Source: Leucocoprinus leucothites
Lineage: Eukaryota > Basidiomycota > Agaricomycetes > Agaricales > Agaricaceae
DNA: 64,000 nucleotides
Direction of reading: 5' to 3'
NCBI GenBank assembly: GCA_013368445.1
Contig: JAACJO010000056.1
Location: 19,389 to 83,388 of the forward strand
Shown: positions 1 through 64,000 of the stretch, in pieces
Layout: each line of letters starts with the position of its first letter
Position numbering within the stretch: position 1 is the stretch's first letter
Made by a program: the position numbers and the translations under genes
Notes under the pieces: model-generated
Database searches by the model: none
Told to the model about the DNA's origin: nothing
What the model saw: only the letters and a program-made list of their open reading frames with translations

Positions 1-268
1 GGGGATATGTTCATCATGATTCAGCTGCCGACGCATTCATCCTAGCTATTACATGTGATACGACGAATTGGCCATCGAAACATGAAGCCATGTTTGTCGT
101 TGCACCCGAGATCGCGAGGGATGAAGATAGTGGAAGGTTAAAAAATCTGTTTTACTCCTATGTTCCAGTAAAGGAAGGTTTTGAGATTAGTGGGAAGAAA
201 GGTTTCTATGATTGCAGGAAAGCGGAGAGGCTACTAGGATGGGCTCACCGGGATATTGTGCCAGAGTG
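1..268 (+). CDS. NAD-dependent epimerase/dehydratase-like protein, 3' end only (partial)
   Basis: The window opens inside this gene. The third forward frame stays open from base 3 to a TGA at 266-268 and encodes about 87 residues. It contains YVHHDSAADAFILAIT, which fits the 'Y-H-x-DD-A-x-A-x-x-LA' segment of extended short-chain dehydrogenases/epimerases. It ends with DCRKAERLLGWAHRD, the C-terminal 'KA-x-x-LLGW' helix common in that superfamily. The Rossmann fold and the YxxxK site would lie off the left edge, so the substrate cannot be judged. A decayed homologue lies on the opposite strand at about 61,975-62,281, with the matching stretch IYIHHESAAAALLLAITWDTTDW. Family assignment rests on motif resemblance only. 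Confidence 0.6.
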
Positions 269-1084
269 AGGTAATAAATGTGAGTACCCAACGGTAACCA
301 ATTGTCGATATCCGAGATAGCGAATGTACAATGAAGTAATATATTCTCAACTATTACGTGTTGCATCAGCCATCCTTCCCTTCTTGTGTTCCTTTGCGCC
401 TCCATCTACAAATGGCCCTAGTCATCATCCAAGCGCTCTTCTCCGACACCTGGCACAGTGAGACTACCATCACCTCCCGAAGTTGGCTTCGTGCTCGCCA
501 ACAATGTTATTACATGGGGACGGAGGTCCCAAACAAGACGAATATTGATATGGCATGTATACAAGTATCAAGGAAAAGCTATCGAGCCTAATTCTGGGTA
601 TTAACAGGGGTGTTTTAAAAATTCTTGTTGTCATTGTTCAATAGAAATTTACACGGAGATATTTTTGGATCTCGGTTCTATGCTCCTTCGATGTCTGACG
701 AATATACCTCCTATACTCAAGGTTCGGAATCAATGCGCCAGTCCTCTTGGAGTGCGCATAGAGCGATGGAACATGGAGACTGTCATGAGGTGAGAAGGTC
801 GCTAACAGGCTCACATTCGATAACTGAATAATACAATTTTGGTATTCTCGCATCATAGCACTCGATCAAATACAGTATCATTGACTATTCTCTGGCAATG
901 GCTACTCTTCTTCAATTGGCACCACCTTCGGGTGCAAGACATCAGTGCACAAAATATTGGGGTGATCGTTGAATCCAATCTCGCCATAGGCTACCATTCG
1001 ATTCCAACAGTCACAGAGTCCGCAAAGCAGAAACACCTTTGTAGTCGAAACGAATCAACAACAAAAGAAGACATGATACTTCTG
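269..1084. other. Intergenic region between convergent epimerase and HPP genes
   Basis: About 0.8 kb lies between the stop of the partial epimerase gene and the stop of the HPP gene, so the two genes converge. Open frames of 60-110 codons occur on both strands, but none shows a recognisable domain, plausible splice sites or a homologue elsewhere in the window. I see no RNA gene and no repeat here. Confidence 0.5.
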
Positions 1085-1916
1085 CTAAACAACAGCTGTA
1101 CTATTGGAGTTATTTCCACTGCGCTCTTGTTCAGTGGAGGGGCTATTCGATTTCGTATCATCGTCCCCAGCACTTGACTTGACAAGTTTGGATTGTGGTG
1201 GAGGCTGTGTAGGATTGAACCAAAATATTGGCCACCTACGCTGTATGTTATTATTAATCAAAGCGACCGCAAATGCAAGCGCAGATGAAAGCAAAACAAC
1301 TGGGAGATAGTACCACCCGATATCCCGTATATCTTGACTTGTAGCAGGGAGAAGTGCTGTGGCGCCTACAATTGTTATTTAGAGGCCACCAGTTTTGAAC
1401 CAGCTTAGAAATAGATCTCACCTGCTGGTGGATGCACAGTTTGAGTTATCTGCATAACCACTGTTGCCGTCGCGCATGAGAGCGAAGCGGCTAACCACGA
1501 CAATTGATCGAATCGCTCTTCCGTGGGAAGTAGTTGAAAAAGTTTTGTGATGATAACACCGACGAGAGCGCCTAGGAAATGTCCTCCAAAAAGGGCTCTA
1601 GGCTGAGCTAGCGGTGCCTCGATTACACCATAAATAAGCACGGCAGAGGCACCCTATACAAGGGTAAGTAAATCATATAGTCCTCATCCACGAAACAATA
1701 ACTCACATAACTCGCCACGATGGGTGGTACTCTCCGCCTGACAAAGTATTGCGCTTGTTCGAATACGGCCTGTATCACGGCGATACAACAGAAGGCACCA
1801 ATGAATGTCCAAGTCCAGATAATATAGTCAGGTTGTTTGGGTGGTGGGATACGGCGGTAGCCAAACCATCGGCTGAGCCACGCAGGGAGGGGAGCTAGCA
1901 CGTTACGGTTAAGCAT
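1085..1916 (-). CDS. HPP family integral membrane protein
   Basis: Three exons (1916-1707, 1653-1422, 1365-1085) join in frame to give 240 aa. Intron 1 starts GTGAGT and ends TATAG; intron 2 starts GTGAGA and ends TGTAG. Spliced motifs match fungal HPP proteins: an N-terminal FGYR, WTFIGAFCCIAVIQAVF (membrane segment 1), VPPIVASYGASAVLIYG, then APLAQPRALFGGHFLGA, AASLSCATATVVMQ and the signature HPPAGATALLPAT formed across intron 2. After these come WYYLPVVLLSSALAFAVAL and NNIQRRWPIFW. Four membrane helices are expected, as is usual for the family. Plant and bacterial members have been tied to nitrite transport, but the role of the fungal ones is unclear. The acidic/serine-rich tail after residue 205 is poorly conserved. 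It is transcribed away from the Chs7-like gene, and the right arm has no copy of it. Confidence 0.9.
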
Positions 1917-3430
1917 ACTGAATTTGAGCGGGTTCTGGGATTAAACTCATCTAGTGGTGTTGTGGGTTAAATATGATTTTGCAACCGCATTTCAGTTCCC
2001 AAGCTCCGAAGCGAGAACATTTGAGCGTGCGTTCCTAGGCACTCGGCTCGCCTCAACTCGGTGCCAGCTTCCTTCAGCCTCCAGCGACAGATTTCGTCTT
2101 TCTCATACTCCCATCATACATTAATCCTCTATGGTTGCCCAACTCAAGGGTACGCTAGACCTGATATCTATGGTTTGCAGAGCTTCATGTTCGACTTCAC
2201 ATTTAGCATTTGATTTCTTGCCTCTGATACTGGCTGAATCGAGGGCTCAAGGAAGCTATTAATATCCCTTATACAGAACTACGCGTTAGCGTCATGATGA
2301 AGTATGCTTCTATCCATACAAACCACCCACGCCTAAGTCAAGAGAAATGAATGCTTGTAAGTAATCATCTTGCATGGTGAGACCTCATTCTATGCAGAAG
2401 GTGGCGCTACTTATCCAAAGACCAGCGTGACGCAGACATGTCTGCGGCTATCTGTTTATTTTGGACATTTTTCTTCAATAGCTTTGATTCGCAATCACAC
2501 CAGAATTGAAAAAGGAGAATCCAGGATTACCCATTTATCAAACTACGACACCTTCAACCAGATTTCTCGTTCCCAAATCACCTCCATTGAGCTTCAACTG
2601 TACTACCGATATGAAAGTTCTCTCTGATGGCAGGACTGCGGTAAAGCCTCTCACATCTCATTAATCATTGGTGTCCCTCAACTGACCGATATTCTGACAG
2701 CGTATCACATGAATGTGCTGGGACTTGTGAGCCACTTCAACGGTATTCGTTGATTATTTATTTTCTCAGTTTTCGGCTCTCAATCCTTCCAAGATAAGTA
2801 TTCCTACTTTCGCAGCACAAATGTATAAGTGTCCGAGGGGCCAGTGCTTATTGGTTGATGGGACGGGAACGGATGTGGCCCCTTCCAGTTGGCGTTGGAG
2901 GCATTCAATATGACTGCATAGTATTATAGAAAAGCGTCTTCATCAATCACCGTAATAGCTTTCAAAGCCTTATCCAACGAACCCGAGGGGGGCGCCTAGG
3001 GTGGAGTACACAATAATGGGGTGCGATCGAGGTGAATCGGGCGAGGAAGTACGTGGAGATACTTGGGTAACTTGAAACAAGGATGATCAAAATGATATTT
3101 GCTAGATATTCGTAGTAGTCGAAGTATCCGATGAAGATCGGGGTGCGAATATTGTATTGGCCGTAAACAGGTTTAGTAGACTGCTGTGGAAGACAACAAG
3201 CTCGCGAGGTGGACATGATGATGGAAGTAAATTCTAAATTCAAGTCATTGATGTTTCATACATTGATGTATTCATGAGGTAATCCAAGTTACAAAGTGGT
3301 GAGTGGTCGTAATGATAATGGTCCAGCTGAATCGACGGTCCAAAGCCGGACACAGCAAGAGTCCGCAAGGTCAAACGCGAGCAAGTCTTCAAAATGCGCT
3401 TAACGACAACAGCGCCCGGTGGAGGAACAG
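1917..3430. other. Upstream region of the HPP gene and 3' flank of the Chs7-like gene
   Basis: This 1.5 kb stretch contains the HPP promoter at its left side. Open frames at 2370-2627 (+) and 2962-3243 (-) exist. The second is hydrophobic but has no homologue here and no domain I recognise, so I do not call it as a gene. No repeats or structured RNA are evident. Confidence 0.45.
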
Positions 3431-4921
3431 TTAAGTTAACGCCGAATCATCCCAGGAAGCTAAGAAAGAGAGCAGGCATGTGAGTGCGTACCCCATGACA
3501 ATTTATGGAGAAATACAGGAAGCAGAGCGTACCTTTCGTCATATCCGCCCATCCATAATACATAGCTACGATCGATACTGTCTCCAGGAAAGTGGCGATG
3601 AACGTTCCGTCCACCCGATGGTTCGAACTCTAAGGGAAAGGCGCAAGACATAAATAAGGCTGATGTAGGCGAAAGAAGGGTCACACTCGACATACCTCAC
3701 AAATGGATACTCCAACAGGTGATAATCTGAACACCTGTGCCACGCAGAAAGCAATAGCAGCCCCCAAGTATATCCAAAATGGCCGTCTTTCATGGAGAAC
3801 ATGTAGGACAACCCATACAATGATGACAAATGACAGTATGGCAGCTCTACATTTGAGGCTTCTTGTCAGAGGCGGATGAAAGCCATGAGCAAACGACGTA
3901 CACCCCAGGCCATATACTAGTCAGGACGAACAGAGGGACATTGCGTAGAGCGTCCGGCGGATTTGAGAGACTGCCGAAAGCAGACGTGAACCCGAATGCC
4001 GTTGCGAGGGCAATGAACATCGTCACGAAGAAGAAAGCAAATTGTCCTATGTGCATTATCTGTGTACGCAAAGGGCCGCCGTATCCCCAACCATAAGTCG
4101 AAATGTTCTCAAGATCAGCTCCAGTTCCACGTACCAGGATACTAGCAGTCTGTCCATCTTCCAACACCTGGATCGTCGTGAACGCGTACCACAACAGGAC
4201 CCAGAATAGTGAAGCCACAATTCCGCAGTGGATAGCTGTAAGCGCCCCTATGGCCTGCGTTCCTTGTTCAAGTAGCGCTCCCCCAGTCAAGAGCTGTAGG
4301 AGGAGTGATATCAAGTAGGTCGCTAATAGTGCGCGGAACTCCACTCGGCCTAGACTCGTAAAATAGCGCCCACATAGCGTCAATTCAACATAAAAAGTAG
4401 ACAGAGCCACAAGTCCGGAAGGGAAGGAGAGATGGGGACGACGGAATAAAGGTCAGCGCTTTATCCAAACAAAGCTTAGATTGGAACGCACCCACTGCCG
4501 CTATCCGCTTCTGACAGCCCCACAGCAAGAACGCAGTAACAACGAATCCAACGCCGCACAGCACGTTATTGGCTATATTCGACAACGACGAGCCCTCCAC
4601 AGTGTGAAGCTTGAAGATACCGCATTCGGGATTGACTCCTATGGGCGCAAAGGGTAGTTGACTCGACGATCCAAGGACCCCTGGGGCTTCTCGTTGTACC
4701 TAGAAGTCAAGGTCAGGATATGAGATGAAAACGTATTTCGGAGACGGGAGAGGGGGCTGGCGTAATTTGCTCTGAAGGTAGCATGTAGATGGCCGAGGTG
4801 ATGGTGCGTGGAAGATGCATGTTGGTAGGCGAGGGGTACTCACTTGGATGTAAAAGAGATTACACAAAGCATAACTCGAGGCCTGATTGCACAAGCCTTT
4901 GAATTCACCAAATTGAACCAT
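3431..4921 (-). CDS. Chitin synthase export chaperone (Chs7-like), left-arm copy
   Basis: Seven exons (4921-4844, 4699-4492, 4349-4135, 4059-3902, 3846-3696, 3629-3533, 3459-3431) splice in frame to 311 aa with GT-AG introns throughout. Chs7-family landmarks: an N-terminal QFGEFKGLC with SYALCNLFYIQ, the luminal IGVNPECGIF, then about seven membrane segments including NVLCGVGFVVTAFLLWGCQKR, TYLISLLLQLLTGGALLEQG and ALTAIHCGIVASLFWVLLWY. These are followed by VLEDGQTASI, LSNPPDALRNVPLFVLTSIWP and VLHVLHERRPFW. The tail ASWDDSALT carries the typical W-D-D. In yeast Chs7 is an endoplasmic-reticulum protein needed for export of chitin synthase 3, so the same role is likely here. A paralogue with the same seven-exon layout lies at 58,686-60,030 on the opposite strand, and broken 5' pieces of such a gene lie inside the array. 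Confidence 0.93.
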
Positions 4922-6840
4922 TATCCTCTGCCGTCGCTGAAATTCTCCAGGGGTATGAAGGTCCTCGAGAGGGAGGGAGATGGCGAGCGGAGAGACTCGG
5001 AGGCAGTGTAGAGAGGAGGAAGGAAAGAACGAACCAAAAATTAGCGCTGTTCAGTGAAGCAGCTTAACCTATTCTATTTCGAGCCCCACGATCTTTCTTT
5101 TGATGACGGGAGAAAAAGAACAACTGGCTTGGTTTCCCCTTGTGGAAGGGAACTGGCGCCACAGTCCAAACACGTGTTGTGACCCTGACTTATTGTGAGC
5201 TCAAATCGTCCGGTGACAATGCATGTCAATCGAGGCTCGGGGTATGGTTACAATGTGTGTAGCGTGCATGCTGCGTGGCGCTTTTCATGGCTAACGATGT
5301 GTACCGGTGGATGTGTAGAGCGCTGGATGGTCAACCCGGACTCAGTACCAACTTAATGCGGGCGGAGAGGGCGTGTGTAGATTTACCAATTCATTTGTAT
5401 ACTACGTAACTGAATTCAAAAAAGGGGAAAGGGATTCAAGGGGGCCGAAAGGATCAGTACGACGGAGCAGCTGGAAAGAGCAATCACAACCAGGCACTTC
5501 GTGAATTAGGCGTACAATGAGTGGGTGACCTATTGGAAGCGACACGGCAGCGTCCGAGTATCGCAGAACTTTGATCTATTTCGAGTGATATCACGAAGAG
5601 CCATCAAACACGTGTAAATCACCCCAAAGCATGAGGTAGCCGCACTGAAGGAAGGTCGTATTCTCGTGTAGGATATAGAGGGACAATGATGGTCCGCGAG
5701 AAACGAGGCTGTAGGTAAAAGCGGCTTGAGAGTCGTACTCAGAGCAAGGCTCAGCGTCCAATCTTCTTTACTTATGAGTGCCGAACGACCTCCTGACCAT
5801 GCCGATTTTTGTGTTACAGTCAAGTTTCTCTTAGGGATCTCCTAATGCGTACGATTTCGCTGGCACTGACCCTGTGCACGAGGAGGAGGTTGACAGTATA
5901 TATACATTCTAGGATCCCAGTGCGTATTGGATGTTCGAGGACAGACTCCGAAAGTACAGATTTCAAAATTTCAACCTCCGTCCGTTTGGGACTTCAACTC
6001 AAGCATGCCTTTCAGTTAGGTTCGCCCAGACAAAAGCTGGAGTGCGAGTTTATCCCTGTCAATGACGACGTTCGCAGTTCTGTATGTGGTTCAACGTTCC
6101 ATTAAGTCATATTTTCTCCTCCACGCTCGCGCTTTTTTCTGTTGGAGGTGTGCTGAACACACACACTGAGTTGCCAGATAAATCCTTTGGCAAGTCGCCT
6201 AGCATTCGCTTCACGACTACAGTGCGCCCTTGATGCTCCTTCATCACTTCCACTGCAATTGCACTATCTCACAGGTGGTATCGCACTTTGAGATCCAAAG
6301 CCAAATCCTATATCCACAATAAAGGGTGAGTAGTAGATTTGTTGAGCATTGTTGAGAACTTCTTATCTGACTTGCTTATCAATCAGAATGTATTCTATTA
6401 CTTCTCACAAACGAGTCCGTCTTGTGTTATACAGAGAATCTTATACGGAGAATTGACAGGTTCATGCGGCCAATTTCACGGGTGCGATTCCTCGTTTTCC
6501 TTCCTGAAGCCATGTATCGAGTGAAGGGCGTCTATCATAGGTTTACAGATGCTACAATCCTCATACCCCCGACCTTATATAGGCATTACCGTCATCAGGA
6601 TCGACTTCCCAAGCTATCAGAGGTGCATTCGACAGGTAATATCATCATCATCCCGGTCACATGTCTACAAGCATGGGAGACATCGTGGCGCTAGTGGGCA
6701 CTCTAATTATACAATATCCGGCAGACTCAGCAAATAATTGATTTTCCTGAGCGCTACCAAACAGCCATTGTATAAAAGAAAGAAGGCTGAGCAAAATCTC
6801 AGGAATCTATTCTATCACTAGACACTCGACTTCCACAGTA
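4922..6840. other. Spacer between Chs7-like and NACHT-1 genes
   Basis: The left 0.5 kb is the Chs7-like promoter. The right end, about 6,640-6,840, is the 3' flank of NACHT-1. On the minus strand it matches the 3' flanks of the array NACHT copies, including the stretch around TAGCGCCACGATGTCTCC, also found near 26,850 and 36,100. Frames at 5530-5823, 5809-6105 and 6339-6737 have no recognisable domain and no counterpart in the other arm. I see no gene. Confidence 0.5.
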
Positions 6841-8899
6841 TTAAGAACAATTTTGAAACCAAACAAGTGGCAGGAGGCGTTTAAGGGGGTTTTTGCTAGT
6901 TTTCAATGGGTTGATAGGACTGAATACATACCATTCATACTTTTCATCCTTGACTAGTAACACCTTATGGATTCCAGCCCCCAAAGTGTACACTCCGGGG
7001 GAAGCGCGTTGAAGCACCAAGGCCTTTACTTTACTGAGTAGGGTCTCTCTAGCCGGAGCCCTCGTGATTACACTGGACCGCCATTTTTCTGGGACCTGCA
7101 AGTAGAGATGAGCAATGAAAGTGATATCGAAATGTACTCGATTACCTCTTTGATGAAAGTTTCAATGTCGTCCATTCTTATGGGAGCCATTGTAAAGCCC
7201 GTAACTGCGTGGCCCCACTTTGCAAGCAGCAACCTGTCCAGAGAGCCAGGATCGGTGCGGAGTTGATACAAGGGGAGCATCACACGAGGAAGTCTTATGA
7301 GTTCATCCATTGCTATGATGTAAGTCATCATCTTTTTCTTGTCGCTGCCGAAGCAGCTTACCGAACAGGGTTCTATGGCAGGCGATCAACTAGGGCTTCA
7401 GCCTTCACTTCTGTTAATGTACACACCGGTGGTTAGACCTGGGGAGCATAGGGGCAGTGGAGCGCAAGCCAGGTCAAGACAGGCAGAGTAGAGTCGACTG
7501 TAGAGATAGTGGGTTCGTATACAGTACTCTGGTGTTGACCTCTCGGGGGCGTCCAAAAAATCGGTGAAGGATGCATGGTAAAACCGAAGATAGCGATTAG
7601 CATATTTACTGTGAGACTCGACTTCAAGGACGGAGTGCAGATTATGAAGAAGGGGATAAAATGTCACTTCCGCGAAGTTGAGTAAAATACACGTATAGGA
7701 GACCGCCATCCTGTGAAATGTAATCATTTGGCTGCAGGTGAGGATGAGCAACGTATTCTGGAGGATATCCTTCGGTATTTGCTGCATGATGAGAAGGTAG
7801 AGCTGGTCAAGCTTAGAAAGCGGTTGACTGGCGTTGTTCTCTAAATCGAGCAGAGATTTGAGACGCTCTGCAGGACCCGGTAGTCCAGGACCAAGGGTGA
7901 TGAATCGCATGGCACTAGCTCCGTAGACGAACAATCCAGCAGATTGCTCAACAAGTTGAAGGATATCCTCCTCCAACGGCCAGGGTAGATCCTCAGGGAT
8001 GCTATTCTTCACCCTGATCGTCCGAAATCCATCACGAAGGTATGCTTCGATGTCCTTGTCCGCGTCGCGAGAAACTGGTAATGTCAGGTACCAGCACAGT
8101 TCTTTCGCCTCGCCAGAAGAGAAACTGGTCACGATATTGGGCTCAGGGCGGGTGAAAAACGCCCACAAGAAGGGAGATGTTCCTTCCGCGACGGATGTAA
8201 TGATCACTTGAACGATGGCATCCTGCGCTTCCAGACCGTCACATTCGTCCAGGCCATCAATTACGACGACGGCCTTGTCACTGGCATCGCGATCTTCGGG
8301 ACTCAACTCACGGAGTGGTTCCACGAGGAGCTCCCGAAACTGGGTATTGATTGACTTTTGCAGGACAAAGGGATCCCGGACAATGGTGGCGCAGACAGAT
8401 TCGCGATATGAGGGATATTTGGTGGCGAGTTGATAAGCGATAGTTGGAATGAACTTGTTGGGATTGTTCCAGTGATTTGCTCGGGAGAAGAAGAATGAAG
8501 CACTGTGCTTGCCCTCCAATCCCTCTACCCATGTTTGAGCGATTGCCGACTTTCCAACGCCGGCGGGACCTTTCATCCACAAGACACGAGTTCGACTACC
8601 CTTCCACTCACCCTTTCCCCAGCTGGTGATGGCTCGCAGATGCTCTTCGCGGGTACCAGGAAAGCAGCGAGGAGGGTCGCGAGCGGAAGAATCGTGCATG
8701 GCTTGAGGTAGGGAGGCGGCCTGTAGTTTGTCGAAACCAGGATCGGCTAGTTTATCGCAGATACGTTGTCTTTCAGACGTTTACCAGGGTGCTGGCAGGC
8801 ATGACACTCACAAAAGGAATGGTGATGAACGTGCAGGGTGTTTTCATTGAAGGTACCTCCTTTGACTTTGACCCCTTTACTTCCAGTGAAGAATGGCAT
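6841..8899 (-). CDS. NACHT NTPase, left-arm copy (NACHT-1), opposite strand to the array
   Basis: Four exons (8899-8812, 8746-7427, 7372-7146, 7095-6841) join in frame to 629 aa. Exon 1 encodes a short basic N-terminus with KGGTF and a histidine patch VHHH. Exon 2 holds the NTPase: a DPPRCFPGTRE lead-in, Walker A GPAGVGKSAIAQT, Walker B VVVIDGLDECDG and a sensor arginine in FFTRPEPNI. Beyond it is a winged-helix-like part with LVEQSAGLFVYGASAMRFI and LDQLYLLIMQQIPKD. Exons 3-4 encode a conserved tail with DPGSLDRLLL and YTLGAG. There are no WD40, ankyrin or TPR repeats, so the protein is short for a fungal NLR-like protein. The family is thought to act in non-self recognition and programmed cell death; this copy's role is inferred. 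About 200 bp upstream is also homologous to the array promoters. Confidence 0.9.
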
Positions 8900-9837
8900 A
8901 ATAATCAAGCTTTATGACCAGAGTAAGGCGGATGGTGCTGTAGGAGGTGAGAGTGCGATGGGAGTCAGGTTCAAGTGTCAATTCACAGCTTAACAACTTA
9001 ACACAGCAGTTGACATACGAGCGCTAAACCGCTGACTTCGTCCCCACGAGGAAGCGACGACTAACACAGCCGACTCACAAAAATAGCAGGATAAATTGTC
9101 ATAAACAAAATCCATGAAAATATTAGAAATTCACACCACCGTCCTCGCCTCCTTCCCTACTGTCACGACTCTAGCATTTCTGACTCTAAACGATAATCTT
9201 AATTACCACCGTGTCCGGATCCTCCACCGCACCTCCCATCTAGCGCCAGGATGTCCATTCCTTGTACGGGCCCGAGATTCTACCTAGCACTGTGCCCCCG
9301 CCTTCCTCAAATTGACGATTGATTCTCTTATTATTTTTGCAGTTACCGTCTTCACTATACGTGTAGTCACCGTGATCTCCCGAACAGACATTAGGGTATA
9401 TCTCGACTTGTTTGATGTAGAAGGGGTTTGAACGAAGTCGTATTTGGAAGGCCTAGATATGTCGGGAGAGTCTATTTGAACGCTGGGCGTTTTAGCCTTT
9501 ATAACAGCCTTAGTGAATATTTGGAAAAAGGAAGCCAAAGACATGGAACAATGGCCAGGCCATGAGGGACTTGCGCAGCAAAGGAAGGGGGGCATGATCG
9601 ACTGATGAGTATGAGGAAGAAAGGTTGGATTGAATTGGAGTAAATATCCTCGGAGAGGTGTAGGCAATATGCAATAACAGGAGGGATATAAGACAGCTAG
9701 ATTATAAGGTATCGTCCGAGGGGAAGTAGAGAATGGCACTGCAACCCGAGAATTCGAGAAATCGATGAGCGTTCAACGGGAAGATGTCAAAACGGTGACG
9801 CACGCCAAAGTAAGATGCTAGGTGTACCGGAAATGAA
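8900..9837. other. NACHT-1 upstream region and 3' flank of the small membrane protein gene
   Basis: From 8,900 to about 9,110 the minus strand matches the roughly 250 bp that separate each array NACHT gene from the preceding BRCT gene (shared stretches such as GTCAGCGGTTTAGCGCT). The homology then fades, and no convincing BRCT sequence follows. A 151-codon frame at 9284-9739 (-) has no recognisable domain; its composition does not argue strongly for or against coding. Confidence 0.5.
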
Positions 9838-10393
9838 TCACTGCTTTGCAACAGCAGGAGATGACTTCTTCCGTTTCGACTTTCCACCACTCGCTCGGCC
9901 AGCCTGGGTCGATCGTCTTCTCTTCTTCACCGCAGTAGATGTGGATATGGCTGTTGTCGTTGGAGTAGGATATGCGCCACGTATTCGTGTGCGGCCATCT
10001 TTAAGAGTTTCAGTGATAACAGGGCTGGCGGCTGGTCGGAATTTGTGCTCCTTGGAATACCTAGACGAAGCAAGTGCAATGATTTGTTTTAGTATTCCAG
10101 GAAACCCATCCGAAGAGGTGGGAAGCTTACCGAGATGCGTATATCACCTCAGGCTTGTTGGTCTTCAGAAGTGTAGTGCGCATGGTGAAACCAAAGTAGA
10201 AGAGGAGACAGACTAGGATGATAAGACCCAGGCGCTTCCATGGTGAAGGTGGAGCCGGATTAAAGCGAGTGTCTTCCTGATGTTCTTCCTCGTTGTCGCT
10301 GGCCTCTATATGCGATTTCTGAGGAGTCATTTGAGCGTCGGGCTCACTGTGCTCGCCGAGGAGTGACTGAGCGTCGTCCTGCTTTTGGTCCAT
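9838..10393 (-). CDS. Small single-pass membrane protein with basic C-terminal tail
   Basis: Two exons (10393-10131, 10060-9838) with a GTAAGC...CTAG intron give 161 aa. The N-terminal 60 residues are acidic and polar (DQKQDDAQSLLGEHSEPD). Next comes one clear membrane helix, RLGLIILVCLLFYFGFTMR, and then a segment spanning the splice site, PEVIYASRYSKEHKFRPAASP, with VITETLKDGRTRIRGAYPTP. The tail is a strongly basic KKRRRST...GGKSKRKKSS. No signal peptide is seen, so it is probably a type II or tail-oriented endomembrane protein. The conserved-looking middle (VITETLKDGRTRIRG) suggests a real family, but I do not recognise it. It is a lone gene with its own promoter to the right. Confidence 0.75.
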
Positions 10394-12830
10394 TGTCGTG
10401 GTGGTGGGCGTTGGTAACCAGACTGGACGAAGTGATGAGGTCGATTATTTGCGGCTGTTGATCAGCGCCGTGTGGAACTGTGGGAACCTCACTAACAGTG
10501 ATTCAGTCTTCAGGCCATCGTCGTATCCAAGTCCAGTACACCGGCAAATTGTGGACAGAGGTACCCCCGTTACATTTACCCAAGATCTCGCCATATTCTC
10601 CAGCTAGTCCAGCGAGGTTTTACAGACAAAATCTACGGCCATTTCTTTCGTTACTCGCAGCCAACCTCCTACTCACATCAATGTCACGCCACCCTCTCCT
10701 GTTAGCCTGGCGTATTTCCAAATAATCAATCCTTAGATTCAAGGCCATGAAAAGTTATTATTGATCTGGCATCCTGGCGTGCCCTCGTCCCGAGAAAGCT
10801 CGGTTAAAGAATCTTAGTCTCTTCACTTCTGGTGGCGGTCAGTCGGCACCTGCTTTCTCCGATTTCCCCAAGTCACGGCATTATAATCTATATTTTGGCA
10901 GAATGAATGAAACTCTCTATTACGTTTCTGTCTTGCATAATCCCTTTGTCGGTTTCCGTGAGGGTTTTGCTGATCTCATTCTACCCACCATATTGAGTGT
11001 TCTTCGGGCATGTTCATCACCAAAAGCTGATCCCCTGTCGGTTTTGGCTTGTTCTGATACTCTTTATGGAGTCAATGATACGGCGTACATACAAATATAT
11101 CAATTTGTAGGCAAGGAGCTTCTTGGGAGGATCAAGCTTACCCGTCATTAATGGACCAAAGAAGAGCATGGCCAGTCCTTTGTCTGCTAGATAGAGGGAT
11201 ATGCTTGTACTTCATCGTGAACTCCAAATTCAACAAACTGATCACCAAGTCGCGCACCGCTTTTGAACCATGATACTGCCATCAGTACTTGGTGCTTTAT
11301 TCGTCTATGCAATGAACAACACTCGATCTCGCGGATGGCTCAGTTCAGTACTCTAGGGCTGCGAGTCGTTACTAGAGCGGGAGTCTCGTTGTAATCCCTA
11401 AAGCGGTGTATTGTCATGCGCGCCTCGTCAAATGGGCATCGCAGGTTCCCAAGGTTTCTTCATCAGTACACCCCGAGCAAGTCGACGCTCGGCTGGTATC
11501 TCTTCTCCCTTGACAAGAAGCCTTGTTCGTCTTGTTTAGCTTGACAACGGTGCTTGATTGATGAATATATTTAACTTGGCTCGGTATGCTCCTACTTGAA
11601 AGGGATGAGCAATCTTGCCATCGAGTTTTCTACTTTCGCCTTCTCTTTAGAATATGATATAAAGGCTTCATGCACAACCGCTCTCCTCCGACTCTATCTT
11701 GTCCTCGTGTATCTCACGTGCATCACTTGAGGAAAATTAAAATTAATAAATAATCAGCTCCGTTCATTTTCGGCGAAGCCGCGTGGGAATGATCATCGGC
11801 TTTGTCGCCGGTGAACGTTAACCTCCGGGCTTACAACGGTTTAACCCCGTAAAATAGGAAAATGTTGTATATTAATCTTGGATTCATCCCTTAACGACGT
11901 TTTTGCCACCTATGATCTACTGTATCATACAACATACTACAACATCAACCCTCCAGGTATCCATTTCGACGTTTGCTTGTCACTAGCAATCAGACATCTT
12001 TTCTACAACATTCTGGTCCGGCGTTTGGTGAGGATGAGATCACAACTTCTCAATCCCACGACCCTGAGTTCTGAGTCCTGAGACCTGAGGTATCACATCA
12101 CTCTTATTCCCAATTAGGCCTTGCCTTTGAGGTTAACTCATCACTCAGGTCGAAAACACCTGAACGCATGTCCTCAAGGCTCTCATCAGAAGGTCTTGGC
12201 GAAACTTCGGGATGACTTCTCGGACCAGATCCACATGGCGACTGTCTTATCGTTCTTGTTTAGGAAAAATACAAGACAGATATCCATTGAACCCTAAGAT
12301 ACACAGAGCAATGAGTATTATACACCAAGGAATATGCAAAGCAGGGAGAAAATATGAGCATTCTATCTATCCAGGCGCCACGATGCTGATTTGAGGGGTG
12401 ATGAAGGCGAAGGTTAATAACAATACATAAAAAGTATTCTTGGTGTACCACAGCTAGTTAAGTAAACAATACGAGTCAGAGTCGAGACACGATGCAGGCT
12501 AGATGAATACGGATACACTTAAATACGCCGCCTGGCGCAAGTCGAGAGTAATAAGAAGGCGTCGCGAGAAAGTCTGTAGGAAAGCACGATAGCAAAAGCA
12601 AGAGAGATCCGAGGAAAAGAAAAATAAACTTTAAAGGAGTGGAATTGGCCAAGTGCGAGTTGGCCGTTTAACGAGCGTGAGCGTTAATGAATGCGTTAAG
12701 ACGCAGGATTCCCAGAGCTGGATTATATCCAGCGAGGTAGTCCATAGATAAGTATCCTCAACTACTCAAATCGTCAGAAATTGTTGGGTGTACGAAAGCT
12801 TATGATGCACACACCTTCAAGTTGGGGTAT
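10394..12830. other. Long gene-poor interval
   Basis: This 2.4 kb stretch holds only short frames, the longest being 10903-11151 (+) at 82 codons. None has a domain, a convincing intron chain or a homologue in the window. Pyrimidine-rich patches near 11,620-11,720 and AT-rich sequence near 11,740-11,770 look like promoter or untranslated sequence, but I cannot tie them to a gene. No tRNA-like fold or repeat was seen. Confidence 0.45.
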
Positions 12831-13093
12831 TTAGATACAGAAGAAGCGGCAGCCTCGTTCTTCCACATTTTGCTCGCCTGGAGTGGCAGGAGTTTCAACG
12901 ATGGCCGCGATGTCGCCACCTGTTGTGGTCTTCATGATAGCAACTGCGTCGGGGTCCGCAGCGGGAATAGGTGATGCCTGAGCAACGGCGAAGACTATGC
13001 AAGGGAAATTCTTTAGTATTCTCATCATATTTCAGGGATATGGAAGGACGTACAGGCAACAGTGACGAAAGCAGCGACGGAACGGAAGTTCAT
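12831..13093 (-). CDS. Small secreted protein with cysteine-containing C-terminal peptide
   Basis: Exon 1 (13093-13054) and exon 2 (12994-12831) splice through a GTACGT...CATAG intron to a 67-aa protein. Residues 1-21, NFRSVAAFVTVAFFAVAQAS after the initiator Met, form a good signal peptide. The mature part is alanine- and proline-rich (PIPAADPDAVAIMKTTTGGD), then acidic (GEQNVEERG), and it ends CRFFCI. The two cysteines four residues apart at the very end could form a small loop after release by a furin/Kex-type protease, because ERG precedes them. The end is not a CaaX box (the fourth residue from the end is F), so a lipopeptide mating pheromone is unlikely. The function is unknown; a secreted peptide or effector-like role is only a guess. 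Confidence 0.7.
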
Positions 13094-16000
13094 GATGTTA
13101 ATAACACGAGTTTGTGGGTGCGAACGAAGGAATGGAAAGCCAAAAAGGCAAGAAGTGGAGCAGAGCTAGTGCAGATATGGAGAGTCGCAGTTAAATACGT
13201 GTACGAGTAGTTAGGCGACGAGTTGAATAGACCTGAGGAGCTGAAGAAAAAGGAAAGGTGCGACAGGCCCCGCGCTCTTATACTCGAGTTCGCCTTCACT
13301 ACACATTGGCGTTGAAGGGCAAAGCCACATTTAGCACAAAGGTTCAAAGTACCAAAATTGTCGGCAGGGTTGCGGGCTACGGAAGTTCTACATTGCGCTT
13401 CGGTCTGATGCAGATGAGTTAATTGGCCAACCGAATGTCCCTGCTCACCTAGCCGCCCACAAACGATTGTCCAGATTAGGATACTGGTTCTTCCGAGGAC
13501 GTGGGTGGTATGCGCTATTTTGGGAACAAGGCGCCGTGCTGTGATTGGCTCAAGGACGAGACCGCGATGATGAAATGCCGCATTTGGACGGTCGTTTCAG
13601 GGCCGAAGCACTGATATGGCACAACATGCGTGCGCTGCAAAGGTCAGGCTGCTTGTCATGATTACCCGCGTACAGCTCACGCCTTTGCTTCGACTGAACA
13701 ACTCTCATGTCACTCTGTGCCATCAAGGTCCAGCCTCGTTAGTAAAAGACGTTCTCTGCCCCTTGTTGTAGTTTGACGGTACCTTGCGACGTCATGTCCC
13801 CATGAAGATTGAACGCTCGACTTCCTCTCCGTAATTTATCATGTCTATTGGTCTTGCGGTTGTGCTTGGGATTGAGCTTCATGGCATGTAGTAGTCGAAG
13901 GGGCGGCAAAGACGCAACTGCCTCGAATTCCCACTCCTACTGCTTGATGTCGATGTTAACGAGACAACAGGGTCCAGAACAAGGGCCAGTCAAGCAACAT
14001 GTCAAGAGATTGTACAGCAATATTAGCATTGGTGAATGATTCCAGAAGAAACACAACCTTTTTCGGAGACGCGTTGAGCCGTCGCGATGGGGGAATGCGT
14101 ATTGCAATATAGTACAAGGCTACCGTTGAACGTGAGTCAGTTTTACCGAGTTCATATCTCGATGCGCACCCAAGCTTACAGGTCTCAATTGGTTCAGGAC
14201 TGCGTCGACAGTGGTTGGCGTCCAAATGAAGGGGAGTATACTGCTGGCCTGTAGCATTAGCATACCGTGCCTGTCGTAATTACAACCGTTTGGGTGGCGT
14301 TTCTGGCAGGCACCTAAGTGTCATCTACCATTGTCAGGGAATGCATGAGCTTCAGCTTTGAGGTCGAAAGTCGTTAGTCCCTCGTTGGAGCACAAAGGAC
14401 TGATATGGAAACAAACTTCCACGGTGTCCCATTCACCACAACTTCTGCAACTGCTTGCGCTTGAAATGTAGTATGATTTTTCGAGTGTGGTACACGGCCA
14501 CTTACATAGCGCTATCGCCAAGTCTTACATCAACGGCATGAGTCAATGGTCTACGAAAACAGATAATCATAAAGGAATCTTGGCACAGCAACACGAATTC
14601 TCTCGTTTCGGATGTCATTCAGCAATTACTAGCGCGGACTGATCCATAACATCAATTACCATTAATTTGTCTCGTTTTTAAAGAAGTATTTTTTGGAGTT
14701 TGTTTCTGTGGGTGTCGGGTGATCAGCGTACGGTTCTTGAGGATCCACGTCGACGCCCTTCTCTTTGGTCAAGACGTATTCATGATTAACGATCATTAGG
14801 CTAACAAGCCATACCTGGAATTTGTGTACAGCATTAGAGGCTTGTCTTGGAGGCAGACCTGTGCTCGATATACCGTGAAGAAATGTGACAGTGCACATTC
14901 TTCATGGTGACGCGGGTCATGTAGTCAAGCCGACTCTGCACTATGATTTCAAACAAGAATTCGTTGTAGAATAACTCACTCCATGGTACCTAGATTTGTC
15001 CTGGGACTGATCGGCCAACTTATTTAAAATCAAAAACTTCTCAGCCTGGGCTAATGTGGCCTTCTTGTCAAGAAGACTGATTCCACCCAAGGAATTTTAT
15101 GGAAGCGGAGAGACGGAGCTCCTGGACTTCTTTTCTCTCATATTCCGTAGGTGGCAGCTTCAGGTGAGTCTTAGTGGTGGGCCAGAGGTGTGAAGTTCTC
15201 TTCTGTGAGTGACCTGAATCTCCACCGCTAGCTTCGGTATTATTTCACATACAATCTCTACTGGTTCAACCACTCTTTTCAAGCCAGCTTCGTTACGTGC
15301 GCAAGCTTAACTTTTGCCTACTTGATATCCATCATTTTCGTATCAGTGGCGTATTTTAGAAATGGCTCCTATTCTCTATTCTAGTCTGCTAGCTGGTTCT
15401 ATGTCATATATGACTCTCCTCCTTATATCCGATGAGATGTAATTAATGATATCGAGGTCAATATTCGTGCCTTCTGTTTGATCTATTCTTATTTTTTTCT
15501 CTCGTGGATACTTTTACAGATTAGCGCCTTACGTTGAGCTTCGGTTTTATACGGACGGTGTGGTTTAGCTTGTGGCGGAGGCGTTTGTGCTTCATGATCA
15601 CTACATCTGGTCCCTCCAGTTTTGAGGCTATGTTTCACACCAGCGCAATGTTTTGCCCTGTACTATCCAGCCTCGAAGACGGTAGTTATTTCTGAATATC
15701 CCAAAAGGCTTCACATACGGGTGATCTCATTATTACACTATGTTTGTGGGTAGAGGGGTGTATGAGGAAGGAGTTTCTTCCTTCGTCAAAAATGTGTATT
15801 CGGATTTCGCATCTAGTATTTTAGAGGAGTAACGGTGTCAGACTATCTTTCACGCGGGTCGAATCGACAAGTATTGACATCCGAGAGCTCTTTTACGGAC
15901 ATCAGCGCTTACGGTTCGACCAATGTGACCGCAAAGACTTCGGTATCTACTCGGCGCTAGCCAGCGAAGAGAGCAGGCGCACGAATAGGAATGCCAAAGC

Positions 16001-17266
16001 AGAAGGCTCAAGCCCGGACTTAACGGGAAGGGACTATAAATAGTCATCGGCATAGTCATCAGGGGAGTTTTGCCATTCCGAGGGTCAGCAGGCAACGCAG
16101 TGCTATTAACTCGCAGGCAAGCCTCTGTCCACAAGCATAGCAGCCAAGTCCTCACGTGGTCACTCTATATTTCTGCCAATTCGGTTCTAGGGGGTCTTTG
16201 CAAGGTGATGCTCTGAAGTCGCTGATTTAGGTGCTCACCATGATCATGAACATGAACATGTCCTCCGCTCCATTGCACCATGTTGTGCAACCGCCTGACA
16301 GGTGCTGACAGCATAAGGGCTTCCGCTGTTTTCTTAACAACGCCTTATCATACTATTTCTGTTCTACGGCATGTCATGTGCTCATGTAGGCAAGACTTAT
16401 ATTTTCGTCTGTTGAGAGGTGGATTTGGCAATTGTGACTAGAATAGCTGATCTAAATCAAAGCGATGATTCTGCGATCGGAGAGGGAAGCACAAGTGGCT
16501 AAGGTGGATGCTATATAACGACGCCAACTACCGGCGCCTCTCATAATTAAGAACGAGATACGTTTGCAAGGATGTAAAGTGAATGAAATCGTTGTTATTC
16601 GTTGAGCGTCAATTCGAGGGGAGACCTAGGAACGCCGGGCTACTAATTTTAATTCACAATTACTATGGACTTCTCTCAAACGTTACGTTATGGAAGTTTG
16701 GGTTCTGGTGTATTCCGCGGTTTACGCCCTAGAAGGCTGATATTGAGGCAGTACGGGTTACTGACCACACGATACCTCTGGTCAGAAGAAACGGAGTCGT
16801 ACTGAGAATGTCGGCATGAGTGATACGAGTGATCAAAAATACCGGACTCACCATGTGGTGCAAGTCCGCAGGTACTTAGTGCTGGAAGTCCTTGCAGCAC
16901 CATTCGCTGATAGTTTGTATTGAATAGCGGTCAGTACAGTCAGATAATCTTCATTGGGATAGTCCTGATGGTCGGACGCGGCGCCAAGGACCGGTGCGAT
17001 TGTGATAACCCCGAAGTTAACGCTCGACTCCACCGCCTGATAAGGTACCGCACCTCGTCAGTCTCTGCCACGTCTTATGGCCGCAAGAGCTATCGCAACA
17101 TTCGAGGTATATTTTTAACGCTCTGGTGACATCGTAGCATATTTTTCGTATTCATCGAAGCACCGTCGTAGTGCTATGTGTAAGCTGGTGCATATGTCTG
17201 GACCGGGCGTCCTTGGCTTTTAAACCCCCTCAATGCGTTGAAGGGTTGAACATAGCATTCCGGATC
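13094..17266. other. Large gene-poor region
   Basis: More than 4 kb lie between the secreted-peptide gene and the protease gene. Candidate minus-strand frames at 14321-14521 (cysteine-containing), 14662-14898 and 16688-17033 could be exons of short genes, but I could not assemble an intron chain or recognise a domain. The rest, especially 14,900-15,850 and 16,150-16,650, has no frame above about 60 codons. I saw no transposon termini, tRNA or satellite repeat. It may be degraded sequence or long regulatory DNA. Confidence 0.4.
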
Positions 17267-19142
17267 ATGCATCTCCTCTTCTTCTCTAGTGTTTTCGCTG
17301 CCTCTATTGCTTCTGTGGTCGCTGCACCTGCTGCGATCCATGCAGTTGAGACCTTTGCCGGTGAAAAAACTGGTCGGTTACTCGTCACCCTGAAGTCGGG
17401 TGTTTCGAGATCTAGTGTGTTGCGCCAGCTTGGTCAAAATGTCACGGTTACGCATGAGTGGGATCTCATCAATGGATTTGCGGGTCATCTTGATGATGAG
17501 ACGCTGATGGCGCTGCGAGCAAATCCCGATGTCCTTACTATTGCTGAGGATGGAATGGTGTATGCCCAAATCACCCAGTGGGTAGTTCTTTGATTGGTTG
17601 ATTTCGACAACATACTGAGTGTTTTACAGAACAAATGCACCTTGGGGTCTGTCTCGGCTGAGTGCCATGTCGAAACTTGCCAATCAAGATACAGAGTAAG
17701 CGGATCGGCAATATCCGGTTTATGGTCAATTCGCTGATTCTTCTCAGTGCTCTCGATTTCACATACACTTACAACACGAATCCCGGAGCAGGCGTCGACA
17801 TCTATATTCTTGGTGAGATTTTGACATTTGTTCCCGATCAGAATAGGAACTGATTGAAATCCATTTTAGATACCGGTGAGAAATACCGTCTAATTTCATT
17901 CTTCTCGAGGAAACTAAAGAACTCGATCGATTTTGCTTTCACACAGGCATATATACGGAGCATGTAAGTCGACTCGAATTTGGGGGGATGCGTGTTGCTA
18001 ATCTGAGCCTTTCTTTTATTAGTCTGAGTTTGGGGGGCGTGCCAAGTGGGGAGCTACGTATGGAACTGGATTTGCGTATGTACTCTGAGTGCCTCAAGTC
18101 GCCAAGTCCACTGATTGAGTTCTTGATTCTTCAAGTAACGCCGACGGATACGGCCATGGAACACACTGCGCGTGAGTACCCTGAGTGAATTATAGAAATT
18201 GGAATGACTGACTGATTTGTTAATAGTGGTATAGCTGGCGGTAAACAATTCGGAGTTGCAAAATCAGCAAATCTCATCGCGGTCAAAGTTCTCGCTGACA
18301 ATGGGTGATTATTATTCATGACCTATATAACGGACGTATACTGACCATATCTAATACAGCGGAGGTGCAGCTGCTGATATGTATGTGGCTGTTGTTCTTC
18401 ATTCAAATTTACTCTTATAACATGGGATATTAAGTGTATCGGGGATGAACTGGGTGGCACAACAGTTTGCTTCGACTGGGCGTCCTGCTGTTGCTTCACT
18501 GTCGCTCTCTGGCAAGGCATCAACCATTCTCGACAACGGAGCTACAGCTGTAAGCATTCATCTTCTTTAAATAAATTAGGTACTGAAATTAGCGGCTGGT
18601 GATTAGCTTACGAATGCAGGTGTCCATGTTACGGTAGCAGCAGGAAATGACGGGAATGATGCGTGTGGTGTGTCTCCCGCTCGTGCAGCTTCAGTGATCA
18701 CGGTCGGTGCGGCAACGATTCTGGATTCAAGATCAGCGTGGTCGAATTTCGGGTCCTGTGTGGATATTTTTGCGCCTGGATCGAATATCATTAGTTCGTG
18801 GATTGGGAGTACCACGGCGACTTATACTATTTCTGGAACCTCGATGGTAAGACTTATTACCATGTGTAAAACCGAGAAAGCGCATTAACATTTGATAGGC
18901 TGCTCCGTATGTCGCTGGGATTATAGCGTACCTTATCGGCGAATATGGGAATATGAGTCCCGCCGATATGGATGCCTTGCTCAAGTCTGTCAGCCTCCGG
19001 GATATTCTGGCAGGGATTTGTGAGTAGAGTCGATAGTCCTGTGAGATGAACTAGTGCTGACCTGTTTTCTGTGTTAGACTCTGGTACAGTCAATATTTTA
19101 GCCCATAACGGTAATTCTACGTCTTTGAGTGATTTGGTGTAA
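17267..19142 (+). CDS. Secreted subtilisin-like serine protease (S8, proteinase K type)
   Basis: Thirteen exons (17267-17577, 17630-17695, 17748-17812, 17870-17875, 17947-17963, 18023-18075, 18136-18171, 18227-18304, 18360-18380, 18435-18549, 18607-18846, 18899-19019, 19078-19142) join in frame to 397 aa. A signal peptide ([19 protein letters not shown]) precedes an I9 inhibitor prodomain with [16 protein letters not shown] and [13 protein letters not shown]. The mature enzyme begins near [11 protein letters not shown]. The catalytic triad is complete: Asp in ILDTGIY, His in GHGTHCAG and Ser in SGTSMAAPYVAG; the oxyanion Asn is in [12 protein letters not shown]. The length is normal for fungal proteinase K-like enzymes, which degrade extracellular protein. 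Exon 4 is only 6 nt and carries two bases of the catalytic Asp codon. The start was chosen because it gives the signal peptide; an upstream in-frame ATG at 17171 would bury it. Confidence 0.95.
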
Positions 19143-19525
19143 TATGATATTCTCGCGTATTTTCATTTTATCCTTTATGTGTATGTAATAGTAGAATTCG
19201 CTATCTGGGTTAAGTGAGAATTCAGATTCCGGAACTAGCAAAGCCGGGCTCATAGATTCTCGCCGAATCAATAGCGATGGGAACACAAGGTGATAATCGA
19301 AGAATCAGGATGAGTCATAACTCGACGCGTGTGAGTACAAGTCACGAGATTGTGACTTATCCGTGTGACTGGACGTGTATTGGCGAGCGTGTGTAATAAC
19401 GCCGACCACTCATTTACTCACCCGAACGTGTCCCCCGTTCACTCCCTCCCATCTACCCACCGGTTCATCCGCCAAATCACACATATAATATCAACGTCAT
19501 CAACATATAGTAATCTGAATGGACT
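19143..19525. promoter_or_regulatory. Intergenic region and promoter of the intact BRCT gene
   Basis: This 383-bp stretch follows the protease stop and precedes the BRCT start. It contains ACGCGT at 19,325-19,330, about 195 bp before the start codon. This is the core of the MCB box bound by MBF/Swi6-type factors that switch on replication and repair genes at G1/S in other fungi. Close by is a perfect inverted repeat AGTCAC-gagatt-GTGACT near 19,340-19,357. Both could be chance at these lengths; the MCB match fits the likely role of the gene. Confidence 0.35.
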
Positions 19526-22500
19526 ATGGGTCTGTTCGACTCAACCCGCTACTTTCTCGCATCGTCGATTCCTCCACACCGACAAGAACAACTGGAATAC
19601 GCACTCTCCAAGAACGGTGCTACGAAAGCTGAAAGCATACATAGTGCGACACATGTGATTAGTGATTCTCCTTGGTTTGAGGGTGTGGATATTCTTGAGA
19701 GCGTGAGAGAGGAGAGGAGAGAGAAAGGCGAGGAAGCCGAGATTGTCGTTGTTTCGGCAAGTGATTTGGTTGAGAGTGTCAGCGAGTGCTGATGTAGACC
19801 GCTATTGTAGGACTACTGGGTGGATCGGACATTGGTTTTGGGCAAGATTCAACCGTGAGTGCTGATTTGGTACGAATTGTAGCGTTGATTAACCTGATGA
19901 TGAACAGAGCACAGTATTATTCTGTTGATCCTGCCATGATATTTTCGGGTATCGTAGCCTGCGCATCAGAGGTCCGTCTCCAATCATTGTTGCGTTCACC
20001 TCTAGCTCATTCCGACACCCTCTCTTCGCACTGGCTTGTACAACGCAGCTCCAAGCGCATGATCTTGAAGTCCTCTCTGCAGGCATATCAGCCCTTGGCG
20101 GTCAATGGCGTGTCGCACTCACCAACGACGTAACACACCTCTTCTGCATTACACCTTCATCCGCCAAATACGCCGTCGCATTGGCACACCGCGAAACTAC
20201 AGGCATTAGAATCATCTTACCGCATTGGTTTGATGATTCCGTAAAGCTGGGGATTAGAGGTCTACCAGTAGAGCCGTATTCATGGCCTGATCCTCCATTT
20301 TTGAAGGATATTGGGGTGAATGTGAATAAGTTGGGGAGAAACGAGGGCGAGGAGGGAGAGGGGAAGGCGAATTGTGAGGGAAAGGAGGAAGAGAGATTGA
20401 AAGAGAAGGCGAAGAAGAATATGATGCTTACTGCGGGTCAATTCACGCCCTCCGCATCTAACCCGAAGGTGCCATTACCGAAAGATGCCGACTTGTTACC
20501 TGTGAAACGCGGTGTATTTGACAACAAGCGGATTCTTCTCAGTTGGACGCTGTCGTTGTACGGTTCGAGAAGAGAGGCAGTTGAGGTGGGAATTAGGAGG
20601 GCTGGAGGAGTGGTACTGAGGTATCCTGGAGATGGTGAAGATGATTTAACCACGGAGGAGAAGGAGAAGAGGAGGGATAGGAAGGAGGCGAGAGCCGTGG
20701 TGGAGTGTGATATTTTGATTACGAGATGGAGGAACGGGAAGGCATATGGAAAGGTGAGCGTTTTGACCGAAAGCTCGGGAGAAATGTGCTTATTTATGAT
20801 TTTTTCAGGCGTTTAAGCTTCACAAGACGATTGCGACAATGGCCTGGCTATATCATGTCCAATCGTCCGGCCTGATGCCGAGACCGGTTGACCAACTACT
20901 GCATTATCCTGTTCCACGGAAACCTATCGAAGGATTCTCACAACATGTACGTTGATCACTACATAGATGTGCACGTTCTTACATGTTGCAGGAAATTACC
21001 GTGACGAACTATACTGGCGAAGCTCGTGAATACATTAAACGAATCATCACCGCTATGGGCGCCAAATTTACACCTATGATGACCGGTCGTAACACCGTTC
21101 TCATCGCCGCATAGTACGTTATTCATTTGGCCGTTAATGCATGCATGTAATAACGCAAATATCTAGTATCCAAGGTCAAAAGACGGACAAAGCCCGAGCG
21201 TGGTCACTTCCTATTGTCAACCACACCTGGCTCGAAGACTGTTTCATTCAGTGGCGGCATTTGACCATGGCCACAGATAAATACATCACGTTTCCGACTG
21301 GAGTAGATTTCAGTCGGTCGTTTGGTGAGAGAGGCGTTGGCGTACGTGGGGTGGAGCTGTGTGATGAAGAGGAGATGAAGGAGGATGAGGGGAATAGTGA
21401 TGAGGAGGGTGTGTATGTCGGGGTGGATGTGAAAATGGATGGAGAACAGGAGGATGAGGTGTCGAAGAGGAATGTGGAGGAGGATATCGACATGATCAGT
21501 ATGCCAGACACCGATGATCGTGGACGGGATACGACGTTTGAGCATGTCGAAGTGAATGGCAAGACGTCGCCTGTAAAGTCAAAATCGGCATCGGGGTCAC
21601 CGACAAAACGGAGTGTGGTCCCTACTTCGTCGTCGCCTACCAAACAGGGTGCGACAGCTTCTTCGGTCATGCAGGTTTCGCCGAACAAACGGACGAAATC
21701 AAAGTCTGTATCGCCGATGAAGAAGAGAAAGATCGTGATTGATGATGAGGATGAAGAGAGGATGGAGGTAGATCAACCTGCGCGGTCACCGAGTGACGGT
21801 GTTGCCGCAAACAAGAAGCGTCAGACAAAGTCGGGTCGGACGCCGAGAAAGTCAGTCGTGATGGATGTCAGCAGTTCTGAAGAGGGACAAGTGCAACCTG
21901 TCACCCCGACCAAGCCATCGAAACCGAAGCCCAAATCGACGCCTGTCACTTTTTCGTCATCGAAGAAACAGTCTTCGGTGGACTTGGAATTGACAGATGA
22001 GAGTGAGAATGAGGAGTTGGAGATGGGGGTGTCCGAGTTAGTGAGGTCGTCAGCTGCTGCGAGGGCTAAGGCAAGGGAACAAGGTAGTGCCAGCCCGAAG
22101 AAGAAGCGGAGGGTGGACACTAATGATGATGATGATGATGATGAGGATCACAAGGGGCGTGGGCCGTCGGCGAAGAAGCCAATTTCGCGGGTTGATGATT
22201 CAAGTGAGGGTGGGGAGGAGGAGGAGGAGGAGGAGGAGACTGTGCCAAAGGCGAAGAAGAGGTTTGTCCGGCGGCTTACTAGCGAGACGAGTCTTCAATT
22301 GGCCGAGGAGCGAGAGAAAGAGCGAGCTGAAGGATCTTCCACAAAGTCGAAGCAGCGTCTTGTGCGTCGCGCGAGTGCAAAGACGGGAGAGGATGCAGAA
22401 GAAACGGCTCAGCATGATGAGGAGAATCTTGACAAGTCATCGAAAGAGCAGAAGGAAGAGGAGAAAGCAGATACACCCGCGTCTAAACCTGGTGGGCTGC

Positions 22501-24385
22501 TAAGAACGACTCGAGGCGATGCTCGTACACGCGTCAAAGCCAAATCTGCGGGTGCGAAAGCGAGAGAGTTGTATTCTGATAGTGAGAGTGAGGTGGAGGG
22601 GTTAGTAGGACCCGAGGCTCTGGGTTCCTCGCTTCCTGCGAAAGGAAAGGCGAAGGGGAAAGGGAAGGGAAGGGCGACAAAGTCAAACAGGGGCCTGAAG
22701 TCCAAGTCGAAGAGGGTTTCGTCGTCTTCCGAGGAGGAGGTGGAAGTGGAGAGCGAGAGTGAGGATGAGGAGACGAGCAAGAAGAGGCCACCAGCTACCA
22801 CAGACGTGTCACCATCGAGGAAAATGGTTTCAGTTGTGGTTGAGTTACCACCTCCTTCGGCCAGAAAGCATCCACTGAAGAATACCTATGGTGGCACGGC
22901 AAATAAGGCGAAGAAGAAGGCGAGAGGTGATGAAGATGAGACTGAAGAGGAACAAGAGGAAGAACCACCGTCGAAGCCGATGACGAAGCGCGGGTCGGCT
23001 GTCAAGAAAGCGGATAGCATATTTGTCGAAGTTGGTGAAGCACAAGGATCCCCCTCCACGTCTACTTCTCGTCCCAAACCAAAGCTGAAACCCAAACCAA
23101 AATCATCACTATCCAAACCTACAACCTCATCACCACTCTCATCGATTGATAATGCCCCGCCCAACGTCAACAGCACCGATACCACAGGCTACAACACCGC
23201 TAGCGAAACACAAGAGCCACTCCCAGCGAGGAGAGGTGCCGCCGCAAAGGCGGAAGCAAAATTGAAGGAGATGATGCCTGATGCGACTCGATATGAGCAG
23301 GAGGCTAAAAGGGCGAGGAAGAGTGGTGGGTGGACGAGTTTGTGGGAGAAAGAGCTGGAGAGGCAGGTCAAGGATAAGGAAAAGGAGGAGAAAGGGAAGG
23401 AGAAGGAGAATAGAAAGAAGAGGGCGTCGGATGTGAGTGGTGAAGACGTCGAGGAGCGTGTGGCGAAGAAACGTAGGAGGTCAAGCGCTGTGAAGGGTGA
23501 GGAAGAGGAGGGTGGGGGTGAGGTGGAGGTGGTGATTAGTGAGGTGAGGAAGGGCAAGACGAAGGTGAAAAGGGAGTCCGATACGGGCACTTCTCCGACA
23601 AGATCGAATAAGGTGTATTTGATGACGACGCAGGTGACACTTGGTGCTGATGTGGTCAAGGTGTGTATCGCGTCACCTCGCTACTGCTGGGATTTAACTA
23701 TCGAATAGGCGCTGGATAAACTTGGTGTCGTTATGGCTTCAAAAGCCTCGCAGTGCACGCACCTGATCGCTCCGAATTTAGTCCGAACGGAAAAGTTCCT
23801 GTGTGCGTTGGCATCTGCGCCAGTGGTTCTGCAAGAAGCGTGGGCTATCAAGTCGGCGCAAGTAAAACAGCTATTACGTGCGTCAATGCCTCTCAATTGA
23901 AATCACGGCTGACAATGATTTCTTGTCCTTCTGCAGCTTTTGAGAAATTTCTACTTCGTGACGCTGCCGCCGAAAAGAAGTATCGTATGAAGCTCAGTGA
24001 TGCGCTCGCGAGAGCAAAAGAACTCAAAGGGACATTGCTCGCGAATAAGACATTTTATCTGACTGCCAAGACAAAAGTGGATTATAAGCTCTTAAAGAGT
24101 GTCATCAGCGCTCATGGTGGCCAGGTACGTCTATATCTCTTCTCCCATCGCCTCAGCAATTAATATCTAATTCATAAATAGCTCTTACAGCAATCGCCGA
24201 CAGTCCGACAGCTCACCGGTCACGCGGATCGACATATAATTTCTTGTGCTGAGGATATATCGATTTGGAGGCCGTTGGCTGCACAGGGTGTACCGATTTA
24301 TACGCATGAGTTTTTATTGATTGGGGTATTGAGGCAAGAGTTGGACTGGGATTTGATGGAATTTAGAGTCGCAGGGTCGGTGTGA
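19526..24385 (+). CDS. Six-BRCT DNA damage-response scaffold, Rtt107/Brc1-like (copy A, the only intact copy)
   Basis: Ten exons (19526-19756, 19811-19854, 19908-19971, 20049-20753, 20809-20946, 20992-21113, 21167-23660, 23709-23877, 23937-24124, 24182-24385) give 1452 aa in frame. BRCT 1 (about 1-100) has THVISDSPWFEG and VSDYWVDRTLVLGK. BRCT 2 (about 103-195) has VTHLFCITPSSAKY and ILPHWFDDSVKLG. BRCT 3 spans about 245-390 and BRCT 4 about 395-490 (VNHTWLEDCFIQWR). A linker of about 750 residues, rich in K, E and S, follows. BRCT 5 (about 1250-1330) has QCTHLIAPNLVRTEKFLCA and BRCT 6 (about 1345-1440) has GTLLANKTFYLT and YTHEFLLIGVLRQELDW. Four N-terminal plus two C-terminal BRCTs is the Rtt107/Brc1 layout. 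In yeasts these scaffolds bind gamma-H2A and Slx4/Smc5-6 partners during replication stress. Intron 1 starts with GC instead of GT. The stop is only 259 bp before NACHT-2. Confidence 0.88.
22081..22250 (+). repeat. Low-complexity acidic codon runs in the BRCT linker
   Basis: Runs of GAT (22,123-22,146) and GAG (about 22,215-22,240) triplets encode poly-Asp and poly-Glu tracts in the linker of BRCT copy A. Similar GAG/AAG-rich stretches continue to about 23,540. They create long antisense open frames, which I treat as shadows. The decayed copies B, C, D and E have shorter or missing versions. Confidence 0.7.
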
Positions 24386-24644
24386 GGATATGAGGGCATA
24401 ATTTTCCAGTACTTAGATTTAATTTGAGGGATTTCGTTTTGTGTAGTGTGATTGTGTTTATAACCATTTATACTGCTATCTTTGGCTGTTCACGCTGCTT
24501 CTTCGTGGGTACAAAGTCAGCGGTTTAGCGCTGGTATGTCAATTGCTGTGTTAAGCTGTGAGCTGGCATTTGAACCTGACTCCCATCGCACTCTCACCTC
24601 CTACAGCACCATTCGCCTTACTCTTATCGTACCGCTTTGTTATC
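24386..24644 (+). promoter_or_regulatory. Conserved BRCT-NACHT intergenic segment (promoter of NACHT-2)
   Basis: A segment of about 260 bp separates the BRCT stop from the NACHT start. It recurs with the same landmarks upstream of every NACHT gene (33,629-33,887; 40,941-41,214; 48,078-48,349; 54,139-54,408; minus strand about 8,900-9,110). The landmarks are a TTTATACTGCTA-type block, GTACAAAGTCAGCGGTTTAGCGC-like sequence, AATTGCTGTGTT and CTCCCATCGCACTCTCACC. Conservation in all six copies, even though five are beside dead or missing BRCT genes, suggests that it drives NACHT transcription. Confidence 0.55.
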
Positions 24645-26696
24645 ATGCCATTCTTCGCTAGAAGTAAACGGGTCAACGTCAAAGGAGGTACCTTTATTGA
24701 AGCTGAAAATGTCCTAAACGTTCATCATCATCCCTCTTGTGAGTGTTGTACCTACTGGGACCCTCCTAAATGTCTGAATAACAATGTGTTTGTGATAATC
24801 AGTCGATCCTGGTTTCGACAAACTACAGGCCGCCTCCCTACCTCAAGCCATGCACGACTCCTCTGCTCGCGACCCTCCTCGCTGCTTCCCCGGTACCCGC
24901 GAAGAGCATCTGCGAACCATCACTAGCTGGGGAAGGGACGAGTGGGAGGATATTCGAACCCGTATTTTGTGGATGCAGGGGCCTGCTGGTGTTGGAAAGT
25001 CTGCGATCGCTCAAACGTGGGTGGAGGGATTGGAGGGCAAACACGGCGCTTCATTCTTCTTCTCTCGAGCAAATCACTGGAACGATCCCAACAAGTTCAT
25101 TCCGACGATCGCTTATCAACTCGCCACCAAGTACCCCTCATATCGGGAAGCCGTCAGTGCCACCATCGTCCGGGATCCGTTCGTCCTGCAAAAATCGATC
25201 AATACCCAGTTTCGGGAGCTCCTCGTGGAACCACTCCGCGAGTTGAGTTCCGAAGATCGTGATGCCAGCGACAATGTCGTCGTCGTAATTGATGGTTTGG
25301 ACGAATGTGACGGTCTGGAAGCGCAGGATGCCATCGTTCAAGTGATCATTACATCTGTCGCAGAAGGAACATCTCCCTTCTTGTGGGCGTTTTTCACTCG
25401 CCCTGAACCCAATATCGTGGCCAGTTTCTCTTCCAACCAGGCGAAAGACCTGTGCTGGTACCTTACATTGCCGGTCTCTCGTGACGCGGACAAGGACATC
25501 GAAGCATACCTTCGTGATGGGTTTCGGACCATAAGGAAGAGGTGTCACATCCCTGATGCCCTACGCTGGCCGGAGGAGGAGGATGTCCTTCGGCTTGTTG
25601 AGCAATCTGCTGGATTGTTCGTCTATGGAGCCAGCGCCATGCGATTCATCACCCTTGGACCTGGACTACCGGGCCCTCCAGAGCGTCTCAAATCTTTGCT
25701 TGATTTAGGGAACAACGCCAGTCATCCTCTGGCTAAGCTTGACCAGCTCTATCTTCTCATCATGCAGCAAATACCGAAGGATATCCTCCAGAATACGTTG
25801 CTCATCCTCACCTACAATGAATTAGCATCCACGTCCATCTCCACTATGTGTATCGTGCTCAACTTCTCGGAAGCAACAATTTATTCCCTTGTTCAGAATC
25901 TTCACTCCGTCCTTGAAGTGAAGCTTCAAAGTGTAACTAGCAATGCCTATCTTCGATTTTATCATGCATCCTTCACTGATTTTTTGAACGCGCCCGAGAG
26001 GTCGACGTCAGAGTACTGCATACGAACACAGACGTTCTTCAGTCGAATCTACTCTGCTTTTCTTGACCTCGCTTGCACTCCACCGCTTCTTTGCTCCCCA
26101 GATCCAACTACCGGTGCGTACGTCAGCAGAAGTGAAGACTAAAGCCCTAACTGGCCGTGTACCATAGGACTCTGCTCGCGAAGCTGCTCGAATGGCGACG
26201 CAGCAAAGTCGACAGCGCACTATATAGCATTGTTTGACCTCATATCCCTTCCTTCGAGTATGCACCCCTTGTATAAACCTTGCGAAGATCCCTGCTCCCT
26301 GGACAGATTGCCGCTTGTTAAGTGGAACTTCGCAGAAGTTCATTCCCCCATGTGGGGCATGTCAGGGGAAATTTTCGCAGAATTCATCAATGGGGTATTC
26401 TAGTACATTTCGACATCACTTTCATTGCTCATTTCTACTTGCAGATCCCTGAAAAGCGGCGGTCCAGTATCATCAAGAGCACTCCAGCTAGGGTGACTCT
26501 ACTCAGTAGAGTAAAGGGCTTGGTGCTACGACGCGCTTCCCCAAGAGCATACACTTTGGGAACCGGAAATCACATGGCGCTACTGATTCGCTCGGGGGAT
26601 GGTTTTTATCGCCTCAGTAATATCGAACCATTGAAAACCAGCAAAAACCCCCTGAAACGCTTTTTGTCGCTGGTTCGGTTTCAAATTCGTTCTTGA
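24645..26696 (+). CDS. NACHT NTPase (NACHT-2), array unit A
   Basis: Four exons (24645-24738, 24803-26113, 26168-26394, 26445-26696) give 627 aa. Exon 1 encodes the short N-terminus with KGGTFIEAENVLNVHHHPS. Walker A GPAGVGKS is at residues 91-98, Walker B VVVVIDGLDEC ends at residue 200, and the sensor arginine in FFTRPE is at 231. The NTPase is followed by LVEQSAGLFVYGASAMRFI and LDQLYLLIMQQIPKD. Exons 3-4 carry the tail with CEDPCSLDRL and IPEKRRSSI...YTLGTGN. No C-terminal repeat domain is present. Exon 2 alone stays open past its donor, but splicing at ACCG|GTGCGT extends the protein by 158 residues, and the same splice works in all paralogues. A partial second copy of exon 4 lies just downstream. 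Confidence 0.92.
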
Positions 26697-26896
26697 TACC
26701 ACGGGAGTAGATTGTCTGGTGATAGTAGATTACCGAGATTTCCCTCAGCCTTCTTTCATTTATAAAATAGCTACTTGCAGCTTGATAGCATCCAGCAAAA
26801 TTAACTATTATTGAGTTTATCGGATATCGTATAACTATATTGTCCGCTGGCGCCACGATGTCTCCTGTGCTCTCAGATACATATGCAGCACCTTCA

Positions 26897-27240
26897 AGTG
26901 TACACTTTGGGAACCGGAGATCACATGGCGTTACTTGTTTTTGATGCAAAATATGCAGAGCACGATTCGTATAAATTCAGCACTATCGAACCATCAAAAA
27001 CTAGCAAAAATTCCTTGAAACGTCTTCTATCGCTGGATCGGCTTCTTCACCTTTGATACCACGGGAGTAGATTTCCTGATGATAGAGTAGATTCGTTAGA
27101 CATCACTAGGCCTCCTTCCAGTTGTAAAGTAGCTTCTTGGTGATGTTCACAAAAATCAGCCGCTGTCGAGTCTGTCGGATATTGTAAAACAACTACATTA
27201 CCTACTGGGCTACGGCATCTTTTGGGTTGACAGAGATGTA
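26897..27240 (+). repeat. Local duplicate of the NACHT-2 last exon and 3' flank
   Basis: From 26,898 the sequence repeats the stretch that starts at 26,551 (ACACTTTGGGAACCGG, then CACATGGCG and ACTATCGAACCATC), offset by about 347 bp. It includes the end of exon 4, the stop region and the same 3' flank (CACGGGAGTAGATT). NACHT-3 lacks it; there the common flank runs on into the spacer at 36,143. This is a local tandem duplication that has since diverged; it has no exon 1-3 and is not a gene. Confidence 0.75.
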
Positions 27241-29345
27241 TGAAAAACGGTGATCACTGAACGAGCGAATTATTATAATAGAGCCTCGAACGAATCTGAT
27301 TACCTAACAGCCAACCGAGAATATTCCACCGCCTTGTCCCCATGCTCTGGCACTCTTTCTTTTTCCCTTCAGTACACTCCGAACATAATCATCGGATAAT
27401 GCCTAGCACACGCACTCTCGCTTACACCAACCACAAGCTCGTGTCGTATACCTGTCCCTTTTTATCCCTGTTCCGAACCTTCTTCTCCACGAGGATATAA
27501 GAATAGGAGGACTATTCGACGATGTGATCGCGGTAGGGAATGAGAGTGGAGTGCACGGTGCATTGACAGAAGTTTATGATAGCTCCGCGATTTGCGAGTG
27601 TACGCAGGGTTCAGGATTCTCGAGAGCTGGTATGAGCGGCAGGAAGGGATGATGTACTGTTCTTGTGCGAATGCATGGAGGATTGTTAGATTTTGGTTTT
27701 ATGAATGTAGCGGGCGATGTACTTCTCTAACCGTTTGATTTGAAGATGGATTTCAAAGAATAATATACGATACATCGGTTTTCACTTAGCATGGCGTGTA
27801 TGGGGATGTAAATTGTCAAACTTGGCAGTAATGGGAATGGGCGATAAAACTCTCGAGCTCAGGCTCTCAGTCCTGATTCTCTGGGCAATTTCTCTGAGCT
27901 CATTCAGCGTGATCTTTCCAGCTCCTTGCACGGCTCTTGTAATATCATTCGAACTGGCACGCAATGCCATCTAGGCATACCTAGCGAGCATACGGGAATG
28001 CTTTCAAATGCGGACGGAAGGACAGCTTTACTGCCTAATCAACAGGCTACACAATCGAAAGTGGGGGCCGTTGGTTGTTGCTGAATGAACCGAAGACTAC
28101 GATAATTCTGAACAGAAAAACATCAAACCTAAAATTATGTTTTACGTCTTGCTTCAGCTGTATGATCAAGTCCTCGTCACCATCCAGCTTACTCGCCTCC
28201 AAGCACCTTCTGGCCCTCAACGTCGGCTCATTCAGTATCCTTGCGAATTATCGACGGTTTTTCTCCCGACAAACTAGTCATACACTCGAGTGGCATAAGT
28301 CTCACCGTCGAGTAAGGATCGACGGTCGGAGTTGAACAGGAATGAGGGTTTGAATATTCATTCTCATAGACCGTGTGGATGATATAGCTGATTGGCGGTA
28401 TGTTTGGGACAGAATCGAGCTGAAGCTAATCGATGCATTGTTTGTGGAAAATATAACATGGTTTAAAGATGAGGGGCGAAAAGTGTCAGATGTGAAGGCA
28501 AGAGAATGAGTGCCTTGAGGAGTTGATTGAGCTGTTGATATAAAGCTTTTTGCAGACACAGAAACAGAGGGGTTGGGAGGGCGCGGACGCTTTCGAGCAA
28601 GTGATTTATGAGTGTTCGAGATTGCGAGAGTTGGGTCTTCAGCGGGGAAATATATATGTAATAGCTGCTAAAAGGATAAGGAACCGATGATGACAATTCT
28701 CATCGAAAATTCGAAATTGAGATGGCCGCAATCTGCGGCTACGATCTTGCTATCGGGTGCGGAGCCTTCTGAGACACGTCTAGTACAGCTCCAGTCTGCA
28801 AATCTATGACAAGTTTAGGACATCCGGAAAATATATGGATTAAACTTTTGCGTAGTGGAGTGGATGTGAAGTTCCCAATTTACGAGCTCACTAAACGTAT
28901 CGATAGCTTTTCCTCTGACAGCGATAATATTAGAATGTATCGGGATTAGGTGAGATTATCGATAACATGCGGTCGCAATGGACGAAGCGCGGAAATTGGG
29001 ACAGAGTGGCCTCGGACGAGGTTCAAAACCAAACGAGCGCACCACATTCATTAGATTATTGTATAGCGAGCCGCTCATCGGGTCAATTTCCCAGGCTTCG
29101 TCCTTCTCACGCCTGTATTCCGTGACTGTGACCAAATAGCCATCAACGTGATTATATTGGCCAAGTTTCTTTCCAACCGCACAGTGTGCCCTGGGTTCAG
29201 CGTTCTCTTCCTCGTCAATTTCCCTGTGCGATTCCGAAACAACATCCCTTTACATGTCACACATCTAGAAATAAACGGCGTGCGCCATCTTGTTCATTAA
29301 AGGAAGCCTACACATCGATTCAGAACCACGAAACAGCTATCGGTA
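27241..29345. other. Spacer of unit A, with decayed conserved minus-strand sequence
   Basis: This 2.1-kb spacer shares scattered blocks with the spacers at 36,150-37,690, 43,400-44,760, 50,500-51,020 and 56,600-57,370. Two minus-strand frames recur: one around 27,782-27,970 and one around 28,463-28,696 (LYQQLNQLLK). Their counterparts lie at 36,144-36,365 and 44,060-44,554. They look like remains of a third gene caught in the duplication unit, but I do not recognise a family. The right end, from about 28,940, is the 5' flank of the broken Chs7-like fragment. Confidence 0.5.
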
Positions 29346-29596
29346 TGCCTAATGAATCGAACTCCCTCGTTGCCGACTCTGTTTGGCGCATTTCCTGTGG
29401 TACAGCTCTCAAGGTTTCATGATCTCACATGTTTTTTCACATACATACATCCCAATTCCACAAGTTCGCTGCGCCTTGCCTCCCTCAAGCCTCTGGCCGA
29501 GACCATGGAGCGCAGTTATGGACTGCATAGTGGTTCCCCTCTTGCGAGTGAATAGCTGGAGATGCGAGATTCCTTGAATAAGTCACGACGGGTCGT
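29346..29596 (+). pseudogene. Broken 5' fragment of a Chs7-like gene (unit A/B junction)
   Basis: This is the remnant of exon 1 and part of exon 2 of a Chs7-like gene. It aligns with the clearer copy at 44,764-45,023, and ends at the CACGACGGGTCG motif that corresponds to 58,918-58,929 in exon 2 of the right-arm Chs7-like gene. Reading frames are broken. Directly after this motif the sequence switches to the end of BRCT exon 1. All later Chs7 exons are absent, so it cannot make a chaperone. Confidence 0.6.
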
Positions 29597-32500
29597 TGAG
29601 TTGGTAACTGATTTGATAGAGGAGTCCGCGGCCGTTGGTGGAAGTTATTATTGTAGGCTTATGGGGCGGATCGGACGTTGGTCTTGGGCAAGATTCAATA
29701 TTCAGCGGTGAGTGTTGATTTGGGTTGAATTACAGTATTGTTTAATCCAATGAATGAACATGCCACAGTTATTCTGTTGATCCTGCCATGATATTCTCGG
29801 GTATCGCAACCTGCACATTAGACGACCGTCTTCTATCTCTTTCACGCCTTTCACTCTAACTCACTGCAGCTCCTTCCTTTCGTGTCGATATGTTCGGTAG
29901 ACCTCTAACCGCACGATTTCGAAGTTCTCTGTTTAGGCATATCTGCCCTCGGCGGTCAATGGCGCGTCATATTAGCCAGCGACGTAGCGCATCTCTTCTG
30001 CACCACGGAGAAGAAGGAAGGGAAAGCTGTGGCGGAGTATGATATCCTAATTACTAGATGGAGAAGTTGGAAGGCGTATGGAAAGGTGGGCGCTTTGAGC
30101 AAAAACTCACGAAAAACATACTTATTCATGATTTTGTTAGGTATTTAAGCTACACAAGGCTATTGGGACTATGGCGTGGCTATACCATGTCCAGTAGTCC
30201 GGCCTGATGCCGAGACTGGTCGACCAGCTACTGCATTACCCTATTCCGCGGAAATCTATCGAAGGATTCTTACAGCATGTACGTTCATCATTTTTATTTG
30301 CTACACGTTCTTACGTCTTGCAAGAAATACTGTAATCAACTACACTGGCGAAGCTCGCGAATACATTCAACGCATTATCACTGCTATGGGAGGCAAGTTC
30401 GCACCTATGATGACTGGTCGTAATGCCGTCGTTAACGCTATACAGTACGTTCTTCGTATGACCATTAATCCACGCATGTATTAACGTGAATATCCGGCAT
30501 CCAAGGCTAAACGACGGACAACTTAGCACAAGTATGGTCGCTCCCCATCGTTAACCACACCTGGCTCGAAGACTGTTTCATTCAGGGCGGGCTTTTGGTC
30601 ATGGATACAGATGTTTCTGACTGGAGTTGATTTCAATTGGTCTTTTGGTGAGAGGGGCGTTGGTGTGCGTGGGGTGGAGCTATGCGATGAATAGGAGACG
30701 AAGGAGCATGAAGGGAGTAGTGATGAGAAGGATGTGTATGTGGGGATGGATGTAAAAATGGATGGAGAGGAAGAGGATGAGGTGTTAAAGAAGGGTGTGG
30801 AGATGATTGGGAAGAGGTTGCCTGTAAAGTCGAAATCGGCATCTGGCTCACCGGCAAAACGGAGCGTGGTGACTACTTCTTCGTCGCCTACCAAACGAGG
30901 TGTGACAGCTTCTTCGGTCATGCAGGTTTCGCCGACCAAACGGGCGAAATTAAATCGGTATCGCCGGTCGATAAGAGGAGGATCGGGTCTGACGATGAGG
31001 ATGAGGAGAGGGTGGAGGTAGATGTACCTCCGCAACTGCCGAGTGACGATGACACTGAAGAGAGCAAGAAGCACCAGAAGAAGTCAGGTCGAACGCCGGG
31101 AAAGTCGGTTGCGATGGGTGTCAGTAGCTCCGAGGAGGGACCAGTGCAACTTGTCACACCAACCAAGAAGACGAGACCAAAGACGAAATCGACACATGTC
31201 GTCCTTGTACCATCGAAGAAATAGCCTTCGGTGGACTTGAGGTTGACAGATGAGAGTGAGAATGAGGAGCTGGAGGTGGGGATGTCCGAGTTAGTTAGGT
31301 CGTCGGCTGCTGCGAGGGTGAAGTCGAAGAAAGGAGCGGGGGTAGTTCCAGCCAGAAGAAGAAGCGGAGGGTGGATACTAACGATGAGGAGGAGGAAGGT
31401 TGCAAGGAGGGTGGGGAGTCGGCGAAGAAGGCGATCACACGGGTTGATTATTCAAGTGAGGGTGAGGTAGAAGAAGAGGGGCAGACTGTGCCAAAGTCGA
31501 ACGAAAAAGCTTGTCAGGCTGCTTACTAGCGAGACAAGTCTTCAATTGACCGGGGAGCGAGAGAAAGAGTGGGCTGAAGGATCTTCTACAAAGTCGAGTC
31601 AGCTTCTTGTGCGTCGTGCGAGTGTGAGGATGAGGACGGATACAGAAGACCCTGTTGATAACGACGAGTGTGGTAGCAAGTCCTCGAGATAGCGGCAGAA
31701 GGAGGGGGAGAAAGTAGGTGCTCCCGCGTCCAAACCTAGTGGGTTACTGAGAATGACTCGAGGCGATGCTCGTACATGTGCCAAAACCAAATTTGTGAGT
31801 GCAAAAGCGAGGGGGTTGTATTCCGACAGTGAAAGCGAGGTGGAGGGGTCAGTGGGATCCGAAGCTCAGAATTCTTCGCTTCCTGCGAAAGGAAAGGGAA
31901 AGGGGAAAGGGAAGGGAAGGGCGACGAAGTCAAACAGGGGCCTAAAGTCCAAGTCGAAGAGGGTTTCGTCGTCTTCCGAGGAGGAGGTAGAAGTGGAGAG
32001 TGAGAGGGAGGATGAGGAGACGAGCAAGAAGCTACCAGTTACTGCAAACGTGTCACCATTGAGGAAGACGGCTTCAGTTGTGGTCGAGTTACCACCTCCT
32101 TCGGCCAGAAAGCATCCACTAAAGAATACCTATGGTGGCGCGGCAAATAAGGCGAAGAAGAAGGCGAGAGGTGATGAAGATGAGACTAAAGAGGAAGAAG
32201 AGGAAGAACCACCGTCAAAGCTGGGGGAAAAGCGCGAGTCGGCTATCAAGAAAGCGGATAGCATATTTGTTGAAGCTGGTGAAGTACAAGGATCCTCCTC
32301 CACGTCTACTTCTCGTCCCAAACCAATGCTAAAACCAAAACTAAAATCATCACTATCTAAACCTACCACATCATCACCGCTCTCATCCATTGATAATACC
32401 CCCGCAAACGCCAACAGCACCGATACCACAGACTACAACACCGCCAGCGAAACACATGAACCACTCCCAGCAAGGAGAGGTGCTGCCGCAAAGGCGGAAG

Positions 32501-33628
32501 CGAAATTGAAGGAGATGATGCCTGATGCGACTCGATATGAGCAAGAGGCTAAAAGGGCGAGGATGAGTGGTGGATGGACGAGTTTGTGGGAGAAAGAGTT
32601 GGAGAGGCAGGTTAAGGATAAGGAAAAGGAGGAGAAAGAGAAGGAGAAGGAGAATAGAAAGAAGAGGGCGTCGGATGTGAGTGGTGAAGACGTCGAGGAG
32701 CGTGTGGCGAAGAAACGTAGGAGGTCAAGTGCTGTGGGGGGTGAGGAAGAGGAGGGTGAGGGTGAGCTAGAGGTGGTGATTAGCGAGGTGGGGAAGGGAA
32801 AGACGAAGGTGAAGAGGGAGTCCGATAGGGGCATTTCTGCGACAGCGTCGAACAAAGTGTATCTGATGACGACGCAAGTGACACTTGGTGCTGATGTGGT
32901 CAAGAGTGTATCGCGTCACCTCACCACTGCGGGGATTAAATTATCGAATAGGCACTGGAGAAACTTGGTGTCGTTATGGCTTCAGAAGTCTCGCAGTGCA
33001 CGCACCTGATCGCTCCGAATTTAGTCCGAACGGAAAAGTTCTTGTGTGCGTTGGCATCTGCGCCTGCGGTTCTGCAAGAAGCGTGGGCTATCAAGTCGGC
33101 ACAAGTAAAACAGCTATTACGTGCGTCAATGCATCTCAATTGAAGTCACGGCTGACAATGATTTCTTGTCCATCTGCAGCTTTTGAGAAATTTCTACTTC
33201 GTGACGCTGCCGCCGAAAAGAAGTATCGTATGAAGCTCAGTGATGCGCTCATGAGAGCAAAAGAACTCAAAGGGACATTGCTCGCGAACAAGACATTTTA
33301 TCTGACTGCCAAGACAAAAGTGGATTATAAGCTCTTAAAGAGCGTCATCAGTGCTCATGGTGGCCAGGTACGTCTATATCTCTTCTCCTATCGCATCAGC
33401 AATTAATATCTAATTCATAAATAGCTCTTACAGCAATGGCCGACAGTCCGACAGCTTACCGGTCACGCAGATCGACATATAATTTCGTGTGCTGAGGATA
33501 TATCGATTTGGAGGCCGTTGGCCGCACAGGGTGTACCGATCTATATGCACAAGTTTTTATTGATTGGGGTATTGAGGCAGGAGTTGGACTGGGATTTGAT
33601 GGAATTTAGAGTCGCGGAGTCGGTGTGA
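29597..33628 (+). pseudogene. BRCT (Rtt107/Brc1-like) pseudogene, copy B
   Basis: It is homologous to copy A from the end of exon 1 to the stop. Exon 1 is absent, replaced by the Chs7 fragment. An in-frame deletion of about 500 bp joins HLFCTT to EKKEGKAVAEYDILITRW, removing most of BRCT 2 and part of BRCT 3. Exon 5 has a TAG where copy A reads TCG, exon 6 has a damaged acceptor (GCAAG for GCAGG), and exon 7 has further stops (GATGAATAG at about 30,690; AAATAG at about 31,222) and frameshifts. The 3' half recovers a long frame, 31,753-33,009, covering the linker and the start of BRCT 5. The donor after GATGTGGTCAAG has lost a base (AGTGTA for GTGTGT), so exon 8 no longer joins in phase. BRCT 6 exons remain readable. 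Confidence 0.88.
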
Positions 33629-33887
33629 GGATATGAGGACTTGGTATTCCAGTGCTTATATTTAATTTGAAGCTTTTGTTCGTTGATTATGAATTTGTTT
33701 ATAACAATTTATACTGCTATCTTTGTGGTTGGCTGTTCACGTTGCTTCCTTGTGGGTACAAAGCTGACAGTTTAGCGCTTGTATCTCAATTGCTGTGTTG
33801 TGCTGTGGACCGACACTTGAACCGAACTCCCATCTCACTCTTCCGACAGCGCCATCCGCCTCACTCTGACCATAACACTTTTCTATT

Positions 33888-35946
33888 ATGCCATTCTTTG
33901 CTGAAAGTAACCGGCTCAGAGTTAAAGGAGGTACCTTTATTGAAGCTGAAAACGTCCTGAACGTTCATCATCATCCCTCTTGTGAGTGTTGTACATTGTG
34001 CCACCCCGATAAATGTCTGAAATGTGATGTATCCGTGGTAAAGCTGTCGATCCTGGTTTTGACATGCTACAGGCGGCGTCCTTACCTCAAGCCATGTACG
34101 ACTCCTCCGCTCGCGATCCTCCTCTTTGCTTCCCTGGTACCCGCGAAGAATATCTACACACAATCACCAGCTGGGGAAAGGGCGAGTGGGAGGATAGTCG
34201 AACTCGTGTCTTATGGATGAAAGGACCCGCCGGCGTTGGAAAGTCGGCAATCGCTCAAACATGGGTGGAGGGATTGGAGGGCAAGCACAGTGCTTCATTC
34301 TTCTTCTCTCGAGCAAATCACTGGAACGATCCCAATAAGCTCATTCCGACGATCGCTTATCAACTCGCCACCAAGTACCCCTCATATCGGGAAGCCGTTA
34401 GTGCCACCATCGTCCGGGACCCGTTTGTTCTGCAAAAGTCGATCAATACCCAGTTTCGGGAGCTCCTCGTGGAACCACTCCGCGAGTTGAGTTCCGAAGA
34501 TCGTGATGCCAGCGACAATGTCGTCGTCATAGTTGATGGTTTGGACGAATGCGATGGTCTGGAAGCGCAGGATGCCATTGCTCAAGTGGTCATTACATCC
34601 ATCGCAGAAGAAACATCTCCCTTCTTGTGGGCGTTCTTCACTCGCCCCGAACCCAACATCGTTGCCAGTTTCTCTTCCAGCAAGGCAAAAGACCTGTGCT
34701 GGGACCTTACATTGCCGATCTCTCGCGACACCGACAAGGACATCGAAGCATACCTTCGCGATGGGTTTCGGACCATAAGGAAGAGGTATCACATCCCTGA
34801 TGCCGTACCCTGGCCGTTGGAGGAGGATATCCTTAGGCTCGTCGAGCAATCTGCTGGCTTGTTCGTCTACGGAGTCAGTGCCATGCGATTTATCACCCTT
34901 GGTCCTGGACTACCGGGCCCTGCAGAGCGTCTCAAATCTTTGCTCGATTTAGGCAACTACGACAGTCAACCACTTTCTAAGCTTGACCAGCTCTATCTTC
35001 TCATTATGCAGCAAATACCGAAGGATATCCTCCAGAATACGTTGCTCATCCTCACCTACAATGAATTGACAGGATCAGGCATGAACGTCTCCACCATGTG
35101 TATCCTGCTCAACTTCTCGGAAGCAACATTTTACGCCCTTCTTCATAATCTTCACTCCATCCTTGAAGTGTATCCTTCGGGTGAACATGGTTCTCGCTAT
35201 CTTCGATTTTACCACGCTTCCTTCACCGAATTTTTGACGTCACTCGACAGGTCGACATCAGAGTACTGCATACGAACACAGAATCTCTTCAGTCGAGTAT
35301 ACTCTGCTTGTCTTGACCTCGCTTGCACTCCACCGTTTCTGTGCTCTCCAGATCCAACCACCGGTGCGTACGTCAGCAGAAGTGAAGGCTAAAGCCCTAA
35401 CTTGCCGTGTACCATAGGACTCTGCTCGGGACGCTGCTCGAATGGCGACGAAGCAAAATTGAGCGCACACTGTGCAGCAATGTATGAACTCATATCCCTT
35501 CCTCGGAGGATGCTCCCCTGGTATCACCCTTGTGAAGATCCCTGCTCCCTGGATAGATTGCTGCATGTTAAGTGGAACTTCGCACCAGTTCATTCCTTCC
35601 TGTCGTACGTGCCAGGGGCAGCTGTCGCAGAATTCGTCAATGGGGTATTCTACTGCATTTCGACATCACTTTCATTGCTCATTTCTACTTGCAGATCCCT
35701 GAAAAGCGGCGGTCCAGTATCATCACGAGCACTCCAGCTAGGGTGACTCTACTCAGTAGAGTAAAGAGCTTGGTGCTACGACGCGCTTCCCCAAGAGCAT
35801 ACACTTTGGGAACCGGAAATCACATGGTGCTACTGATGGGCTCAGAGCATGATTGGTATCACCTCAGTACTATCGAACCATCAAAAACCAGTAAAAACTC
35901 CCTGAAACGCTTTCTGTCGCTGGTTCGGTTTCAAGTTCGTTCTTGA
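33888..35946 (+). CDS. NACHT NTPase (NACHT-3), array unit B
   Basis: Four exons (33888-33981, 34044-35363, 35418-35644, 35695-35946) give 630 aa. The architecture is as in NACHT-2: KGGTF and HHHPS at the N-terminus, Walker A GPAGVGKS, Walker B VVIVDGLDECDG and sensor FFTRPEPNI. The conserved exon 3-4 tail is also present. The intron 1 acceptor used by all other copies (CAG before TCGATCCTGG) is CTG here; an AAAG three bases upstream restores a splice in the same phase and adds one codon. The residue after the P-loop region and the NTPase core are almost identical to NACHT-2, while the C-terminal third of exon 2 (SGMNVSTMC, YPSGEHGSRY) differs. Promoter segment 33,629-33,887 is conserved. Confidence 0.88.
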
Positions 35947-37689
35947 TACCACGGGAGTAGATTGTCTGGTGATAGTAGATTACCGAGAATTCCCTCAGCC
36001 TTCTTTCATTTATAAAATAACTACTTGCAGCTTGATAGCATCCAGGAAAATCAACTATTATCGAGTTTATTGGATATTGTATAACTACATTGCCCGCTGG
36101 CGCCACGATGTCTCCTGTGCTCCCAGATACATATGCAGCACCTTCAAGTCGGGTGGCATCTAGCATGGCGTGTGCGGGAATATGAATTGCTGAGCACAGC
36201 AGTGATGAGAATAGGTGATAAAATCTTAGAGTTCAGACTCCCGACCCTGATTTCCTCTGCAATTTTTCCAGGCTCACTCAACATGACGTTTATAGCTCCT
36301 TCTAAGGCCGTTACAATCGTAGTCAAGCCGGCATACAATACTATGTGCGCATAACTAGCGGGCATTCGGAATTCTTTTCAAATAAGGATGAAGGGCGGAC
36401 CACACGATCAAGCGAGTGTTAATGGGGCAAAGGTGGGGTTTGTTGGTTATTCCTGACTGATCCGAAGGCAATGACAGCTCTTGTCGGAAAAAGATAAAAT
36501 CTAAAATCGTACTCGTGTCTTTCTATGTTAAAACCCCCTTCCTCAGCCAGCTCACTCGTATCCTACTAACACGCTCTGAGTACCGCACTAACTCATTTAG
36601 TATCCCCACGAATCATGCACTCAAGTCCTATCATAGGCTGCATAGTCGAGATACGGATCGACAGCTGGATTTGGACCGAAATGAGGGGATTTGAATAGTC
36701 ATTCTCATAGACCCCGTGACTGATACAGTTGATAGTGGAAGTCGGGCCAGGATCGATGCGAAGACGAGTTATTGGATGGAAAAATAATACCGCTTGGAGA
36801 TGAGAGGTGAAAAGTGCCTAAGCGTGGGAGAGAATCAACGACTTGAGGAGTTGATTGAGCTGCTGATACACAGTTTTTGTAGACGTAGAAAGAGAGGGAC
36901 CGTGAGAGAGCGTAGACGTTTTCGACTCGGAGCATGAGATCTATGAGGGTTAGGGATCGCGAGAGTGGAAAGCCGCCAGCCGGGAAATATGGAACAGTTG
37001 ATCAACGGGCTGTTTGGTAAACCTATCATGACTATTTTCAGGATTGAGATGGCCAAGATTTATTGCTGCGTTTTCATTAACTAGCAGGTCCAACTGAGAA
37101 GCGCTTAACATGGCTTCTGGCTGCAAATACGTGACCGGTTAAAGGCATCCAGAGAATATATGGAATCCACTTTCATATAGTGCAGTAGATGTGATGTTCT
37201 GATGCGTCACTCGAAGAGCATAGCCATCGCCATTTCCCGATTTGCGAGACCAGTAGGGTTCTCCTTCTGACAATGACGATTATTGGGAGGCAGTGAAATT
37301 AATCAATGACAGGTGGTTTCAGAACACATTGCGCATACAATTGGACAGAGTGGCTCCTGGAGAGATTCGAAATGAACGACCGCAGTGACTACATTCAGAG
37401 TACAGTATTATTGCAGAGCGAGCCACTCATCAAGTCTATTTCCCAGGCTTTGCCCCTCCCAGATGACTGTGACTGTGACCAAATAGCCATCAAAGCGGTT
37501 ATTTTGGACAGATTTCTTCCCGACCGCCATGGGTCCAGCGTTTCCCCCCTCGTAAATTTCCCTGTGCGGTTTCGAAACAACATCCCTTCACATGTATGCA
37601 TGCATAAGGGCCCTGCACAATCTTACTCATCAAAGGAGTCCTGCACGTTGATTGAAGAACGAACCGCGAAGCACCTACCCGAATCCTCA
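35947..37689. other. Spacer of unit B
   Basis: It starts with the NACHT 3' flank and continues with the shared spacer from about 36,143. The minus-strand frame at 36,144-36,365 (PASYAHIVLYAGLTTIVTAL) is the most intact version of the recurring unknown sequence. The stretch around 36,840-37,060 matches the second recurring block. From about 37,310 it is the flank of the Chs7 fragment (GGACAGAGTGGCTCC is also near 50,680). No functional gene is supported. Confidence 0.5.
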
Positions 37690-37956
37690 GTGAATTGAAT
37701 TCCCTCGTTGGTGGCTCCATTCAGCGAATTGCCCACGATGCGGTTCTCAAGGCCTCATACGGCCTAACGTAGGCATTCGTTATGCCCTATGTTTTTCCGT
37801 ATACCTCAATCCCAATTCCACGAGTTCACCGCGACTTACCCCCTCAAGTTGATCGAGACCATGGAATTCAGTACATTGTTATGGACTGCATAGATGGTTG
37901 TCTATTTGTGGGTGGGTGCATAGGAGTGTGGGGTTCATCGGACATGTCACGACGGG
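37690..37956 (+). pseudogene. Broken 5' fragment of a Chs7-like gene (unit B/C junction)
   Basis: It is homologous to the fragments at 29,346, 44,764 and 51,028. Traces of exon 1 (QRIAHDAVLKAS) are followed by diverged sequence and the terminal GTCACGACGGGTCG. The frames are broken and no downstream Chs7 exon is present. The fragment ends exactly where BRCT copy C begins. Confidence 0.55.
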
Positions 37957-40940
37957 TCGTTGAGTCGGTAAGTGGCTTGATAGAGGAGTCGGCGAATGTT
38001 GATGGAAATTATTCTTGTAGCATTATTGGATGGATCGGACGTTGGTCTTGGGCAGGATTCGGTCGTGAGTGTTGATTTAGGGTGAATGGCGGTGATGTAT
38101 GAAAAATTCACAATATTATTCTGTTGATCCTGCCATGATACATTCGGGTATCGTAGCCTGCGCATCAGAGGTCCGCCTTCTATCTCTTTCCTATCCTCCA
38201 CTCTAGCTCACTGGACTGCTTCTCTTCGCACTGGCTTGCATATCACAGCTCCAAGTGCGTGATCTTGAAGTCCTCTCTGCAGGCATATCAGCCCTCAGCG
38301 CTCAATGGCGCGTCGCGCTAACCAACGACGTGACACACCCCTCCTACATCACGCACTCATCAACCAAATATGCTACCGGAATAGCGCGCTGCGAAACCCT
38401 AGGCATTCGAGAGGGGATGGTGAGTTATGAGGGAAAAGAGGAAGAGAGGCTGTAAGAGAAGGTGAAGAAGAATGTTACTGCGGGTCAGTTCACAACCTCT
38501 GTGCCTCACACAAAGATGCCATTACTGCAAGATGCGGACTTGTTGCTGTGAAACGCGGCGTGTTTGGCAACGAGTGGATTCCTCTCAGCTGGCCATCGTC
38601 GTTGTGTGGCTCGAGAAGGGAGGGTGTTGAGGCAGAGTTCGGAGAACGGGAGCGGTGGTGTTGAGGTATTCTGGAGAGAGTTATGACCATTCGACCACGC
38701 AGGAGAAGGAGAGGCGGAGGGATGGAAAGGAGGCGAGAGCTGTGGTGGAGTGTGATATTTTGATAACGAGATGGAAGAGCCGCAGGCATATGAATAGGTG
38801 AGCGTTTTTGATCACAATCTCTCGTGAAACGTGGTTATTTATGATTTTGTTAGGCGTTCAAGCTGCATGAGGCTGTTGGGACTATGGCGCGGCTATACCA
38901 TGTCCGGTTGACCAACTACTGCATTACCCTCTTCCGCAGACCGCAGAAACCTATCGAAGGATACTAATAACACGTACGTTGACCATTTTACGTGTGCGCA
39001 CGAACTTATATGTTATAGGGCATCACCATAACAAACTACACTGGCGAATCTCGCAAATACATCAAACGCATCATCACTGCCATGGGCGCCAAACTCTCAC
39101 CTATGATGACTGGTCGTAACACCATCCTCGTCGCCGCATGGTACGTTCTCTATATTATCAGTAATCCACGCGTGTATTCATATATCTATCCAGTATCAAG
39201 TCCAAAAGACGGACAACGCCCCAACCTGGTCACTTCCCATCGTCAATCACATCTGGCCCGAAGACTGTTTCACTCAATGTCGGCGTTTGACCATGACCCC
39301 AGATAAATACATCACGTTTCCAACTGGAGTAGATTTCAGTCGGTCGTTTGGTGAGAGGGGCTTTGGCGTACACGAGGTGGAGCTATGTGATGAAGAGGAG
39401 ATGCAGGAGGATGAAGGGAGCAGTGATGAGGAGGCCGTATATGCGGGGATGTTAGAAAATGGATGGAGAGCAGGGGAATGAGGTGTTGAGGGGCAGTGTG
39501 GGGGAGGATATTATCGTGATTGGTATACTGGATACCAACGATCCTGGACGGGATACGATGTTTGAGCACGTCGAAATGAATGGGAAGATGCCGCCGATAT
39601 AGTCTAAATCGGAGTCGAGCTCACCTATAAATGCAGTGGTGCCTATTTCTTCGTCGCGTACCAAATGGGGTATTACGACTTCTTCGGCCATGCAAGTTTT
39701 GCTGACCAAACGGATGAAACTAAAGTTGGTATCAGCTGCGAAGAAGAGGAGGATCGGGTCTGAAGACGAGGATGAGGAGAACAGCGAAGCGCCAGAAGAA
39801 GTCGGGCCGAACGTCGAGGAAGCCAGTCGCAATGGATGTCAGTAGTTCCGAGGAGTGACGAGTGCAACCTGTCACACTGGCCAAGACGGCGAAGATGTAG
39901 CCGGAATCGACGCCTGTCACTGTTTCATCATCGAAGAAACAGCCTTCGGTGGACTTGGATGTGGGTGGTGAGAACGTTGAGGAACATGTAGTGAAGAAAC
40001 GGAAAAGGTTGAGTGCTGTGAAGAGTGAGGAAGCGGAGTGTGAGGAAGCGGAGGGTGAGGAAGGGGTGAGGTGGAGGTGGTGATTGGTGAGACGAGGAAG
40101 GGCAAGACGAAGGTGAAGAGGGAGTCCGATACGGGCATTTCTGCGACGGGGTCGAATAAGGAGTATTTGATGACGACGAAGGTGGCACTTGGTGTTGATA
40201 TGGTCAAGGTGTGTATCGCGTCACCTCACGACTGCTGGGGTTTAATTATCGAATAGGCATTCGAGACACTTGGTGTCATTATGGCTTCGAGACCCTCGCA
40301 GCGCACGCACCTGACTGCTCCACAACTGGTGCGAACGGAAAAGTTCTTGTGCGTGTTGGCATCTGCGCCTGTAGTTCTGCAAGAGGCGTGGGTTATCAAG
40401 TCGGTGCAGGCGAAACAGCTGCTACGTGCGTCAATACCTCAATTGAACCCACAGCTGACGAAAATTTCTTTTCCTTATGCAGCCTTTGAGAAATTTGTAC
40501 TTGAAGACGCGACCGCCGAAGGGAAATATCGTATGAAGGTCAGTGATGCGCTCGTGAGAGCAAAAGAATTTAAAGGCACATTGCTCGCGAACAGAACATT
40601 TTATTTGACTGCCAAGGCAAAGGTGGATTAAAAGCTGTTAAAGAGTGTCGTTAGCGTTCGTGGTGGCCAGGTACGTTTATATGTCTTCGCACCTCGCCTC
40701 AGCAACTGATGTGACTCACCTATGTATGTATAGCTCTTGTAGCAATCATCGACAGTCCGGCAGCTCACTGGATATGTGGATCGATATATCATCTCATGTG
40801 CTGAGGATATATTGATTTCGAGGCCGCTGGCTACACCGCCGGGTGTACCGATTTATACGCATGAGTTTTTATTGATTGGGGGATTGAGGCAGGAGTTGGA
40901 CTGGGATTTGATGGAATTTAGAGTCGCAGGGTCAGTGTGA
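37957..40940 (+). pseudogene. BRCT (Rtt107/Brc1-like) pseudogene, copy C
   Basis: This is a heavily shortened copy. It starts at the exon 1/intron 1 border (TTGAGTCG|GTAAGT), so exon 1 is missing. Exon 4 lacks the IILPHWFDDSVKLG region and ends in a TAA near 38,455. In exon 7 most of the linker is deleted, so that SVDLDV (about 39,960) runs straight into the VEEHVVKKRKR segment near the linker end. An in-frame TAG lies at 39,898-39,900, and in exon 9 AAGGTGGATTAT has become GTGGATTAA (about 40,630). BRCT 5 and 6 are still recognisable (THLTAPQLVRTEKFLC; TRLPIYTHEFLLIGGLRQ-like). The deletion, the TAG and a short CCGCAGA tandem insertion in exon 5 are shared with copy D. Confidence 0.88.
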
Positions 40941-41214
40941 GGACATGAGGGCGTGATTTCCAGGACCTAGATTTAATTTAAGGGATTTCGTTTCGTGTAG
41001 TGTGATTGGGTTTATGAACAATTTATATTGCTAACTTTTGTGGTTGACTCGCCGCTGTTCACACCGGCTTCTCCGTGGGTACAAAGCCAGCGGTTTGGCG
41101 CTCGTATGTCAACTGCTGTGTTCTGCTGTGAACCGACACTTTGACCCGGCTCCCATCCCACTCTCACCTCCCACCGCACCATTCGCCTTACTCTGGTCAT
41201 ACAGCTTCGTTGTC

Positions 41215-43290
41215 ATGCCATTCTTCGCTAGAAGTAAACGGGTCAACGTCAAAGGAGGTACCTTTATTGAAGCTGAAAACGTCCTCAACGTCCATCATCA
41301 TCCCTCTTGTGAGTGTTGTACATACTGGGACCCTCCTAAATGTCTGAATAACAATGTGTTTGTGATAATCAGTCGATGCTGGTTTCGACAAACTACAGGC
41401 CGCCTCCCTACCTCAAGCCATGCACGATTCCTCTGCTCGCGATCCTCCTCGCTGCTTCCCTGGTACCCGCGAAGAGTATCTACGAGCGATCACCATCTGG
41501 GGAAAGGGCGAGTGGAAGGATAGTAACACCCGTGTTTTGTGGATGAAAGGGCCTGCTGGTGTTGGAAAGTCGGCAATCGCTCAAACATGGGTTGAGGGAC
41601 TGAAGGGCAAGCACAGCGCTTCATTCTTCTTCTCTCGAGCAAATCACTGGAATGACCCCAACAAGTTCATTCCGACAATCGCTTATCAACTCGCCACCAA
41701 ATACCCCTCGTATCGCGAAGCCGTGTGCGCCACCATCGTCCGGGATCCGCTTGTCCTGCAAAAATCGATCAATACTCAGTTTCAGGAGCTCCTCGTGGAA
41801 CCACTCCGTGAGTTGAGTTCTGAAGACCGCGATGCCTGTGACAAAACTGTCGTCGTAATTGACGGCCTGGACGAATGTGATGGCCTGAAGGCGCAAGATG
41901 CCATCGTTCAAGTGATCATTACATCCGCCGCGGAAGGGACGTCTCCCTTCTTGTGGGCATTTTTCACTCGCCCCGAACCCAATATCGTGGCCAGTTTCTC
42001 TTCCAGTGAGGCAAAAGACATGTGCTGGTACCTTACATTACCGGTCTCTCGCGACGCGGACAAGGACATTGAAGCATACCTTCGTGATGGGTTTCAGACC
42101 ATAAGGGTGATGTATAGCATCCCTGAAGATGTCTACTGGCCAAAAGAGGAGGAGATCCTTCGACTTGTTGAGCAGTCTGCTGGGCTATTCATCTATGGAG
42201 CCAGTGCCATGCGATTTATCACCCTTGGTCCCGGACTATCGGACCCTCCAGAACGTCTCAAATCCTTGCTCCAAATAGGCAACAATGGCAGTCATCCACT
42301 TTCTATGCTTGACCAGCTCTATCTTCTCATTATGCAACAAATACCGAAGGATAGCCTCCAGAATACATTGTCCATTCTCACCTTCCGCCGAATGATACAC
42401 TGGCCGCGCGGAACGGTGGTCTCTGATATGTGTATGTTCCTCAACTTCTCGGAAGCGACATTTTATGCCCTTCTTCGTAATCTCCATTCCGTCCTTGCAG
42501 TGGAGTATTTTTCCAATGATGGTACTCCCTTTCTTCGGATTTATCACACCTCCTTCATCGAATTTTTGTGGTCACACGAGAGGTCGACACCAGATTATTG
42601 CATACGAACACAGAATATGTTCCGTCGACTCTACTCTGCGTGTCTTGACCTCGCTCACGCTCCAATGCCCCCATGCTCTCTAGATCCAACCACTGGTGTG
42701 TACATCAGCCGAAGTGAAAGCTAAAGCCCTAACTGATCACGTACTGCAGGACTCTGTTCAGGAAGCTGCTGGGGTGGCGATAAAGAAAAGTTGGCAGCGC
42801 GTTATTCAGTGTTGTTTCAGCTCATACGACTTCCTGGTCTGATGTCCTTCTCTTATAAACTCGGCGACGATCCTGGCTCGCTGGATAGATTGCTGCTTGT
42901 TAACTGGAGCTCGGCAGCAGTTCATTCCTTCCCGCATAACTTGGCAGACTCGGGAATTGCACGTTTCATCGATAAGGTATTCTAGCTCATCGCAACATCA
43001 CTTTCACTGCTCATTTCTACTTGCAGATCCCCGAACAACGCCGGCCTGGTATCATCATGTGCACTTTAGCTAGAGAAACTCTACTTGGTAAAGTGATGAA
43101 ATTGGTTCTTCAACGCACTCCTACCAAGATATATGCTCTGGGAACAGGAAGGAACCGAGTGCTACTAGTACCTGATAAGGAAGGGTTTTATGAGGATTCG
43201 TATCGATTCAAAGCTATCAATCCCTCAAAATCCAGCAGAAAATCCCTGAAAGATCTTTTGTCGCTGACTCAGTTCCGAGTCGACTCTTAA
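41215..43290 (+). CDS. NACHT NTPase (NACHT-4), array unit C
   Basis: Four exons (41215-41308, 41373-42695, 42750-42976, 43027-43290) give 635 aa. Exon 1 is nearly identical to that of NACHT-2 (RSKRVNVKGGTFIEAENV). Walker A is GPAGVGKS, Walker B VVVIDGLDECDG, sensor FFTRPEPNI. The distal part of exon 2 (FRRMIHWPRGTVVSDMC, EYFSNDGTPFLRIYH) and the tail (GDDPGSLDRLLLVNW, YALGTGRNRV) are the most diverged among the array copies. The frame is complete in all exons and the splice sites are canonical. The intact frame next to a dead BRCT copy argues for selection on this gene. Confidence 0.9.
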
Positions 43291-44763
43291 TACTTAGGGA
43301 GCAGATTGTCTGGAGAAAGACTAGATTCGTTAGACATGATTCGGCCTTCTCTCGCTTGTAAAGTAGTTGCTTGATAGCTTTCAGAAAGATCAATCGTTGC
43401 GTATTCTGTTGGAGAAGTTGTGATTAATTACACTGCCCGCTGTGGCTACTGTTTCTTCTGTGGTCACAAACATGTATGAAAATAGAGGGAATTAATATAT
43501 TGACCCTTGAACAAATTTAAGTACTTACCAACCAACTCAATATATTTCATCGCCTCGTCCCTTAGTCTCGACTCTCTGATAGCCTTTCTTTCTTTCTTTC
43601 TCTCCTCAGCTCCGCTGTCCATGTATTTGTACGGTTGTTGCAATAACAGTCAAACTGGCCTGCAATATTATCCAGTCAAAACTAGCGAACATGGGAGAAT
43701 GCTTTCAAATGGGGATGGAAGGCTAACTTGATCCCTAGCGCACAGGCGGCACGATCCACCAACTATTCTCATAACCAACGTCAAATGTTCTTGATTGAAC
43801 CAAAGGCTATGATAATTCCGACTGGAAAAATCTAAACTCTGAAATTGTACTCGCATCTTCCTTCAGCCATAGGCGTTAATGTCATCCAGCTCACTCATAC
43901 CCTACAAGCACATTCTGGCCAGCACACCAATTCATTTAGCACCCTTACGAGTCGTCGGTGGTTTCACTTCCAACAAATTAATCATACACGTCGTGCGAGC
44001 CACATCATTGAAATCAGGATCGACAGTCAGAGTTGAACCGGAATGAGGGATTTGAATGCTTATTTTCGTAGACCGGATGACTGATATAGCATAAGCGTCG
44101 GGCCGGGACCAGCCCCAAGATGGTCGATGAGTCGCGGGAGGGAAGATAACACGACTTGGAGATGGGATGCAAGAAGTGTAGAGCGGGAAGAACAGGGATT
44201 CAGTGTCTCGAGGAGTTGATTGAACTGTTTATACACGGGTTTTATAGATGTTGAAAATGAGGGACCATTAGAGGGCATGGACGCATTCAACCTTTTATAG
44301 CATTTATGAAGGGTCGGGATCGCGAGCATTGAGAGTTGAGTGAGGGTTGTCGGCCGGGAAATATTGAACAGCTGAAGTTCCTGATGATGACTCTCGGGGA
44401 AATGGCTGAAATTATTCAAGGACAGGTGGTCGCAAAATATCAAGCGCAGAGAATCCGACAGAGTGACTCCTGGCGACATTTGGAACGTAAAGTGCATTAC
44501 ATTCAGAGCGAGCCGCTCACCAAGTCGATCCCCACGCGTGTGACTGTGACCCAACAGCCATGTTTATGAGGTTTCTTTCTGATCACACAACGCGCCATGG
44601 GTTCAGCGTTCTCCTCCTCGTCAGTTTCTCTGTGCGGCTTCGAAACACCATCCCTCAATATGCCATACATATAGGCATAAACTTTCTCTACCATCTTGCT
44701 CATCAAAGGAGGTCTATTCATTGATTCAGGAACGAAACCACGAAACAGCTATATGTATGCCCG
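43291..44763. other. Spacer of unit C
   Basis: After the NACHT 3' flank it holds the recurring spacer blocks: minus-strand sequence around 43,620-43,720 (WIILQASLTVIATT) and 44,060-44,554 (PVYKQFNQLLETL). The latter is a continuous 164-codon minus-strand frame, the longest version of this unknown element. I do not recognise a family, and the other copies are broken. Confidence 0.5.
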
Positions 44764-45023
44764 TGAATCGAATTCCCTCGTTGCCGACTCTGTTTGGCGA
44801 ATTGCACACGACGCGGCTCTCAAGGTTTTATGCAGTCCGACGGAGGCATTCATGGTGTCCCATATTTCTTCGCATACGTCTATCCCAATTCCGCCGCGTT
44901 TTACCCCCTCCAGCAGATCGAGACAGTCGAACACATTACATCGTTACGGACTACATAGATGCTCCCCTCTCGCAAACGAATAGCCGAAGATGCGGGATTT
45001 CTCGAATAGGCCATGACGGGTCG
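44764..45023 (+). pseudogene. Broken 5' fragment of a Chs7-like gene (unit C/D junction), clearest copy
   Basis: The last 34 bases (44,990-45,023) match exon 2 of the right-arm Chs7-like gene at 58,896-58,929 with 31 identities. The encoded CGISRIGHDGS corresponds to CGIPRIGHDGS there. Upstream, WRIAHDAALKVLCSPTEA resembles exon 1 of Chs7-like proteins (FGDFQPLCSGTPS in the right arm), though small indels break the frame. After position 45,023 the sequence changes to BRCT. This copy fixes the identity of the four fragments. Confidence 0.7.
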
Positions 45024-48000
45024 TCGGGTCGGTAAGTGATTTGATAGAGGAGTCAGTGGACGTTGATGGAAGTTATCATTGTAGGATTATTGGGTGGATT
45101 GGGACGTTGGTCTTAGGCGAGATTCAGGCGTGAGTGTTGGTATAGGGTGAATTGCAGTGTTGTTTAACCTGACGAATGAACAGACCTCAATATTATTCCG
45201 TTGATTCTGCCATGATATTCTCGGGCATCGCAGCCTGCGCATCAGAGGTATGGTCTGTCCTTTTCACATCTTCCGCTCTAGCTAACTCCAACGCCCCCTC
45301 TTCGCTCTGACTTTCGCAATGCAGCTCCAAGTGCACGACCTTGAAGTTCTCTCGACAGGCATATTAGCGCTCGGCATCAATGGCCTGTTGCGCTAACCAA
45401 CGACGTGACACACCTCTTCTGCATAGCACCCTCATCCACGAAATATGTCGTCACACTGGCCTACCACGGAACTACAGGCATTAGAACCATCTTGTCGCAT
45501 GGGTTTGATGATTCTGTAAACCTAGGGATGAGAGGTCTAAGAGAGGCTGTAGGAGAAGGCGAAGAAGAATATGATGGTTACTGCGGGTCAGTTCACAACC
45601 TCTGTGCCTCACCCAAAGATGTCATTACCCCAAGATGCGGACTTGTTGCTGTGAAACACGGCGTGTTTGACAACGAGTGGATTCCTCTCGCTGGTCATTG
45701 TCGCTGTGCAGCTCGAGAACGGAGGCTGTCGAGGTGGGTATTAGGAGAGCGGGTTGGAGTGACGTTGAGGTATCCTGGAGATGGCGAGGATGATTTGACC
45801 ATGGAGGAGAAGGAGAGGAGGAGGGATAGGAGGAGGCGAGAGCTGTGGTGGAGTGTAATGTTTTGATTACGAGATGAAGGATTAGGAAGGCGTATGGAAA
45901 GGTGAGCGTTTTGATCAAAGCTTGCGGGAAACGTGTTTGTTTATGATTTTAGGCGCTCAAGCTGCATGAGACTGTAGGGACTATGGTGCGGCTATACTAT
46001 GCCCGGCCGACCAACTACTGCATTATCCTCTTCCGCAGACCGCAGAAACCTATCGAAGGATTCTAATAACATGTACGTTGATCATCTTACATATGCGCAT
46101 GATCTTATATGTTATAGGAAATCACCATAACAAACTACACTGGTGAATCTCGCAAATACATCAAACGCATCATCACTGCCATGGGCGCCAAACTCTCACC
46201 TATGATGACTGGTCGTAACACCATCCTCATCGCCGCATGGTATGTTCTCTATATTACCAGTAATCCACGCGTGTATTCATATATCTATCCGGTATCAAAG
46301 TCAAAAGACGGACAACGCCCCACCCTGGTCACCTCCCATCGTCAATCACACCTGGCTCGAAGACTGTTTCATTCGATGGTGACATTTGACCATGGCCAAA
46401 GATAAATACATCGCGTTTCCGACTGCAGTAGACTCAGTCGGTGCTTTGGTGAGAGGGGCATTGGCATACGCGGGGTGGAGCTATGTGATGTCGAGGGGAT
46501 GCAGGAGGATGAGGGGAGCAGTGATAAGGAGGCCGTGTATGCAGGGATAGATTTGAAAATGGATGGAGAGCAGGGGAATGAGGTGTTGAAGCGGAGTGTG
46601 GGGGAGGATATTATCGTGATTGGTATACTGGATACCAACGATCCTGGACGGGATACGGCGTTGGAGCACATCGAAATGAATGAGACGTCACCGATACAGT
46701 CTAAATCGGAGTCGGATTTACTTACAAACGGAGTGTGGTGCCCACTTCTTCGTCGCATACCAAGCGGGGTGCTACAGGTTCTTCGGCCATGCAAATTCTG
46801 CCGACCAAACGGATGAAATTTAAGTTGTTATCAGCTGTGAAAAAGAGGAGGATTGGGTCTGAAGACGAGGATGAGGAGAGGATAGAGGTAGATGAGCCTG
46901 CACAGCTACCGATTGACGACAATGCTGAGGAGAACACGAAGCGGCAGAAGAAATCGGGCCGAACGCCGAGGAAGTCAGTCGCGATGGACGTTAGTAGTTC
47001 CGAGGAGGAATGAGTGCAACCTGTCACACTGGCCAAGACGGCGAAGATGTAGCCGAAATCGACACCTGTCACTGTTTCATCATCGAAGAAACAGCCTTCG
47101 GTGGACTTGGATGTGATGGTGAAAATATTGAGGAACGTGTAGTAAATAAATGGAAAAGTTGAGTGCTGTGAAGAGTGAGAAAGGGCAGGGCGAGGAAGGG
47201 GGTTGGGTGGAGGTTGTGATTAGCGAGGTGAGGAAGGGCGAGACGAAGGTGAAGAGGGAGTCCGATACGGGCATTTCTGCGACGGGGTTGAATAAGGAGT
47301 ATTTGATGACGATGCAGGTGGCACTTGGTGTTAATATGGTCAAGGTGTGTATCGCGTCACCTCACGACTGCTGGGGTTTAATTATCGAATAGGCATTAAA
47401 GACACTTGGTGTCATTATGGCTTCGAGACCCTCGCAGCGCACGCGCCTGACTGCTCCACAACTGGTGCGAACAGAAAGGTTCTTGTGCGCGTTGGCATCT
47501 GTGCCTGTGGTTCTGCAAGAGGCGTGGGTTGTTAGGTCGGCGCAGGCGAAACAGTTATTACGTGCGTCAATACCTCTCAATTGAAACCACAGGTGACGAA
47601 AATTTCTTTTCCTTGCGCAGCTTTTGAGAAATTTGTATTTCAAGCCGCTGTAGCCGAAAAGAAGTATCGTATGAAGCTCAGTGATGCGCTTGCGACAGCA
47701 AAATAATTCAAAGGGACATTGCTCGCGAACAGGACATTTTATTTGACTACCAAGACAAATGTGGATTACAAGCTGTTAAAGAGTGTCGTTAGCGCCCATG
47801 GAGGCCAGGCACTTCTATATCTCTTCGCACCTCGCCTCAGCAAGTAATGTGACTCAACTATGTATGTATAGCTCTTGTAGCAATCACCGACAGTCCGACA
47901 GCTCACTGGATATGTGGATCGACATATCATCTCGTGTGCTGAGGATATATCGATTTGGAGGGCGTTGGCTGCAGAGGGCGTTACCGATTTATACGCACGA

Positions 48001-48077
48001 GTTTTTTGTTGATTGGGGTGTTGAGGCAGGAGTTGGACTGGTATTTGAAGGAGTTTAGAGCTGCGGGATCGGTTTGA
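45024..48077 (+). pseudogene. BRCT (Rtt107/Brc1-like) pseudogene, copy D
   Basis: It begins at TCGGGTCG|GTAAGT, the copy-A exon 1/intron 1 border. It retains BRCT 2 pieces (VTHLFCIAPSSTKY) but loses the rest of exon 4 after GIRTILSHGFDDSVNLG by deletion and frameshift. The linker is cut by the same internal deletion as copy C, and the same AAGATGTAG stop appears at 47,044-47,052. Exon 9 has GCAAAATAA where copy A reads AAAGAACTC (about 47,703). The BRCT 5-6 region is still recognisable up to the stop at 48,075-48,077. An exon 6 block (MGAKLSPMMTGRNTILIAAW) is shared almost unchanged with copy C. Confidence 0.88.
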
Positions 48078-48349
48078 ACATCTGAGGGCGTGATGCTCCG
48101 GGGCTTATATTTAATTTGGGGTATTTTGTTTTGTTTATTGTAATTGTGTTTATGACATTATACTGCTAGCTTTGTGGTTGGCTCCTCGCTGTACACGTTG
48201 CTTCCTCGTGAGTACAAAGTCGGCGGTCTGGCGGCTTGTATGTCAATTGCTGTGTCATGCTGTGGACTCACACTTGAACCTGGCTCCCATCATACTCTCA
48301 CCTTTCGACAGCACTATCCGTCTCACTGCGACCATAACACTTTGTTATT

Positions 48350-50369
48350 ATGCCATCCTTCGCTGGAAGTAATCGGTTCAAAGTCAAAGGAAGTACCTTC
48401 ATTGAAAATGAAACCATCAACGTTCACCATCATCCTTCCTGTGAGTGTTGTACATTGTGCCACCCCGGTAAATGTCTGAAATATGATGTATGTGTGATAA
48501 ACCAGTCGATCTTGGTTTCGCGAAGCTACAGGCCGCCTCCCTACCTCAAGCCATGCACGATTCATCTGCTCGCGATCCTCCTCGCTGCTTCCCTGGTACC
48601 CGCGAAGAACATCTACACACAATCACCAGCTGGGGAAAGGGCGAGTGGAAGGATAGTAGCACCCATGTTTTGTGGATGCAGGGGCCTGCTGGCGTTGGAA
48701 AGTCGGCGATCGCTCAAACATGGGTGGAGGGATTAGAGGGCAAACACGGCGCTTCATTCTTCTTCTCTCGAGCAAATCACTGGAACAATCCCAGCAAGTT
48801 CATTCCGACGATCGCTTATCAACTCGCCACCAAGTACCCCTCGTATCGCGAAGCCGTCTGCGCCACCATCGTCCGGGATCCGCTTGTCCTGCAGAAATCG
48901 ATCAATACTCAGTTTCAGGAGCTCCTCGTGGAACCACTCCGCGAGTTGAGCTCTGAAGATCGCGATGCCAGCGACAAAGCTGTTGTCATAATTGATGGCC
49001 TCGACGAATGTGATGGTCTAGTAGCGCAGGATACCATTGTTGAGGTGATCGTTACGTCCGTCGCTGAAGGAACATCTCCCTTCTTGTGGGCGTTTTTCAC
49101 TCGCCCTGAACCCAATATCGTGGCAAGTTTCTCTTCCAGCAAGGCGAAAGACCTGTGCTGGTACCTGACATTACCGGTCTCTCGCGACGCAGACAGGGAC
49201 ATCGAGGCGTATCTTCGCGATGGGTTTCGGACCATAAGGACGAGATATCACATCCCTGAAGTCGTACACTGGCCGTTGGAGGAGGATATTCTCTGTCTAG
49301 TTGAGCAGTCGGCTGGATTGTTCATTTATGGAGCTAGTGCCATGCGATTCATCACCCTCGGTCCTGGACTACCGGGCCCCGCAGAGCGTCTTAGGATTTT
49401 GCTCGAAATAGGCAGCAACGCCAGTCAACCGCTCTCTAAGCTTGACCAGCTCTACCTTCTCATCATGCAGCAAATACCGAAGGATATCCTCCAGAATGCA
49501 TTGCTCATCCTCACCTGCGACCAATTGATGGAAACTTCCGGGGTGGAGGTCTCCTATATGTGTATTTTACTTAATTTTTCCGAAGCCACATTTTACTCCC
49601 TTCTTCATAATCTTCACTCCGTCCTTCAAGTACAGCCTTTCGGTGAACACGGTGCCCGCTATCTTCGATTTTATCACGCTTCCTTCACCGACTTTTTGGA
49701 GTCACCCGAGAGGTCGACACCAGAGTACTGCATACTAACACACAATCTTTTCGGCCGACTGTACTCTGCATGTCTTGACCTTGCTTGCGCTCCACTGCCC
49801 CTGAGCTCCCCAGATCTAGCCACCGGTGTGTACATCAACAGAAGTGAAGGCTAAAGCTGTAACTGATCGTATACAGGAAGGCACTGTTCGGAATGTCACT
49901 TGGGTGGGGACATGGCAAGGATGGCGGCGTACTTCAGGGCGGTGATTGGACTCATAAGGCTTCCCATAGTGATGTTCCCCCGGTATCAACTCCGCGCTGA
50001 TCCTGGATCTCTGGACAGATTGCTGCTTGTCAAGTGGAACCACCCAGCTGCCCAAATTCCGGGTACTTCCCTGCGGAAGGACGAAATCGAATTTTTCATC
50101 AAAGAGGTATTCTAGTATATTTCGATCTCACTTTCACCACTCATTTATATTCGCAGATCCCAAAAAAATGGCGGTCCAGTATAATCACGAGTGCTCCAGT
50201 TAGAGAGTCCCTACTCAGTAAAGTAAAGCGCTTGGTGCTTCGACGCGCTTCCCCCAGAGTATACACCTTGGGAACCGGAAGCCGCACGGCGTTACTAGTC
50301 TTTGATGAAGAGTATGGTTGTTATGATTTCGGTACTATCGCACCATCGAACACTAGGAATATTCCTTGA
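48350..50369 (+). CDS. NACHT NTPase (NACHT-5), array unit D
   Basis: Four exons (48350-48440, 48506-49825, 49877-50106, 50157-50369) give 617 aa. Exon 1 encodes KGSTFIENETINVHHHPS, one codon shorter than in NACHT-2 to NACHT-4. Walker A GPAGVGKS, Walker B VVIIDGLDECDG and sensor FFTRPEPNI are intact. Distal exon 2 has its own variant (MCILLNFSEATFYSLLHNL with QPFGEHGARY). The tail is normal through VYTLGTGSRTALLV but stops at SNTRNIP, about 14 residues before the usual end, because of a TGA where other copies read an LKDLL-type sequence. The protein is otherwise complete, so I call it functional. Confidence 0.88.
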
Positions 50370-51027
50370 AATGTCTTCTGTCGCTGACTCGGTTCCAAGC
50401 TTGCTTTTGATACTACGGGAGCAGATTGTCTGGAAAAAGGGTAGATTCGCCAGACACTACTCGGCCTTCTGTCATTTGTAAAGTAGCTTCTTGGCGGCAT
50501 TCAGAAAAATCAGTTGTTGAGTCTGTCGGAGACTTGTCAACTACACAGTTTCTTCTGCCGTCACAGATACGTACGACGACAGCAAATTAACACAAATTCC
50601 TGACAATGACGATTGTTCCGTGCTTGATTTTAATCAATAACAGGTGGTCGCAGATCACATTGCTCATACAATTGGACAGAGTGGCTCCAAGAGAGATTCA
50701 AAACTGAACGAGTGCAGTGACTGCATTCAGTATACAGTGTTATTGCAGAACGAGCCGCCGACTCCGATCACACCCAAACCTGTGACTGTGACCAAATATC
50801 CATCAACGCGGTTATTTTGGGGTTATTTTGGACAGGTTCATTTCAGACTACACAGTGCGCCATGGGCTCCAGCGTTCCCCTCCTCGTCAATTCCCCTGTG
50901 TGATTCTAAAATGATATCCCTTTGTATGCTATACATCTAGGAATAAACGACGTGCACCATCTTGCTTACCAAACGAAGCCTACGCATTGATCCAGGAACG
51001 GGACCGCGAAACAGCTATTGGGATGCC
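50370..51027. other. Short spacer of unit D
   Basis: At about 0.65 kb this is the shortest spacer. The NACHT 3' flank passes directly into the Chs7 flank (GGACAGAGTGGCTCC near 50,680, TGTGACTGTGACC near 50,780). The minus-strand recurring block has been deleted. A local duplication GGTTATTTTGGG occurs near 50,812-50,830. No gene. Confidence 0.5.
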
Positions 51028-51291
51028 CAATGAATCGAATTCCCCCATCATTGACTCTGTTTGGCCACGACGCAACTCTCAAGGTTTCATGCTGACCAAT
51101 GGAGGCGTTCGTGATGTCCTATGTTTCTTCGCACGCATCTATCCCAATTCCACGAGTTCGCCGCGTCTTGCCTCCCTCAAGCCTCTGGCCGAGACCATGG
51201 AGCCCAGTATACCGTTATGGACTCATGGTAGTCCCACTCTTGCAAGTGAATATCCGGAGATGCTGAATTCCTCGAACAGGCTACGACGGGT
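51028..51291 (+). pseudogene. Broken 5' fragment of a Chs7-like gene (unit D/E junction)
   Basis: It is homologous to the other three fragments (CCAATGAATCGAATTCCC at its start is also near 29,346). It ends at CTACGACGGGTCG just before BRCT copy E. It is frame-broken, and exon 3 onward is absent. Confidence 0.55.
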
Positions 51292-54138
51292 CGTTGAATC
51301 GATAAATGATTTGATAGAGAAGTCTGTGGACGTTGATGAAAGTTGTTATTTGTAGGACTATCGGGCAGATCGGACGTTGGTCTTGGGCAAGATTCAGTTG
51401 TGAGTGTTGATTTAGGATGGATTGCGGTGTTGTTTAACCTGATGACAAGCAGACCACAGTGTTATTCTGTTCATGCGACGATATCCTCAGGTACCGCGAC
51501 CTGCGCATCAGAGGACCACCTTCCATCTCTTTCACGTCCTCCGCTCTAGCTTCTTCTCTTCGTGTTGGTTTGTCCAACACAACTCTAAACGCATGATCTC
51601 GCCGTCCCCTCCGCAGACATATCTGCCCTCTGTAGTCAATGGCACGTAGCACTCACCGACGACGTGACACATCCCTCCTGTACCACGCCCCTATCAACCA
51701 AATACGCCATCGCACTGGGCCACCACGCAAATACAGGCATTATAATCATCTTACCCCATTGGTTTGCTGATTCGGTAAAGCTAGGGATTAGCGGTCTACC
51801 AGTAGAGTGCCATTCGTGGCCTGATCCTCCATTTTTGAAGGATATTGAGGTGAATATGAGCAAGCTGAGGAGAAATGAGGGGAGAAGGCAAGGGGAAGGC
51901 GAACTGTGAGAGGAGGGAGGAAGAGGGGTCGAAAGAAAGGCGGAGAAAACATGATGCTCACTGCGGACCAGTTCACGCCCTCCGCATCTAATCCGAAGAT
52001 GCCGTTACCGAAAGATGCCGACCTGTTGCCTGTGAGCTGCAGTGTATTCGATAACAAGCAGATTCTTCTCCGTTAGACGTTGTCGTTGTAGGGAGACGGT
52101 TTAGTCGAGAATTGGGAGAGTGGGAGGGTTGGTGTTGAGGTATCCTGGAGATGGTGGTGATGATTTAACCACGGAGGAGGGGGAGAGGAGGGGAGAGCTG
52201 TGGCGGAGTATGATGTCCTGATTACGAGATGGAGGAGTTGGAAGGCGTATGGAAAGGCAGGCACTTTGAACAAAAGCTCGCGAGAAACATACTTATTCAT
52301 GATTTTGTTAGATATTGAAGCTATACGAGACTACTGGGACTATGACGTGGATATACTATGTCCAATTGCTCGCCTGATGCCGAGATCGGTCGACCAGCTG
52401 CTGCATTATCCTATTCCGCGGGACCTGTCAAAGGTTTTTAAAGCGTGTACAATGATCATTTCATATGTGCGCACGTTCTTACGTGTTACAGGAATTTACT
52501 GTGACGAACTACACCGGCGAAGCTCGCGAACACATCCAATGTATCATCACCGCGATGGGCGCCGAGTTTACACCTATGATGACCGGTCGTAACACCGTCC
52601 TCCTCTCCGCATAGTACGTTCTCCGTATGATCATTAAGCCACTCATGTATTTACGCATGTAACTAGTATCCAAGCCCGAAGACGGACAAAGCACGAGCAT
52701 GGTCACTTCCCATTGTCAATCATACCTGGCTCGAAGGTTGTTTCATTCAATGGCGTTACTTGGTCATGGCCACCGATAAATAGATCATGTTTCCGACTGG
52801 AGTGGATTTTTGGTGAGAGGGCGTTGGAGTGCACGGGGCAGAGCTATGCGATGAAGAGGAGATCACGAGTATGAGGAGAGTGGTGATGAGGTGGGAGTGT
52901 ATGCGGACATGGATGTGAAGATGGATGGAGAGCAGGAGGATGAGGCGTTGAAGAAGAGCGTGGAGGAGGATATCGACATGATTAGTATGCCGGATACCGA
53001 CAATCCTGGACGGGATATGACATTTAACACGTCGAGATGAATGGGAAGACGTCGCCTGTAACCTTGAAATCGGCACCGGGCTCACCAACGAAACGGAGTG
53101 TGGTACCTACCTCTTCGGCGCCTACCAAACAGGATGCGAAAGCTTCTTCGGCCATGCCGGTTTCGCCGACCAAGCGGACGAAATCAATGTCGGTATCACA
53201 GACAAAGAGGAAGGTCGCATCTAAAGGAGAGGATGAGGAGAGATTGGAGGTAGACGAACCCGCGCAGTCACCGAGTGACGATGACGCTGAGGAGAGCGAA
53301 AAGCACCAGGGGAAGTCGGTTCGGACGCCGCATACGGGAATTGCTGCGGCAGCGTCGAACAAAGTGTATTTGATGACGATGCAGGCGACACTTGGCGTTG
53401 ATGTGGTCAAGTGTGTATCGTGTCACCTCACCGCTGCTGGGATTTAACTATCGATTAGGCGCTTGAGAGACTTGGTGAGGTTATAACTTCGAGACCCTCA
53501 CAGTGCATGCACCTGATCGCTCCGAATTTTGCGCGAATGGTAAAATTCTTGTGTGCGTTGGCTTCTGCACCTGTGGTTCCGCACGACACGTGGGCTGTCA
53601 AGTCGGTGCAGGCGAAACAGCTATTACGTGTGTCAATACCTCTCAACTGAAACTACAGCTGACGATGATTTTCCTTTTTCGTGCAGCTTTTGCGATATTT
53701 TTACTCCAAGATCCTGCCGCCAAAACTAAGTATCGTATGAAGTTCAGTAAGGCACTCACGAATGCAAAAGAACTCAAAGGGACATTCCTCACAAACAAGA
53801 CGTTTTATCTGACTACCAAGTCAAAAGTGGATTATAAGCTATTAAAGAGCGTCGTCAGCGCTCATGGTCGCCTGGTGCGTCGATATCTATTTGCACGTCG
53901 CCTCAGCGACTCATGTGACTCACCCGTGTATGTATAGCTCTTGCAAAAATCGCCGACAGTTTGACAGCTCACCGGACATGCGGATCGGCATGCCATTTCG
54001 GAGTTGAGGATATATTGACTTGGAAGCCGTTGGCTGCATAGGTCTACCGATTTATACCATGAGTTTTTATTGATTGGGGTGCTGAGGCAGTAATTGGACT
54101 GGGATTTGATAGAGTTTAGAATCGCGGGATCGGTGTGA
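51292..54138 (+). pseudogene. BRCT (Rtt107/Brc1-like) pseudogene, copy E
   Basis: It starts at the same border as copies B-D (TTGAATCG|ATAAAT, donor lost). Exon 4 keeps PHWFADSVKLGISGLPVECHSW but is frameshifted after 51,890. Exon 7 has a TAG near 52,782 (GATAAATAG) and loses almost the whole linker by a deletion that joins KSVRTP to TGIAAAASNKVYL (about 53,330). This breakpoint differs from the C/D deletion. The donor at the end of exon 7 has lost one G (GTCAAGTGTGTATC for GTCAAGGTGTGTATC). BRCT 5-6 exons are readable but carry substitutions; the stop is at 54,136-54,138. Confidence 0.88.
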
Positions 54139-54408
54139 GGATATGAAGGCGTCATTTTCCACGACATGGATTTAGCTTTTGGGAGTTTGATTTGTTTATT
54201 GTGGTTTTGTTTATGGCATTTTATACTAGCTTTGTGGTTGGCTCCCCGCGGTTCGGGTTGCTTCTTCGTGGGTACAAAGTCAGTCATTTAGCTCTTTTAT
54301 GTCGATTGTAGTGTTCTGCTGGGTACTGACGCTTGGTCCTAGCTCCCATCGCACTCTCACCGTTCTGCAGCGCCTTCCGCCTTGGGCTGACCACAACACT
54401 TTGTCATT

Positions 54409-56465
54409 ATGCCATTTTTTCGCTGGGAGTAATCGCTTTGAAATCAAAGGAGGTACCTTCATTGAAAATGAAACTGTCAACGTCCACCATCATCCTTCCT
54501 GTGAGTGTTTTACCTGGTAGCATCCTGGTAAACGGCTGAACCATAATGTGCTTGCGATAAATCAGTCGATCCTGGTTTCGACAAGCTACAGGCCGCCTCC
54601 CTACCTCAAGCCATGCACAATTCCTCTGCTCGCGATCCTCCTCGCTGCTTCCCCGGTACCCGCGAGGAACACCTACGAACCATCACTAGCTGGGGAAGGG
54701 GCGAGTGGGAGGATACTCGAATCCGCCTTTTGTGGATGCAGGGGCCCGCTGGTGTTGGAAAGTCGGCGATCGCTCAAACATGGGTGGAGGCACTGAAGGG
54801 CAAGCTTGGTACTACATTCTTCTTCTCCCGAGCGAACCACTGGAACGACCCCAACAAGCTCATTCCGACAATCGCTTACCAACTCGCCACCAAGTATCCC
54901 TCGTATCGCGAAGCCGTGTGCGCCACCATTGTTCGGGATCCCTTTGTCCTGCAAAAGTCGATCAGTACCCAGTTTCAGGAGCTCCTCGTGGAACCACTCC
55001 GTGAGTTGAGCTCTGAAGATCGCGATGCCAGTGACAGCGTCGTCGTCATAATCGATGGCCTAGACGAATGTGATGGTCTGGAGGCGCAGGATGCCATCGT
55101 TGAAGTGATCATTACATCCATCGCCGAAGGAACATCTCCCTTCCGGTGGGCATTTTTCACTCGCCCTGAGCCCAATATCGTGGCCAGCTTCTCTTCCAGC
55201 AAAGCGAGAGACCTGTGCTGGTACCTGACATTGCCGGTCTCTCGCGATGCGGACAAGGACATCGAAGCATACTTTCGTGATGGATTTAGGACTATACGAG
55301 CAAGGTATCGCATCCCTGAAGTTGTACGCTGGCCGGAGGAGGAGGATATCCTCCGACTTGTTGACCAGTCGGCTGGATTGTTCGTCTATGGAGCCAGTGC
55401 CATGCGGTTCATCACACTTGGCCCCGGACTACCGGGCCCTGAAGAACGTCTCAAGGCTTTGCTCGAAATAGGAAACAACACCAGCCAACCACTTTCTAAA
55501 CTTGACCAGCTCTACCTTCTCATTATGCACCAGATCCCGAAGGATAGCCTCCCGAATACACTACTCATCCTCACCTACAATGAGGTGATAGGATCCCCTG
55601 GAAGGGATGTCTCCAAAATGTGTATTTTACTGAACTTCTCGGAAACGACATTTTATGCCCTTCTTCATAATCTTCACTCCGTCCTTGAAGTACCATCCTT
55701 GGTGAAAGATCGCCGTCTTCGGTTTTATCATGCTTCTTTCACCGACTTTTTGAAGACCCCTGACAGGTCGACACCAGAGTACTGCATACGAACGCACAAT
55801 CTCTTCAGTCGGCTCTACTCTGCCTGTCTTGATCTTGCTTGCGCTCCGCTGTGCCCGTGCTTCCCAGATCCAACTATTGGTGTGTGCATCCGCTGAAGTG
55901 GAGACTAAAGCCCTGACTGATCGTGTGCAGGAGGACGCTGCTCGGGAAGCTGCTCGGGTGGCAATGAAGCAAAGTTGACAACGCAGCAAGTCGCATTACA
56001 TGAGCTCATAAAGCTTCCTCGCTTAATGCTCCCTTGGTATAAACTCTGCGAGGATCCTGGCTCTCTGGACCGACTACTGCTTGCCAAGTGGAACTATGCA
56101 GCAAACGACTCGCTGACGTTTGTCCTGACGGAGGACGAAGTCGAAATTTTCGTGAAGGAGGTACTCAATTGCATTTCGGTGTTACTTATGTCGCTCATTT
56201 CTACTCGCAGATCCCAGAAAAATGGCGGTCTAATGTAGTCACGAGTGCTCCAGCTAGAGAGACTTTATACGGTATGGCAGCGGGCTTAGTGCGTCAACGC
56301 CCTTCCCCCAGAGTATACACTTTGGGAGCAGGAAGTCACATGGCGTTACTAGTCTTTGATGAATTGCAGGATCGATATAGATTCAGTAATATTGAACCAT
56401 CGAACACTAGCAAAAATTCCCTGAAAGATCTTCTGTCATTGGTTCTGTTTCATGTTTATTCTTGA
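54409..56465 (+). CDS. NACHT NTPase (NACHT-6), array unit E, with an exon 1 frameshift
   Basis: Exons by homology: 54409-54500, 54566-55879, 55931-56160, 56211-56465. Exon 1 begins ATGCCATTTTTTCGC, where the other copies read TTCTTCGCT or similar; one extra base in the T run throws the frame to an early TAA. From the conserved internal ATG at 54,613 (QAMHNSSARD) all the rest is open: Walker A GPAGVGKS, Walker B VVIIDGLDECDG, sensor FFTRPEPNI, then the tail to LSLVLFHVYS. Started there, it would lack only about 47 N-terminal residues and keep the NTPase. Because the difference is a single base in a homopolymer, it may be a sequencing artefact. Otherwise it is a mild truncation or an early step of decay. 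Confidence 0.8.
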
Positions 56466-57372
56466 CACTAGAGGAGCAGATTGTCTTGTGAGAGTATATT
56501 CACGATATTTCGCTCTGCCTTCTTCCATTTATAAAATAGCTACTTGGTAGCGTTCAAGAAAATCAATTATTTTTGAGTCTATCGAATATTGTATGACCAC
56601 GTAGTTGGTATGAGCAACGAAAAGAGGTGTTGGAGGTATTTCTTTTAGCATTGGTTTTGGAGTGTTGTTGGAGTTTGGCTTTATAGTACCGGACGATGTG
56701 TCTCTACATCCGCTCAATTCAAGGATGGATGAAGCGAATACAATATCTTACATGGGTTGGCATCTGGCACGATGTGCACGAGGATGTGAATGGGAAAATG
56801 GCAGTGATGAGAATAGGTGAGTCACAAGGACCTTCGAAATCAGGCTCTCGAATTTAGCTCCTTCGGCGAAATTTTCTGATATTGTTCCACATGACCTTTC
56901 CAGCTCCTCCCACAGTTACTGCAATAGCAGTCCAACTGGCATGCAGCGCTATCTAGTAATAACGAGCAGGCATGGGAGAACACTTTGAAACGCCGATAGA
57001 ATAACAGCTTGGCCACCTAATAATTAGACGGCACGATCGGGTGGCTTTTCATAGAGCGAGAGTCGAGTCATCGGCTGTTTCTGAGTGAACCAAAGACTAT
57101 GATAACTCTGACCAGAAAACATAAAATCCAAAACCATGCCCGCAACTCTCTTCAGCCACACATTAAAGTCTGCGTCCTCATCAGCTCATTCATACCCTCC
57201 GAACATTTGCTGGCCATCACGCTAACTCATTCAGTATTCATACGGATCATCGACGGTTTCGCTTCCAGCAAACTAATCATACGCCCTCGTGTAAGCCGCA
57301 TCGTCGAAATCCATATCACCAATACAACTGGTCAACTACACAAACTTACATGGGTCACTGGACGTTTCCAGT
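56466..57372. other. Spacer remnant downstream of NACHT-6
   Basis: It matches the array spacers: NACHT 3' flank, then the minus-strand unknown block around 56,760-56,960 (GCAGTGATGAGAATAGGTGA is identical near 36,200) and the block around 57,090-57,300. The similarity ends near 57,370, where unit E is replaced by unrelated DNA. So the array's right boundary lies inside the spacer, before the Chs7-like gene. Confidence 0.55.
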
Positions 57373-57413
57373 GAAGAAACCATTCTCTGTCTTGGACGCT
57401 GTGGTTACTCTTC

Positions 57414-57794
57414 TCACCAAGAACCGTCACCGATACCGCCTCTATCAAAACTACTGGAAGTAGCTGTCGGTGCTGGTGCCAAGTCGTCGTCGGTGACTTC
57501 AAAGAATGGGCTGATGTTAATTAGGCTGGCGTTGTCAAACAATTCATCGATTTCCAAGGGACGGAAGCCCGATTCCAGGGCGTCTATATGCCTCACCCAG
57601 TGCCGCAAGGATTCTTCTGTTAGGCACGAATTCTCCAACCGACCCCTGTAGTATTTCGACTCTTCGACCAAGTCACTTTTGGAAGTATGATCAACACTCC
57701 ACATTCGTGACCGTTTGTGACCTGCTTCGACCTCTATTCCCGTTCTCGTTCCCAGTGCTTCTTGAATCCCGAGAAAAAGCCATTTAGTATGCAA
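57414..57794 (-). CDS. Uncharacterised acidic protein fragment
   Basis: A 126-codon minus-strand frame has coding-like composition: SLRHWVRHIDALESGFRPLE, then an acidic NISPFFEVTDDDLAPAPTA and the end GGIGDGSW. It lies exactly where the array spacer homology stops and has no copy elsewhere in the window. The first 25 residues may be read from an intron, so the true start could be in an upstream exon. I do not recognise the family. It might be the 3' exon of an inserted gene; no other exon was found up to 58,680. Confidence 0.4.
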   Translation of the reverse strand: MHTKWLFLGIQEALGTRTGIEVEAGHKRSRMWSVDHTSKSDLVEESKYYRGRLENSCLTEESLRHWVRHIDALESGFRPLEIDELFDNASLINISPFFEVTDDDLAPAPTATSSSFDRGGIGDGSW

Positions 57795-58685
57795 ATATAT
57801 GAGCGCTGTACTTATACGACTATTATCTTATTATAGTGAGAAGTTTCGTTTCTTTGAGCCCGATAACACCGAAAGATGACATTCAAGTTGTACACTGCTA
57901 GGGGATTCAACCGACCAAGTCACATTTGATGACGCGGTGCGAGAGCAGGCCAATACGGACTAGTTGTACTGAGAATGGTTTTGCCAGCGCTCAGTTTATA
58001 TGGAATTCCGACTCTATGAATATTGCTTCCTATGAGCATTGCGCCGTTGGAGCAAAATACTTAATTCTCAGGTCCGATGTAGTCATTTCTTGGACGCGCA
58101 GATAATACTTTGAGACTATTGAGGGTCAAGTCGTTAGATGAAGACATCCACATTAAATTACGCATGGGCATCGAGCTTTTGACACTCGAAGCTTAGCCTC
58201 TACATCCACAACCAACCGTTCCGAGGATTACTGTGCAATATTACAACAAGATAATCGCCGAGTAATGACATCTACATTATTCAGGCTGATATTATTGTCG
58301 CTCGAATTTGGTCTTGAAACTTTATGGCATGTAGTTTTGAGTCTCTTGGACGAGGGTAAACAGCTCTGTTGATCTTTGATCAGGAGCCATGTGGGAAACT
58401 TCGACTGATCACGATCGTTATGTATTTGCCTTTATTTGGTACATCTTGAGCGGTCTCCAGGCATGTTGTTATGGTGGGTAGCAACCGGGAAATCTGTACG
58501 TTTTTCTTCTCTGCGCAGAACGCAGAGTCTATGGAATAGCCATCCAGCACGCTCGTTTGTTTTTCCTCATATCGTGAGCTTTTGTCTTGTCTGTGGCGAC
58601 TTGGTGTAGAAGCGCTGATGTTTGGTTGATATTTGATGGCAGGTTGAATTGATTTCGTTATTCTTTGCCTCTCTTCCTCCTCCCA
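57795..58685. other. Intergenic region upstream of the right-arm Chs7-like gene
   Basis: About 0.9 kb with no supported gene. It should contain the promoter of the Chs7-like gene starting at 58,686. The minus-strand frame 58567-59004 is antisense to exons 1-2 of that gene and is rejected. Confidence 0.45.
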
Positions 58686-60030
58686 ATGGTCGGCTTCGGC
58701 GATTTTCAGCCTCTCTGTAGTGGGACACCAAGTTATCCTTGGTGTAATCTTTTCTACCGCCAGGTGCGCTCCAACGGCTCGTTTTTCCCTTCTTGCTGCT
58801 CACTTTCGACCGTTTTAGCTCCTTGATCATTCTCGAGAAACCCTTCAAGGAGCCTCTACCGATCCCCAGTCGGCTCCTGTCGGTGTCAACCCTCAATGCG
58901 GGATCCCTCGAATAGGTCATGACGGGTCGGTATCCAACGTCGCCAACATCGCTGCATGTGGTGTGAGCATTCTTCTCGTCGCCGTCCTCGTCTTCCTTTG
59001 TCATCGTCGGAAAGCCGCTGTTGGTACGCTCTTGCCTCTGTTGTTCTTCCCAATCGTAGTGTTGAATGTGATCATACAGGTCGTTGGGAACTCCGAACTT
59101 TGCTCATCGTATACCTGATCACTCTCCCCATTCAAATCGTAACCAACGCATCCCTGCTGCCACAAGGCTCAACGGCCCTCGTCGTACTCACCGCCATACA
59201 TGCCGGACTCGTTGTCGCCCTCTTCTGGGTACTACTAGCCAATGCGATTGTCGCGACGCAGTGGATAGAGGACGGTAGCATGGCTAGTATCGCTGTACGT
59301 GACTTCCGACTTCCTGTCATCGTATCATTTCTCAGACGAACCCCTAGCCCTTGTCAATCATTGCACTAATCCTGTTTTGGTGGCACCCTCTATATCTCTC
59401 TCGATGTTGCCCTTGGCATTACAGAAACCCTCGGTGGCCTCTCTAACCCGCCTGAGCGAATCCGGAGCATACCCTTGTTCGTGTTGACAAGCATATGGCC
59501 GCCTGTGTGAGTATCAAGCTTCGCCTCTTTATATCCACCTACTTCACATTCACTTCGTATGATGACCCCCGTGGCTATTCTTTGTTGTTTACGTCCGTGT
59601 GACTGACGGCCGCTCCCAGTGCCATCATCATTTACCTCGCGCTCATGACCTACATTGTGCTCCACGTTCTCAACGAGACGCGGCCGATGTGGTATTACCT
59701 TCTGTCCGCAGCCCTGTTCGTGCTGGCCCAGCTGGCCTGGTTCCTGCTTGGGAGGGTGATTTGCCGAGTGCGTCGTTTTGCCTTTTCGAGAAACTGATAC
59801 GCGTTGCTGATTCCATCTATCACAATCACCCTAACCGTGTAGGGCTCAAATCAGAAAGTTGATGGTTCCTTTATCGCGACGGTCCTGGAGACAGCGTCCG
59901 TGGGAGTACTATTCCTCGCTTGGAGAAGCATAACAGAAGGTGCGTTATACGCTTCACAAGCACATTCTTTCCCAGCACCTGATCATCAATTCTGTATTCA
60001 GAAACATGGGACGACGGATTTGAGTACTGA
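58686..60030 (+). pseudogene. Chs7-like chitin synthase export chaperone, right-arm copy with a one-base frameshift
   Basis: Seven exons are visible at 58686-58763, 58819-59023, 59080-59294, 59348-59506, 59620-59767, 59843-59939 and 60002-60030. They copy the left-arm gene closely: exon 1 is 78 nt in both, exon 3 215 nt, exon 6 97 nt and exon 7 29 nt. Landmarks are GFGDFQPLC, YPWCNLFYRQ, VGVNPQCGI, VLTAIHAGLVVALFWVLL, WIEDGSMASI, LSNPPERIRSIPLFVLTSIWP and the tail WDDGFEY. Exon 4 is 159 nt against 158 nt on the left: one extra base near TTTTGGTGGCACC shifts the frame and gives a stop shortly after. No alternative acceptor repairs it. Otherwise every exon looks functional, so this is a very young pseudogene or a base-call error. 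Confidence 0.8.
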
Positions 60031-60672
60031 TGCCCTCTCATCCCGATACGAGCGTAAACATCACATAGATACCTTGATCACCAGCCTCATACCATCCTCG
60101 CCAGAGTCCTGCAACAACCTCGTCCGAAATGCTTCGTTTCGCCAGCCCGTTAAGCGCATACCGATAGCCTCTTCGTATCTCCCCGAGCCGTCTCCGAAGT
60201 AGACTGTACTAAAATAAGCCGTTCCCGCTGCGCGTCGTCACAGGTCGCTACAGCTATATATATCTATTGTATTATCTTCAGCCCGCTTTATATCTCTTGT
60301 TTTTTTTGTCATGTGGTTTTCTTCACTTCTTTGTTTCTCGTTTCTTGTACTCAGGAGTCTTGGATGTTTTTGTTTTTCATACTCTTCACGCTGACCCCCT
60401 CGGTTTATTTCTTTTCTACACTATCGTTCTGCGGGCTACCTGTTGTCGAAGATACCCGTGCATCTAACAAGAAAACAATATATCAAGATTCACTCTTTCA
60501 TTCTGGCCGTCCTCGAGAGCCGATTACGTTCTCTATGAAGACCAGTTGATCCTCACCGGATTCAAGGCACTCTTTCATCTCTAGAGCAAGAACGTTGGAA
60601 GACAGCTGGCCCGCAGCGGGAATTTCATTTTATCGCAGTGATACAATAGCACGGTATATACGCCTACCACGA
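60031..60672. other. Intergenic region between convergent Chs7-like and CFEM genes
   Basis: It holds 3' flanks of both genes. T-rich tracts near 60,296-60,360 and frames at 60267-60549 (+) are low-complexity hydrophobic shadows without homologues. In the left arm the HPP gene occupies the corresponding place; no HPP sequence was found here. Confidence 0.45.
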
Positions 60673-61449
60673 TCACCTGAAAGCAAGGACGAGCCCCAGA
60701 ATTGCGACGCTGACTAGCCATTCCAATTCCATCATCCCCCTCTTTGGCGGCGCGGTATTTTTTGCTTTGCCAGTGTTGACGGCCAACATATTTGTCGTGA
60801 GGGAGGCAGTCCGAGGCATGGTCGCTAATGGACGAAAACCTGGGCCTATTTGCTTGTCTAGATAGGGCGGCATATTTGAGCAAAGGCGACAACAAAAAAT
60901 TACTAGAAGGACCGGTACGTACTTTCGCTACATTTTTGTTGTAGGTGACTGGCTAACTCTTGTTCAGACTCGGAACAGGTATATTGAATGCATGAACGAC
61001 TGGTGACTTGATATACTGGATTGATGCAAGCGCAAGCGGAGGAATCGGCCGCCTTTCTAAGCACCACGCGGACAAAATGAATGTTTCAGTTCGCTAGTCC
61101 ACATCCAAATGTGAAGAAAACAAGAAAACGCGTACTTTCCACATCCAGACGAATCGACGGCCTTTTGTAAACACCCGAGGATACATGGTGGAAGAGGCGA
61201 GCTAAACTTGCGCGTGGGTCGAGCGGTAATGGCGGGTGCAGTTACGGTGACGATGGGCGGTATCGTGGTGCCAGGAACTTGAGTTAATCCGATGTCGGGA
61301 GTGTGTTCTGGGATAACGCTTGGAGCTTGATCTATCGACATATCAGCGACTCGATCGATTCCAGGATCCGGGGAGTCGTCTTGAGCGAGAGTGAAGAGGA
61401 TCGTGAAGACGTTGAGCACGATGGCGATGCGGATGGGCCTGAACTGCAT
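60673..61449 (-). CDS. Secreted or cell-surface CFEM-domain protein
   Basis: Exons 61449-61136, 61056-60923 and 60857-60673 splice in phase to 210 aa. A signal peptide (RPIRIAIVLNVFTILFTLAQ) is followed by a Pro/Thr-rich stretch. The CFEM domain (about residues 85-150) starts at LPPCILGCLQKAVDSSGCG in exon 1 and continues in exon 2 with DSSACACINPVY, SCIQYTC and QQKC. This gives eight cysteines in the CFEM order, including the C-x-C preceded by D. Exon 3 encodes a polar stretch and ends with the hydrophobic helix LEWLVSVAILGLVLAF, suggesting a membrane or GPI anchor. If intron 2 is retained, a TAG at 60,903-60,905 gives a soluble form of about 155 aa. CFEM proteins act at the fungal surface, some in haem/iron capture or host interaction; which applies here is unknown. 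Confidence 0.85.
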
Positions 61450-61974
61450 GGTCGGATTCGTAACGACGGGATGGGGCGAGGGGTCCGGGAGTGTGGCTGA
61501 GCGCTGGATTTTATAATGTCCGCCACTTGGCCTCGATCATTTGGTTGGTCTTGTAATTTCGAGTCTAGTTTATTTTAGAATTTGCCTGAGGGTGGTTTGC
61601 AAGTGACGCTTGGCGATGGCGTTGGATTACAGCCGGACGGAGAGAAAGGAGCAAAGACAGTCAGTTGCCTTAGAGAGAGCGGCTTGTTTTATATCCATCC
61701 AACACTCGTTGAGCACGTTGTCTCCGGGTAAAGACAGTGATACCCATATAGTGATCTAGAGGCGCTGAAGGTGCGCGCTTCCACTGGCTGTCTTGAAGCA
61801 TGCAGGCTATAGAGAGTAGTCATGTCAAATATATTTTTTAATGTTCAGTATTTAGTTCATGCTACATCCGTTATCTCAGACACTACCATCTACTACTATT
61901 TTATGCTACGCTCGGTGCATTTGCCACCTCACTCTGGAAAAGTATCCAGGGAGCCATACCAATAGCCTCCCCCC
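61450..61974. other. CFEM promoter region
   Basis: About 0.5 kb upstream of the CFEM gene and downstream of the decayed epimerase copy. I see no gene, repeat or structured RNA. Confidence 0.45.
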
Positions 61975-62281
61975 TTGAGAGAAACCTTCCTTCCCACTAA
62001 TCTCGAAATGACTCCTTTAATCTCCCATTATCCTCATCCATCGCAATATCGGACACAGCGGCGAATATTATTTCGTCTTTTGATGTCCAATCTGTCGTGT
62101 CCCATGTAATAGCAAGGAGGAGCGCGGCGGCAGCTGATTCATGGTGAATATATATCCCGGGATCTTTGGACGCCGATTCAAGGTCCCAGTTGAATATATT
62201 GGCCAATCTGCATCGTCTCTCAAGCCCATAATCATAACACATCCAATAGCGACTGTATGAGCATCGGAAAACACATTGCAA
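61975..62281 (-). pseudogene. Decayed epimerase/dehydratase-like copy, right arm
   Basis: The minus-strand frame 62,281-61,997 contains IYIHHESAAAALLLAITWDTTDWTSK-type sequence, homologous to GYVHHDSAADAFILAITCDTTNW at the left edge of the window. DEDNGRLKE also matches DEDSGRLKN. It then runs into a stop (FRD) because about 16 bases present in the left copy are missing. A following GAGATTAGTGGGAAGGAAGG in another frame matches the left copy's GAGATTAGTGGGAAGAAAGG. The C-terminal helix with LLGW is gone. No Rossmann fold was found upstream. Confidence 0.65.
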
Positions 62282-63879
62282 ACATTTACCCGTTAGCCGT
62301 TGGCTTCTAGATGTGGATGAAGGTGTCGCTGAACAGCTGCAATGATTGTGGAACTGTGGGCGAGACTTGTGTTTTCCCCCCTTGAATTTCGGAGAACTTG
62401 CGAGTACCGCGGCAGCAGATGAGTGCGCGCGTCGACCATCGCTGGTCCATGGTTTGCTGTATGTTGGCCGTAAGGGCGATGATCCTGAGATTGATAATCC
62501 TGGTAATGGGATTACAAACTACACGAAAACATGGTACGATTATTGCCTTCAGCGCTCTGATGGCAGCTAAAGTCCAGGAATAAGCTCCATCGGACCAGCT
62601 GAAGCACAAGTAACAATGTCTTTGGAGATCGAGAGATTTCAGATGAGACAGATGATGAAAGAATATAGAAGTCATACATGAACTCGTAGCGCGACTCAAA
62701 TGACCTTGTAGTGCACCAAGAACAACACCACCGCAAGCGAATGCTTGGTAAAGCTCGGTCTACGAGCATCGCAGACCGTGGCTGGCGTCGATATATTCTA
62801 TTTGCGAGTGGATAGTGTGATTCAGAATTCGTCAATGTGTGGATCTCAGTATCCGGGGGGAGGGGAGCGGGTCGACGACGAAATGAGGAGGGTGACGAAC
62901 AATTGGTGATGGTATATTCTGGCATACGTTCCTATAGACTGTGAAGCTGGGTATTGTGGAACGAAAAAGGGAAGCTTACCTGAAGGCGATGCACGATTGA
63001 TCATGTCACCGAGCATAGAATTGAGCTGCTGACCAAAATAGAACGTGTATCATATACAAAACTCTGCTCTCAAAGGACGGGATCGAAGGATGGCCATGAT
63101 AAGGGATGGCCATGAAGATGTCTGAGGAGCCAAGAGCTTCAGTACAGTGAAAATTTCTTGTGGAATTCGTACATACGGTGTAGATTTCATACATACGGCA
63201 AATTGAGTTTGCTCTGGTCTCCTTGAGTCCCACTATGACTCTGTTATGGACATGATTAGTGTCGTGTGACTTGTGGATGGCGAGATATATGGCACTTTAG
63301 AAGGCTTTAAGAGGAACACAGAGAAAAGCAACGGGGACGACGGATTTCTCCAGAATTTCATGCTTTGCATCTTGGACTCGGGAATAATCCGCATGAGAGA
63401 GGAGAGTAAGCGCTGTTATTCGAATCTCAGGATTTCTGGCAGTTGAGACGAAGTAATCGAGGCGTTAAATAGATGTTATGGTTTACAGGATTCAAGACCG
63501 ATGAGGAGCCCACAAGTACTGTAAACTGCAGAGGACTAGGTTGAAATTAGGTACGATATCGCGTTGTGAAGCGAGTGTAGCATACGAAAGGGTTGTGTTC
63601 ATTTGTAGGCGGCGAAAGACCTTTGGTAAAGGGTGATGGGCTTGTCTAAACCAAAATGACAAGCACTTACCCTCGTGCTCGTAGAGACCAAGACAGTTTT
63701 AATGGTAAGAATATCTGATCGAAAATGCTGAGCAAACTGCAGTGTGAGGGATAGCGTAGAACTAGCTTGCTGTTTCGAGACGCCGGGGGCAAGCGGTAGG
63801 CCACTGAATGTTCAATGGACTAGGACTCCAAATGTTATAGTGACGCCGGCCCAGTCCTAAGCTGGCGCGATAAGTATCT
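62282..63879. other. Subtelomeric DNA without supported genes
   Basis: This 1.6 kb lies between the epimerase remnant and the telomere. A minus-strand stretch at about 62,307-62,925 has frames of about 130 codons in two phases that might be eroded exons of a membrane protein, but I cannot build a gene. Small repeats occur at 63,085-63,115 (GGGATCGAAGGATGGCCATGA-like, twice) and 63,168-63,197 (CATACATACGG). No subtelomeric helicase or satellite array is visible. Confidence 0.45.
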
Positions 63880-64000
63880 TTAGGGTTAGGGTTAGGGTTA
63901 GGGTTAGGGTTAGGGTTAGGGTTAGGGTTAGGGTTAGGGTTAGGGTTAGGGTTAGGGTTAGGGTTAGGGTTAGGGTTAGGGTTAGGGTTAGGGTTAGGGT
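63880..64000 (+). repeat. Telomere, (TTAGGG)n
   Basis: About twenty perfect TTAGGG copies run from 63,880 to the final base. The G-rich strand points outward, as expected at the right end of a chromosome. No interstitial variant repeats are seen, and the array starts abruptly after GATAAGTATC. TTAGGG is the usual repeat of filamentous fungi including Agaricomycetes. Confidence 0.98.

Follow-up and report, generated by a model that had tools for sequence, protein, structure and literature searches.

A subtelomeric tandem array of NACHT genes with 5'-truncated fragments of a predicted Rtt107/Brc1-like gene in Leucocoprinus leucothites

In the excerpted literature, diversifying selection on fungal NLR-like genes is documented from the repeat domains of Podospora. 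The HNWD genes of Podospora anserina (het-d, het-e) encode NACHT-WD40 proteins for which incompatibility has been reported. Their putative sensor, in which the WD40 repeat surface is the variable part, is described as being under diversifying selection, and exchange between paralogues is reported as well (excerpts of PMC4986451 and PMC12222747). NLR clusters in Sordariales are described in the excerpted text of one study as holding 2-5 genes each, with 16 of 272 clusters made up of paralogous copies, and unequal crossing-over and conversion have been proposed there (PMC12258605). Excerpts on Agaricomycete NLRs report short N-terminal amyloid-like motifs and many copies per genome (PMC9815663). 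Our literature search found no description of the array analysed here or of a unit joining an Rtt107-like gene to a NACHT gene; the sole paper retrieved for NACHT, BRCT, tandem and fungi together concerns, as listed, HEPN domains.

The window (the whole stretch of DNA that was analysed) comprises 64,000 nt of Leucocoprinus leucothites (GCA_013368445.1, contig JAACJO010000056.1, positions 19,389 to 83,388, forward strand), and coordinates below are counted from its first nucleotide. It lies near a chromosome end and contains five head-to-tail BRCT-NACHT units and a sixth, inverted NACHT copy. A first-pass annotation had placed five such units at 19526..56465, and all five were found there. The units start at 19745, 29592, 37956, 45020 and 51290, giving start-to-start spacings of 9847, 8364, 7064 and 6270 bp, in agreement with the shrinkage from ~9.8 to ~6 kb described earlier. 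The array lies ~7 kb from the contig end, which closes in the telomeric repeat (TTAGGG)20 (63880..64000, forward strand). Spacer 1 (26697..29591, forward strand) separates NACHT N1 from BRCT B, and part of it (about 27482-29292) is similar to sequence close to the ends of contigs C3 and C19. A search for genes in five frames of the spacer or right flank gave no Pfam match.

An assembly artefact or repeat-induced mutation might be invoked for both the array and its broken BRCT copies, and the lesions in the NACHT copies N4 and N5, being single-nucleotide, could be base-call errors. However, in 300-bp windows the similarity between units is only 60-96%; the array is therefore not a duplicated-assembly artefact, and assembly duplication was rejected as its source. 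Repeat-induced point mutation was also rejected, since GC stays flat at 0.45-0.53 without a drop and transitions are not dominant (in BRCT introns, P 0.08-0.18 and Q 0.06-0.13). The BRCT lesions moreover include 6 deletions of >100 nt, which argues against either process, and we regard such an origin as highly improbable.

BRCT A (19526..24385, forward strand) is intact, with 10 exons encoding 1452 aa in a frame that is open throughout, one intron being GC-AG; no other complete copy was found in the genome. Its score for RTT107_BRCT_5 (PF16770) is 67.2 bits (cut-off 27), which places it with Rtt107/Brc1 by domain content. Twin BRCT domains are present, with the best stretch for the C-terminal PF16589 at 1356-1440; the Pfam BRCT stretches overlap, and six separate domains are not resolved from them. 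The closest homologue of BRCT A, P0001, matches Brc1 (3l40) and Rtt107 (6j0v). BRCT A is thus predicted to be an Rtt107/Brc1-like DNA-repair gene, these names standing for regulator of Ty1 transposition 107 and BRCT-containing protein 1.

The other copies, BRCT B (29592..33628), C (37956..40940), D (45020..48077) and E (51290..54138), all on the forward strand, are 5'-truncated pseudogene fragments. Across the 10.8 kb of exons 2-10 that align, they contain 53 out-of-frame indels together with 35 in-frame stops. To this extent the earlier description, of one intact copy and four with stops, frameshifts and large deletions, is accurate. Its further proposal, that whole BRCT copies had hitchhiked and rotted, is not supported. 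Homology of all four fragments to BRCT A begins at 19745, so that of exon 1 only the final 12 nt are present (19745..19756, forward strand; microhomology GTCG), and the start codon and 73 residues are absent. The junction sequence upstream is common to all four. In a protein search, residues below 113 were covered at BRCT A alone; no second intact Rtt107-like gene was seen in the genome, 35 of 35 matches lying on this contig. Judged from these shared ends, the four extra copies probably never formed a whole gene. They most likely lacked start codon and promoter from the outset, so that their decay would need no selection contrast between two complete genes.

If instead whole BRCT-NACHT units had been duplicated and complete BRCT copies had decayed for want of selection, some fragments would once have been functional. 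Their dN/dS of 0.60, significantly below 1 (2dlnL 47; terminal branches 0.68, 2dlnL 20), and the freedom of exons 8-9 from indels fit such a history, and the dN/dS values count against a purely neutral fate of the fragments. However, loss of exon 1 up to one common point in 4/4 copies, with a common upstream junction, and the restriction of residues below 113 to BRCT A make this already disfavoured version quite improbable. The omega of 0.60 and the indel-free exons 8-9 nevertheless call for some constraint in the past or for conversion from copy A.

The right breakpoint of the duplicated segment likely lies in a Chs7-like gene (58819-60202), within its first coding exon; this placement rests on 34 nt (58896..58929, forward strand) that match the spacers at their right ends. 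With breakpoints inside the BRCT and Chs7-like genes, NACHT would be the sole complete gene in the unit. The BRCT 3' fragments may, on the other hand, have been kept as a promoter or recombination tract for NACHT, and not be mere passengers. Exons 8-10, which adjoin NACHT, have coverage of 0.99-1.00 in 4/4 fragments, exons 8-9 show zero indels in units 2-5, and introns 7-9 are 77-90% identical among units. However, the 259 bp directly 5' of NACHT are less conserved (0.76, with 2 indels per 100 nt), and NACHT N0 has other DNA beyond about 210 bp upstream while its frame is still open. We therefore consider such a role improbable.

NACHT N0 (6841..8899, reverse strand) is inverted and intact, with no BRCT copy alongside. 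On the forward strand, N1 (24645..26696; exons 24645-24738, 24803-26113, 26168-26394 and 26445-26696) is intact and encodes 627 aa, N2 (33888..35946) is intact, and N3 (41215..43290; public protein P0121, D9756_011097) is intact with 635 aa. Whole frames are thus present in four of the six copies, with a 1-nt frameshift each in N4 (48350..50410, a base lost from exon 4 close to the C terminus) and N5 (54409..56465, an extra T after the start codon, the remaining frame being open). The four-exon structure, P-loop and Walker B are common to N1-N5, as annotated at first pass, but damage in N4 adds to the single homopolymer frameshift recognised then. Splice acceptors are predicted to have moved 3 nt in frame in intron 1 of N2 and intron 2 of N4 and N5, and public gene models agree at all three.

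All six NACHT copies matched PF05729 (31.5-34.7 bits, cut-off 26.7) and PF24883 (79.6-82.8 bits, cut-off 24.8), and across an alignment of 55 sequences the P-loop and Walker B residues were either invariant or conserved at 90% or more. The copies have the NBD-HD-winged helix fold of fungal NACHT STAND NTPases (NLR-like). Exon 1 encodes a conserved N-terminus of 31 aa, which is modelled with pLDDT <50 and has no Pfam match. When N3 (P0121) was scanned against Pfam at E 0.05, NACHT/AAA families alone were returned, and no WD40 repeats.

Overall dN/dS of the six NACHT copies was 0.50, which differs from 1 (2dlnL 115), and fell to 0.24 in the ATPase half, which is under strong purifying selection. 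Out-of-frame indels numbered 4 per 9.4 kb (five copies compared with N1, two of the four cancelling within N2), against the 53 in 10.8 kb of BRCT fragments. That selection keeps the NACHT copies, as initially suggested, is therefore upheld. However, the closeness of the overall NACHT omega to the 0.60 of the BRCT fragments counts against a simple reading.

The diversity signal sits in the C-terminal half of NACHT, above all in exon 3 (26168..26394 in N1, forward strand), a hypervariable segment. In the C-terminal half, 9-13% of codons were assigned an omega of about 4-5 by the M2a site test (2dlnL 32-58; three topologies tried), a test that recombination can inflate. Divergence of exon 3 was 0.35, versus 0.25 in introns of the same gene, and five units showed 0 indels in it. 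Exon 3 is likely the putative non-self sensing part, judged from this pattern of variation. The signal may otherwise indicate relaxed constraint together with recombination of old, divergent alleles: mean omega of exon 3 is about 1 (0.94-0.99), silent-site divergence is also raised around it, as recombination with older alleles could cause, and the units recombine. This reading sits poorly, however, with zero indels in exon 3 compared with ~5 out-of-frame indels/kb in BRCT fragments of the same units, with a class of high-omega sites on every topology and with divergence exceeding that of the introns, and we view this explanation as rather unlikely.

Recombination between units follows from the conflicting trees of their segments. 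The nearest NACHT relatives outside the contig are two copies on C17, both frameshifted, in which the birth-and-death process proposed earlier is visible; N0 has 330-440 bp more upstream DNA in common with this pair than the array copies have. A count over the genome gave 13 NACHT clusters, this array included, with 3-9 NACHT places per cluster, and sampled parts of two clusters are tandem repeats. Three stretches of a C22 array and two of a C6 array were each compared with themselves. Of the frames of at least 110 aa listed from 2 of the 5 stretches, 10 were scanned, and 2 proved to be NACHT while 8 were without a Pfam match; no second case of a truncated known passenger gene was found in this thin sample. 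In Leucocoprinus birnbaumii the BRCT protein is NP233_g274; no NP233 NACHT protein numbered next to it was present among the 120 of 1595 NACHT matches listed.

Taken together, we favour, with a probability of about 0.62, tandem duplication of a ~10-kb subtelomeric segment whose ends fell inside the neighbouring Rtt107/Brc1-like BRCT and Chs7-like genes, yielding an array of immune-receptor-like NACHT genes. The extra BRCT copies would have been headless passengers from the first duplication onward, later units would have been added by unequal crossing-over, and conversion may shuffle the promoter and exon 1, the ATPase core and the C-terminal part between copies. The NACHT proteins could then act as STAND receptors that lack repeats, with the conserved ATPase serving as a switch, a ligand sensed through the variable C-terminal segment and the signal relayed by the N-terminal motif, which is short and conserved. 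More tentatively, the locus may possibly be a subtelomeric generator of putative non-self receptors. Exchange between tandem units with common subtelomeric spacer DNA would then combine the hypervariable exon 3, as the recognition module of a repeat-less NACHT protein, with different promoter/N-terminal exons, themselves interchangeable, and with an ATPase core kept homogenised, and the beheaded DNA-repair gene in each later unit would provide a near-neutral yardstick.

Where breakpoints alone fix which of two genes is duplicated whole, survival of one partner and decay of the other can be misread as a contrast in selection. Broken passenger DNA, likely from the same founding event, is present in every later unit and serves as an internal control for near-neutral change. 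BRCT A resembles Rtt107/Brc1 in its RTT107_BRCT_5 and twin BRCT domains, but its extra copies are fragments, and no functional tie to NACHT is indicated. As in Agaricomycete amyloid-motif NLRs, about 31 aa (exon 1) precede NACHT and copies per genome are many, a likeness drawn from N-terminus length and copy number and not from that study's NLR05/08/22/29/44 profiles. Clustering of fungal NLR genes is common to Sordariales and this genome, whose clusters, unlike those in Sordariales, have 3-9 NACHT places with tandem repeats in the sampled parts of two. As in HNWD, NACHT STAND paralogues here combine exchange with sensor-side diversifying selection, the site test for which recombination can inflate. 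Unlike in HNWD, the variable part, known from the sequence of one genome and seen in a basidiomycete family, is a C-terminal segment in which no repeats are recognised and which has one exon at its centre.

Self-comparison of the window resolved five head-to-tail units, each in the order BRCT gene, NACHT gene and spacer; the tandem array proposed in the first-pass annotation is a sound observation. The window makes up the right-hand portion of contig C56 (83,388 bp) of the 47-Mb genome, and this contig ends in (TTAGGG)20. Leucoagaricus leucothites CBS 146.42 has a published genome and is described as a litter decomposer (excerpts of PMC9469724); our literature search found no description of the present BRCT/NACHT array. 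The 40 nt abutting the telomeric repeat (63831-63870) have copies of 93-100% identity at at least 31 other places; a mobile element may terminate here, with the telomere added at its end. On contig C2, whose telomeric end is ~40 kb away, an internal (TTAGGG)n tract lies at 3107124-3107237, and spacer 1 is similar to DNA on contigs C3 (~10 kb from a TTAGGG tract), C19 (~15 kb) and C64. Chs7-like sequences flank the array on both sides (3847-4452, minus strand, and 58819-60202, plus strand), with a third on C36.

The Rtt107/Brc1-like gene of unit 1 (BRCT A) is intact, as claimed, with an open frame of 1452 aa in 10 exons, one GC-AG intron, and RTT107_BRCT_5 and twin BRCT domains (Pfam). Its closest homologue is a Leucocoprinus birnbaumii protein (59% identity); when the genome was searched with this protein, 35 of 35 matches fell on the array contig, and BRCT A was the sole complete copy found. 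Subtilase-like frames (Inhibitor_I9, Peptidase_S8) lie directly upstream, at 17138-18888.

It had been suggested that only the NACHT members of the array survive. This pattern is mostly explained by where the duplication breakpoints fell, as the BRCT copies of units 2-5 (B-E) lack the 5' part. Homology of all four to A starts at 19745 and takes in only the last 12 nt of exon 1, residues below 113 were matched at A alone in a protein search, and no second copy of 18000-19744 was found within the window beyond chance matches. Upstream of the point equivalent to 19745, B-E are similar to one another and unlike A, and therefore have one junction in common. The left breakpoint in BRCT exon 1 is thus seen directly. 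The right breakpoint likely lies in the first coding exon of the Chs7-like gene, where a 34-nt stretch (58896-58929) is matched by the right-hand end of each spacer (unit D 91%, B 85%, E 79%, and C 76% with an E-value of 0.07). Given this position, the junction would carry a 4-nt microhomology, GTCG, and the founding duplication would have comprised NACHT as its one whole gene, between a BRCT gene lacking its 5' part and a Chs7-like gene lacking its 3' part.

Exons 2-10 of B-E (10.8 kb aligned) contain 53 out-of-frame indels, 35 in-frame stops and six deletions >100 nt. A codon model gave a dN/dS (omega) of 0.17 on the BRCT A branch and 0.60 on the remaining branches, showing strong relaxation, although the latter value is still below 1 (2ΔlnL 47; terminal branches alone, 0.68, 2ΔlnL 20 versus 1). 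Since intron distances (0.15-0.39) also fell between dN and dS in 10 of 10 pairs, the fragments are strongly relaxed, though no textbook neutral set. The stretch of unit 2 matching 21545-26899 of unit 1 is 88% alike, as conversion from A would yield. No indels occur among units 2-5 in exons 8-9 (23709-24124 and counterparts), although copies C and D have stops in exon 9.

The four-exon structure of the NACHT genes (N1-N5 in units 1-5, and N0, an inverted copy at 6841-8899, minus strand) is kept, and N0, N1, N2 and N3 are whole; two copies, not one as first reported, are frameshifted, N4 by a 1-nt deletion in exon 4 and N5 by an extra T following the start codon. Three splice acceptors were predicted to be shifted 3 nt in frame, and public models concur at those places. 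The public protein P0121 of Leucocoprinus leucothites (D9756_*) is identical to our N3 model; models D9756_011089, _011095, _011099 and _011101 (N0, N2, N4 and N5) are fused, shortened or have another start relative to the four-exon structure. Directly downstream of N1, 26901-27139 is a partial second copy of NACHT exon 4 and flank, 71% identical to 26550-26777.

Omega over the six NACHT copies was 0.50, not near 1 (2ΔlnL 115), with 0.24 for codons 1-320 and 0.77 for codons 321-628. In the C-terminal half, M2a was favoured over M1a by 2ΔlnL 58, with 12.6% of codons at omega 4.3; after removal of codons near indels and exon edges, three topologies gave 2ΔlnL 32-39 and 9-11% of codons at 4.4-5.0. 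The ATPase half yielded a single codon, 289 (2ΔlnL 9.3). Sites scoring >0.9 in the masked set were 427 and, within exon 3 (26168-26394 in N1), 487, 488, 491, 498, 529-532, 534 and 540; one topology gave two fewer sites. The mean omega of exon 3 is ~1, which alone would fit lost constraint too. However, neutral coding DNA should resemble introns or BRCT fragments, and exon 3 is more variable than either while its frame is kept. Differing sites amount to 0.354 in exon 3 versus 0.247 in introns 1-3 (bootstrap of the difference, 0.051-0.167) and 0.221 in introns 2-3; no indels were found in exon 3, and its divergence is about equal over the three codon positions (ATPase part: 0.085, 0.060 and 0.234). 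Silent divergence is also higher around exon 3, so old alleles introduced by recombination may contribute to its diversity. The hypervariable exon 3 is a stronger finding than NACHT-only survival.

AU tests on five segments of the units gave conflicting best trees: (2,5)(3,4) for the BRCT 5' part, (1,2)(3,4) for the BRCT 3' part, (1,3) with (2,4) or (4,5) for the gap and exon 1, and (1,2) for the NACHT core and C-terminus, with very little resolution among 3, 4 and 5. With the BRCT 5' part, the trees preferred by the following two segments were rejected (p 0.015 and <0.001); with the BRCT 3' part, those of both neighbours (p <0.001); and with the gap and exon 1, the BRCT 3' tree (p <0.001). 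Between units 3 and 4, similarity is 82-94% in BRCT windows from 20345 on but 61-76% in NACHT windows from 25745 on.

Upstream DNA of 330-440 bp is common to N0 and a frameshifted pair on C17, the two nearest NACHT relatives outside the contig. As the array copies lack this DNA and their homology to N0 begins 65 bp past the BRCT stop, the founder NACHT likely came to its place downstream of the BRCT gene by being copied there. Upstream of N0, 9056-10090 is ~71-76% similar to C56:7162-8124, left of the window. The genome holds at least 164 NACHT places, 58 of them in 13 clusters, each of three or more places no further than 20 kb apart. The largest cluster comprises nine places on C22, spaced 10-17 kb, and the present array is one of the 13.
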